Shown here one piece after another: positions 1 to 64,000 of a DNA stretch of 64,000 nt (position 1 is its first letter; every line of letters begins with the position of its first letter). The translations under genes and the position numbers were made by a program. Origin of the DNA: Mya arenaria (Eukaryota > Mollusca > Bivalvia > Myida > Myidae). The notes beneath the pieces were generated by a model. The model was not told the DNA's origin, ran no database searches, and was given only the letters and a program-made list of their open reading frames with translations. The stretch is taken from positions 36,235,406 to 36,299,405 of the forward strand of contig NC_069136.1 of the NCBI RefSeq assembly GCF_026914265.1, read 5' to 3'.

Positions 1-564
1 ATATGGCAATGCCATAAGTTTGTATAAAAATATGTATCTAGTAATTTATGATAAATCGAAAGTTCTATATAAAACATATACAAGTTTGATATAGCTATTT
101 GAACCTTGCGCACACATTCAATAAGTAACACTTTAAAACAGTATGGCCAACAGCCCATCACAAACTTTTATAAATATATAAGGACTGTAAGTGAACGTTT
201 ATGAGTACCCACTAACAACGTTTATTTTTAGTTTGTTTTACATGCCTAGCATGTTTCTCGAATGTCACAACCACACTTAAAATCATTATCCGTATTACAC
301 ACTGACACTGACTAGTTAATGTTTCACACAATGCAAATTTGACGGCACTATTTGCAAAATTACTTCTTGTGAATAGATGCATCGGAAAAACTATTGTCAT
401 TTGTTGCAGGTTTCAATGTGTTCTCCGTGCTCGAAAAAGTATCCAAACGTCCTATAACGTCCTATATATGAGAACCAAGGTGTATGTATGCAACATATTG
501 TGACACGACATACTAGCGAACAATACTTGAAAGGGGTGTGTATTTTTTAAGTCCTTGAACAAAT

Positions 565-570
565 TTTATT
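565..570 (-). terminator. Polyadenylation signal of copy A (AATAAA)
   Basis: Minus-strand AATAAA about 105 bp after the TAG stop, in a block aligned among the copies (TGCAATAAAATTTG). Confidence 0.6.
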
Positions 571-673
571 GCACACCGAAAAAAACCCACTTATAATCTA
601 ATAAAAATTCGTGTATTTTTTTTTTCATTTTCCACCTTATTTAGTGGCTTCTTTTCCTTGTCACTTTGTTTTG

Positions 674-3600
674 CTATAAGGCAAATCCAGTAAGTATTTG
701 TTTCCGCTTTGGCGCGTGAAATGACAAAGCAGAACACATTAACGTCATCACAATACCTACTGAAGTCACGTAGAAACACCATGATAATGAGCAGTCTCCT
801 GTAAAATGAAATAGCATTTTGTTACTACTGATTCAAAAAAACAAAAGGAATTATTATAAATATGTGGGAATATAATTTGTAAATATATTTAAAGCAAGGT
901 CTACAATGTGTATAAGTATATTAGATAGATCGAGCAGTAGTGCAAATCACTTAATCTAATGAGAATATCAAAATTCTATATTTTGTTGCACAAATATGTG
1001 CCTTTGTATTTCATATAAATTCAATGTTGTTGTTTTTGGAAGTTCCAAGACAATCAGAATGACGAAAACAGATTTTCATGTTACTTATTCTCAAGTTTCC
1101 TACCGTTGTTTATGCAACGGCATCGATGACGTTATTTGCACTTCGTTCTGTTTTATTTTGATACAAACTGCTTCATATGTAAGAATATTTCGGGTTTCTC
1201 TGAATTATACCAATATTCCTTATCTAACATGGTATTATTTCAGCTTTCCTTCCGCCTGGTTTACAAATCTTTGCTCGAGAAAAACGCAGTAGGCAGATAA
1301 ATTTGTGCAATTAAATGGTGCCTTCAGCCCGCAACACCGTGTAATTTCTATAAAGATCTCTTGATAAGCACAGCAGAAGTACTACAGGAATTCGAAATTC
1401 ATCATCGCGTTTTATTCAACTTTTAAAATATATTTGAATTACACAATGTTTTCATAGTTATCTCATACACATATTTCTAATCTTTTTTTATATTACGATT
1501 AATAACCGATTTTTCTGAAATATGTTTTTCGAACAAAACGAAATCTAGGTAAACTTTCAATTTGAACATGGTTTCATTTGTGATGATACTACCCATCCAA
1601 AATCAACTTAAATTAAGAATACATTAGCATACCAAGGATGTAAGACTTTGAGGTGTGTCCACACGCCTGGTTCACTTCCGGGCTGTCCCAGCCGTTTGGA
1701 TAGATACCCACACCCGTGCCCATCAGAAAACCTGAAATGGCTCAAGACCACAGTTATCTGCCCCCCGTTGACCAAGATCCGGATGTGAATACAGAAAAAA
1801 GAGTGCTTGTGTTCAAGTATCAATATTTTATTAGAATTGAATGAAAAAGAAGCAAAAAATGTTCTTTTTGCAGAGAACTTGACTGAATTTGACACTCTAT
1901 TGCAGAAATTGATAGTTTTCAATGTAAATATTGGTAAAATCATAGCTTGTGGAAGTCTGAAAATTAGTTGTTTGTAGCCGATTGACTTCCTGGCGGAAGG
2001 GTTATGTATTTGAACTCAATTTTGACAGTCGGGTCAATGGTCAACATGGTGTTTTCTTGTGATTATATTTTGTGTCTTGAATTGTTCTAGAGATGCCATG
2101 TCCTTGTTTTTCAATTGGGGTGTGTATCAAGTCAAAAGCCAGGTTGGTGTCTATATGAAACATATAGTTAAAATAACTGTGGTCTCACGCCAAATATAGG
2201 GTGTTACGTTCATAAGAAAACGGGCATTTGAAAAGTGATATAGCGAAAATCATGATATATTTTAACAGCAGAAGATAGTAAATACACTTGGATAATACCG
2301 CCATCTGTATCAGTTAGGTTTGCCTTAACAGTGTGCCTTTGAACAGAGTACATGTCGGGGGGTGAAAGCGAAAAGGTTCTTCTTCTTTATTTAATGTCAC
2401 TTAGAACCTTTTCGCATTCGCCCCACGATGTATTTGTTATATCATGGTCTTCGGGGCTTTTGACCCTTTAGTTTGTATTGTATATTTTACACTGTAAACC
2501 AATGATGATTACGGAAAATTGATGATTAGGGAGAAGAGGAGCCGGTGGTAAAAAGTATGAGTAAGAAAAGGGAGAGTAGGATAAGGAGGACTACATTTTG
2601 TTATTAAATGGACTGTTAATGACCGGTAGGAAAGTGATGGTTCACAAATTTTATTAGATTGCACCATGAACGCCCGGCCCCAATTTCTCGAAACTTCTTA
2701 AGCTTAACAGGCTTAAGTCGCTTATTCCATGTAGCCATAATACATACTGAAAATGGATTTTGATAAACGAAAAATGGTTTATTCTGATAATCATACAGAT
2801 TATTCCTACATAATTTCTAAAAAAGAAGAAGTAAATATGACACATTTTATAGAACAACAAAAATAGTGAGATTAGCTTGATCCTGTTATAAGGGACTTAA
2901 GAAATTTCGAGAAATTGGGGCCCGAATAAAAAAAAGGAATGTATATAAGAATACTGAGCTCAAAAGTCCATATCAGGTTACATTTTGATAAACTTATATA
3001 AGCTCTTGATATATTTAAACCAACTTGAACACAAATATAAGTGTATTCAATACTATAAGTTATATTTATTTACGCATATCAAACATATAAGTGACATGTT
3101 AACTAAAACTATTAATGCGACGAAAGTAAGCTTCATAAAGCAAAATAAAAACAATAATTAAAAGACATGCAAATATGGAAGAGGACAACATTCAAAAGCT
3201 ATGTTGACACTAGACATAAACCTTACGGGTCATCAGGCAGGGAAAATACTTGTTTCCTTATTTATAGTTATCTTTACACAATCGTTAACGAGTCAGATGC
3301 TTAATGAACATTTATGAACAAGAAATTCGTATTATGGAGACAAGAGACCCATTACCAAAGATCAACATTTATAAAACATTTAGGCATTTTTGATAGCTAT
3401 TCAGAAATATCAAATTTGGAACGGTCAACCTACAAAACTTAATAATAGGAACATAGCATTCCACCTTTCTGCTTTGCATGTGAAGAAGAAATTATAAGGA
3501 CATCGAGTCTGGTGAAGGTCAATTAATTGTTTGATGCAAAACAGCTTTTGTCCCAAATGGCGTTCAGGTAAAAGTGAATTTAGCTGTATTTTTACAGGGT

Positions 3601-4479
3601 ATATTATGTTTATGCTATCGTAAATTCTGAGCAAAGGACAGCCTTTTCATAAAACTAAGTATAATATACTTGTTTTTAGTTTAAACAAATTGAATAGGTA
3701 ACATACTAACTTGTTTACTAGATAAGATTACATTTTATATATAAGTGGATTTCAGACTTGTAGCAGTAACCTGTTATCAAGTTTTGACTTGCGGATTCTA
3801 CTTTGAAAATAACATGACAATTGATAAACCACATAATATTCCTGTTGTCACTTATCTATTAATAGATTTAGAATATTATCTTGTTAACCAGTAGCTGTAC
3901 ATAGAACTCATAATAAAAGGTAGGCGATGTTCTTTGATGACATATTGCGGCTGCCGTAAAAGGTTTATGGTTGAACGTATTCCTGTGCTTGTCTCTGTGG
4001 TAAATTAGAATATGAAACATCGAATTTAAACATAAGTTAAAACAGGGTGACACTATCTTTAATATTTATATACCTGAACACATTTGTATAATCCCTGCTG
4101 TTCTAGCAACCGTTGGTATGACCACACCCTTCACACAAACACCAAACATTGCTGTCAACGCGACAAGGAAACACAAGCAACAACCAACCCCGACAGTCAA
4201 GGTCGCTAGTTGCCACGAAACACTGGGAATGTCAGAGAATGCAGTGTATCGTCCGCATTCGTAAATTATCGTCAATTTTCCGTCATCGCCAATAGCCGGG
4301 TAATTACACCTACGGAAAATGCCGAAATATACCGGTATTGTTTGAGGGGTCTTTTCCGGATGATGAAGTGTCATCCGTCCTGTTATCCAGTGTGGCATGA
4401 AGTATCCAACACACGAAATGATTGCACTTAATATGGAACAAAATGCCCAAAATACTCCAACACCTGATAATCCAGACAT
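674..4479 (-). CDS. LHFPL6-like: LHFPL6-like tetraspan membrane protein, copy A
   Basis: Three exons on the minus strand: 4074-4479, 1633-1731 and 674-798, with GT-AG at every junction, both introns in phase 1, 209 codons plus TAG. The family is LHFPL tetraspan (PF10242): four-pass plasma-membrane proteins, some acting as auxiliary subunits in hair-cell transduction or receptor clustering; the LHFPL6 role is poorly known. Seen here: TM1 about 8-28, an extracellular loop with FGIFRRC (53-58) and ECGRY (74-78), IPS.SWQ (84-90), TM2 about 91-114, TM3 about 119-146, the signature GWDS at 149-152 followed by ACG, and TM4 about 172-196. The tail is short and basic (HAPKRKQ). The start MSGLSG is shared with B, D and E and follows no upstream coding similarity. 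AATAAA lies about 105 bp past the stop. Intron 1 carries two insertions absent from B. Family call is firm; the LHFPL6 subgroup is my judgement from remembered human LHFP. Confidence 0.93.
1195..1420. repeat. Conserved intron 2 module of the LHFPL array
   Basis: A block with TGAATTATACCAA, ATCTAACATGGTATTATT and GATAAGCACAGCAGAAGTACT lies 400-600 bp from exon 3. Counterparts are at 13,315-13,540 (B), 28,258-28,500 and 28,751-28,990 (C, doubled), 38,226-38,470 (D) and 46,680-46,905 (E). No shared reading frame. Confidence 0.55.
2355..2427. mobile_element. 73-bp foldback insertion in intron 1 of copy A
   Basis: Near-palindrome with arms GGTGAAAGCGAAAAGGTTCT and AGAACCTTTTCGCATTCGCC around a 21-nt loop, flanked by ATG on both sides (2352-2354, 2428-2430). 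Copy B reads ACATGCATTTATT across the site (about 14,065), i.e. an empty site. Confidence 0.6.
2676..2922. mobile_element. MITE, GGCCCCAATTTCTCG family, full copy in intron 1 of A
   Basis: About 247 bp, with terminal inverted repeats GGCCCCAATTTCTCGAAA / TTTCGAGAAATTGGGGCC. Absent from B at the matching point (near 14,305-14,315). No coding capacity, so a non-autonomous DNA element; superfamily not assigned. Confidence 0.7.
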
Positions 4480-4622
4480 ATTCGTAGTATACAGGAATAT
4501 ATCACATTTTAAAAATCCATTTTAAAATTGAGACTGGATATATCCTTTTGCGCACATTCTATAGAACACCAGGGTAGGAAATCCATTCCGATGGCGTTTA
4601 ATATCCGATACACCGAAGTGAG

Positions 4623-4748
4623 TGAACATCATGCCTTTAACGCAACAGCCGCCTCTGAAATGATATTTTCTCTGTAAAGTTGTCAGAAGCTCTCAGCGAG
4701 TCACAGGCGGTTCAAAATCGATAAATGAATAACAAATTCCCTGTTAAT
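4623..4748 (-). promoter_or_regulatory. Conserved upstream block of copy A
   Basis: About 145 bp above the start codon. Plus-strand core elements are AACAGCCGCCTCTGAA, then GTCAGAAGCTCTCAGCGAGT, then a GGTT-AAAATCGAT stretch and CCCTGTTA. The same order and spacing recur above all five genes and in relics X and Y, so it is the best candidate for the core promoter or 5' leader. No TATA box is obvious. Confidence 0.6.
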
Positions 4749-7700
4749 ATAGAAAAACACAACTATTGGTTAGCTGAAAACTTCGTCGTTGGTGTTAAGA
4801 TAATTTATAATGAAGTTGTTAAAAATGTTAAGAAAAGCGTCGTTCGAAGTAATAATCGGTTAACCACATTAAACGTTTAAAACGGTAAAAACGTTAAACC
4901 ATCCGCAATCTCTTTTAATTCCAACTACATAAATACGTATAAATATTTACTTTTGCATGGATCCGTTCAAAAAGAAGAACGCTTACCTTTACAAAGCAAT
5001 AAAAAAATTAATAATTGGCTAAAATAAGTTCACTACAAACCCACCCCTTTCAAATAGTTTAGTGTCAAAGTGATCGATTTTGTCATAGTGTTATTCAGTA
5101 CGTCTACGTTCGGTTCAAATTGTGTTTTCGCTAGTAGTTAAAATACAAATAAAGCAGACACATCGTACTCCCTTTTTACTCATTCACATACAAAAGCGTG
5201 ATAGTTTGTAATGATACTCGATAAAAGGTTTAACTATGAGGTTTAAAGTTTAAAAACATATCAAAGGCAACCGTTTGAAACTTTTAATATTTATTTTTGT
5301 GGTTTGTATTAAATACTTTGTAAGTACATGGAAAATATGAAAATACAATTATATAGCTCATCACTTGTAAACATTTACAATTAAAAGATAACATAAGAAT
5401 GTAATATAGTACAATTTAATTAAGTAAACCAATTTTGTTCTGTTCTGGTATTCTTTGGTTCATATATCAACAAGACATTGTAAAATATAAAACAACTTAC
5501 TTTAAAGTCAAAGTAAACAAACTTGACAAAATTTATACCTTGAACAAGATATTAAAGAATTGAACAAGTTTAAAGACATAAAAACAGAATAGTTAAGGAC
5601 AAATGTATCAACATTATGCATATGCACGTTTTACATTCATACCACCAAACGGTGACAGAAAATCAGTAATACATTTAAATCCAACAACCTTAAAATGAAA
5701 CTCATATTCAGTAACTAGAGCACCTGGAGAAAATAAGAAAAAAAATGCTGACGGCGTATTCTAACAATAACTTAAACTTTAAGACCTAATAATATCTAAT
5801 GACTGATTACAAATAAAATGATATTATCAGACTGAATATATAATCCAATACACTTCGCGATAAGCGGAGTTGAACTAAAGATGTATATTGAATACTACAT
5901 TTAAAAGCATTTTAATTATATGCAAACATCTTTTATCCCTTTTTTTTCAAAAACATATTTACGTTCGTTTTAAAATGCTATTGTTTAAGAATTACATTAT
6001 TCTTATTTCGATTTTTCGTTGGTGGAAACATTTTGGATATTTGCTCAGGATGTGCTTCATATAACGGAATTAAAAAAGAAGATTATTCGCAGACAAAGTG
6101 TGTGTTTCAACTCGAATTGTCAGATAAAGTTAAATGAAGTTCATAATAAAAACAATACTTACAAAGCGTTTCTGCGTAAAATCCTTCCTTTTGATATGTT
6201 GTTATTTAGTTCGCTTAAAATGGCGTACATCGTTAAAAGTAATCAGGCGTCGACTACGGCTCATTAAATTCATCCATTAAGTCACCCGGTGAAATATGAG
6301 TATACCAACTTAACATATAATCGAAAGCCAACATGTTATCACATCAATATTTATTCAACTGGCAGTATTTGTATTTGACTTCTTTAAGTTGTGAACAAGA
6401 TCTATCAAAACCGTCACAAAGTACAACAAACATTGGTTCATAAGAAATTACCGTGATCAATTTTGATGGCTATGTAAGATACACGATGCAGCTTAAACAG
6501 ATTATTTGCAACATCTATTATTTATCGATGAAGAATTAGACTTTGGTTTGTTAGTACTATTGATATATAACTTGCAGCTCAAGTGATGAAGAACAATTCA
6601 AATATAACAAAATAATAACATCCAAATTGCATTTTAATTTTCCAAATTTTAATAAAACTCTTACCTTAAATTTCCATAACAATTTCAATACAATTTCGAA
6701 GTTTTAATATAAAGTTGAGCAAAAACAGTAATGGATACCTTTGCATCCTAACATTTCCGTATTTTTCAAATTTGCTATATTAATTCAAGTGATTTATACA
6801 ATATCATTACTAAAATATATCATTCATTCAATGTAAATTAATAAGAGCAGTCAAATAATCCATCCTGAAAAAGTATCGCCGAAAAAAATAGCAGTGTTTT
6901 CGCGGTTAATGCCATTAGACGGCCCATTGATAACCTCATGGGTATGCGTTGAAAGGGAATCATATATTCTACAGAGTAAAGATTTATGTTCTTGAAAAGC
7001 CATTTTGATATAAAGTCCACAAGTTGATGAATCAGTTTACATATTCTTACGCTGTTGAATTTGCTTAAACAATCTGGGGGTGGGGGGTTTCAAACGATAT
7101 TTCAACATAATAAAGACATACTCGTTAAAACACCAAATATTGATATAGTTTTACTCAGGCTGACTTTCTCCTCATCCTTTCCATACGAGTCAATTCGGTA
7201 GCAATGTCAATGCATCTTCGGGGTCTTTCACTGTTGTCAATATTAATGCATTCGCACGTTTGATTCTTCTTTTATGAGAGGCAAATACGAAAGGATTTAA
7301 CAATGTTCTTTGGATTTAATGGTGCGTGTCATTTGACCATAAACTACTAGACTTTCTACGGATTCTGAAAGTTGATAAAATACCTAAAACAATATTTGTA
7401 GAGTGGCTTCCATGAATAATCATTTTCTCCAAGCCGCAACACAAGGATGGAAGTTATTAAATTATTCTGCGATTGTAAATTACCTCATTGCTTCTAAACT
7501 GTTATACAGCTATGCAAGTTTAACTATTCACATAGGGTTATGAAATATTAATATAAAAAAACCTACAAAAACAAGGCTAGAAGTCGAAAACAATAAACAT
7601 AAACCACGTTCAACAGCCCAGGGTCAACACTAACGACAAAGAACATATAAAAACAGACATTCACAAACCAGAAACACAGAACGACGACAATAAACTCCAC

Positions 7701-7999
7701 ACACATAACACTACAGAATTAAATACTAAAACGGAGGGGTAATTATCAAGGATTATTAGGAACCGCCTTGGAACGGTATGGAAAATGTATTTTTTTCAGG
7801 GGTTTAAACTAGTTTGTGTGCACAACCTAGATTTGCATACGTTTGTATTTTTTTCGAGTTATTGTTTAAAATTAAACAGTTTACTCGTAGTTTGTCAGTC
7901 CATATCTTTCTAAAACGAATTTGCAAGTCAAATTTTATAATTCAAATTCAAATTTGCTTTCTTAATTTAAATTTCATGTCTTATATTTCAACATAGGTG

Positions 8000-10900
8000 T
8001 TGTAGGTAATATCTTGACTTCATTTAACGTAGGCCCTATTAGCGGACTGATTGGTGTTGATTATAGCTTCTTAGAAAAGAACAAAACACGAGCTTTGGTG
8101 AGTGCTGTTTTATTTTCCTGCTGAGCAAAATGAACTTGATCTACTAACAACAATAATCTAGTATTCTATTTATCAAAGTATTTGATGTTTACTTAGATTT
8201 CCAACAAATCATCTACGAATGCTCCATTTAACGATTATAATATTACTTTTGTCAATACACTCAAAAAAACACTATAACTAAAAATGTATAAGTTTGTACA
8301 TGTAAATAAAATATTTTAATATTGCCGGCCCTTTGGTTGTATGAATGTATTACTACGTATTGTCGGCAGGAAACAGTTTCCTATTTTTCCACATATATCT
8401 TCCACATATATCGTATGAAGATCTCAACAGGTAATATCATAATATGTAAATATTGTACTGCCGATTTTTAATCTAATTACAAACTCAATATCAGCATACA
8501 AAATTCGTACAAGTCTCAATGGAATAATCTCCGTGATTGAAGTTGAGATGAGTTTTATTATGTCGGTAACATTTTTTATTAGTACTTTAAATTATTGAAT
8601 AAGTGCTCCGTGGGAATAATGACTGAAGGTACAAAATGTTAACCTTCACGTAAATGGCGGGTGAATAGCGCTGAAATCGTTTCAAGACAGTTTTGATGTT
8701 CTGTTACTTGATCAGAGCTTCGTATTGATGACTTTAGTTATCCTAGAAATGATTACTTTAAAACAATGCCTTTGTTTCTTGCATTAATTTGATTAGACGA
8801 CATATAATATACTCGGCTAGTTTCGGCTCAGAGAAAATAGTTTATTACTATAATAAGCCTCCGATATATCAACAATGCTGAATAAGTAGTCTTTACAATG
8901 GGTTGTTATTGAAGGATATATGTACCATGATGGAATAAAAAAAAATCAGCCAGAGGCGGGTCCACAATTAAACGTTACAGGGTCGTACTTCGGACGTGCA
9001 CCAACTTTCCCGGAACGGAAAACATAGACTCTTAACATGGTACGAGTGAGGGTGCATTTCTCCACTACGAACCTTTAAGCTAACTTTAGGCCATAGTTGC
9101 GGTTTTACGTGTATTTGAGGAATTTTTTTTTACCATATTGACATGGAAATACCACATGGCTAATTGTGCGGGGTTAACAGAGTTCCGTTCAATGCTGTAG
9201 CCTTCAATATAAATAAAAAGTTGATGTATCTGTTCACTATTCTTTGTTCGACACCAGCTGTTTCTATCAAACACGATTTCTTTCTGATTCATATAAATAC
9301 AGCACAACTAATTTCCTTAGATTTCCCGATCATCTTATTTAATCTTATTTCAACTTCTGTAAATACAATTAACTCTTTCAACAGTTTCCATACTGATGAG
9401 CATCAGTCAGGAAAACATTATTGAGAACGTCTTTAATCTCAGTGATAAAACACGCATTTAACATTTTCGCCGATATTTATTGACAGCCGATTTTATTTAG
9501 TCGCTATGATTTTACAACTACATATAAACCGTTGTATCTTTTTCTGACTTCATGTCGTAATGGTAAAACTAACAAGATGTGTTTTCGGAATGAATCTCAA
9601 AATCACAGTTCGCTGTTCCTCTTTAAACTGTGGGTAACACATAAAGAAATTGACTTTGTAACCCACAGCATCGAACACCAATCATCATCTCTTATCTCTT
9701 CCCTCTTTCTCATCGTCTTACATTTTTAATTTCCTTACATGCTATGGCATTAAATAGCGCTAATTCCTTTTAACATCGGTTCAATATTAAGTTCGTAGCA
9801 GTCATAAAAGAGTTTTCCACAACAACAACCTTAATGACCTTTATTTGGTGTAGCGGCGACTTTTTATAGCGCAACAGCCATCAGTATCAGATTTTATTGA
9901 GAAGGATCCAAAGTGGTTTAGGAATACTGCGATACTGTATGATTTCAACAGAATATTTATTAACACAAGTAAAGTCAGTGATCCTTACAAGGAGATTTTA
10001 TTAATTGTAGAATTAATGACGAATTGAACTATAAAGCAATAATTGACTTTCTCATGAGTAGATTTCATTCATGTTAACCAGTGCATATAGATATGCTTGC
10101 CGAGAAGACTGAGCTAATATGTTTTGTTTTCATTTTCATTTTCATCTTCATTTATCATGAAATTCCACGAGCCTTTCAATTCTGTCTGAATTAAGATAAA
10201 TACGTGAGAATTAAGCAAAATTAAGTATTCCCTTTCTGTATATTTTAATTACACATATACTTTAATTTAGAAACATTTGTTATAAAGATCAAAACATGTC
10301 GTTGAATACATGTAAGAAACCTAAAGTCTATGTTTTATTTTAGTATGTGTTATATTTAGTTGTTTAGCATTTCAATAAATTGTATTGATTTTAAATTTCG
10401 TTTTTATGTAAATTGCAGCCACGTAATTGTATTGTATTGCACTGCACTGGATTGTATTATTTTTAGACTATGGCATTGTATATTTTAATGTACTCCAATG
10501 ATTTGTGAAAACTTCCTTAATACGCTAGACGAACGATCTTGCAATTCAATATCAATAGCGTCATTTTCAGTTTTAGTTCATAGTTACTTCGCACTTAAAA
10601 TATTTTGAACGACGTAATAACTGACATGTATAACCCTTGTGTTCTTATCATTCTTAATGGTCATTGTTTATAACAGTTATTTAAGCATTTTAACACATCG
10701 GGCCTCAATTTCTCGAAAATTCTGAAATTTCTGAAGTCTCATACAACAGGATTAAGCTAAACCCTCTATTTTTGTCTTTCAATATTTTGCGCTGTATATA
10801 CTTTTTTAAAGGTTTTAATACTATAGATACAAGTTATCGTTACGATTATCGCAATAAACCATTTTGCATTAAAAAACACTATAACTATGTATTTTGGCTT

Positions 10901-12060
10901 ATTGAAATAAGCTTAAGAAGTTTCGAGAAATTGGGGCCTGACGTTGTAAATACTTCATAATCAAACGACTTATTCCTTGCGATGAAATGTTCAATATTTT
11001 CAAAGCTAATCTATATTTTTGCTAATTTATTTATTGTAACCGAATTATGCAAAAGGGAAGTATATCACAAGGCTTAATTCTGTATGTTGCAAAACATGGG
11101 AACACATATAGTTTATGGTGAGTTTGTGTCTTATCGTTTAAATGTGTATCATATGTGAGGTGAATGTCATATAAGGTGACTTGCATATCATTATGAGATA
11201 CCTAACGGAATCCTATCCTACAGAGGAGTGAACCTCTTCATCAACTGTAAGCAGTATTGCCGTACCTCAATGGTATTAATCAACTCATTTAAATTCGCAT
11301 GGGCCTCCGTGATATGAAAACAATTTATTTCGCATATTAAAAGCTATTGTTCTGGAACCAACATTTAAATATGACCTTTACCCAGAGAAATTCCACAATA
11401 TGATAAACAAATTTGCACAAGATGTCAGTTTATGCCAGTAAATAAGCAAATAAATGCTCTGTTTTTCAACGCTCTTTCAAATAATGAAAACAATACTCGT
11501 AACAAAAACAAATATTGGTATTGTTTTAAGTTGACTCGTTTCCCATCGCTATGAGTCAATTCATAAATCTTCTGGGTCTGTCGGCGTGGTTATTATTAAT
11601 GCATGCCTACGTTATATTACTCGTTTATGGGAGACATCACGAAAGGATTTTTAATGTCTCTCTGCATTTAACGATGCGATACATTTTACCATTACTCTCT
11701 TCCCGTCGTTTTTGGTATTTCACTGTAGTCATTTTTAATGCAGACGCACGTTAGATTATTCTGTTTTGGGAAGCAACACTTAATGTTTTAACAGTTTGTC
11801 TGCAGTTTATGATGCGTATCATTTTAACATACACTATTAGATTTTCTACGGAACCTTTACGTTTGTTTGTTGACTACAACAATAGCAGTAGCGTGGCTTC
11901 CAATAATAATCGTATTCGCAATGCCAAAACACAAGCATCAAATTCATTGAATTATTCTGCGATTGTGAATTCTTTAATTTTAATACCATTTCTGAGTTTC
12001 TTAATGAGCTACTCTTTTAATTTTATCTATTATAGTGTGCGTTAACAAATGTATTTTTGC
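8000..12060. repeat. Spacer between A and B, partly a relic unit W
   Basis: No gene. It contains spacer modules that occur once per unit elsewhere: the block near 9240-9370 (ACACCAGCTGTTTCTATCAAA, ATTTCCTTAGATTTCCCG) matches 36,750-36,900 and 24,445-24,660; a TATTG-type microsatellite lies at 10425-10450; the block at 11537-11990 (ATGAGTCAATTC, TTAATGCAT, CAATAGCAGTAGCGT) matches 7170-7450, 19,230-19,560, 25,620-25,920 and 44,460-44,770. This suggests an eroded extra unit that lost its gene. A GGCCCC-ended MITE sits at 10701-10938. Confidence 0.45.
10701..10938. mobile_element. MITE, GGCCCCAATTTCTCG family, second copy
   Basis: About 238 bp with the same ends (GGCCTCAATTTCTCGAAAA / TTTCGAGAAATTGGGGCC) and internal similarity (CAGGATTAAGCTA, AAACCATTTTGCATT). 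Confidence 0.7.
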
Positions 12061-12645
12061 ATGAAATAACGTACACAACATATGGCAATGTATGTAAATG
12101 ATATAAGTTTGTCTAAAAATATGTATCTAGTTATCTATGATAAATAGAAAGTTCTATATAAAAAATATACAAGTTTGATATAGCTATTTGAACCTTGCGC
12201 ACACATTCAATAAGTAACAATTTTAAATAGCATGGCCAACAGCCTACCACAAACTTATTCAAATGTTTGTAGCATGAAGCTGTTCATTTATGGGTACCCA
12301 CTAACAACGTTTAGTTTCGTATGTTTTACATTCCTAGCATGTTTTCGAATGTCACAAACACACTTAAAACCACTATGCATAATGAACACTGACACTAACT
12401 AGTTAATATTTAACACAGTGCAAATTTGACGGCACTATTTGCAAATTACTTCTTGTGACTAGATGAATCAAAACAAATGTCATTCTTTTGCAGGTCTTGA
12501 TGTGGTTTCCGTGCTCGATAAAGTATCCAAACGTCCAAACATCACTCTCTAAATACAAAGGTGCATGTATGCACTATCTTGTGGCACGACACACCAGCGA
12601 ACAACACATGAAAGGAGTATGTATTTTTTAAATCCTTGAATCAAT

Positions 12646-12651
12646 TTTATT
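12646..12651 (-). terminator. Polyadenylation signal of copy B (AATAAA)
   Basis: Minus-strand AATAAA at the position matching copy A, about 96 bp past the stop. Confidence 0.6.
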
Positions 12652-12746
12652 TCACCTAGTAGTACACTTATTCTAATAAAACCACCTGTATCTATTTCAT
12701 TCTCAACCTTATTAAGCGGCTTCTCTTTTCTTGTAACACTTTTATG

Positions 12747-15729
12747 CTATAAGGCATATCCAGTAAGTATTTGTTTCCGTTTTGGCGCGTGAAATGACAA
12801 AGCAGAACACATGAACGTCATCACAATACCTACTGAGGTCACGTAGAAACACCATGATAATGAGCAGTCTCCTGTAAAATGTAAAAACAAGTTGGTTATT
12901 ATCGTAAACGTAATTAAGTAATTATACACTATAAAGTTAATACTAATTCAAGTATCAATACAAAATAACTACATCTGATATTCAAAAAAACAAAAGAAAT
13001 TCTCATAAATATGTTGGAACTGAATTGATAAATAAATTAAAAGCAAGGTCTACAATGTTTATGAATTTCTAATGACCACAAACTAGTGCAAATGACTTAA
13101 TTGAATAAGATAATCAATTATATTTCATTGTTGAACATATATGTGCCATGGAATTGCATATTAAACATAGTTCTTTTTTTATAATCCACGACCATCAAAA
13201 TTATGTTACTCATTCTTAAGTTTCCTATGGTTGTTTATGCAATGGCTTCAGTGACATTTTTTGCACTTTCTTTCTTTTTGTTTTGATCCACACTGTCTTC
13301 AATGTAAAAATATTCCGGATTTTCTGAATTATACCATTATGCATTATCTAACATGGTATTATTTCAGGTTTCCTTCCGTCTGGTTAACAAATGATTGCTA
13401 GAGGAAAACGCTCTTGTCATATAAATGTTGTGCAATTAAATGGTGCCTACAACCCGCTACACCATAATATTCTATAAAGATCTCTTGATAAGCACAGCAG
13501 AAGTACTAGAGGAATTCGAAATTCATCATCGCTTGTTATTCGACATTTCAAATATAATTAGACAAAGTTTTTATAGTTATCTCATGAACATATTTCTTAT
13601 CTTCTTTTGATGATACGATTTATAACCGATTTGTTTTAAATTATGTTTTAAAAAGAAATATCCGATATTTGTTCGCAAGAAAAGAATACCTAGGTTTTAC
13701 CTAGCAGAGGTCATAATAGACAAGCGTTCATCCTGAACATGTTTTATTTGTAATAAAACTACCAATCTAAAATCAACCAAATCCAATATCCCAATAGCCT
13801 ACCCAGGTTATAAGACTTTGATGTGTTACCACACGCCTGCTTCACTTCCGTGCTGTCCCAGCCGTTTGGATATATACCTGTACCGGTACCCATCAGAAAA
13901 CCTGAAGTTAAGGGTGACACTTTCATAAAAATTGCTGCTTTTTATAAAGTAGTATAGCGAAAATCATGATACAGCTTTACAGCTGAAAAAAATACACTTC
14001 ATAATAGCGCCATCTGTATTAATATAAACGTTTGTTTCCTTAGCAGTGTGCCTTCAAACAGATAACATGCATTTATTATATTGTTGTTTTCGGGGCTTTT
14101 GACTCTGTAGTTTGTATTGTATATTTTTCACTGTATACAAAGAATAATAAAGGGAGATCGGTGATTAGGAAGAAGAGGAGCTGGTGGTGAGAAGAATGAG
14201 CAAGAAAATGAAGAGTAGAAAGAGGAGGAATACAAATGGTTATACAATGAAATGTTAATGACCGGTAGGAAACTGATGGTTCACAAATAAAATTAGAATA
14301 CACTATGGGCGTCCACATAAGAAAAGAAATGAATATGAGAATACTGGACTCGAAAGAACATATCAGTTTACATTTTGATTAACAAATTTAACCTCTGGAT
14401 AAACTTAAACCAATTTCAACAAAAATATGGGTTTATTGAGTAATATGAACTAAATTTAATTACGAATATCAAACATATAAGTGACATTTTAGCTAAAACT
14501 ATTATTGCGACGAAAGTAAGTTTCATAAAGCAAACTTGAAACAATTTTCAATATGTGACATGCAAGTATAGATGAGGACAACCTTTTAAAGCTATGCTGA
14601 CGCTACACATAAAACTTCCATCATTAGGCAGTGTAAATACTTGTTTCCTTATTTATACTTATCGTAATGCAATATTTAACAAGTCAGATGCTAAAATGAA
14701 ATTTATAAACATGAAATTCGTATTATGGAGACAAGAGACCTCATTACCAAAGATTACCATTGATGAAATTGAGGCATTTGAAAGCTGTTTAGAAATATGA
14801 ATATGGAAAGGTCAACCTACAAAAACTTAATAATTGGGACATAACAATTCCCCTTTCTGCTTTGCAGGAAAAAGAAGAAATTATAAGGACCGCGGTAAGT
14901 CAGGTAAAGGTAAATTAATTGTTTGATGCAAAACAAATTGAATAAGTAGCATAATAACTTGTTAACTAGATAAGCTTTGTGTTTCATTTTATATCAATGA
15001 GTTTCTGACTTGAAGCAGTAACCTGTTATCATGCTTTGACTTGCGAGTTCACTTTGAAAATAACATAATAACTGGTTAACCACATAACATTCATGTTGCC
15101 TGTTATATATAGATATATTAAGAATATTATCTTGTTAACCAGTCACTGTACGTAAGACTCATCATACAAGGTAAGCGATGTACTTTGATGACATATAACT
15201 GCTCTCGTAAAGATGTTTGGTTGGTCGTGTTCCTGTGCTTGTTTCTGTGTTAAATAAGAATATGAAAAATCGAATTTAAAAATTAATTAAAACTGGCTGA
15301 CACTATCTATAATATTAATTTACCTGAACACATTTGTATAATTCCTGCTGTTCTAGCGACCGTTGGTATGACCACACCCTTCACACAAACACCAAACATT
15401 GCTGTCAACGCCACTAGAAAACACAAGCAACACCCAACCCCGACAGTCAAGGTCGCTAGTTGCCACGAAACACTGGGAATGTCAGAGAATTCAGTGTATC
15501 GTCCGCATTCGTAAATTATCGTCAATTTTCCGTCATCGCCTATGGCCGGGTAATTACACCTACGGAAAATGCCGAAATGTACGGGAATTGTTTGAGAGGT
15601 CTTTCCCGGATGTTGAAATGTCATCCGTCCAGTTATCCAGTGTGGCATGAAGTATCCAATACACGAAATAATAGCACTTAGAATGGAAGAAAATGCCCAA
15701 AATACTCCAATACCTGATAATCCAGACAT
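12747..15729 (-). CDS. LHFPL6-like: LHFPL6-like tetraspan membrane protein, copy B
   Basis: Exons 15324-15729, 13803-13901 and 12747-12871 (406, 99 and 125 nt), GT-AG, phase-1 introns, 209 aa. The nearest sister of A: within exon 1 they differ at nine residues, five of them in positions 38-51 of the first extracellular loop. Exon 2 reads GTGTGIYPNGWDSTEVKQACG and keeps the GWDS signature; exon 3 ends ILTGYAL then TAG. Like A, it has a canonical AATAAA downstream (12646-12651). An in-frame ATG lies 10 codons upstream (15759), but the MSGLSG start is the one conserved across the array. A glutamate at residue 80 replaces the alanine found in all other copies, in the otherwise invariant RYTAFSDIPS stretch. 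No disabling change seen, so probably functional. Confidence 0.93.
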
Positions 15730-15880
15730 ATTCGTAGTAGTTTCACAGAAATATATCACATTTTAAAAATCCATTTTAGAATTACGACTGGATATATGCT
15801 TTAGCACACGTTCTATAGAACACCAGGGTATGAAATCTCATTTTCCGAATGCGTTTATTTTCCGATACACCGAAGCGAGT

Positions 15881-16010
15881 GAACATCCTTCCTTAAACGC
15901 AACAGCCGCCTCTGAAGATATATCTTCCAATACAGTTGTCAGAAGCTCTCAGCGAGTCACAAGCGGTTCAAAATCGATTAATGAAACTAACAGATGCCCT
16001 GTTAAAACAG
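15881..16010 (-). promoter_or_regulatory. Conserved upstream block of copy B
   Basis: Same ordered motifs as at copy A, starting about 150 bp above the ATG: GAACATCC, AACAGCCGCCTCTGAAG, TCAGAAGCTCTCAGCGAGTC, AAAATCGATTAATGAA and GCCCTGTTAAAACAG. Conservation is higher than in the neighbouring spacer. Confidence 0.6.
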
Positions 16011-18667
16011 TAAAGCATTACGATTGGTTAGGTGAAAACATCGTCGTTAAAGTATAGATAATTGATATGTAGTTGTTGAAAATGCTTAGAAATAGGACAC
16101 TCAAGTAAATATTTGTCTAACCGCATTAAACGTTAAAAACGCTTAAAATGTTAAACCGTTCGCACTCTCTATTAATTACAACTGTAAATATCTACCTCTA
16201 AATAGAAAAGTACGCGTACCTTCATAAAACAAGTAGGTATTCAAAGTGCTTTATGAAACCATCGCTCGTTCACTATTCTGATCCAAATATACTTTGTGAT
16301 AATGATTATTTTACAACATGGTTGTCCCTTTAGAATTCGTTGTATTATTAATAAAAACACACTTTATGTTTTCGCCCTATATTATCCCTACAAAAACTCC
16401 ACACATTATGTAGTTTACTACAAAACGACAGCTTTATAAGAGACATAAATTGTGTTTAATATTCCTGTTTAGTTTTGTAGTATATGGGTGCGTCAAGGTC
16501 GACATAGCTTTGGTTAAAATGATTAAACAATGATAAAACATCTCAAAAATATCACTGAAAACTTCTCTTTCAAATAGCCTATTGTCAAGGTGGTTGATTC
16601 TGTCACAGTGTTTTTCAATACTTCTACGTTTGGTTCAAATTGTGTCTACCTTAATAGTTTAAGTATAAATGAAGCAGATACACCATAATCCTGTATTTCT
16701 CATTGGCAAAACAAAAATGTGATCGAAATATTTCATTGATTCTGAACTGTGATCAATCAGGTATTCTCCGGTTCATATTTTAACAAGACATTGTAAAATG
16801 ATAAACAACTTACTTGAAAGTCAATATAAACAAACTTATCGATGCGGTGAACAAGATATTAAATAATTGAGCAAGTATAACAGGTATAACAAACATAAGA
16901 GTTAAAAATTAATGTATCAACATGATGCGTATGCACGATAAACAGTCATACCCAAAATGGTGACAGAAAATCAGCGATACAATCAAATTTAACAAACTCA
17001 AATACAGTAATATGAGAACCTGGAAAAAATAGGAACACAATAAAGCTTACGGCGTATATTTACAGTAACTGAAATTTAAAGATCTAATGTTGATTTTAAC
17101 AACGTTTGATTAAAATGAAATCATAATATCAGACTGAATATTCAATCAAATAAACCTCGACATTAGTGTTGTGTAAATAATGAAATATATTGAATACTAC
17201 ATTTAAAAGCATTTAAATTGTACACCAAAATCATTAATCCCTTTTCTTTAAATAATATTTTCTTTTCGTTTTGAAATAATATTTTTTAAGAATTTTATTC
17301 TTCTTAGTTTGGTTATTCGTAGGTTTAAACATTTTGTATTTGTTTTCAAGTTCAAGTTTAATAATGTTATAGTTGTTTTAGCAAATATGTTTGCAGGTTA
17401 GATTTTGTAAAAAGAATCAAAAATTATTAATCGAAATCAAGTATTGTATTTTTTCTAACCACCGAGGTCTGCGAAATGAACAATTTCTTAAAACGAAACT
17501 TTATTGATGCTTGCTCAGGATGTGTTGGATCTATCGAAAATAAAAAAGATTCATCGCAGAGAAAGTACATATACTAATTCGAACTGTCAAATAAAGGTTA
17601 ATTAATTTCATAATAAAAACAATACTTGCGAAGCGTTTTTGTTCGAATAAGTTCTTTTGATGTGGCGTTGCTGAGTTCACTTAAAATGGCGTACATCGTA
17701 AAAAGTAATCAGGCGTCGTCTACGGCTCATTAAAGCCACCCATTAAGTCACCCGGTGAAATATTAGTATACCTACTTAACAAACCATCGAAAGCCAACAT
17801 GTTATCGCATCAATATTTATTCAAGTGGCAGTATTTGTACTGGGCTTCTTTAAGTTGTGAACAAGATCTATCAAAACATTCACAAAGTACAACAAACCGT
17901 CAAAATACCGTGATCAATGTTTATGTCTAGATAAGATACACATTTCAGCTAAAACAGATTATTTGCAACATCTATAACTTATCGATGAAGAATAAATCTT
18001 TCGTCAGTGCTATTCAAACAAAATGTACAGTACAAGTACAAATGAAATGTATCAAAAAACATCAACATTGCAGTTTAATTTTTTATACTTTTTATATGGA
18101 ACACTTACTATAAACTTCGTTGTCAATTTCAACACAATTTAGAAGTTTTCAAAATAAATTAAACGTTGATGTTATTGTCCGCGTTTTGTCGTCGACAACT
18201 GCTGATTGTATCAATCCAAGTCCACACATCAAGCAGTATTCCTTTCTTATCTTATTCACAAGCAGCAGAACGTATTTGCATAGTTTTTGGACAAACTAAT
18301 TCTTATTTAAAGTTATGTTAGTATTATAAACTCGTCAAACAGATTCCATAGAGAAGATTATAATCAGCCGAGCACATAAACAGTAATAACATTTGAAGTT
18401 GATGCAACTGGTATTTAAGTTTTCGAACATTTTGATAATGACAACCGATTTAAGGCCCACATTATGTTATAACGGCTTCTATATAGCGTTTAATGATTCT
18501 AAAAATGGTAAAAAAATGGCGTTTATAATTTAACTGATATCTCAGTTATAAGATTTTAAGTAAGTTGATGCAACTGGTATTGTATTTAAACATGAAGTTT
18601 AGGTCGTCTTTGTAAGCTGAATTGTATGTCACATGCAATATTATGTTGGTTTGACTTGTTTTAAATC

Positions 18668-18868
18668 GTATTGCATTGTATTACATTACATCTTATTCTG
18701 TTGTATTTGCTTTATTTATTGTATTGTATTGTGCCGTATTGTTCTGTACTGTACTGTACGGTACTGTACTGTACTGTACTGTTCTATTCTGTTTTGTATC
18801 ATATTACATTGTATTTTTTGTATAGCATAGTATTGTATTGTATTGTATTGTATTGTATTGTATTGTAG
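18668..18868. repeat. TATTG/TACTG pentanucleotide microsatellite
   Basis: A degenerate pentamer tract with a pure run of about seven TATTG at 18,831-18,866 and a TACTG run near 18,745-18,782. The open frames through it are low-complexity artefacts. Shorter versions occur at matching points in units W (10,425) and X (25,115). Confidence 0.85.
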
Positions 18869-20455
18869 GATCATATTTTCATCAGCAAATACGTGACAAT
18901 ATTTGTTATAATCAAAGCGTTAAAAGGGAAATGTTACTAGGTAAAATATATATTGGTATGTTTAGAAATAGATTTTTTTTATCAATTTTGAGATAAAGAA
19001 TTTAGGTAACGAAAACATATCCTACAGCCATGTTAAAACGCTAGAGAAGAGAAATAATTCATCTTGAAGAAAGTCTCGTCGATAGAAATAGCAGTGTTGG
19101 TGAATGCTATTAGCCGGCCCATTGATATTCTCATGGGTCTGTGTTAAATGGGAACCATAATTCGCACAGAGTAAAGGTTTATGTTCTCAAAAAGCCATTT
19201 GGATAAAATATTGATATGTTCAACTCAAACTGACTCTCTTCTTTTCCCACCAATACGAGACAATTTGATTGTCATGTCAATGCATCTTCTGGATTGTTCA
19301 CTGTTATCAATTTTAATGCATTCGCACGTTTGATTAATCTGTAATGGGAGAAAAACACGACAGGATTAAACTATGTATCTGCATTTAATGATGCATGCCA
19401 TTTTACCATAAAGTACTAGATTTTCTACAGATTCCGAACGTTTATATGGTGCATTCAACAATAGCAGTAGCGTTGCTTCAAGAGAATATATATTTTCTAA
19501 GTATCAATACTAGAATTGAAGTCGTTAAACTATTCAGCGATTGTGAATTACCTCATTTGTTTTAAAATTGAATTCAGATATATAAGTTAAGCTTTTTTAA
19601 TACCATGATTTATATGAAAACCTACAAGACCAGTGATCGGTGGTTTAAACATAAACACCTGTCAATGGCACAGAAAAATTCAATATGAAAATATAATTCC
19701 CAAACCAGAAACAACAACAAAAACATCCACAAACATCACACTCCATGTAATAGGTACCGCCTTGGAATGGTCAGTAAAATGTATTTTTCCATGGGTTTAA
19801 ACTAGTTGTGTGCAACCTCACACATAGCCCAAAAAACACAAGAAAGTAAATACGTTAATGGTAATTCATATCAAAGAAAGCATGAATTTGAGGAAACCTA
19901 CGAATAAAATAAATATCAATAAATAGAGGGGAGAATAGGGCTCAGGAGGAGCTGGGTGTGAAGAATGAGGAGAAAATCAAATTAAACGACAGGAAACGAA
20001 TAGTTAACAGAAACCATTAAAATTCATAATGGACAACGGCATTAGACAAGAAATGTGCAAATGATTACCATTAAACACTAAACTTTTAGGCAAAGTAGTG
20101 TTTGTATATAATTTAAGGTTTTGCCTTTTCAACTATTTTTTCATAATGAGGATGTCCATTTCAGTTAGATCTAGATTTTTTTAAATCAATTGAACAAAAA
20201 TATGTGTATATATAAATTATATAAAATACATAAAATTCCACATATCGAACATTTAAGGGACAATTTAAGTACAAATATCATTGCGACGAAGGTTAGTATG
20301 TTCTGATTAATATGTTTTCTACAGAAAGATTGAAGAGGCAAGCTAACTAGTTAAAGCCCCAGAGCAGACTCGAGTTCCAGTGAACTCTTGTTTCACTGAC
20401 CGTTCTAAGGAAGTTAACCATCAATTTTCGGTAAAGCATTTTTGATAGGGGTATG

Positions 20456-20758
20456 GCTTGTTTGTGGTGTTTGTAATTGTTTATGTGGTGTAAGTTTGTT
20501 TGTGGTGTTTGTAATTGTTTATGTGGTGTAAGCTTGTTTGTGGTGTTTGTAATTGTTTATGTGGTGTAAGTTTGTTTGTGGTGTTTGTAATTGTTTATGT
20601 GGTGTAAGCTTGTTTGTGGTGTTTGTAATTGTTATGTGGTGTAAGTTTGTTTGTGGTGTTTGTAATTGTTTATGTGGTGTAAGTTTGTTTGTGGTGTTTG
20701 TAATTGTTTATGTGGTGTAAGTTTGTTTTTGGTGTTTGTATTTGTTAATGTGTTTGTA
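20456..20758. repeat. 38-bp minisatellite in relic X
   Basis: About eight head-to-tail copies of a G/T-rich 38-bp unit (GTTTGTTTGTGGTGTTTGTA and so on), with one 37-bp unit and alternating GCTTG/GTTTG unit starts that hint at dimer-wise expansion. Confidence 0.9.
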
Positions 20759-21940
20759 TCTATAGCGACTACTGGGCTTGTCCATGTATGTTTCCTTGTA
20801 TTATTTAAAAGTCATGCATATACAAGAAGACAGCCGTTCGTATTTAAAGCTCTATTGACACTAAACAAAAAGATACGGTCACCAAGCAGGGTAAATACTT
20901 GTTTCCATATTAATACTTATATTCTTAATGCGATGTCTAAAGAATCAGGCACTAAATGGGCATTTAAGAACATGATATCCGTATTATGGCGATAAGACAC
21001 TTCACTACCGATGATCAGCAAACATTTCTTAAATTTATTACATTCTTTGATACTCAGTTTAGAAATATGAATTTGGAGCTTTAACATTACCAATTTATCT
21101 TTATAATTGGTATATAGCAATGCCTTTTCTGCTTTGCATGTGAAGAAGTTATTATAAGAGCCTCGAGTCAAGTAGAGGTCAATTAATTGTTTGGTGCAAA
21201 ATAGCTTTTTGTCCCAAATCGCGTTCATGTAAAAGGCAATTAATTTATGTTTTTAAGGCGATTATTTGTGTTTGCTAGTGTAATTTATGAGCAAAAGACA
21301 TCGTTTTTATTGAAACAAGTTTAGCCACACACAGGAGCCGAAATATTGAATAGATTAATTGAAATAAGACGAAAGTAGTAATAACAATAGTCAGCACCAA
21401 AACAACTTTATTTGAAAATTGTCTACCAGCGCTTTTTTAATTAATAAATGATAGAGACATGGCGTTGTATGAGGTACAAACGTCTTAACTCTGATTATCC
21501 GCTTAACAAGTTTTAAAGAAACAAAATCCTTTTTTTATGTCGAATGGTTGTTATTTTAATGAAATATTGCAATCTTGAGAAGGAGCTTTCATGGAATGTG
21601 GAGAGGTATAATATATACATACCTTACTAGATTAAACAAATTAAAATAAAAAAACGAAATAAGAAACTTACATTATATAAAAGAATAAAAAATGTTTTAG
21701 TATCGTTCGTGTGCATAGTCGATGTACTATGATGATATATAATTGATGTCGTACAGGTCGTTGATTGTGTACATGCGGTTTTCTTTTGCGATACTTAATT
21801 AGAGTACAGTGGCTGTATTTATGCATTAGCACTCATACCTTAGATTACCTTGTAAAGATATAATTTATCATATTCCGAGTGCGTTGATATAGCACACGCC
21901 CTTTTGATTTCTCTGTATGATTTTAATCTGAGAAACGAGT

Positions 21941-22065
21941 GAATATCCTGTCTTGCAAGGTAACAGCCGCCTCTGGATCGTAACTTTTCTCAACACAGTT
22001 ATCAGCACCGTGTCATAGACAGTTGAGAATCTATCAACGAAATGAACAACTGCCCTGTTAAAACA
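21941..22065 (-). promoter_or_regulatory. Orphan upstream block in relic X
   Basis: Retains GGTAACAGCCGCCTCTGGA, a mutated middle motif and CTGCCCTGTTAAAACAG although no exon follows. Useful as a neutrally evolving comparison for the blocks above live genes. Confidence 0.55.
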
Positions 22066-24454
22066 GAGGAACGCCGCGGTAGGTTAGCTTGATGAATATC
22101 ATTCAAGAAATTTAAATAATAAATACTGTAGTTGTTGAAAACATTTAGGGAGGCGATGCACTAGTAAACATAGATATTGACTAGACTGACTTGGGTAAAT
22201 AAGCCGTTAACCGAATTACCAACAAAAATATTAAACCATTTAAACGTTGACTTAATGACTTTAAATTACAACGATTCATAAAAATAAGTATGATACATGC
22301 CTCATTGTAAACATCTTTTTCTGCTGTACTGTTACAAGGAAATCGTTGCCGACAAGTGCTGCAGATTAATTAAGTATCCATCTTACTTAATAAAAAGACC
22401 TCAACTTGTCCACTTCATTCAAATATGTTATAGAAAGATATACTAGATGTAGCCAACCTATATGATCCCTATAAATTCCCAACATTAAGTATTTTACTTT
22501 AAACCAAACGATCTCTGAGACAAAACGATCAGTGTTTATATTTCTACATTGTTTTGATTTAATTTCTCATGATGATGATAATATTGCAAAATTATGATAT
22601 AATGTAAATGTCAGAGTGACGACAAATTCATTCATTATATTAGAAAAACTACAAATCTACTTGGAACAACTTATAAAAATTGTGGTTAAAACGGAGCAGG
22701 AAAATGCAATTGTTATTGTCGAACAATACTACCCCCCACAAAAAATTACCTCACATTAAGTTCTTTACTACAAACCAGTTATTTGAGACACAATGATTGC
22801 GTTTGTGCTTAGTGGGTTCGTCGGTGCCGCCATATCGTGACATATTGATAAAATAGCCAAACAATGTTATCACATGTACATAAAATCACTGAAACTTCAC
22901 ATTTAAATAAATTAGTGTCAGAGTGACCAATTCAGTCATAGAGTTATTCAACACTTAAATACAACTACAAAAGCCTTAACATGTCATTTCTAATAGTTGA
23001 AATATAAATGAAGCAGACAGTAACTATTTGTAATGATTGAAGACTCTAAATAGTTGTTTGATGCGCTGCATTCTTTAAGTGTTTTAATGGTCTACATCAT
23101 ACTGTGTTGCCTTCAAACTTACTGGGCCAGTCACTGTTTATATATAACGCTTCACCTGATAAAACACGGCTGACTGCTGATTTACTGAAATAAATGAATT
23201 GGAAAACTTGAGAACTGCTTCATTCTCAGAGGACAACTATAATGTTGACCACTTAGTCAACTTATTTCTTTTTACTCATTGACAAGACGACATCCCAAAC
23301 AAAAACATAACAACTTGGTATAATCATAGGGTCTACTTCTTGGTCTTAGATATAATGTTTCGGAACATCTTAAAAGTAATTGTATTCGTCTGTAAGGTCG
23401 ACTTATACTCGTTAATACAATATGCATTAATCTTTGATCAAGTTGAATGCATGGTATGCAGTCGTAGCAAGTACATGTGTCTGGAAATCGGTGAGATACT
23501 CAAAGTATAGAAACTACGATTCTCGTTTCATTCCCTTTCCACTCATTTTATTGAATTTGCTGTTGAATTGCTAAAATTCAATGCTCAATTATTTGTGGGA
23601 TTGCGTTTTGTATTTCTCCAAATTATTGCGCTAATTCAAACAGTGTTCTCTTTGAGTTAACATATGAAAGAAAACCCCGCACGGACTTGCGGTTTACATT
23701 TATTAAAACGAAAACAAAAAATCTAAAATTAACATTTTATTAACTTGTTAGTTGTTACCATACATGTCTACGTAAAAAATATATTAAAGAACATCAAATT
23801 TGCAAAACCAGCCCTTCGAAAAGCATCGTTTTATTTTCAACATGAGTCATGCAGAGCCCAGGAAAATATTTATTCCACAGATGAATAGATTTATTTCTTA
23901 AATTTACAGAAAAAGTCAATTGAGTTAATAATAAATACAAAACGCACAACGCAATTTTGCTGGAACGTCAGTCCTTGGCATAAGTCGTATTTCATTGTTT
24001 ACAACAGCATATATTGTAGTTCGCTCGTTAAACGCCATACATTAAGTTACCCGGTGAAATGGTAATAAACATACTCGACAAACAATCAAAGGCCAACAAG
24101 TTATCCCATAAATATTTGAAAAACTGGCAGTATTTAAATGGGGCTTTAAGGTGTGAACAATATAGATTGATTTTACTACGCACAAAAACAGTGGTTCTTT
24201 ACCATGGAACGTGGCCAATTTTCATGGCTAAGTATGATAAACATTTCAATAACAAACGGCTTATTGCAATATCTATTATTTATCAATGAAGTCAGACTGT
24301 GTGATGTCTATATTATAAATTCGAACTTCTCAAGTATATTAACAAATTTCAAATAAACTGTAGTTCTGTTCCATGATTAACTGAAAAGGTTTTTCATTTT
24401 TAACATTATTTCGTGATAAATTTACCGTTTATGTGTCTGTGTTTGACAACTGCT

Positions 24455-24554
24455 GATTCTATCAAACCAAGCACAAGCGGATTCTATCAAACCAAGCACA
24501 AGCGGATTCTATCAAACCAAGCACAAGCGGATTCTATCAAACCAAGCACAAGCG
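24455..24554. repeat. Four perfect 25-bp tandem repeats
   Basis: Unit GATTCTATCAAACCAAGCAC plus AAGCG, repeated four times without a mismatch. The single-copy counterpart is in B at about 18,200 (GATTGTATCAATCCAAG), so this is a local expansion in unit X. Confidence 0.9.
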
Positions 24555-26053
24555 TCAAGCATGATTCCATTTTTATTTTCTTCGCAGGCAGCAGAACTAA
24601 TTTGCTTTGATTTCCCGTGAAACTTACTTTATCTTTATTCAAGTTCTGTATACAGAATTAACTCCTTCAACAGATTACAGGAAGAAGATTATCATCAGTC
24701 AAGCAAATTAACAGCTAATACATTTTAGTTTCAAATTCTAAGTCTACGATTGATAACCGATTTAAAACTCATGTTATGTAATTACGGGTTCTATTGAAAA
24801 TTTTGTAGTTTTTAGTAGGTAGTTGAAAGATTTCTTTTTTAATTTTACTTAAACCTAGTCTTAAGCAATTTTATTTTCTAAGTTACTCTCATTGCCTACC
24901 TGCGTTTGCTTGTGTTAGATCTTTAGGATGGGTAGGGTTAGATGTTTTTGTGTTTGTACACAAACAGTTATTCGAGATACGAAAGGTTTTTCCGTTAAAT
25001 AGGTAGAACAAATACAGATATATAATGTTGTATAAACTATTAGATGTAAGCATTGCTAAAATATCTAAATTGTAGTCAAGTTATGTTAATATGTCATATT
25101 TGATTGACTTGTTTTATATTGCATTGTATTGTATAGTATTGTAAACTCATGCTTTAAATGGTAACGCATTATTTTATATCAGACAACATGAGTCTAAGAA
25201 CTTTTTAGGTTTTAAACAATACATTTTGGGATGGTTAGCGTAAACATATCCTACAGCAAGCGTCCATAATTAAAAGGAGTCAAATGCTCCATATCCTGTA
25301 AAAGTATCACAGGGGTTTTAGTGTGATATGCCATTAGTCAGCCCACTGTTGTTCCCATGGGTCAGCGCTTAATGGAAACCATATATTTTCGCCTTTTCGT
25401 AAAAGCTAATGTTCTGTGAGCTTTCAGAACCGAGCGGATTTATATAATTAGTATTCACTATCAACTACATAGAAAAAAATCTAAACTGATTAGCGGATTT
25501 GCAGATGGTATACGTATGCTGAGAAATGAGCTTATATTATAAGTTAACGTTCAAACGACCTTTCACAATAATAAAAATATATATTCATAACTACACCCAT
25601 AATTTTATATTGCTCAAATCAAGTTGGCTCTACTCCCATGGCTATTTTTCAATTTAAATATTAATTTACAGACATCTTCTGTGTCTTTCAATGAGTTCAT
25701 TATTATTCCATGCTCACGTTCTATTCATTTTATTAGAGGCAACATTGCAGTATCTCTGCATCTAATTACGCGATTCATTTTACAATATTTACAAGAGTTC
25801 AAACCGTTGCTCTGCTTCCTAGAGCAATAGCAGTAGCGTCCCCTCTTAGTACAATTATATTCGCTATACAACAATAGTAGTATCAAAGCTATCAAATTAT
25901 TCAGCGATTGATTTTATTCAGAGGTTGAATAATATAAATTTAATATTTAAAGAATTAAATAAGAATTTCATAAGAAGTCCTATTTTAATCAAATAAAATC
26001 AAGTATACATTAGATTCGACATGTCATAAATGCAAATGGCAATACTATAATGT

Positions 26054-26191
26054 TATTAATTAGGTTATTTCATATTGGCCTAGTTATTTGTCCGAGGTTA
26101 GCTGTATTTGCCTGAGCCCGAAAGGGCGAAGGCAAAATACAGCTGACCGAGAACAAATAACTGGGCCAATATGAAATCACCTAATTAATAA
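26054..26191. mobile_element. 138-bp foldback element
   Basis: Two arms of about 60 nt, nearly identical as inverted copies (TTATTAATTAGG, ATTTCATATTGGCC, AGTTATTTGT in the left arm), around a short GAGCCCGAAAGGGCGAA loop that is itself partly palindromic. It would form a long hairpin. Confidence 0.75.
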
Positions 26192-27456
26192 GTATTTTAT
26201 TAATTAACTTTTACCATTTTGGTTAAAAACATTCTTATAACTTACAGTGAAATTCACAGTGAAGCCGTATGTATCCCTTATTCATTCATGGTGTCTGCTT
26301 TTCTAGACTTGACTTTGCTGATTTTGACATGCATCCGTAGAGTGACATTGCACATACTTATGAATAAAGCACTGTACATTGTAAGAAAGAATGTCTTTTC
26401 GTCTTAAATTCGTAAATCATTTGCCAAAACGTCAAATGTTTCACCTTCGTCGTCCATTTTGCCGCTGTACAAAATCGTAATAGTCGTAAAATCCACAAAC
26501 GGGTTAAATACAACTGTAATATCAAACCGTACAAGGTGGTTCAATCATTCAAAAGGTTCAAGTATTCCCAATAGGTTTATACGAAGCACAACTTTTTCAA
26601 AACAGTCGGAAAACGAATAAAAAAATGGCTACCTTTAAAAATAATTTCCGGCATATTTCTTGTATTATGCGAGTTTCGACAGCCAATGAAAATGGTCCAT
26701 TTCTCAAATCCTATATTAGGCGAGTTTTTTAGCCAATCAAAACGGAGGAAACTCATATTAGACGAGTTTTGTTGATATTGGCCGAGTTTGGTCGATATTG
26801 AGCGAATTCTGGCATATATTGTCTTCAATTGTCTGGTATTGGTACCGCAATTGTCTCTGTATCTCGCCAAATACGTAATAGTTGATTAATAAATGGTTAT
26901 AACATGGCTTAGTATAAATGAATAATCTCGATACTTTGGTTTAATTTGTCTAAAAGAATTGTTGTACGGGTGATTAACAAGTTTGATATAAATGTTTGAG
27001 TATTGCACTCGCTAACAATAAGAAAGGTTTTGAAATATCATGGCCAACAGCCTATCACAAGTGTATTCATATGTATGTAGCATGTAGGTGTATGTCCAGC
27101 TGTACCAAAATGACAACATTTCTGTACAACATGCCACGCATGTCCTTGGATTTAATAACAACATTTAAAATAAATATCCATATAAGACAATGACATTGCC
27201 TAGTATCTGTATTTCTGAACGAATGCAAAGTTTATGGTAACCTGCCAAATTACTTATTGTGACTAGATGCATCTAAAAGATGTTACTTATTTTGTCATTT
27301 TGCAGAGTTGTAGGATGCTGATGATGCTCCATGCTAGAAAAGATCCGATTGTCAAATAATAACCCTTCTAATACAGAGGCGCAAGTATGCAACTTCTTGT
27401 GACATACCAGCATACAATTCGTGAGAGTAAAATACACATTATATTCCCTGAATACA

Positions 27457-27462
27457 TTTAAT
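27457..27462 (-). terminator. Polyadenylation signal of copy C (ATTAAA)
   Basis: Minus-strand ATTAAA in GTGCAATTAAATGTATTC, the position where A and B have AATAAA. ATTAAA is the commonest natural variant. Confidence 0.5.
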
Positions 27463-27553
27463 TGCACTACGGAGCACTCCGTTTTAAATAAAACTACTTG
27501 ATATCCATGTTTTAACCATTTTCACTGACTTCTTTTCGAGTGACTTTGTTTGG

Positions 27554-30500
27554 CTATAAGGCATATCCGGTAGGTGTTTGTTTCCGTTTTGGCGCGTGAA
27601 ATGACAACGCAGCACACATCAACGTCATCACGATACCTGCTGACGTCATGTAGAAACACCATGATAATGAGCAGTCTCCTGTAAAATGTAAAACAATGTG
27701 ACAAATAATGTATAACGATTGTACACATTATTATTTACATATTTTTTTTTATTAAAATATCAATTTAAACTAATAATATTGACCTTATATAAAACACCAG
27801 GAAGGATAATAAATGCATATGATTATAATTTATATTTGTATTAAATTGTAATTAGTGATATGAAAGGAAGGTTGATATTTAGATATTAGAATGGAATACT
27901 TTTAATTATCTCAAGAATATCAACGGTTGAATATATTTTTAAAAAAGTTATGCTATTGTCATTGCTATTTAGTTTTTCAAGATTTTGAAGGAAAACTTCC
28001 GAAGGAATGCTCGTAATATATCGGATATTTGGTGTCTGTATTATTTTAAAGTAATAAACTTTCCCTTGTTAAAATATTAAAAGCAATTGGTTAAATCGGT
28101 TTGGTTCCATACTATGTATGCAAACCAGTTCCAGGTTCAAAATCAAATGAGAGAGAAATTAAATTTTGGTTTTGATTCACACTGCTTTCTATGTAATGTG
28201 ACGCACTGTGTATCGATAGCTAGACAGTATAAGTGCCGCTTTGTTATAGTAAATATGTTCCATACTTCATGAATTATATCAATGAGCAATATCTATGATA
28301 GTATTATTACAGGCATCCATTGGTCTGGTTGTAAATGTTTGCTTGGGAATAACGTTCATGATTGATAATTTGGTGCAACTTTATAGCGTCTACATCTTGT
28401 TATTCCCAAGGCAGATCGTGATAAGCGCGTTTGCTATCGCAGAAGTACTTCAAAAATTTGGAATTCTTAATCTCGATTTGTTTCAACATCTTTTTAAAAG
28501 AAAATCGTGCTCGAATTTTGTAGACCGAGGTCAATTTGCAGTGACCTTGAGGCTGAGTGAGTTAATTACGTTCGGATCCAAATGGTACGTACTGCACAAA
28601 TTGATTTGTGCATATGTAGCGGATTGAACCCACTACCACAAGCCAAGCAAACGGACACTCTACCGCGTCGGTATCACATGAAGAAACCTCTATAACGTGA
28701 AAAATAATGTGCCGCAGTATTCATATTGGAACCTCGGTTACAGTAAAAACGTTCCATAATTCCTGAATTATATCAATGAGCTATATCTAACATGGTATTA
28801 TTATAGGCATCTTTTGGTCTGTTTTATCAATGTTTCCTCGGAAATAACGCTCTAAGCTGATAATTTGGTGCAATTTTATTGCGAATTCACCTTGTCGTTT
28901 GATTCGCTTCTCAATCGTGATAAGCGCGTTTGATATCGAAGAGGTACTTCAAGGAACCGGAACTCCTAATCTCGTTTTATTTAATATTTTCAGGATAAAT
29001 AAAATTTGATTTAAACAATGTTTAACTAAAGGCTCACAAAGTTATCTCATACATTTCCCGGCTTCTTTTTCGAAATCAAAATTCTCTACCGATTTTCTAC
29101 CGATGTGTTTTAATACGTTTAATTTTTGTTCATAAAAGTTTTTTACTAGCTGTTATCTTTTTAAAATCAAAACTATTAAGCGTTTAAGCTGGTCGATTTT
29201 CGTGTGAAATAAAATATCATGAAACACTTTCGAATAAAAACACATTGACCTACCAAGATTATAAGACTTTGAGGAGTGCCCACAAGCCTGCTTCACCTCA
29301 GTGCTTCCCCAGCCGTTTGGATAAATACCCACACCCGCGCCCATCAGAAAACCTGAAATATACCGGTTGATAAGTCTATAAGCTTTAGTTTGCTATATGG
29401 TTATCATAAAACGATATAAGAAGTAAGCGATTAAATGACGAAGTGATAAATATATCATGAATCAGTGTTGTATGACCAGTATCAAGAAAAGTGCATATAT
29501 GTCATTCTAAACCAAAGAACGACGACCCCTCATGTTGAGAGCTGTATCGACATTTTTACAGATCAAAAACATGCACGCTGTAAAAGGGACTGAAAAACTT
29601 TTTTACTTCTTTCACGCCATTCTAAAGGTCTGTCATGTTAATCCAAGGCCTAAAGAACCATTTATCAAATGGACATTCAAAAACAAGGAATCTGTCAAAT
29701 GACGACTAGGGAATTCAATTTCATGGGATCATCAAACAATTTGAAACGATTTATACTCTTTGAAGGAACAGGACTCCAATTGACAAGCTTGCAGTGGATT
29801 AAACGAATACTGTTGTATTAAAGTGACACTCTTATTTAAAATCATTACATACACATGAATAACAAACATCAATTCGACTGATAAACCTTTACCTTCTTAC
29901 TAAAAAATGCATTTATGGAAAATATTAATTACTGATAACAAGATTGTAAACATGTATTTAATAGCTGAAAACGCAAAAATATTAATGATTGGTGAATGAT
30001 AAAAGATTTACTGGGATCTACTATCGTCACATAACATAAATATACCGTGTTTTCTTCACCTTTGTTTCAAATTAAACTCGGTATCCTTCATAAGAACCAT
30101 TGTTTTCGACATTTATTCATCTTTTTTTTTGGTAAATAAAAACAAATGTTGTAATAATGGTAAATAATCTTATTTGGGAGTAAGAGTGCATCTTTAACAT
30201 CAATAATTAAAGCCTAAATACTTTGTGTATGCTTTTCGTGAAAGACAGATATAACAACGAGCGGCAACCTCGAGTCACTTTATGATTAGTTACATCTTTC
30301 TGTAAAATAGCCCTTTTTCTCATATCGCGTTTATGTAAACAAATAAATCCAACAAGGTCACAATATAGGTTTGTAAGAGCATAAGAAATCGTTAACATCG
30401 AAACAAATGCCGCCACACACCTCACACCACAAAACAAACGTTTTTATTTTTCACACGATGCAATCTCATATTGCAAATAACTGACAGGACAGATGCGGGG

Positions 30501-31318
30501 AACAAATTAATTGAAATCGAAGTAAAATAGTATTGGAAATAGTCAGCATGATGTCGGTAAGAAGGATATATTGGTACCTCTGTTGACGGGAGCTTTCATT
30601 AATTAAATAATGTATATGGTGTTTGATTGAGAGGGAATCCAAAAACCAGCAACACATAATGGTCGCAGAAGTATATGTATCATGCTTCTGAACTCGCCAG
30701 AGTATTATTTCACAGTCGATAATTGTAAAAACAAGATAGTCAGTGGTACAATGTCAAAGGTCAACTGGTTAATATTGAAATGTTTTTCCTTATTTGTTTC
30801 TATTTTAGAAGTTGTCCTTGTGCGTTAATTTTAAATTACGAAGATAAGAATAAAGAAGAATACTGGTAAATGAAAATTGTTGATGCTTGTGTATCTGGAC
30901 ATGGTTTATTACCTGAACACAATTGAATTATCCCTGCTGTCCTAGCAACGGTCGGTATGACAACTCCTTTGACACAAACACCAAACATTGCGGTCAAGGC
31001 CACAAGAAAACACAAACAGCATCCAACCCCGACAAGCAAAGTAGTTATTTGCCAAGAGACACTAGGAATGTCGGAAAATGCAGTGTAGCGTCCACATTCA
31101 TGAATTATCGTCAATTTTCCGTCTTTGCCAATGATCGGATAATGACACCTACGAAAAAGGCCGAAGTGTACCGGGGTTACTTGAGGGGACTTTCCGGTTT
31201 GGTAAAGTGCCATCCGTCCGGTGATCCAGTGTGGCATAAAATATCCAACACACGAAATATCAGCACTTAATATGGATGTGAATGCCCAAAATACTCCAAT
31301 ACCTGATAATCCAGTCAT
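27554..31318 (-). CDS. LHFPL6-like: LHFPL6-like tetraspan membrane protein, copy C
   Basis: Exons 30913-31318, 29254-29352 and 27554-27678, GT-AG, phase-1 introns, 209 aa, start MTGLSG. The reading frame is intact, but two substitutions stand out at positions fixed in the other copies. One is aspartate at residue 20 inside TM1 (ILSADISC, against I or T elsewhere). The other is glycine for aspartate in the family signature (GWGS at 149-152). Both could disturb folding. Intron 2 contains a duplicated conserved module (28258-28500 and 28751-28990) with a tRNA-derived SINE head between the halves. Intron 1 contains a 380-bp TTAA MITE. The downstream polyadenylation hexamer is ATTAAA. Either a diverged working paralog or an early pseudogene. 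Confidence 0.9.
28610..28680 (-). mobile_element. tRNA-derived SINE head (degraded)
   Basis: The minus strand contains an A-box-like GCGGTAGAGTGTCCG and, 30 nt on, a B-box GGTTCAATCC. It lies in intron 2 of C between the two halves of a duplicated module. No cloverleaf with a full acceptor stem is visible, so not called a tRNA gene. Confidence 0.5.
29818..30197. mobile_element. TTAA MITE family 1, copy in intron 1 of C
   Basis: 380 bp from TTAA to TTAA with imperfect inverted ends (TTAAAGTGACACTCTTATT against TTAAAGATGCACTCTTACT on the other strand). TTAA target duplication is typical of piggyBac-type elements; no transposase. Confidence 0.7.
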
Positions 31319-31502
31319 TGCCGTAATAGTGTCAGAGAACTTAATCCACAGATGGATAAATCACATCCTAAAATTCAAAATTTTGGAAAAGCATATTCGC
31401 CGCACTCCTTATAAGATATTTCATGTTCCCAACTTCCTAGCAAATATATTTTTAAGTTCCGAAACTACAGCTCCTTTGATTGATTTCACGTTAAAAAGCA
31501 AT

Positions 31503-31632
31503 GAACATCTTTCTCTGCAAGGTAACAGCGCATCTGAAGCGATATGTTCCAAATAAAGTGTGAGAAGCTCTCAGCGAGTAAGATGTGGTTCAGAAACGAT
31601 TAACGAAGTGACCAAATTCCCTGTCAAAACAA
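31503..31632 (-). promoter_or_regulatory. Conserved upstream block of copy C
   Basis: Starts 185 bp above the ATG. Contains GAACATC, GCAAGGTAACAGC, GAAGCTCTCAGCGAGTAAG, ACGATTAACGAAGTGA and CCCTGTCAAAACA. Slightly more diverged than in A, B and D. Confidence 0.58.
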
Positions 31633-34376
31633 ATTAGCATTGTGGTGGATGAGCTGAAAAATAAGACACCATCGTTGAAGTATTAAAATAGACATTGCGG
31701 TATATAACGACATTGTTCAAAGCAATTCGCAATACATTAAAACAGCAGTTAATCTCCATTTAAAGGTTAAATACCATCAACAAAGACAAAAAATGCTCTT
31801 GTCTTTAAAAAATGAGCATCTTTACAAAACCAACTGTCGACATATATATATATAATATATCAAATGTACTCATTATTGTACGATAACAATTTGAACATTA
31901 TATTCCATACAACAAAAACTTTTCTAAAAGGAAAAGTAAAGTATCCCAAAAAGAAGGCAAAACAAATGTATATTACTTCACGCATAACTTCGCTGAATAT
32001 ATACTTTATGGATTGTTTACGGTCCAACGAAGCCTTGAAAAAGTACTAATTTATTACCTATATTTTTCTTTGAAATAATTCAATATTTTAACAAAACGAC
32101 AGTTACGTGTGACAAAATGATAAGTGTTTAATACTCATACTTAGTTTTGTGATAAATGAGAATGTCAGCGGCGATATGACTTGTCAAGTTGATAAAATAG
32201 CTAAACAATGATATCATATGTCAATAACATCACTGAAAACTTCAATATTAAAGCCGAGTATCGTGTTAGAGTGACCTATTTAGCTTTATATATTTACAAA
32301 TAATATTAGGAACGGTCATTTAGTTTTGTCGGATTTAATTTTAGCATGACAAGCTTAGGAGTAAGTATTTTAACTCAAACGACATAGCACTCAACCCTCA
32401 ATTGAAAATAAAGTAACGACCCAAAAAGCTTAACGGTCGAAGACAGTGTTGTTTACGGTTTACGTTTTAATCGCGTTAAGCCAAAATATACATTGTAAAT
32501 CAGCTTACAAATATCCACACTATTTTTAACAAACAGTTTTTACACATGAATGTTTTAATGTAGTTCGTTAGTTTAAAAAGGAAGGAAACGCTACGCATCA
32601 AACGATCATTATAGTTTATAACAATCATTGCTTTTTAATTAAGCTTGCAAAATATCGAACATTACTCGGTTTTTGTAAGTAACGCCGAAAAAATATTAAA
32701 TATTAAAACACTCTTCTGTATTCATATATTTTCAAAACAACATTTTTAACTTAATTAAAGTAGCTTATACCACAACTTGACACATCTTTTAAACGTAATT
32801 TTATTGATTTTGTGAACAAGATAAATAAATAAGTGTATCATGCAACAAACATTAAAGTAAACTTATTAACAGTAATACAGCTTATGTATGGTAATCATGC
32901 ATGTCTTGCAAACGGGTACGAAAAGGATTCTGCTTCAAATGTGTTAATTTATGTTATTGTCATTAACGTAAAAAGTAAACTTGGCAATTTTGTGCTTCCT
33001 CCACCGTGGTTATTTAATGTCACTTAAATGCAACATATTTAATATAAGATGAACTAATTCGAACAGAAATACGAATATTTATTAGATTTTTTGAAAGGCC
33101 ACCAGCCCAAAATATTGTAATAGCATCAATAGATAATACAGTAAATACCCAATGTATAGCAACAACACACAGGCTTATACACACATGCATGCACATGTAG
33201 GAAGCGGTATGTCATACCGTTATGACAAATATTATCTTTGGATTACAATCATATATACATGGTCATTACACAAACATAATGAATTTTCATTTATAAAATA
33301 GATACAGTGAAATACCATCAAAATACATTAGCCTCGTTGTTAAATCCAATCGCATGTATATCTACCACCATGGGTAATTCGTGTCATATATAAGCAATAT
33401 ATATTTTAGTCATGGCAATAATTCTTTTAGAATTTAAACAAAGTACAATATAATCTTCGTGCATCATGTTCGTTAACTCCTATGGGATGTTTATCTGTCA
33501 ACGTGTGTATTTTACGTCAAAAATAAACGAATACTGCATAATGCTCTTACCTCGAGATGTTAATAAGAGTATAAACATAGTGAAATACCATCACTATCCT
33601 TGCAGCTCATTAAATCCTTTTTGATTGTACCCACGAATGTATCAGTGAGAAAGCAAAACGAAATAGAATAGTTTAAAATTGAATAGTATATTCTTTTAGC
33701 TGGAGAAAAGACACACAATAAACTAAAGCTTACGGCGTAGTATTCAAGTACATGCCACTTAAAGATGTAATTATACATTTCAACGACATTTAATTGAAAA
33801 TAAATTGAAACCTCAATGAAAGCTAATACAATACAATACACTTCAATATTAGTGTCAGTTGTAGTAACGAGATATATCGGTTATCGCGTGATAAAAACAG
33901 TTATTGTATGCTCAAAATCCTTTAAAACGATTTTTACTTTAATTAATCGTGTGTTTTCATTATTTTGTGATGAGAAGTTCTGAAAGGTTGTTTGGTATCG
34001 TGACAATTCTAATATAATACATTATTGTTCTCCTTGTTTTAGTCAATTTTCTGTCCGTGCATATTTGCTATCGAAATGCTATCAGACAAAAATCAGACAC
34101 AGGTCATCTTATTTCTTATGTATCATACTGGTCAAAAAGAGTGGAAGTAAATTTTGCCTTTTTTCTCACGTCCAACATATTTCCATGTTGTTGTTTTTTA
34201 AAGTTTCATCAAATAGTTGTATTGCTACTCACTTTGAGACTGCGAGGTAGAGTCTAACTAAACAAGACAATACTTGTAAACATTTACTCATTCGTCTACG
34301 TTATTGAGCTTGATATCTTTGATTTCTAAAGTCAAAAAAGTGTGTTGACCAAATGTTAGATAAAACTATGTAAGTC

Positions 34377-34600
34377 TTGCACCACCCAACACCTACAGTC
34401 AAGGTTGCTATTTGCCACGAGGCACTAAGAATGTCGGAGGATGCATGCAATGTATCGTCCACATTCGTAATTATCCGTCATTATTATTATTGGCAATTTT
34501 CCGTCATCGTCAATGGAAGGGTAATTTCACCAATGGAAAATGCCGAATTGTACCGGAGTCGTTTCAGAAAAAGGTTTCACATACCAAAACTCCACTTGCG
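34377..34600 (-). pseudogene. Relic Y: internal fragment of LHFPL6-like exon 1
   Basis: Reading the minus strand gives recognisable but interrupted similarity to the middle of exon 1 of A-E, roughly the stretch from FRRCNYP to the start of TM2. Both ends of the exon are missing, and a short ATT-rich insertion near 34478-34490 breaks the frame. Just left, 34310-34350 resembles the 3' flank of copy E near 45545-45580, so a deletion probably joined the downstream flank directly to exon 1, removing exons 2 and 3. The conserved upstream block survives to the right at 34756-34863. Long plus-strand frames here are antisense shadows. Confidence 0.85.
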
Positions 34601-34755
34601 AAGTATAGCCGCTAAATATATGCTTTAGTATTAGTATTTAGTAAAACATCATGTTAAGAAATATCGTATTCCGAGTGTGTTTTACATTAAATACGCCTTT
34701 TTGATTTCTTTAAAACAGTATTCCGTTTGGTAAGGGAGTGAAAGGAGAAGGGAGT

Positions 34756-34863
34756 GAACAGCCTGCCGTGCAATGTAACAGCCGCCTTTTCTCACTGCAG
34801 ATGTCAGAAGCTCTCAGCGAGTCACAGATGGTCCAGAATCGATCAACGAAATGAATGCCCTGT
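34756..34863 (-). promoter_or_regulatory. Orphan upstream block in relic Y
   Basis: Keeps GTAACAGCCGCC, GTCAGAAGCTCTCAGCGAGT and GATCAACGAAATGA above the broken exon 1 fragment, with part of the region between the first two motifs deleted. Confidence 0.55.
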
Positions 34864-37339
34864 CTTATCCCAATAGCGCTGTCGTGGGAAAGCTATAGCA
34901 TATAACAGCAAACTTTGAATAAGTAGTAATAAAGTTGTTGAAAATGTGTGGAATGGGAATGCTCAAGTACGTTAGCCGTGAACCGTATTTCAAATTAAAC
35001 TGTTAAACCGTTTATTCGTTGACTTACAACTATGAACCCACAAGCTGCCAACATCCATCAAGTAATAAAGTATCAAATTCATTTGTTAAAAAGAAAACTT
35101 TCTTTTTCCACCTTGACTATCTTAATTTGCTTTAAAAAAGATGCGAATGAGCAACCTCTATATCCTCATAAATATTCCCAACCTTCAAGTGTTTTACTAC
35201 CAAATAACCGATCCTTGAGGACACCTGATAAGAGTTTTATATTTCTTCATTGTGTGTGATGTACGTGCCATGATTATAAAATATCCAAACAATGATTTTA
35301 TATGTTCATTACATCACTTAAAACCTTGCATGTCACAGTGACTTCAAACCTTAAACTTTTTAACGATTATTGTTGAAGTTTAAAAGAATCAATGAAATTC
35401 ATTTGGTTTTTGCGCCCTTAACTTTCACTAAAGTTTTTCTTACATCAATAGCTTTACTACAAAACAGCTATTTGTCATACATATCTGGTTATTTTTGTGA
35501 TAAATGAGTATGCCTGTGTCGCCATAACGTAACATTTTGATAACATAACCAAACATTGATATCATATTTCGATAACATTTCTGAAATGTTTTAGTGTCAG
35601 GGTTTATTAATTCAGTCAGCGTGTTACTCAATACTAAAATACTTCATCGAAAGAATGAAATGGTCCTTGTTTATACGAGTAGTTATAAGTAATATTATAA
35701 GGCATAATGTTATCATATGCCAACTTATAGTAATCTCTTTTTTCTCATTTATAAAATAAAAATCCCTTACAAATTATCATCGCCCTAAAATGTGTCACGA
35801 AATCGGTTAGGCAATTAAACTCAACAACTTCAAAATGAAATTCATTTCAATTGGAAAAATGATGAAAACTAAGCCTATGGCGAATTCTTGAAGTACCTGA
35901 CACTATAAAATGTAATGATATATCTCAAAAACGTTTAATTAAAAACAAATTGAAATATCCATATCAGACGGATGGTACAATACACTTTACCCATAGTTTA
36001 AGTTCAATATCACGTTTACGAGCATTAAGATACGGAAACGTTTTAATTCTCGTTTTATTCATTTACCTGTTAAAAATAATTTGTAACTCGTTGTTAAAGA
36101 AATTGGTAAACTGTTAGTGTGCCTATTTCAATCATTTGTGGTTTTAAACTTGTTTATTTTGTGCGTTATTACGAAAATTCAGAAATTATCAGAAAGCGGT
36201 TTTTTTAGTTTTAACAGTGTAACCCAAGCACGAATTGGCAGTTAATATCTAATAAAACGACAACAAAACCTTATTGTCTATAATGAACACTATATTACCT
36301 TTCTACCCTCCAGGTTTACGAAGAGAATAACTAATTTGAACCAAGTTCTTGCAATGGCTGTTTTTAATTCCTACCATATAGCGAAACTTTTTCAAGATTT
36401 TTCATTTTGAGTGATATAGAACTAAATGAAAATATATTTATACCACAGACAAATACATTAATTCATTAAACTCGACTCAATAGTTCAATTGTGTTCATAA
36501 TAAATATTAAAAAACAACAACAATCCTTTGCATCTGTCGTTTTGTATTGTTTAGATGACCAACAACAGAATATATTTATAACGCTCGTAAAACAAAATAC
36601 TTTAGAACAGAACATTTTTCAGTAACAAACGGTTATTGCAACATCGATGAAGTAAACCTTTTTGACGTCTATAATTTTAATAAAAACTCCTCAAATACAG
36701 TTAAAATACAGCAAAGAAATTGCAATACTTGCAGATCACCATTTCGTGTTCGACAACTGCTGTTTCTATCAAAACGAACCCACGCCTCAAGCAAGATAAC
36801 TTTCTTATATTATTCACAAGTAGCAGAACTAATTAGCTTAGATTTCCCGAGAAACTTACTTAATCTTATTGCAAGCTCTGTAAATAGAATTTTCTTTGCT
36901 AATACACTATAGTGGGAAGATTATCATCAGTTAGAATTAACATAAAATTAACAGTTGTAACATTTTAGACGTTTCAATTGTTATTTAAGTTTTCGTAGAC
37001 TTCGACTGACAGCCGATTGGAAGTCCACGTCATGTAATTACGGGTTTCATATATAACTTAGTAGTTCTACGTAGGGAAGAGTAATGGATTTTATAATCTC
37101 ACTGAAGTCTTAGTCTTAAGCAGTTTAAACTATCTGTCTTTGGCTGCTTGTGTGGCTTATAGGTAAATGTTTTATACGTGCAGGTCTAAATGATATTGAT
37201 GATGAAACAAATTTTATACATCACGAAACGACGCACCCAAAACGACAAATAACTTTCGATAAAATGTTTAATATTTTTTATTGTATATTGATATCACATG
37301 TAAAAGATGTGCTCTACGAGTAGTATAAAAAAGGAAATG

Positions 37340-37443
37340 TATCACATGGCTAAAATAGAATTTTAGTTTGCAGATATTTACGCAAAAAATTGATTTTTTA
37401 AGACAAAAATAAAAAAGGTAAATCTGTGAGAGTGCAGCTTTAA
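37340..37443. mobile_element. TTAA MITE family 3, right end
   Basis: Minus strand reads TTAAAGCTGCACTCTCACAG, then a T-rich stretch, GTCTTA and GCGTAAATATCTGCAAAC, the same head as the element at 63,788. The left limit is not clear. It lies exactly at the border between units Y and D. Confidence 0.5.
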
Positions 37444-37866
37444 TGATTAATCTCGATGTCAAGTAAAGAACGAAGCATGTTTGGTAAACATGCATTATAT
37501 AAATATTTGAGTATTGCACTCACATACGCTTTAAAATATCATGGCCAACAACCTATCACAAGTGGAATCACAAGCTATATATATATAGTGTATATCCAGC
37601 TGTACCCCCTTGCACCGTTTCTGTACCTGTCAATGCATGTCTTTTGATATAATAACTCTGTATTAGACAATGGCACTGCCTAATCACGGTTTCCAGAACG
37701 CAAAGTTTAAGGAAACAATTAGCTAAAGTATTGTGACTGGATGTATCTGCTTGGTCATTTGGTAATATTGCAGGATCTCTGTTGAGGTTTTCCAAAGATT
37801 CAAGCCACATATAATATCCCTTTCAATACGTGAAAGTAGTATGCGTATTGTACTTCCCTGAATATA

Positions 37867-37872
37867 TTTAAT
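37867..37872 (-). terminator. Polyadenylation signal of copy D (ATTAAA)
   Basis: Minus-strand ATTAAA in the same context as in C, about 95 bp past the stop. Confidence 0.5.
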
Positions 37873-37966
37873 TGCACTACGAAGCACTCTCAGTCTCATA
37901 AAAGCTACTTTGAATTCAGTCTTTAACCTTATTCAGTAGGTTTCTCTTTGTTGTCTCTCTGTTTCG

Positions 37967-39704
37967 CTATAAGGCATACCCGATAGGTATTTGTTTTCGT
38001 TTAGGCGCGTGAAATGACAACGCAGCACACATAAACGTCATCACAATACCTGCTGACGTCACGTAGAAACACCAGGATAATGAGCAGTCTCCTGTAAAAC
38101 AGTGTAAACATATGTGGTTTTTAATTATAATCAGTAAAGAAATTATATGATTTACATATTAAATTGAAAAAGCTTTATGCTACACATATATGTGATAGTT
38201 TCTATGATTTCTGTGTAGGACACTTCCGTATTTCCTGATTTATATCAACGGGTCATATTTAACATGATATTGTTACAGACGTCCTTCTGTCTGATTTATA
38301 ATAGAATATAAATGCTTGCTCGGGAATTATGTTGTTTGCTGGTAATATGATGCGATTTTATGGCATTTGCAGCGTGTGATTTCCTAAGCAAAGCGTGATA
38401 AGCACGTTTAATATCAAAGTAGCACTTCAGGAAATCGGAATTCCTAACCTTAATGTGTTTCAACAGGATAAATAAAGTTTGCATTGAGCAAAGTTTTGCT
38501 TGTAGCTAACAAAGTTATCTCATACAAACTTTCAGGTTGCTATTGGGAAGGATAATTACCGAATGCTTTAAAAATATGTTTAACTTCCAAAACAGATTTT
38601 GCACGAAACGTTTGACTTAATCAAAAACTACAAAACATAAGTTAATTGTTTGTCTTAATTTAGTTACCTCTATATTACAAATACACTTCCAACATTCATA
38701 GTTTATACCCAGATAACCTACCCAAATTATAAGACTTTGAGGTGTGACCACACGCCTGCTTCACTTCCGGGCTGTCCCAGCCGTTCGGATAAATACCCAC
38801 ACCCGCGCTCATCAGAAAACCTAAAATGTGTTGGTTTATTAGTAAATTCAAGTCACATTCAGACGCATTGTTATTGTATGTAAACCGCGTTCATATACAG
38901 AAATGCATCGCACAAGGTATAATAAGAATCATTATTGTAGTTGTTGTAGCTTGGGAGCAAATGTATCGTTATCAGAGAATCAAATGCTCTCATTCACACC
39001 TCTTCTCACCTAGTGCTGCTATTTTTCATACAATGCAATCTGATATTGCAAAATAACTGGCAGAGAAAATGCGAGGTGCCGCTCAATTGAAATTCAACTG
39101 GTTAAATATTGCAAGGTGTTTGCTTGTTTTCTGTTTTAGTTGTTTTGTATTTGTCTTTCGCTCTTAAATAACGTATAATATTAATAATAATGTTCATTGA
39201 TGATAAGAGTCTTAATGGTGATAGTTACTACGTCATATAAACAATTTATTTTATTATAATTTATTACATGATTAAGATATTTTGACATTGTTTATTACCT
39301 GAACACATTTGAATTATCCCTGCTGTCCTAGCAACAGTCGGTATGACAACACCCTTGACACAAACACCAAACATTGCGGTCAATGCCACAAGAAAACACA
39401 AGCAACATCCAGCCCCGACAAGCAAAGTAGTTATTTGCCAAGAGACACTAGGTATGTCGGAGAATGCAGTGTATCTTCCACATTCGTGAATTATCGTCAA
39501 TTTTCCGTCATCGCCAATGTACGGGTAGTTACACCTACGGAAAATGCCGAAGTGTACTGGAACTATTTCAGGGGACTTTCCTGGTTGGTGAAGCGTAATC
39601 CGTCCAATGAACCAGTGTGGCATAAAATATCCAACACACGAAATAGTAGCACTTAATATGGACGTGAATGCCCAAAATACTCCGATACCTGATAATCCAG
39701 ACAT
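37967..39704 (-). CDS. LHFPL6-like: LHFPL6-like tetraspan membrane protein, copy D
   Basis: The most compact copy: exons 39299-39704, 38722-38820 and 37967-38091, GT-AG, phase-1 introns, 209 aa. Intron 1 is only 478 bp against about 1.4-2.3 kb in the sisters; most of the intronic blocks shared by A, B, C and E are missing. Exon 1 has HWFIGRITL where sisters have HWITGR, loop residues GKSPEIVPVHF, and intact FGIFRRC, ECGRY and IPSVSWQ motifs. Exon 2 reads GFLMSAGVGIYPNGWDSP, keeping GWDS; exon 3 ends QIPIGYAL then TAG. ATTAAA lies about 95 bp past the stop. The conserved upstream block sits at 39878-40008. No disabling change seen. Confidence 0.93.
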
Positions 39705-39877
39705 AGTTTCAGAGAACTAATCCAAAAGTAGATAAATCACATTTTAAACTCCATATTTGAAAAAGAAGTGCTCTTCGTTTCGTTTAATAAATCCGTTTGC
39801 AACACTCGATTTTTTATTCATTTTTTTGATGTTCCGAACCTACATTTCTTTTGATTGATTTCAAGCTGAGACGCAAA

Positions 39878-40008
39878 GAACATCCTTCTCTGAAAGGTAA
39901 CAGCCGCCTCTGAAGTGAGTTGTTTCCGATATAGCGTCAGAAGCTCTCAGCGTGTCACATGTGGTTTAGAATCGATTAACGAAATGAGCTAATGCCCTGT
40001 CAAAACAG
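39878..40008 (-). promoter_or_regulatory. Conserved upstream block of copy D
   Basis: Starts 174 bp above the ATG with GAACATCC, GGTAACAGCCGCCTCTGAAG, GTCAGAAGCTCTCAGCGTG, AATCGATTAACGAAATGA and TGCCCTGTCAAAACAG. This copy is close to the consensus of all seven. Confidence 0.6.
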
Positions 40009-41405
40009 ATTAGCACTGCGGTGGGTGAGTTTAAAAATAAGATATGATCGGTTAAGTATCAAACAGCCGTTGTGGCTTTTCCCTCTCGTTGTTCTAACAA
40101 TGTGAGTTTCAATTATGAACTTCAATTTTATTTTAACAATATTTTAAAAGTTTAATTTCCACCAAAAACAGCATCCTTGTCATTGGAATAACTGTTTCCT
40201 TTTTACTTGAGTTTGTTTTACTTTTTTCAAAACCACATGTTTTTATTTTTCTCTTAAACTGAATAATAATTGTACAATTCATTTATAGCGCAATATTGCA
40301 CTACTTTTTCCACATAATTGCTATCCTTCTTTTTGTTAAGATGAAGCATCCAAATTAGAAACCAAGAACAAAATGTACTACTTCACGCATAACTTCGCTT
40401 AATCACTACCACATTTATCGTTTATGGTCCAACGATGACTTAAAAAAGTACAAGTTAATGACCTATATCATCCTTTGAAATACTCCTAAATTCAGTTATT
40501 TAACAAAAAGACAGCTACGTGAGACAAAATGAAAGTGTTTAATATTCCTACTTAGTTTTGTGATATATGAGAATGTCAGCGTCGACACAACTTATCATGT
40601 TGATAAAATAGCTAAACAATGTTATCATATATCAATAACAACGCCTTATTCAATGTCATCACCGAGTACTAAGTTACAGTGACCGATTATTAAGTGTTAT
40701 AAAACGGCTAATAATATTCAGAATGGCCATTGGATTTTGACGGATTTTAATGGCGCAGGCAGAGCTTAAGAGTACTTAATTTACCTCATATTACTCAACT
40801 TAAATCTCTCAATTGAAAATAACGTTACGACTCGGAGTTCTTTAAGGGCAGCTGGAAAATGGTATACATTAAACTCTTTGATCGCGTTAAGTCAAAGACA
40901 AATCTTGCTTTAAAATATACTTGATATTTTAACAAACAATTAAAACGCAAAAAATGTTTATAGTGTAGTTCGGTAGTGTTGAAAGGAAAGAAATAGCAGC
41001 CGCATCAAATAATCAATATATATATATCTTATAACGAGCATTGCCTCGGAAGGTTTCCTTCAAAATCTTGAAGATTAATCGACCATTTAGTTCGTTTTAT
41101 AAAACATGCACAGCAAACGTATTAAACACATTTTTTAAGTCATAAATTAAAACAAAAATCTTAACTTCAATAAAGTAGCTATTATTTGAAAAATAATCAA
41201 TAAATGCATTTATTGATATTGTGAACTAGATATATAAATAAGTTCATTGAGTGCAACAAGCTCTCAGTTTAAGGTAAACTTTTCAACAATAGCGTAGATT
41301 ATGTATGGTAAACAGTCATGTCCCTTTGACGATTACAAAATGACTTCTACCACTTATGTATCCGTCATTTATCAGAGCAGGACGATTCAACAATACTTCT
41401 TTTAA

Positions 41406-41706
41406 AGGTGCACAATATGGATTGATTAGAAAAAAAGATTTAAATTCATGTTTATGTTTGACTCAAATGATGTAAACGAAATAAAAAAAAATGATTAAGG
41501 TACAGATAAAAATTATAAACGCTTATAGAAAAATAATTTAATTAATAGCTACGTAGCCACAAATTCCAAAGTTTGAAAAGCGCCAAAATATCACTTATAG
41601 TGGTTTTTTTTTTTCAAAATCGTATGCCATTTTATAAGTCAATTAATCTAAACATAATAATGCATTATTTTTTTTAAAAAAATGCATCAATCTATATTGT
41701 GCTCCT
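41406..41706. mobile_element. TTAA MITE family 2 in the D upstream spacer
   Basis: 301 bp with inverted ends AGGTGCACAATATGGATTGA / TCAATCTATATTGTGCTCCT, flanked by TTAA (41,402-41,405) and TCAA (41,707-41,710). The E spacer has the empty site with a single TTAA at 52,905-52,908. Confidence 0.7.
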
Positions 41707-43799
41707 TCAACTCATTTGACACAATACAAATCCCTGAATTGAAAATAACGTACGGACTCAGAGTGTCTTTAGGCCAATTAAGATAATGACGTATACGGTA
41801 TTCTTTTTGATCGCGTTAAGTCAAAATAAAACATTATAAAAACGAAATCCTGCTAACAGATATCCTCTATAATTTTACCAAACAATGTTTACACATGAAT
41901 GTTTTTAATGCAGTTCGTTAGTAGAGATTAAATGGGAAGGACAAAGCATCAGCCATTCGGAGCTCAATTATTTGTATTTGGACGGTTTACATACTTAAAC
42001 AGCGGTACGTTTAAGTCCGCTGCAATTAAATCGCGTAGTAATTTTATTTTGCAGTTAAACTTTATGACTTTACTTTTGGGAATCTTAATTATGTTTGCAA
42101 TAATACACTTCACTGGCAATCAATATTAACTAAGATCAATAAATACAACTCTAAAAAACTACACTAAATTAATGATATAATTCAAAAATTTACTAACTAG
42201 TTCAACTGATGTAGCGGCATACGTCCGAGATTGTTTTCGATATAAATGGCCGAGGCGCTCCGAATGAGCATCAACGATGTCAAACGATATTGATAGTTTA
42301 AAACGAGCATTAATTTTGAAACCGGCAAAATCTTGAAGATGTTCAATTCTTTTGTGTTCATATATTCAAAAACGTATTGGACTGCATTTTAGTAACTAAT
42401 ATCTTAACTTCACATGTTTTCAATACAGGCATAGTTATTGTAAACAAGATCTTAAAAAAGTTCAATAATTGCAACAATCATTAGAGTTAAGAGTAAACAG
42501 TTATGTCTCTCTAACGTTAACAAAATGGCTACTACTAGAAATGCATTTTTTATTAATTAATTCATGATGTTCGAAAGAAATTGTTTTGTTTTGTTTTATC
42601 ACGAGATTTGCATTAGAGGACACCAGAACCCGCGATGGGGTAAATTTGTAACTGTATGTATTTCATGAAATATAAACGATACATATGTAAAACCCATATA
42701 AATGATTCGTTTGTAATTCAAATACAGAGAAATAACATATCTGAAGTTTAAATAGCTTGACAACGGGGGTATTTCATGTCATTAAAACAAAATATAGATT
42801 ACTCATACAAATATTACGTTTATAATCATAATACGTTGCATTACCATCCTCATCATCCAGTAAGCTCGGATATTTCACTAAGAAAAAAATTCTATAACGC
42901 CATCAATGATAAATTATTCGTCTTGCCTTACTCGACCGACTCACATAATTTTTACCAAGCTTCTCATCCAATCGGAACACCTCGGCCATCTTCGCCATAC
43001 TTCGACCGTCGCGTGTATTCGATACACATCGTCCATAATGAATTGTTGTGTTTTCACGTGTGTTTTTTTAAACCAAGGTCAAATTGATTTCCAGTGAAGT
43101 ATTGTATTGCATAAAACTTTAAGATTCCTAAGAGTAAAGTCCTTATGCTTATTTGCCAGATTGATATTACTACGTGGTCAACCGAGGTTGTTTTCGATGG
43201 AATATGCCCAAGGTGCTCCTATGACGCTTATACCATCAGCAGGTGGGTCAGGTCAGACTAAACGACGCTTTTTTAATTCTGGCCTATCCTCAAATTTAAG
43301 TTTATAACTTTCAACTGGAGTACATATAAACTTAGCTTACGGCGTGATTTGAAGTACCGGACATATCAAGCTGTAATAATATATTTCAACAACATTTAAT
43401 CGAAAATAAGTTGACACCTCAATGACTGCTTATACAATACAATACAATACACTTAACCATTAGTGTCAGTTGAAGTTACAAGATGTAATGGATATCATGT
43501 GTACACAAGCATTTTATTGCACGCCCAGATAGTTTATCATTATTCTCGTTTCCTAATTTCTTTTTTCCCTTTAAAACGCTGTTTTACTTTATTGACCTGT
43601 GTTTTATTTTAATTATTTGTGAGTTCGAATTATTGGTATTTGTGTTCTCCTTATCGGACGATTTAAACACTTTTCCTGTAGCTATTAACCAAAACGTTTA
43701 CCTCACGCGAATTGGCGATTGAATTATTTTAAGTGATATTGACGAACGAGCATTTTATTTCCTCATCGTTCCATCATCGTACAGATCTCTATATAAAGC

Positions 43800-44125
43800 A
43801 TAAAGTGGCACACTTATTCAAAATCAATACATACACATGCATGGCAAACTTAAATTTTGAGTGATAAACCTTTAATTACGTACTAAATAATGCATTTATG
43901 GAAAATATTAATTACTGATAACAAGATCGATACCGTGCATTTAATAGCTGAAAACGCAAAAAACATGAAATGATTGGTGAGTGCTAAAAGTTTAGTACGA
44001 TCAACTATTGTCTAATAAGGTAGAAATACTGTGGTTTCTGCACCTTTCTTTCAACTTGAACACAGGATCCTTCATAAGAACCACTGTTTTTGACATTTAG
44101 TCATCATTTTTGGTATATGGAAACA
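43800..44125. mobile_element. TTAA MITE family 1, partial copy between D and E
   Basis: Matches the other copies from AAAGTGGCACACTTATTCAAA through TTTATGGAAAATATTAATTA to CTTCATAAGAACC, then loses the right end. Confidence 0.6.
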
Positions 44126-44899
44126 ATTGTATACGCAACAACTTGGGTTTCAATTTGTGTCTCAATAACAAGCATATTTGAACTGTAGGTCGCTGTTATT
44201 ATGAGATCTCTAACATATCCGTAAAACAATAACAGTCATTTAGAAGTGCATCTTCTCATGAGTCCATGCTACATGCAAACCATAGACTGATCATTGCATT
44301 GTAAACGCTAATACTTTGGAACAGATATTTTAATCTTACAGTTGTGCATGCATTTGGAGTCTTCCAATGCTAGTAAATCATGTTATAAATTTCGACATAA
44401 AGAAGAATGATAAAGAACACTTACCAGCATAGAAAGGATATAAATATTGATAGTATTTAAGTGGAATTTACTCTTTTCCGATCGAGTCAATTCCATACTA
44501 AAGTCCATATATATTTTTGCTGTTCGCCACTATGTTCATTATTAATGCATGTGCACGCTTTATGATTCTTTTATGGAAGGCAAGACGAATGGCTTTATGA
44601 TTATTTTACGGAAGGCAAGACGAATGGCCATGTCTCTGCATTTAATGATGGGATACATTTTACCATTTAATACAAGATTCTTTACGGATTCTAATTCTAA
44701 CTATGGCAGTAGCGTCGCTTCTTAAAATAATTACATTCTCTATTCAACAGCACTGTGAATTACCTCATTTGCTGGTTAATTGAAATACAAATATAATTTG
44801 AACGTTGCTATATACCATGCCTTATGTATGTACATAAAGCTTTTGAATTAAGAAATACGTTTGTTTATATTTAACATATGTAATAAGTTTATATCTATA

Positions 44900-45134
44900 T
44901 AACAGCCACTGTCTCCTCACTGTGATAATATTATAGTATTATATATATTATAGTTTCAATTATATAATAATATAGTGTTAGTTATTGTAAAAAAAAATTG
45001 TATCTATGAAATAATATTTGACCACTGATCTATGAATTGTTATGATATGTGTATATATGCATAATTCTGGTATGCTCATGGGCCAATTGCCTTTATGCAT
45101 TTGAAATAAACTATGAAACTATGAAACTATGAAA
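44900..45134 (+). mobile_element. Probable non-LTR element 3' tail
   Basis: AT-rich stretch with GGTATGCTCATGGGCCAATT, GCCTTTATGCATTTGAAATA and a terminal short repeat (CTATGAAA, three times). A LINE 3' UTR ending in a simple-repeat tail is the likeliest reading; no coding part remains. Confidence 0.45.
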
Positions 45135-46047
45135 GCGCTTATCGTTAATGCGAATTTGTAAATTAAGTATTGTCGACTTGTTTTATATCCACTTGACGAC
45201 TTGTTGCCTCAGTTATGTCAACTTTTATACTTATTTTTGACGACAAAACAGTTTATATTTCAACTTGAGTTCTGTTATGAAGTCGACATACCGTGTTAAA
45301 TCTGATTTGCCGACAAAATGTATATAAACGTATTATATACTAACTCAAGTCGACATAAAACATACCGAAGAAGATTGTATGAATACATTATCAGTATATA
45401 TATAGGATACAATTCCATAGTGCATAATACACAATACTTATAAGGATATGTCCTTTTAATTACATATTATGCAGTACCATTTGTTTTCAACATAACACGC
45501 ACGAAACAAGGCAATCTATAGCACGGACATACATTCCTCTAAATGATTTATCTTGATATCCGTGATTTATAAAGTCAAAAAGGTGTGATTCATGGTCTAT
45601 ATACAAGTCTGAAATAACTATTTTGGTAAGGCAAATATGTACAATAAGTAAAGTTTGAAAATTACATGGCCAACAGCCTATCACAAATGTAAATGCACCG
45701 TTTATTTACATGCCAAGAACTGACGCCAGTGTATATCAACCACAATTGAAATCATTATCCATTTTTGACACTAACACTGCATATTAGATGTGTCCCAGAA
45801 CGTCAAGATTATCAAAACTATTGACAAAATTAATTATTGTGACTAGGCGCATCTCAAAAATGAAACTTATTTAAGCATGCTGTAGCAGGATCTCTGATGA
45901 GTTATTCATGCTCGAAAAAGTAAAGTTCCAAACGACAAAATCATCTTTATTAAAATAAAGACTCGTGTATGCAACGTCTTGTGAAGTTTTGACAGACTAG
46001 CATACAATACAGAAAATAAGTATGTATATAATAACTCCCTGAATATA

Positions 46048-46053
46048 TTTAAT
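46048..46053 (-). terminator. Polyadenylation signal of copy E (ATTAAA)
   Basis: Minus-strand ATTAAA in the same context as in C and D, only about 53 bp past the extended stop. Confidence 0.5.
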
Positions 46054-46105
46054 TGCACATCGAATTTCATTTTATTTCAAGCCATTTGCAGTATCCGTCT
46101 TTTTG

Positions 46106-46388
46106 TCACTTGTTTTGCAACAAGGCATATCCAGCAGGTATCTGTTTCCACTTTGGCGCGTGAAATGACAAAGCAGAACACATTAACGTCATCACAATAC
46201 CTGCTGACGTCACGTAGAAACACCATGACAGTGAGCAGTCTCCTGTAAAATAATGTTTTAATTTATGGTTAATAAATCATAATCAATATACAAATGATAT
46301 TATTATCGTATTCAATTGGCAATTTAAACCATCCACTATTGAATCCTCTCTCTCTCTCTCTCTCTCTCTCCCGCCCTCCCTCCCTCCC

Positions 46389-46444
<56 letters not shown>

Positions 46445-49400
46445 GCAACTACCTTATTCGAATAAGACTTTCAAACTTGTATACCCATCTTGCACATGTT
46501 TGTGCCATTTTGATAGATTAATTAACTGTTTTTGTTTTTAGTAAGTCCAATACAATCCAAGATGAGGAGAACGGACGTGCTTGTAATACATTCTTAACTT
46601 TTCAAGCATTGTTTGTAGGATAAATTATTACGTCCTCAGTTTGGTTTTGTTCCACATTGCTTCCTATATAGGACTGTTCCGTATTGCCGGATTTATATCC
46701 GGCCGCATCTAACATGGTCTTAAAAACAGGCATCCTTCGGTCGGTCTGTTTGCTCGGGAATGATGTTGTTTGCTGGTAATATGGTGCGATTTTATGACAT
46801 TTGCAGCGTGTGATTTCCTAAGCAAATCGTGATAAATACGTTTAATATCAAAGTAGCACTTCAGGAAATCGGAATTCCTAATGTCAATTATTTTAACGGG
46901 ATAAATAAAGATTAAATTGAACAATTGCGTGGTGCTTACAAAGTTTTTGTTGTTTTTTTCTCATTTATTTTCAACATATATCATATATATCAAGACTATG
47001 CATACACTTTTTAACATTTCTATGTTGGTTAGAACATTTTTCTAAAACACACACACATACACACACAAACACACAAATACACGCATACACACACACATGC
47101 ACAGACACACGCACACATACACACACACATACACAAAGTGATGTCCCTTTTGTGTTCAAAAATATTACTTTATTTATTTCTGGATTAAAAACCATGATGT
47201 AATATGCGTTGTTTAGGCTAGATGTGTCTTCCTATGTATATAAGTTTTTTAAACTATTGAGTACTTCCCATTTCTTCTGTTCTTCTTTTTGTTTCATACT
47301 TATCATTGTTAAATGTTATTTGCTCTTCTATTTTTATTATTAATCTCAGATAATGCAAAAATGCATCGAAGGACAGTTGTCTGTCATTACATTTTGTTGA
47401 GTTGATATCAAATTTCATTAAGATTGTTAAATGTTATTTGCTCTTCTATTTTTATTCTTAATCTCAGATAATGCAAAAATGCATCGAAGGACAGTTGTCT
47501 GTCATTACATTTTGTTGAGTTGATATAAAATTTCATTAAGATAATTAGAAAATTACAGATATTACTGTACTTGCTTTTCCTGACAATGCCTAATAGGGCT
47601 TCTTGTTTGTAAATTGTTATATTCATTGACGTCGATGCAATAAAGTTGTTTAATTTATTCCATAGTTCTTGTGTTTTTTGACACTCCCAATACAAATGTT
47701 CAATTGATTCTACATTTGAATTGCAAAATGTGCATAGACTACAGTCGACTAATTTGAGTTTAAACAGAAATTGGTTCGTCGGTACTATTCTCATAAGGAA
47801 TTTGTAATTGAAGCTACACAATGTTGTATCTATCGTTGATTTGTAAATGTTACCATAAATGGTTTTCCATTCCAAATTTTCACTTGTATCAAGATTTACT
47901 TTCCATTTTGTTTCAGAAGTCGGTTGAAAACTTTTTTGCAACAACAGTGAATACATAAGTTTATTTGTTTGTTTTGATGTTTCAACTTTTCCTTTAAATT
48001 GTTGTCTACTAGTATGAACGATCCCATCCGAGTCGTAACATGCATTGGAATTGATCGAACAAGTGTTTGGTACTTGATAAAATCTGTGTTTCTTATGTTG
48101 TATAAGTATTCTATTTGATTAAATTCATAAAAATTGTTTGTTCTGTAGTCAAAAAATATGTTCTAGATACTTAATACCTTTTTCATACCATTGTTCAAAA
48201 GACAGAGTGTTTCCTATATTGCAAATTGTATGGTTATTCCATATCACTGTTTTAGCTGTTTTCACTGAGTTTAAGTCATAAATTTGTTTAATTTTACTCC
48301 AGAATTTAAGGACATCATTAATGAATGAACCTTCTTTTGAAAGTTTGTTTATAAGGACATTGTTTAATTCACATTTAAAAACCAATTCATTTCCATAATT
48401 GATAAGCTTCTGTTTAAGAAATATTTTCCATTGGCTTTTGTTTTTGTCGTCTAAATATCTTTTTACCCATACAGCTTTAATGGAGTAAAGAAAGAGTTCG
48501 ACATTTGTAAGTTTCAGTCCACCGTTTTCGTAGTTTTTGGTACATAATATCTCGTTTTATTTTGTCGGGCTTTTTGTCCCAAATGAATTTGAAAATAGAC
48601 TGTTTAATGTGTTCAATAATATATTTGCTTGGATTAGCGAGAACAGTAAATGGGAAGATGATTTTTGGTAAGGCGTATGTGTTGCTTACAAAGTTATCTC
48701 ATACAAATTTCCGGGTTCTTGTTTGGAAGAATAATCATCTACCGATGCTTTTAAAGTGTATTTAACTTCCAAAGGAAACGCTTGACTAGATTTAACCTCG
48801 AAACAAAAGTTAAATGTTGTTCTTTAAAGGTTTCATTTATAACACAAATGCACTTCCAACTTTCAAATATCCGAATTGCCTACCCAAATTATAAGACTTT
48901 GAGATGTGCCCACAAGCCTGCTTCACTTCAGGGCTGTCCCAACCGTTTGGGTAGATACCCACACCCGCGCCCATCAGAAAACCTATAAGGTGTAGCTTGC
49001 TATATGTTATGCGATAAAACGTGAAATAATATGGCGATAAAATACAATAGCGATAAAATAGAGAAGTGATACATATGTCATGAACCGATAAAGTTTAAAT
49101 CAAAAAAGTTTCTCATATTTCATTGAAATGTAACCTTTTTTAACAATAAAGCATATGATGTGTGTACAAATAAAAAGTATATACGCGTTATTTATATTTT
49201 GACGCTTTTTAGGTGGGGTATTCGTGGCCACGTGGCTATTAATTAAAGAAAGCTAATTTAATATTTTCTGTACACAGTTTCATCATTAAAGTCAATTAAT
49301 TTCAATATGGTTACGCCTTCAAATTAAAAAAGCATGAACCAATTATACAGATCTTTAACATAAACATGCACACAGTAATCGGGCCTGGTAAACACTATTC

Positions 49401-50845
49401 TTTAATGTGACATTCTTATTAAAAATCAATACATACACATGTATAACAAACATCAATTTTGACTGATAAACCTTCAACTTCTTACTAAATAATGCATTTA
49501 CGGAAAATAGGAGTTACTGCTAACAAGTTTGTAGACCTGTATTTAAAAACAGAACACGCAAAAACATTAAATGATTGGTGAATGCTAAAAGATTTACTGT
49601 TATCTACTATAGTCTCAAAAGGTGGAAATACCGTGTTTTATGCACATTTCTTTCAAATTAAACTCGGTATCCTTCATAAGAACTATTGTTTTCGACATTT
49701 ATTTATCCTTTTTGGAATATTAAAACAATAGTATTAATTGTGGTAAATCTTATTTGAGAGTAAGAGTGTATCTTTAACTCCTATCCAAAGGTTCGTCTTG
49801 TTAATCCTAAGATTCATTTAACAAATGGGCAATAAAGAATAAGGAATCAGTCTTATGGCGACTACATAATGTCCATTACATAGGATCAACAAACAATTCC
49901 AAAAGATTTATATTTTATTAACACTTTGAAAGAATAGGACTGAAATCGACATGTTTGTAGTGGGTTATTACTGTGTTGGTAACAACGAATTTAGTAATTT
50001 TAAGGCATATGTACTGTGTTTCTGCGTTGCATGTAAATAAAATATTCCTACGATCAAAGAACCTCGAGTCACGTTATATAAAGACACATTTTTATTTTAA
50101 GTAAAATAGCTAACTTTCTCCAATCGCGTTTGTGTAAACAAATACATCTCACAAGGTCTGATAAGAAACAATAGAAGTTGTAGTTTGTGACAAAACATAT
50201 CGTTTTCAGAGTAACAGATGTTTCCATTTACATCACAAAACAAATACTACCATTTTTCACACAATGTAATACGAAATTGCAAAAAGAACTGACAGAACAG
50301 TTGCGGGGAATAGATTTATTGAGTTTCAACTAAAGTTATACTGGAAAGAGTCAGCATAATGTTAGCAGAAAAGATAACAAGATGGGTTGTTGGCCGACAG
50401 TAGCTTTCATTAGTTAATGAAACACAAAAGGTTTATTACCTGAACACATTTGAATAATCCCTGCTGTCCTAGCAACCGTTGGTATGACAACACCCTTGAC
50501 ACAAACACCGAACATAGCGGTCAAGGACACTAGTAAACACAAGCAGCATCCAACTCCGACAGTCAAGGTCGCAATTTGCCAAGAGACACTAGGAATGTCG
50601 GAAAATGCAGTGTATCGTCCACATTCATGACTTATCGTCAATGTTCCGTCATCGCCAATGTACGGGTAATTACACCTACGGAAAATGCCGAAGTGTACTG
50701 GGGTTATTTGAGGGGACTTTCCTGGATGTTGAAGCGTAATCCGTCCAGTTATCCAGTGTGGCATAAAATATCCAACACACGAAATAATTGCACTTAATAT
50801 GGACGTAAATGCCCAAAATACTCCAACACCTGATAATCCGGACAT
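46106..50845 (-). CDS. LHFPL6-like: LHFPL6-like tetraspan membrane protein, copy E, with extended C terminus
   Basis: Exons 50440-50845, 48884-48982 and 46106-46242, GT-AG, phase-1 introns, 213 aa. The position of the TAG stop in copies A-D reads TTG here, so translation runs on through LLQNK to a TGA, adding four residues after the shared GYAL end. The tail also has HAPKWKQ in place of HAPKRKQ, removing one basic residue. The membrane core differs mildly (CCLCLLVSLTAM, against CCLCFLVALTAM). Intron 2 (46243-48883) has been enlarged by a 1.7-kb LINE insertion and a long CT microsatellite. Intron 1 has a TTAA MITE. An ATG 15 codons upstream (50890) is in frame but not conserved. The open frame argues for a working gene. 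Confidence 0.9.
46346..46442. repeat. CT/CCCT microsatellite in intron 2 of E
   Basis: Two long CT runs separated by a CCCTCCCTCC stretch. The open frame across it is a repeat artefact. Confidence 0.95.
47046..47135. repeat. CA microsatellite within the LINE 3' region
   Basis: Interrupted CA/CACATA tract of about 90 bp near the 3' end of the LINE. Confidence 0.9.
47306..47539. repeat. 117-bp tandem duplication at the LINE 3' end
   Basis: Two head-to-tail copies (47,306-47,422 and 47,423-47,539) differing at only a few bases, so much younger than the LINE decay or arisen during its insertion. Confidence 0.85.
49402..49777. mobile_element. TTAA MITE family 1, copy in intron 1 of E
   Basis: 376 bp, TTAA at both ends, start TTAATGTGACATTCTTATT, end AGTAAGAGTGTATCTTTAA. 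Inserted on the other side of a shared intron block than the copy in C, so the two insertions are independent. Confidence 0.7.
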
Positions 50846-51031
50846 TGCCGTAATAGTTTCAAAGAACTTATTCACAGGTAGATAAATCACATTTTAAAAC
50901 TCCATATTTGAAAAATAAGTGCTGTTACTTGCCGTCTAAGAAATCAGTTTAAAACATCTAATTTTTATTCAAAACACTATTGATGTTCCGAAACTACGGT
51001 TCTTTTGAGTGATTTAAAGGTGAGAAGCAAT

Positions 51032-51162
51032 GAACATCCTTTCCTGAAAGGTAACAGCCGCCTCTGAAGCGAGTTGTTTCCATTACAGTGTCAAAAGCTC
51101 CCAGCGTTACACTGGCGGTTTAAAATCGATCATAGGAATGAAAAAATGCCCTGTCAAAACAG
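51032..51162 (-). promoter_or_regulatory. Conserved upstream block of copy E
   Basis: Starts 187 bp above the ATG with GAACATCC, GGTAACAGCCGCCTCTGAAG, a partly degraded AGCTCCCAGCG middle motif, AAAATCGAT and TGCCCTGTCAAAACAG. Confidence 0.6.
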
Positions 51163-52309
51163 ATTAGCACTGTGATGTGTGAGTTGAAAAAAAGACATCA
51201 TCGGTTAATTATAAAAACAGCCCTTGCTGCTTTTAAGTGTTATTGTTCTAACAACATGAGTTTCAAATATGTATTACAGTTTTATTTAAACAGTATTTTA
51301 AGTCCATAAAAAGGTTAATTCCAACGTAGCAACATCCTTGTCATAGAAATAATTGTGTCCTTCTGAGTTTGTTTTATTGTTTCAAAACCGACTGTCTTTA
51401 TCTGTATTCAAAATGCGCAATATATTACTGTTACAACAAAACGGCAAACCTTCCTTGAGCAACTGTTTAGTGTCCAATTAAAATACCAAGAACAAAATGT
51501 ATTACTTCACGCATCACTTCACTGAATTAACACTACATTAATCATGTATGGCCCAACAGTGCCTTGAAAAAGTACAAATCAATGATCTATATCATCCTTT
51601 GAAATACTCCTAAATTCAGATATTTTACAAAACGACAGCTACGTGAGACAAAATAATAGTGTTTAATATTCCCACTTAGTTTTGTGATATATGAGAATGC
51701 GATATGACATGTCAAGTTGATAAAATAGCTAAATAATGATATCATACGTCTATAACATCGCTTAAAACTGCAATGTTAACGCCTTATACTGAGTTAAAAT
51801 GACCGATATTTTGTTATTAAATTGCAAATAATATTACAAGCGGCCTTTGGTTTTGACGGATTTTAATGGACCTCGCAGACTTATTTTACCCATATTACTA
51901 AACATAAATCTCTGAATTGAAAATAACGTAACGACTGCGGGTGCTTTAAGGTCAAAGGAAATGAGGTATAAGTTAATCTCTTTGATCGCGTTACGTCAGA
52001 GACAAATCCTTCTTGCAGATATACTTTATATTTTAACAAACTAATTTTAGACATAATAATGTTAATAATGTAGTATGTTAGTTTTAAAAAGAACGAAAAA
52101 GTAGCCGCATCAAATCATTTGATCTTATTACGAGTATTGCTTTGGATATTTTCCGTCAAAATCTTGAAGATTAATTGATTATTTAGTTCGTTTTATATAA
52201 CAAACGCGCATACGTATTAATTATTCTTTTGTATTCAATAACAAATAAATGATTAAGTATCTATTATAACAACTTAACAATTTTAAAATACATTACAAAC
52301 CCTTCATAA

Positions 52310-52665
52310 ATCCATATACAATACGTATCGCAAACAACAGTGGTCAGTATTCCACTCTAGTGCAGTTCGGCATTATTTCACTGTGCTGACGTCACGTCAT
52401 AATAAGTATCATTGCGCGATGTTAAATTTACGTCATAAAACAAAATAGTTCATCATTAAAATGATATTTCTTATAAAATTGTGTATATTTTATGTGATTT
52501 TAACCAGTATTTCACGGACCTTAATCTCTGGTCCGTGGTAATTTATATAATAATAGGGTGAAGCACGGCAGGTTGATCTGGAATGTCATGTTCGACGGAT
52601 TTTTGCTAGCGCCCCGTGAAATCCAAATCTGAAAAATCCACTCAAGTCGAATACGACATTTAAAG
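52310..52665. mobile_element. E-specific insertion, MITE-like
   Basis: The E and D upstream spacers align on both sides (D about 41,160-41,210), but E has about 350 extra bp. Its ends share an imperfect inverted motif (GTATTCCACTCTAGTG / GTATTCGACTTGAGTG). It contains a TGACGTCACGTCA box and an internal CACGGACC...GGTCCGTG hairpin. Limits are uncertain. Confidence 0.5.
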
Positions 52666-54106
52666 TGCAGTACTAATAACCTTATTTTATTGATATTATG
52701 AACAAGAACAGGTGAGCAATATCAGTATAATTATTATGAACAGGATATATCAATGGGTTCATTAAGTGCATCAAACAATAAAGTTTAAATTTATCATCAG
52801 TGTCACAGCTTATATATATGGTAAACATTCACGATAACAATACGACTACTATTACAAATGGGTTCGTTATGTATCGGAATAGGACGAGCTTAACAGTATT
52901 TCTTTTAACTCATTTGACAAAACAAAAATCCTTGAATTGAAAATAATATAACGCCTCAGAGTGGCTTTAGGTCAAAGACAATATTCTTTACGGTTTTCTC
53001 TCAGATCGCGTTAAGTCAAATTTAACATTATACAAAAATCCTGCTCACAAATATCCTCGATATTTATAACAAGAAATCTTTACACATGAATGTTTTTAAT
53101 TCAGTTTGTTAGTTAAGTTTGAAAAGTAGAGATGGAGCATCCACATCAAAAGATAATTTATGACCGGCGTTGCTTCTGAAAGATACTGGCAAAATCTAAA
53201 ATAAAAGATTTATCGGTCAAAATATTAAACTCTTTTTATATTCATATGTTTAAAACAACACATTGAACTTCATTATAGTAACTTAGATATCTCTTTAAAA
53301 TTTTCAATACCTCCATTTATATTATTGATATTGTAAACAAGATAATTGAGAAGTTCATTAAATGCAACTAACAATAAAGTTAAAAGTAACCTAAACAACA
53401 AAAATATCGCTGTGTATTTATGGTAAACAAGTATCTCTCTCTATATAACGATTACGAAAAGGTTACAACAATAAATTCGTCAATTATGTTATTTTATTCA
53501 TGGATTTCCAAAATTGCTGTGTTTTCAAACGAAATTTGCCTTCAGGGGCAATTTCACACCAGAACCTTCGATAGGGCAAATTTGTGACTGCATGTATTTC
53601 ATGTAATATAATCGTAACATATGTAAAACTAACACAAAGGTCTTATTTATTACAGAGAAATACCATATCTGGAGTTTAGACAGGTTGGACACGGTGCAAT
53701 TTCATGTACTATGAACTAAAAATATATTACTCATAGAAATACAATATTTACAATATAATACACTGAATTACTATCATCACCAAGTAAGGTCGTCATTATC
53801 GGATGTACCCGTGCAGTGAAAAAAATCAATAGCGCCAAAATTATTAAATGTTTCGTTTCGCGCTACCCGACCGACTCACATAACATCTATAGACCTTCTC
53901 ATCAAACTAGAACAACTCGGATATTTACGCCATACTACGAGTCTCGGATGAATGCCGGTGCATTAGTAAACGTAGCTCGTAAAAGCAAGAATAATAATAT
54001 TATATAAGTGTAGTGTTTTCAGATGTACTTTTAATGTTTGAATTGTTTCCCCGTGAAGTATTTCGTTTCATAAACATTAATATTCGTATTAGTGAAGTCC
54101 TTATGC

Positions 54107-54109
<3 letters not shown>

Positions 54110-54158
<49 letters not shown>

Positions 54159-54240
54159 GTATTTATTTATATGTTTATTAATGAATTATTTATTTATTTT
54201 ATTTATTTATATATCTTTTTTTTTTTGGGGGGGGGGGTGC
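54110..54240. repeat. ATTG repeat followed by ATTT-rich, poly-T and poly-G runs
   Basis: About 12 ATTG units (54,110-54,158), an ATTT-rich stretch, then 11 T and 11 G in a row (54,216-54,237). It marks the end of recognisable array similarity. Confidence 0.9.
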
Positions 54241-54528
54241 ATATTGAAATTGCAGGCCTGAAAGCCCTTGGTAATAGGTTGCAACACAGTTGGACACATG
54301 CTCTAGAACAGGCCAATGTTGCAACATCTTGAAATGCAGATTCTCTTTTCTTAAGGCCTGATATGTTGGCAAAACCTTCCATGCACATGAGGTAACAGCA
54401 TGTGCCATGTACTGTCTTGTGTTACGGGCATTTATTGCTAGATATGAACCAGAGATTCGTAACAGCGTTTTTGAAAACATTACAGAAGTATTTGTAGAAA
54501 AAAAATACTTAAAACAAGTACCGCTCAT
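54199..54528 (-). other. Unassigned 109-codon open frame next to the poly-G tract
   Basis: An open minus-strand frame starting MSGTCFKYFF and ending in the poly-T/poly-G run (PPPPKKK). The stretch 54,240-54,500 is less AT-rich than its surroundings and has a gene-like base mix, but I recognise no domain and see no splice partner. It could be a decayed exon or transposon piece. Confidence 0.2.
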
Positions 54529-54619
54529 TCAGGGGAGGGGATATAACCTAATTGAGAATAAAACTATTTGTTAAGAGTTAAGTTTCTCTGTTTGATTGTG
54601 GAATTAAATGCGGACGGGA

Positions 54620-55195
54620 TAAGGGAGAGAAATTTCGTCCAATCGTCACCAAACTTGGACAATATGTGTATTGGCAGAATATCTCGGCCAACCCCAATAA
54701 CCATTCATTTTGCCAAAATCGTTTCAGAGCAATTGCTGTTGATTTGCTTTACACACGCAAACTATATTTTGTCCGCGGTGTACTGGTGGAAATGTCTTAA
54801 GATCATCAAACTTGGAAAACGTTTATATGGGCAGATTATCGCGGCCAAATTTTATTACCAGCCTTTTTGCACCAGTCACTTCAAAGGTATGGCCATTGAA
54901 TTGATTTTATTACACAAACTTTATGCAGCCCCTGTATTTCCTAGGAGCTTTTTTTCTTTCTCGATCATCATCAAATTTGGAAAATATTAGTATGGACAAT
55001 ACACCTCTCGGCCCATTTCGATAATCAGCCATGTCGAACAATCACTTCAGAGTTATGGGCGTTGAATTGCATAAATAACATATCTTTATGTTGTCCTCGC
55101 TCTAACCCCAGAAGAATTTGTCCATTCATCACAATGTTTGAAAAAATATGTGATTGAACAGAATAACTCGGCCAGGTTGGATAACAAGCTATATC
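54620..55195. repeat. Four degenerate repeats of about 162 bp
   Basis: The phrase CACCAAACTTGGACAATATG recurs in altered form at 54,642, 54,803, 54,967 and 55,127, each followed by a GCAGAATATCTCGGCCAA-like phrase and a CACTTCAGAGTTATGG-like phrase. The units are quite diverged. The open frame at 54,568-54,990 runs through them and shows no protein similarity I recognise. Confidence 0.75.
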
Positions 55196-55935
55196 GCACA
55201 AGTCACGTCAGAGTTTTCGACTCTTAACTGCTTAAACTACACAAAACTTTTGTAATAAAAAAACATTATTTCCACTTGTATTTAACTTGTATCAGTGTGA
55301 AATTCTTGATGTTTGAGTCTAATCGTCTTCGAGTTAATATGTAAATGTAATTAAAAGAACTTCTGGTCCCACTAGGACAAGAACAGGAGCCAATAACTTG
55401 CTGTGTCTTTTGTAATGAAGTAAACACCAAAGGCCGATTTTAAACAGACTTTTATAACGTGACGCACAAGAAAAAAAATATAGTTCATAAACACATAAGT
55501 ATGTTTTTTATCAATATATGATGGAACCCACAAAACAAAGGTATGCATGATATCTTTAACATTTTGCACAAGTCACGTCAGTATTTTCGCCTCCAAGCTG
55601 CTAAAACTACGCAAACTTTTGTTTAAACAAAATCATTATTTCCACTTGTATTTAAGTTGTGTCAGTGTGAAGTTTTTGTTGTTTGAATCTTTTCGTCTTC
55701 TTGTTATTAATATGTCAATGTATCAAATTTTAACAACTTCCGGTCTCACTAAAACAAGCACAGGAGCCAATTACTTGTTGTGTCTTTTGTAATGAAATAA
55801 ACACCAATGGCCAGTTCAAACCAGACGATTATAAAGAGGCGCAATGGAAAAAACATAGTTCTTGTACATATAAGCATGTCTTTTATCAATGAATTATGGA
55901 ACTAACAAAACAAAACTATGCATCACATCTTTGAC
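55196..55935. repeat. 370-bp tandem duplication
   Basis: Two consecutive units, 55,196-55,565 and 55,566-about 55,935, both starting GCACAAGTCACGTCAG and sharing CAGGAGCCAAT, TGTCTTTTGTAATGAA and TAAACACCAA. The first unit begins where the 162-bp repeats end, so both may belong to one composite element. Confidence 0.8.
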
Positions 55936-56312
55936 ATTTATTTGAGATTTACTTAAATATACAGAAAAGTGCAAATTTATCAAGAAAGTATAACACTTCT
56001 ATAAAACTAATAAATAGTTTACATTCTCAATAGCATACGTACATATATATGTGCTTGATTATTAAATGAAACACTAACTATTAAAGAAATTGTTTTTAAT
56101 TCCTGCAGGTTCAATCTTTAGCAATAATACCTGTCTGTATTCGTTCATGCGTGTTAGTAGGTTTTAAGAGCTAAGCAAATTTTACAATAGAAGATTTTAA
56201 CAACATTTATTTAAAAAAACACTACATTCAAACGCAGAAGTGTTACAGGGCAGTTCAAGGTCCCCATACCTTTCCAAACAACGATGTATTGTTACTTTGT
56301 CATTAGTGCTTA

Positions 56313-56790
56313 CAGTGTGTGTATATCACGTGATAAATGACGTCATAAATGCTACGTCGGAAGGCAATATTTTGCTTCGAATGAAGACTTTAAACAAAGA
56401 CAACTTTACATTTTCTTCACCATATTTAATGAAACATGACGAAGTCTACGCCGCTTATTAAGCCATGCCTTCGGTATTTTACTTGAGTTTGATTGAGTGT
56501 TTCTTAAAACACTTTTTCACAAAACCGCCGCCTGATGTAGCACTGTCAAAACATTATTTTGGAAAGAGGTTTGTCGAAGAGTCGAAGTGTTTGAGAACAC
56601 TAATCACCTAATCAAACTTCGGTAAAAAACGAAGGCGGGGGATCTTTAAGGGGCATAGACTGCCCTTTGTTTCATTTAAAATGGTGAAGAAAAGAAAAAA
56701 AATCTTTGTTATAAGTCATCATTCGAATCAACATGTTGCCTTCCGACGTAGCATTTGTGACGTAATTTATCACGTGATATACACACACTG
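56313..56790. mobile_element. 478-bp MITE with long terminal inverted repeats
   Basis: Ends start CAGTGTGTGTATATCACGTG and remain complementary for about 55 nt, through ATGCTACGTCGGAAGGCAA. Flanked by a 5-bp direct repeat GCTTA (56,308-56,312 and 56,791-56,795). No transposase frame; superfamily not assigned. Confidence 0.8.
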
Positions 56791-56965
56791 GCTTAGAACT
56801 ATTTCAAGAATTATGTGTTTTTGTGTAGCGAGGAATTGAAATTAGATCACTAGGTTTCCAATATTTGTTCTTCTTTGAAAAATCCACAGGTCAATTGGAT
56901 AGTCTGGAAAAAATTAACACAACAGTATAATGCACCTTCTAAAAAGAGCATGGCTTGTATTCCTC

Positions 56966-57338
56966 TTAAAATGACACTCTTATTCAAAATCATTACATAC
57001 TCATGTATAAAAACATCAATTTTGAGTGATAAACCTTTAATAACTTACTAAATAATGCATTTATGGAAAATAAAAATTACTGATAACAAAATTGTAACCG
57101 TGTATGTAAAAGCTGAAAACGCAAAATATTAATGATTGGTGAGTGTTAAAATATTTATTGTGATCTATTATAGTCTCATAAATTAGAAATACCATGTTTC
57201 TTCACCTTTCTTACAAATTAAACTCGGTATCCTTCATAAGAACTATTGTATTCGACATTTATTCATCCTTTTTGGTATATTTAAATAACTGTAACTAATT
57301 GTTGTAAATCTTTTTGGGGAGCAGGAGTGCATCTTTAA
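56966..57338. mobile_element. TTAA MITE family 1, copy outside the array
   Basis: 373 bp, TTAA at both ends, start TTAAAATGACACTCTTATT, end GCAGGAGTGCATCTTTAA. A further degraded right end lies near 57,655-57,690. Confidence 0.68.
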
Positions 57339-57455
57339 TCTAACTTTGAAAACTTTAAGAAATCAACACAAGTTAGGAAATGACCCTAGATGTTTTATGA
57401 AAGAATGTTTTACTACTGGGCGTGTTTGTTTTCATTGCATCATTGTTAATCCCCA

Positions 57456-57545
57456 GGCCCCAATCTCTCAGAACTTCTTCAATCTCTTATACCAGGATTA
57501 CGCTAGTCACACTTCATTGTATTTTGCATCCCTATAATGCGTAAT
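57456..57545. mobile_element. MITE, GGCCCCAATTTCTCG family, partial copy
   Basis: One end only: GGCCCCAATCTCTCAGAACTT followed by CTTATACCAGGATTACGCTA, matching the left end of the copy at 10,701. The other half is missing. Confidence 0.55.
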
Positions 57546-57719
57546 ATTCTCTTTCTTTCTTTCTTTTTTAAGAGATTTTAGACTTTTAGTCTTCATAAGA
57601 AAAAATGTTTTTGACGTGCATCATTCATTTTTGATACATCTAAAAAATTGAATTTATTTTTTTAAATCTTATTTGGGAGTAAGAATTAATTTTGAATCAA
57701 TATATGCTGAGATAAGGTG

Positions 57720-58587
57720 ACTATAAATTAATTGCAAGATGTTTATCCCCGCCCGCCCCCTCTATACGCCGCCCCTTTTATTGTATAGACTAAAAAAATG
57801 TTGACCTAGGGTCTGTATTTGCGTATGGGTCCGGCACTGTCCGGGAACGGGGTTAATTCGTACCTACGCTGTTGCTGCGTTACGATCGTCTTAACACATG
57901 TATAATTTTTATAGTCCCTCGTGCAATAAGAATGAGCATAAACACATATTCAGCTGTGGAACGTCATCTAAGAACAAAAAATAAATAAAAAAATAAAATG
58001 TCACCCCACCACCTTTTAAAACAAATTTGATGAAAATCTAGCAATGGGATTATATTGGCCTAATTAACATTGTACATTGTAACTTTATCTTAACAATAAC
58101 TATATTCTAATAATCATGACCGCATAAAGTTGATTTGAATTATGTGCCGATTTGCCTTAGCTTTATGGTGCCGAGTCGACAAAGTGCCCAATATGTTGGT
58201 GCCAAATTAACTAGGTCGAATTATCTTGGTGTCCAAGTTACCGTAAATATAACACCAGCCTAGGAGCATGCTTACATACATGTTGCTATATTATGTAATA
58301 TATTAACATAAAGCTCATTTTCATGTAGGTATGTACAGCTTATTATCAAATTCAAGTATTTACAAACACATATGTAAATAGCATATAATTCTGAAACATA
58401 AGTTATACTACACAAAAATATTAAACAACTGCTTTTTCGTCGTGTTAAGCAAATAGCAAAGTTTAACAAATGGTAAAAAATATAGCTTTTCATTTTAAAA
58501 TCAATTATATACATAGACAAGCTAACTAAATGTATATACTATTTAAAAGCCGAAGCAAAATAAGTCTCTTGGTCATGAGAAACACAA
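57720..58587. other. Gene-free stretch 3' of the FkbM gene
   Basis: No gene supported. Near 58,140-58,260 a degenerate phrase, GGTGCCGAGTCGAC-like, recurs about four times (GTGCCGATTTGCC, GGTGCCAAATTAAC, GGTGTCCAAGTTACC). Minus-strand hexamers suitable for polyadenylation of the FkbM transcript are plentiful in this AT-rich DNA, and I cannot pick one. Confidence 0.35.
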
Positions 58588-61500
58588 CTAGTTATCATCT
58601 TTATCGATTAAGTTCGTATCATATTCATATATGAAATTGAATCCCTTTATTCCGAATAAGGTGTAGCCTTTCTCAATAAGAAGATCTGTTATAGCAACCT
58701 GACTTTCGTGAGTCCTGTGCACGAATTCTAGTATAATGTATATTGGGCGGAATCCATGTTCTACCCACTGACGTATGATCTGGAACGGGAAGAGTAGTGA
58801 TAGAAATTATTGGTCAACTTTATATTTTTTCAAATGAGAAGATAATACTCAAGTTTTTCAATACATGTCTTTCAGTATTTCAGTAGTCAGACGTTATTGA
58901 ATTTAATCAGGTGAAGCGGTAGATTTTAACAGTGACCAGCTTAATATGTGGTTGGTTTACAAAACATTATGTCGACCGTTTCAAGCATAGAAATTGTAGG
59001 TATATGTTTACATAAAAATGATTATGCAATCTAACAATCTTTCACCATCGCTTAAAGTACAAAGCTAAGCAGAATGACCAAAGATTAAACGATACCCGTT
59101 TATAGGCAGTTAAATGGCACAATGTTAATGCCGCGTAGACACTAACCGATGGACAGAAGACGTTTTTTCCATCCTCAGATTGGTAAATACAAATATATGG
59201 CCGTGCTATCTTGCCCACGAGCAAAGACAAATAAAAAGTACTCGTATGGAACTCCTTTTTTTCACTAAGTACAAAAGAGTTCGAGCGAAAAAAAAATACA
59301 ATTTACTATACTTTGTTTATCTGAGGTGGGAGGAAAAGCATGTACCATGGCCGCTCATGTAAGATAGGTTCCTCTCCCACCTCAGATAAGTAGATCCATT
59401 AATTTAGCTAACCTAGAAATTCTTATCTTGCCCACGGGCGAAGATAAAATGCCCGTATGGAACTTTTTAATGGTCTCCACATTGTAATTACCTTAAAGAC
59501 TGTCGTCTGTAGCATTATGGAAATATTTTCTTGTGGTAATATTTAGAACGGTAATAATTATTTTTCGCTTCAAATGTCACCATAAAACGGTTATCACGCA
59601 CCTTTCAAGAAATAATGCTTCACTCTCCTTAGAACTATTTAAAGACCGATTTGACTAATAACATTATCTGAATCGCTGCGCGCATATCCATGACAACCAC
59701 GAATTATCGCATATCCATGCGCAATTATTTTTACTAAGCACAAAAGAGTTCCAGCAAAAAATACATTTTTACTTAATTTTGTTTAACTGAGGTGGGTGAA
59801 AAAGCATCTACCATAGCTGCTCGTGTAAGATAGGTTCATCCCGACACTCGCGCATGGTGTTTTGTGGTAACTCGGTAAACCTCGTTTCCGCAAAACACCA
59901 TACGCTCAGGTCGGGATGAACCTATCTTACACTCTCGCCCATGGAAGATACTAATAATCCCAACAGTTGCGCATGGTGAGGAATCATGTGACTTAAAGGG
60001 GTTCTCACATGGGTCACTACAGGTCACAACCGATGTAGACGTAAATTTCTAAATAACCATTTTTGACAGAAAATATATGAAAGTATTTCGAAGCTTATAA
60101 AAGACTATGCTTTGTTCGGCTTATAAACGTATGAATTGTGACCAATGTGAGAACCCCTTTAAGTCACGTGAATTCTCACCCGGATATGACATGATGAAAA
60201 TAGAGGCAGACATATCAATATATTAATACATACTCTGATTCGCAATATTTCAGATGGCAGTATCAATTAGAAATGGTAATTCCTGGTCGTAATGAGATAC
60301 ATTTTGTGCTGGGGTATAAACTTACTCAATAAGAATATAATATTGTAAACATTGCTTTTAGTCAGGTTTCTTATTGTATTTACAAGACCTACTATATGTC
60401 TAAAAGAAGAAAGAAATCGATTTATGTTATGCACCATTTATATAATGATTTAATAACTCTTCAAACTCATTTTATCAACAAAGGCATTTCTTGCGCTTTC
60501 TAAATGAATTTGTCAAATATATTGCTATATATTGATCACCTAAAATATTGTACCATTTACCACATTGCTTGTTGATGTAATTTGTACACTCATTATGTTT
60601 TATGACAAAAATAACGGATTGTTATAGATTGAAAATTCCAAAAATAAAAAAAAAAAAAAAAAAGATTACTTGAATTTACTCAGAGAATTTTCGTTGTTCG
60701 CTGGTTGATATGATGGTCCGAGAATGTGCATTTGATAAGTCAATCCGATAACATACAAAACACAGCATTGGAAACACTATTCATTAGCAATTTCAGAGCA
60801 GTCAGTAGACTCTTGAGCAAGGGGATTGACTCACATATGCTTTGTCACTTAAATACCTACCTGAGGGCAGAATGTCAAGAAGTACATTAAAAATTGAAGG
60901 ATATATTTAGGAAGTTAGCATTGACCTGAAACGTTTGGGATTTAACTTGATTGGTAATGAAAGCCTCGAGTATAATTCTATGCAAAGCCCTTCACGTATA
61001 TCAACGTACCGAATTCCACTGTAGAAAATAAGCATGGAAAAATGTGGGAAAAAGGGCAACTTATGGTCGGACGCTTTTGTGGTGATCAGTATCACGTCGC
61101 GTTTGGTGTGTAAACACGTATCCGTCGAGAATTGTCATGGTTGTCATGAACTGTTTTACAAAAACTTTACCGTTAGTCATTCAACACGTAAATTCATACC
61201 CTCATGTGAACTTCAATAAATATACAAAAAATGTATATTAATATTCAATGAAACCCAATGCATCACTAATGGTATTGTATCTCCAAGAGATAGTGTCTCC
61301 TTATAAGTATAGTAAGTCCTAATTAGTAGATAATTAGTCATTATGACTGGATACAAGGTAATTATTACGACATTGTATCTCCTGCATACGAGATAGTATC
61401 TCATCATACAAAGACATTTATCTCGTATCTAGGATATTTCATATCGTACTAAGGACCTATTATATGCATATTTCTTCGTAAAGAGGGCTGAGTATGTCAT

Positions 61501-63334
61501 AATTAGGACTTTTTTGTCATAATAAGGACCTTGCATATCTTAATAACGAGATAAGCAACTTAATATGTGTGGCTTTAGGAAGATTCCATATTAAATATAT
61601 ACTAATTAACCTTGTCTTCCATTCCTTCCACGTCGATAGACAACACTCCAAAATGTTTTGGAACTTTGTACTTTGAAACAAACGTCTTCAATGAATAACT
61701 CGGAACCTGTGCATAGGTTGAGTCTTGTTCTTCTTCGGATACTATTCAGCTTTGCATAGAAAACAAATCTGCTGACACATGAAGTTTTTCTTGGCCATCA
61801 TGATCACTTATCACAGCATGAACATAGTGCACACTCTGGTCTTGGTGCTGGTTGGTCAGTCTGAAACATGAATATAAGGCTTAAAAATATGGTTGAAAAT
61901 TTTTTTTATCATTTGTTTGATTTCAATCTATTAAAGCCGTAACTCAAAAGCGGTTCTTTATATATTTACATGGAACTTATTACACATTTATAAAAATAGA
62001 TTCGTCACAAACTCTAATACTGGTCCGTAAGTACGCGTCGAGTTATAATATTTCATCAATACAATAACATCGGCGTGCGCATGCACTTTTCTTACTGGCA
62101 CTACACTGATATTGGGGCCTATTGCGGACCATTCTGTCCATGGTATGAGCTGTTATTATGTAACTGGAAGTCATGGTCATATTGTATGCATGGTTTATTC
62201 TTTGAACTGTTCTTTATCCATGTGATTACAAACAAGTCTCATTTAACAGTATGATTGACGTTTATCACTCGACCATATTAATCGGCTTTGACATAGACTA
62301 TCAACAGTTTGCCGGAGATGGCACAGATGTTACGATTCAACATGGCTTGATCCGTCTTGCAACCGCGAGATTCCTTGCATTTTTGTTTTTAAGTTGACAG
62401 TGGCGTTTTTTATATCATGTACTTCAAAAGAAGGACGAACTATTATATTTTATTTCCAATTTCAATGTTCAATATTTAAGCATTTTTTTTAATGACCTAC
62501 GTGTTATAACAATATTTGACTTACTTCTCAAGCTTACTTCTGTTTTTTTTTCAAGCATGAAACAAACAGATAAAGTGCACTTCTCACGATAAACCTTGTA
62601 TGTGTTTTTCTACCTTGCAAAATGAATTTATCGCTAATTGTGACTTTGATCTTATGTGTATACTAAACTATTTATGGAGTTGCTTAAAGAAAAGTTATTT
62701 ATAAATTGTTCTCCCTACATTTCAGATTAAAGCTGTGTACCAATCGAGCTAAATGAATAAATGTAAACTGTACATGTACATACCCGTCATGGTTTTTCTT
62801 CGCTAAATCCAGCTGGTCTCTCTGAGGTTCTACTAGAATGGCACTCCAACCCATTTGTATGAAGTTATACGAATTGCTGGACAGCAGGCCATCATTTGCT
62901 CCGATTTCGACAACTAGCTTTTTCCATGGCTCGGCTTTCTGACGTTGCATCTGTTCTAATATGAAGAGAAATTCACCTGCGCTAGATACATCAAACCCCA
63001 GTCTGCTGATTGTTTTTCCACAGTTTTCTGATTCATGCTCCATATAAATCCTCGCAATAGTGTTGTCAATGAGATATTTAAATCCTTCGTCCTTTCCTTG
63101 GGCGACAATGTGTCTGAAAGAGTTGTATCTGGCAAGAGTTGCAATAATTGATAGATGTGATGATGAAAAATCATTGATCAGATGTTTTACTTGCATTAAC
63201 GAAAATAAAATCAGAGTGTTTATGAAAAGCAACTCAATAATGACACAAACGATTGTAATTATAATACATCCTCGGATAATATATTTGCATGAACGTATAT
63301 ATTTTGAGTGGCGCCACATTTTGAATGTTGCCAT
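58588..63334 (-). CDS. FkbM-type methyltransferase-like membrane protein with an in-frame TGA
   Basis: Three exons on the minus strand: 62784-63334, 61611-61860 and 58588-58779, with GT-AG ends and consistent phases, about 330 codons to a TAG. Residues about 20-47 form one hydrophobic segment near the N terminus, suggesting a type II anchor in the secretory pathway. The body matches the FkbM methyltransferase family (Methyltransf_21, PF05050): VVEIGANDGLLSS is the SAM-binding motif I, ILVEPQ follows as the second nucleotide-contact strand, and LSIDVEGMEDK is the late family motif. Substrate unknown. Codon 222 in exon 2 is TGA (61746-61748), while homologous-looking sequence continues without a break on both sides (HVSADLFSMQS, then IVSEEEQDSTYAQ). 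Possible explanations are a null allele, a young pseudogene or a base error. The 2.8-kb second intron is full of foldback repeats. Confidence 0.85.
59171..60180. repeat. Nest of foldback and direct repeats in intron 2 of the FkbM gene
   Basis: Three hairpins in a row: 59,317-59,390 (TTATCTGAGGTGGGAGG arms); 59,822-59,932 (arms GTGTAAGATAGGTTCATCCC and its complement, with a further inner ATGGTGTTTTG pair); and 59,989-60,172 (arms GTGACTTAAAGGGGTTCTCA). In addition 59,257-59,372 and 59,728-59,843 are diverged direct copies. This looks like nested insertion of related foldback MITEs. The open frame at 59,836-60,027 is a by-product. Confidence 0.7.
61210..61560. other. AT-rich stretch with recurring GAGATA/TATCTC words, intron 2 of the FkbM gene
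   Basis: Words such as TTGTATCTCC, GAGATAGT, TATCTCGTATCTAGG and CATAATTAGGAC recur in both orientations. It is probably a decayed inverted-repeat element. No gene. Confidence 0.3.
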
Positions 63335-63787
63335 AATGAATTAAAGGTCTCTTATGAAAAAAGGAAGTATTGTAGTAAAGCTGGTTTTTATGACGGAATG
63401 GTCGTTGCTACATTCTACTCCCCAATTGATGCTACGTTTAAGTTGATGATACGTTAACGTTGATTTCGTTACTGCTATGTTACGTCCGCATTTAGATATC
63501 AAGTGTCAGGGTAGCTGATTCAGCACCGGTACACGTTACTACCCTAAAAAATAATAAACACAATCAGGAAATCTTCACACAGATTAAAGTAGTTATTTTA
63601 ACAAGTCCAGCACAGTTTAAGGTAAAATCCTAAAGTATAATCGTGACAATAAGTTTAGTAATGTGTTTAATAATGCTCAATTTCTTGGTGCGCCAGTTTT
63701 AATCATTTAAATTTTACCTGAAAAAAAATACTTAAGATATCAACTGAAGCGTTTACACATGTTGACAACTCGACCACGTGATATCAC

Positions 63788-64000
63788 TTAAAGCTGCTCT
63801 CTCACAGATTGAACATTTTGACACCTTTTTTATTTTTTGTCTTGGAACGAGCCAATTTATATGAAAATACATGGAACTAGTGATATAAGACTACTGGCAA
63901 AAGTCGGATCGCAGATGCTCATAGTTTAGTTCAAAAGTTGATGTTTTATGCATTTTTCATAAACCGTTAGAAACGCTTTTAGCCATAAAACAATAATTGT
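63788..64000. mobile_element. TTAA MITE family 3, cut by the window end
   Basis: Starts TTAAAGCTGCTCTCTCACAG, followed by ATTGAACATTTTGACA, GTCTTGGAACGAGCCAATTT, ACTAGTGATATAAGACTACT and AAACCGTTAGAAACG. I recognise this as a common dispersed repeat type in bivalve DNA from memory; no search was run. Confidence 0.55.

What the first reader, a model, noticed from the sequence alone, without database searches (positions are those of the whole stretch)
1..54080. Tandem array of five intact LHFPL6-like genes plus at least two broken units
Seen: five minus-strand genes with identical exon sizes and phases, embedded in repeated spacers, together with relic units X and Y and possibly W. Known: LHFPL proteins are a small conserved tetraspan family, and vertebrate members sit as single genes at separate loci. 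A local expansion of the LHFPL6-like branch, with births and deaths in one window, is unusual and suggests a lineage-specific role.
Basis: partly seen in the sequence, partly recalled or inferred. Interest (0 to 1): 0.75.

Follow-up and report, generated by a model that had tools for sequence, protein, structure and literature searches.

The report
Tandem LHFPL6-type gene array in clam
One chromosome of a clam (most likely the soft-shell clam) carries a row of five intact copies and several dead copies of a membrane-protein gene related to the human gene LHFPL6; it is a real but ordinary kind of local gene expansion whose one striking feature is that the copies differ mostly in one short outward-facing loop.

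Summary
Five intact three-exon minus-strand genes (A-E) encode LHFPL tetraspan proteins. They form one clade (98/98) beside human LHFPL6+LHFPL1 (93/95; human letters recalled), and dN/dS is 0.13-0.27 in 10 of 10 pairs. Genome searches found no other LHFPL6-type locus. Two broken units lie in the window: X (20.2-25.9 kb, exon 1 lost) and Y (34.4-34.9 kb). The array also runs about 33 kb left of the window, with three or four more dead units; two share one premature stop and truncation, so a dead unit was itself duplicated. A-B and C-D synonymous divergence matches noncoding divergence, which favours birth-and-death over gene conversion. New: the copies differ mainly in residues 36-48 of the first extracellular loop (12 of 13 variable; 0 of 20,000 permutations), and an array-only block lies about 145-275 bp upstream of the start codon. 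Species: most likely Mya arenaria. Function (auxiliary subunits) is inferred. Known kind of event, modest interest.

The parts
674..4479 (-). Gene A (exons 4479-4074, 1731-1633, 798-674), 209 aa, intact
12747..15729 (-). Gene B (exons 15729-15324, 13901-13803, 12871-12747), 209 aa, intact
27554..31318 (-). Gene C (exons 31318-30913, 29352-29254, 27678-27554), 209 aa, intact; Asp at residue 20 in TM1 (Ile or Thr in the other four) and Gly at residue 151 (Asp in the other four)
37967..39704 (-). Gene D (exons 39704-39299, 38820-38722, 38091-37967), 209 aa, intact, the most compact copy
46106..50845 (-). Gene E (exons 50845-50440, 48982-48884, 46242-46106), 213 aa, intact; stop codon shifted, four extra C-terminal residues
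20167..25910 (-). Broken unit X: pieces colinear with unit A (intron 1 at 20167-20296 and 20802-21323, upstream block at 21932-22155, spacer at 22880-25910); no exon 1 found
   Evidence: the 20802-21323 piece matches only units A and B elsewhere in the genome search
34364..34888 (-). Broken unit Y: fragment of exon 1 with a stop and an insertion, plus the upstream block (34747-34888)
4623..4753 (-). Array-specific block about 145-275 bp upstream of the ATG of gene A; counterparts B 15861-16028, C 31502-31627, D 39878-40009, E 51031-51163, Y 34747-34863, X 21932-22155
50702..50740 (-). Codons 36-48 of gene E: hypervariable stretch of the first extracellular loop (same codons in A-D)
53219..54111 (.). 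Right end of unit-type spacer homology (upstream spacer of E against that of D, 42336-43153)

Best explanation
A single ancestral LHFPL6/LHFPL1-type gene on contig C15 was multiplied head-to-tail by repeated unequal crossing-over or segmental duplication of a unit that holds coding exons, introns, an upstream block and spacer (start codons of neighbouring intact copies are now 8.4-15.6 kb apart). Some copies were lost to deletion, nonsense mutation or insertion, and at least one dead unit was duplicated again, leaving about ten or eleven units, five of them intact and under purifying selection. [The units, their states and the selection are shown; the crossing-over mechanism is inferred.] Inferred: each intact gene makes a four-helix claudin-like tetraspan that works as its vertebrate LHFPL relatives do, as an auxiliary subunit that assembles with, traffics or tunes a partner membrane protein. 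The conserved body keeps the shared core function, while the variable beta1-beta2 stretch of the first extracellular loop gives each copy somewhat different outward contacts; the shared upstream block drives related expression of the copies.
For: Unit structure and colinear spacers; PF10242 in 5 of 5; match of the E protein to solved LHFPL4 (E 6e-17, residues 5-195) and LHFPL5 (3e-13); monophyly 98/98, beside recalled LHFPL6/LHFPL1 93/95; dN/dS 0.13-0.27 in 10 of 10 pairs; A-B dS 0.193 against noncoding 0.189, C-D 0.257 against 0.271; 10 exon-1 matches genome-wide, 10 of 10 in this array; dead units P1 and P2 share a stop and a truncation and differ at 15 of 179 sites; variable residues cluster in 36-48; array-only upstream block, 7 of 7 matches within the array.
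Against: No expression, proteomic or population data. The loop's mean pN/pS is 0.91, which fits relaxed constraint as well as diversification. The upstream block also persists in dead units, so its conservation may partly be youth rather than function. The AlphaFold2 model of the exon-1 part is poor (pLDDT 46.5), and hydropathy did not resolve four separate helices. The human sequences that anchor the subfamily call were typed from recall, and the tree program warned of long branches meeting (C16+LHFPL2 with the C4 pair).
Confidence: 0.72

Rival explanations
1. The copies differ only in neutral ways and are kept for dosage; the loop is simply a tolerant, unconstrained stretch, and no copy has a new task.
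For: Loop mean pN/pS about 0.91, near neutral; the rest of the protein is strongly conserved, proteins 84-92% identical overall; other local duplications lie nearby.
Against: Five copies have kept intact frames at dS 0.19-0.56, while at least five sister units died in the same array, which suggests, without proving it, that the survivors are not freely interchangeable.
Confidence: 0.4
2. Assembly artefact: separate haplotypes or repeated contigs were laid side by side.
For: The reference comes from one field-collected clam (PMC10663159 passage), presumably heterozygous; the segment right of the array (53.0-72.6 kb against 93.9-113.6 kb, 92-98% identical) could be such a false duplicate.
Against: A-E differ at dS 0.19-0.56 and by 17-27% in aligned noncoding sequence, with unequal introns; no pair looks allelic.
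Confidence: 0.03
3. Concerted evolution: the copies are old and kept alike by gene conversion.
For: Exons are more alike than introns in the A/B against C/D/E comparisons.
Against: Synonymous divergence equals noncoding divergence in A-B and C-D and exceeds it in the other pairs, the opposite of exon-limited conversion; the protein tree and the exon-1 DNA tree hold the same unrooted splits of the five genes, AB|CDE and CD|ABE.
Confidence: 0.06
4. The genes are retrocopies of one another or of a gene elsewhere.
For: None found.
Against: Both introns are kept at the same positions and phases in 5 of 5 genes, and spacers are copied with the genes.
Confidence: 0.005

Closest known systems
Vertebrate LHFPL6 (LHFP) and LHFPL1
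   Same: 43-46% identity of A-E to recalled human LHFPL6 over 204-207 columns; shared motifs such as FRRC, ECGRY, YP.GW
   Different: Five tandem copies in place of single genes at separate loci (vertebrate arrangement recalled, not from a call); the clam proteins have a longer, variable beta1-beta2 stretch in the first extracellular loop; A-E fall outside the LHFPL6+LHFPL1 pair
LHFPL4 (GABA-A receptor partner) and LHFPL5 (hair-cell mechanotransduction subunit)
   Same: Same family by sequence; E protein residues 5-195 match LHFPL4
   Different: Only about 24-29% identity; the clam's own members of that branch are on C14, not in this array
Claudins and TARP/gamma-type auxiliary subunits
   Same: LHFPL5 was modelled on claudin structures and calcium-channel gamma 1 (PMC6092121, passages seen)
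   Different: No direct test made here; the sequence search returned only LHFPL chains (7 of 7) at E 0.01 or better
Expanded gene families of bivalves (e.g. inhibitor-of-apoptosis genes in oysters, PMC8917759, listing and start of abstract only)
   Same: Expansion of a gene family in a bivalve
   Different: Here a small tetraspan family, one branch expanded, with live and dead copies side by side

Membership tests
LHFPL family (PF10242) | Profile match above curated cut-off | tested here: met
   5 of 5 exon-1 ORFs, 75-83 bits against a cut-off of 25.2; five exon-2 places on C15 also pass in the genome profile search
LHFPL family (PF10242) | Near whole-length alignment with a solved LHFPL protein | tested here: met
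   Gene E protein residues 5-195 of 213 align with LHFPL4, E 6e-17, and 6-196 with LHFPL5, 3e-13; only E was run
LHFPL family (PF10242) | Four membrane helices | tested here: inconclusive
   Hydropathy of E gives three clear peaks (residues 16, 107, 186); TM3 is not resolved from TM2
LHFPL family (PF10242) | Two conserved cysteines in the first extracellular loop | tested here: met
   C58 and C75 invariant in 5 of 5 and in the two fully conserved Cys columns of the 16-row alignment; that they form a disulfide is inferred
LHFPL family (PF10242) | Extracellular beta-sheet (claudin-like fold) | tested here: inconclusive
   Model of the exon-1 part shows helix, four strands, helix, but mean pLDDT is 46.5
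LHFPL6/LHFPL1 branch | Groups with LHFPL6/LHFPL1 and not with LHFPL2 or LHFPL4/5 | tested here: met
   93/95 support, 16-row tree, human LHFPL6, 1, 2 and 5 typed from recall, LHFPL4; no other mollusc in the tree
Tandem gene array by local duplication | Same orientation, shared introns and spacers, copies confined to one locus | tested here: met
LHFPL auxiliary subunit function | Association with a partner channel, receptor or transporter | not testable with these tools
   Needs experiment

The most novel reading that the evidence does not exclude
The array is a small diversity-generating set: five LHFPL6-type subunits with one conserved body and an extracellular hairpin under copy-specific diversification, so that a clam can assemble partner complexes (a channel, a receptor, or the proton/organic-cation antiporter to which vertebrate LHFPL6 has been linked) with different outward specificities.
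Probability: 0.2. Interest if true: 0.65.

Novelty: new member of a known kind. Interest (0 to 1): 0.38.

Why it matters
The role of LHFPL6 is poorly understood (my view; of 25 papers listed only a few centre on it). A genome that carries five natural variants, alike except mainly in one extracellular stretch, offers a ready comparison set for finding what that surface binds. The array is also a clear case of birth-and-death evolution in which a dead unit was copied again. If it proves to be only dosage or drift, it is an ordinary bivalve gene expansion.

Tried and rejected
Rejected: haplotype artefact for A-E (divergence too high); retrocopies (introns kept); gene conversion as the main force; the idea that the spacer repeats are all array-specific (one is a dispersed repeat). 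Positive selection on the loop was looked for and not shown: mean pN/pS is 0.91; five of ten pairs (AB, BC, BD, CE, DE) exceed 1 and five do not, on 13 codons, without correction for multiple hits or a significance test. A fold search with the exon-1 model was not run because its confidence was too low. Literature: searches for LHFPL/bivalve, lipoma HMGIC/mollusc, LHFPL6, LHFPL/evolution/invertebrate/tetraspan, lipoma HMGIC/oyster, LHFPL/tandem/gene duplication/lineage-specific and LHFPL/clam listed no paper on an LHFPL expansion in a mollusc; one search listed 25 of 71 hits and 10 of 84. One oyster paper names an LHFPL3-like gene in a miRNA table (PMC7488030, passage). In the clam genome paper PMC10663159 'LHFP' and 'lipoma' occur 0 times in the main text. 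The library is open-access only.

Full report
WHERE IT IS. The window is C15:36235406-36299405 of a 1,216,080,610-base genome in 18 contigs. The Mya arenaria reference is described as 1.22 Gb in 17 chromosome scaffolds (PMC10663159, passages seen), which fits 17 large contigs plus contig 18 of 17,947 bases, the size of a mitochondrial genome. The same paper gives 19,815 bp for the mitochondrial genome with its tripled D-loop, so contig 18 would be a shorter form. [quoted passage not shown] this is inference from sizes only.

THE OBSERVATION. Self-comparison of the window shows offset copies of one unit; three Markov shuffles gave none. Five ORFs hit PF10242 (5 of 5). The spliced genes A (4479-674), B (15729-12747), C (31318-27554), D (39704-37967) and E (50845-46106), each on the minus strand, have exons of 406, 99 and 125 bp (137 in E) and phase-1 introns. 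Introns differ widely in length (intron 1 478-2342 bp, intron 2 630-2641 bp). Intron 2 of E carries a reverse-transcriptase remnant (zf-RVT).

BROKEN UNITS. Y (34.36-34.89 kb) keeps a piece of exon 1 and the upstream block. X (20.17-25.91 kb) is colinear with A over intron 1, upstream block and spacer, but between intron piece and upstream block it is about 340 bp shorter (952 bp in A, 609 bp in X) and no exon 1 was found. One X piece has 3 matches in the genome: itself, A and B. Left of the window lie more: P3 (exon 1 in two pieces with an insert between, C15:36228390-36229118), P2 (exon 1 at 36217714-36217891, with exon-2 and exon-3 pieces further left that may be one or two units) and P1 (exon 1 at 36205113-36205279, exon 3 at 36202134-36202256). 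P1 and P2 share a stop at the codon for residue 26 (counted from the alignment) and end at the same place, about codon 60, and they differ at 15 of 179 exon-1 sites. An already broken unit was therefore most likely duplicated. From the last exon relic to the end of E's spacer homology the array spans about 87 kb (window terms -33.3 to +54.1 kb).

WHAT THE GENES ARE. The E protein aligns over residues 5-195 with solved LHFPL4 and over 6-196 with LHFPL5. In a tree of 16 rows A-E form one clade (98/98) and join recalled human LHFPL6+LHFPL1 (93/95, not starred). The gene on C16 joins recalled LHFPL2 (99/98), the C14 genes join LHFPL4/5 (100/99), and the C4 pair stays unplaced (67/50 with the LHFPL2 branch, with a long-branch warning). 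BLAST identity of A-E is 43-46% to recalled LHFPL6. The exon-1 DNA search gave 10 matches, 10 of 10 in this array, and the PF10242 search found LHFPL only on C4, C14, C15 and C16 (21 matches), so no second LHFPL6-type locus was seen; a search with the spliced protein did not complete.

SELECTION AND MODE. Pairwise dN/dS is 0.13-0.27 (10 pairs), dS 0.19 (A-B) to 0.56 (B-C). Noncoding divergence is 0.189 for A-B and 0.271 for C-D, close to dS 0.193 and 0.257. In the other eight pairs noncoding divergence is lower than dS (e.g. C-E 0.276 against 0.335, D-E 0.215 against 0.350); part of that is probably that only the best-kept stretches align. No pair shows the low dS within divergent flanks that exon-limited conversion would give, so birth-and-death is favoured.

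WHERE THE COPIES DIFFER. 53 of 209 aligned residues vary; 12 of the 13 residues 36-48 do. No permutation of 20,000 reached that in any window of 13. Mean pN/pS is 0.91 there and 0.17 elsewhere; in the loop five of ten pairs exceed 1. By alignment this is the beta1-beta2 part of the first extracellular loop; [quoted passage not shown] The low-confidence model puts strands at 32-38 and 46-52. The stretch was chosen after looking, which the window-wide permutation allows for; relaxed constraint and diversification cannot be told apart.

UPSTREAM BLOCK. About 130 bp, roughly 145-275 bp before the ATG in A, align in the five genes and in Y, P1, P2 and X; P3 did not align well there. A genome search with A's block gave 7 matches, all in the array (A, B, C, D, E, Y, P1; P2 and X were not returned). 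Between A/B and C/D/E the block differs by about a quarter, against about two thirds in the 25-bp bin on its 3' side and 36-63% on its 5' side. A promoter or 5' untranslated region is the natural guess; it is untested.

HOW IT PROBABLY WORKS. LHFPL4 and LHFPL5 act as partners of receptors and channels (PMC5640807 and PMC6092121, starts of abstracts in the listing; passages of the latter). LHFPL6 has been proposed as a component of a proton-coupled organic-cation antiporter on knockdown evidence, though its expression in HEK293 cells had little impact (PMC9413594, abstract and Discussion read). By analogy A-E are auxiliary subunits. I put about 0.9 on the array and birth-and-death account, about 0.6 on an auxiliary-subunit role in general, and 0.2 on copy-specific outward specificity.

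NOVELTY. I found no listing on an LHFPL expansion in a mollusc in seven searches (named in Tried and rejected, two of them with partly shown lists). Gene-family expansions are a known kind of event in bivalves. I score it as a new member of a known kind.

Noticed in passing
window 53016-64000 and beyond to the right (L020, L021, L030-L032): A block starting at 53,016 (in E's far-upstream spacer) recurs about 41-43 kb to the right, 98.4% to 92.2% identical in successive pieces. It may be a recent tandem duplication or unmerged haplotypes.
   Followed up: partly
window 62702-63340 and copies at about +75806-76411 and +105472-106110 in window terms: A 213-aa ORF that looks like part of a methyltransferase-type protein (my reading; Pfam gave 0 families) is itself present in three local copies next to the LHFPL array.
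   Followed up: partly
C4:67322472-67351712 (L016, L017): A pair of close LHFPL genes about 28 kb apart that joins neither LHFPL2, LHFPL4/5 nor LHFPL6 with good support; possibly an invertebrate branch.
   Followed up: partly
C14:22845878-22885172 (L009-L013): Three LHFPL4/5-type genes or pieces in a row on the plus strand, a second LHFPL cluster in the same genome; for the first only exon 1 was found.
   Followed up: partly
window 43801-44131, also 29819, 49403, 56967: A 331-bp dispersed repeat with 3917 first-look candidates in the genome, 40 of them scored.
   Followed up: partly
window 20456-20752: A short tandem repeat of about 38 bp period, copies about 96% identical, inside the span of unit X.
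   Followed up: no
C15:36228587-36228949 (L019), inside exon 1 of unit P3: A GC-rich insert of about 350 bp whose ends look like an inverted repeat, like a small DNA transposon (read by eye).
   Followed up: no
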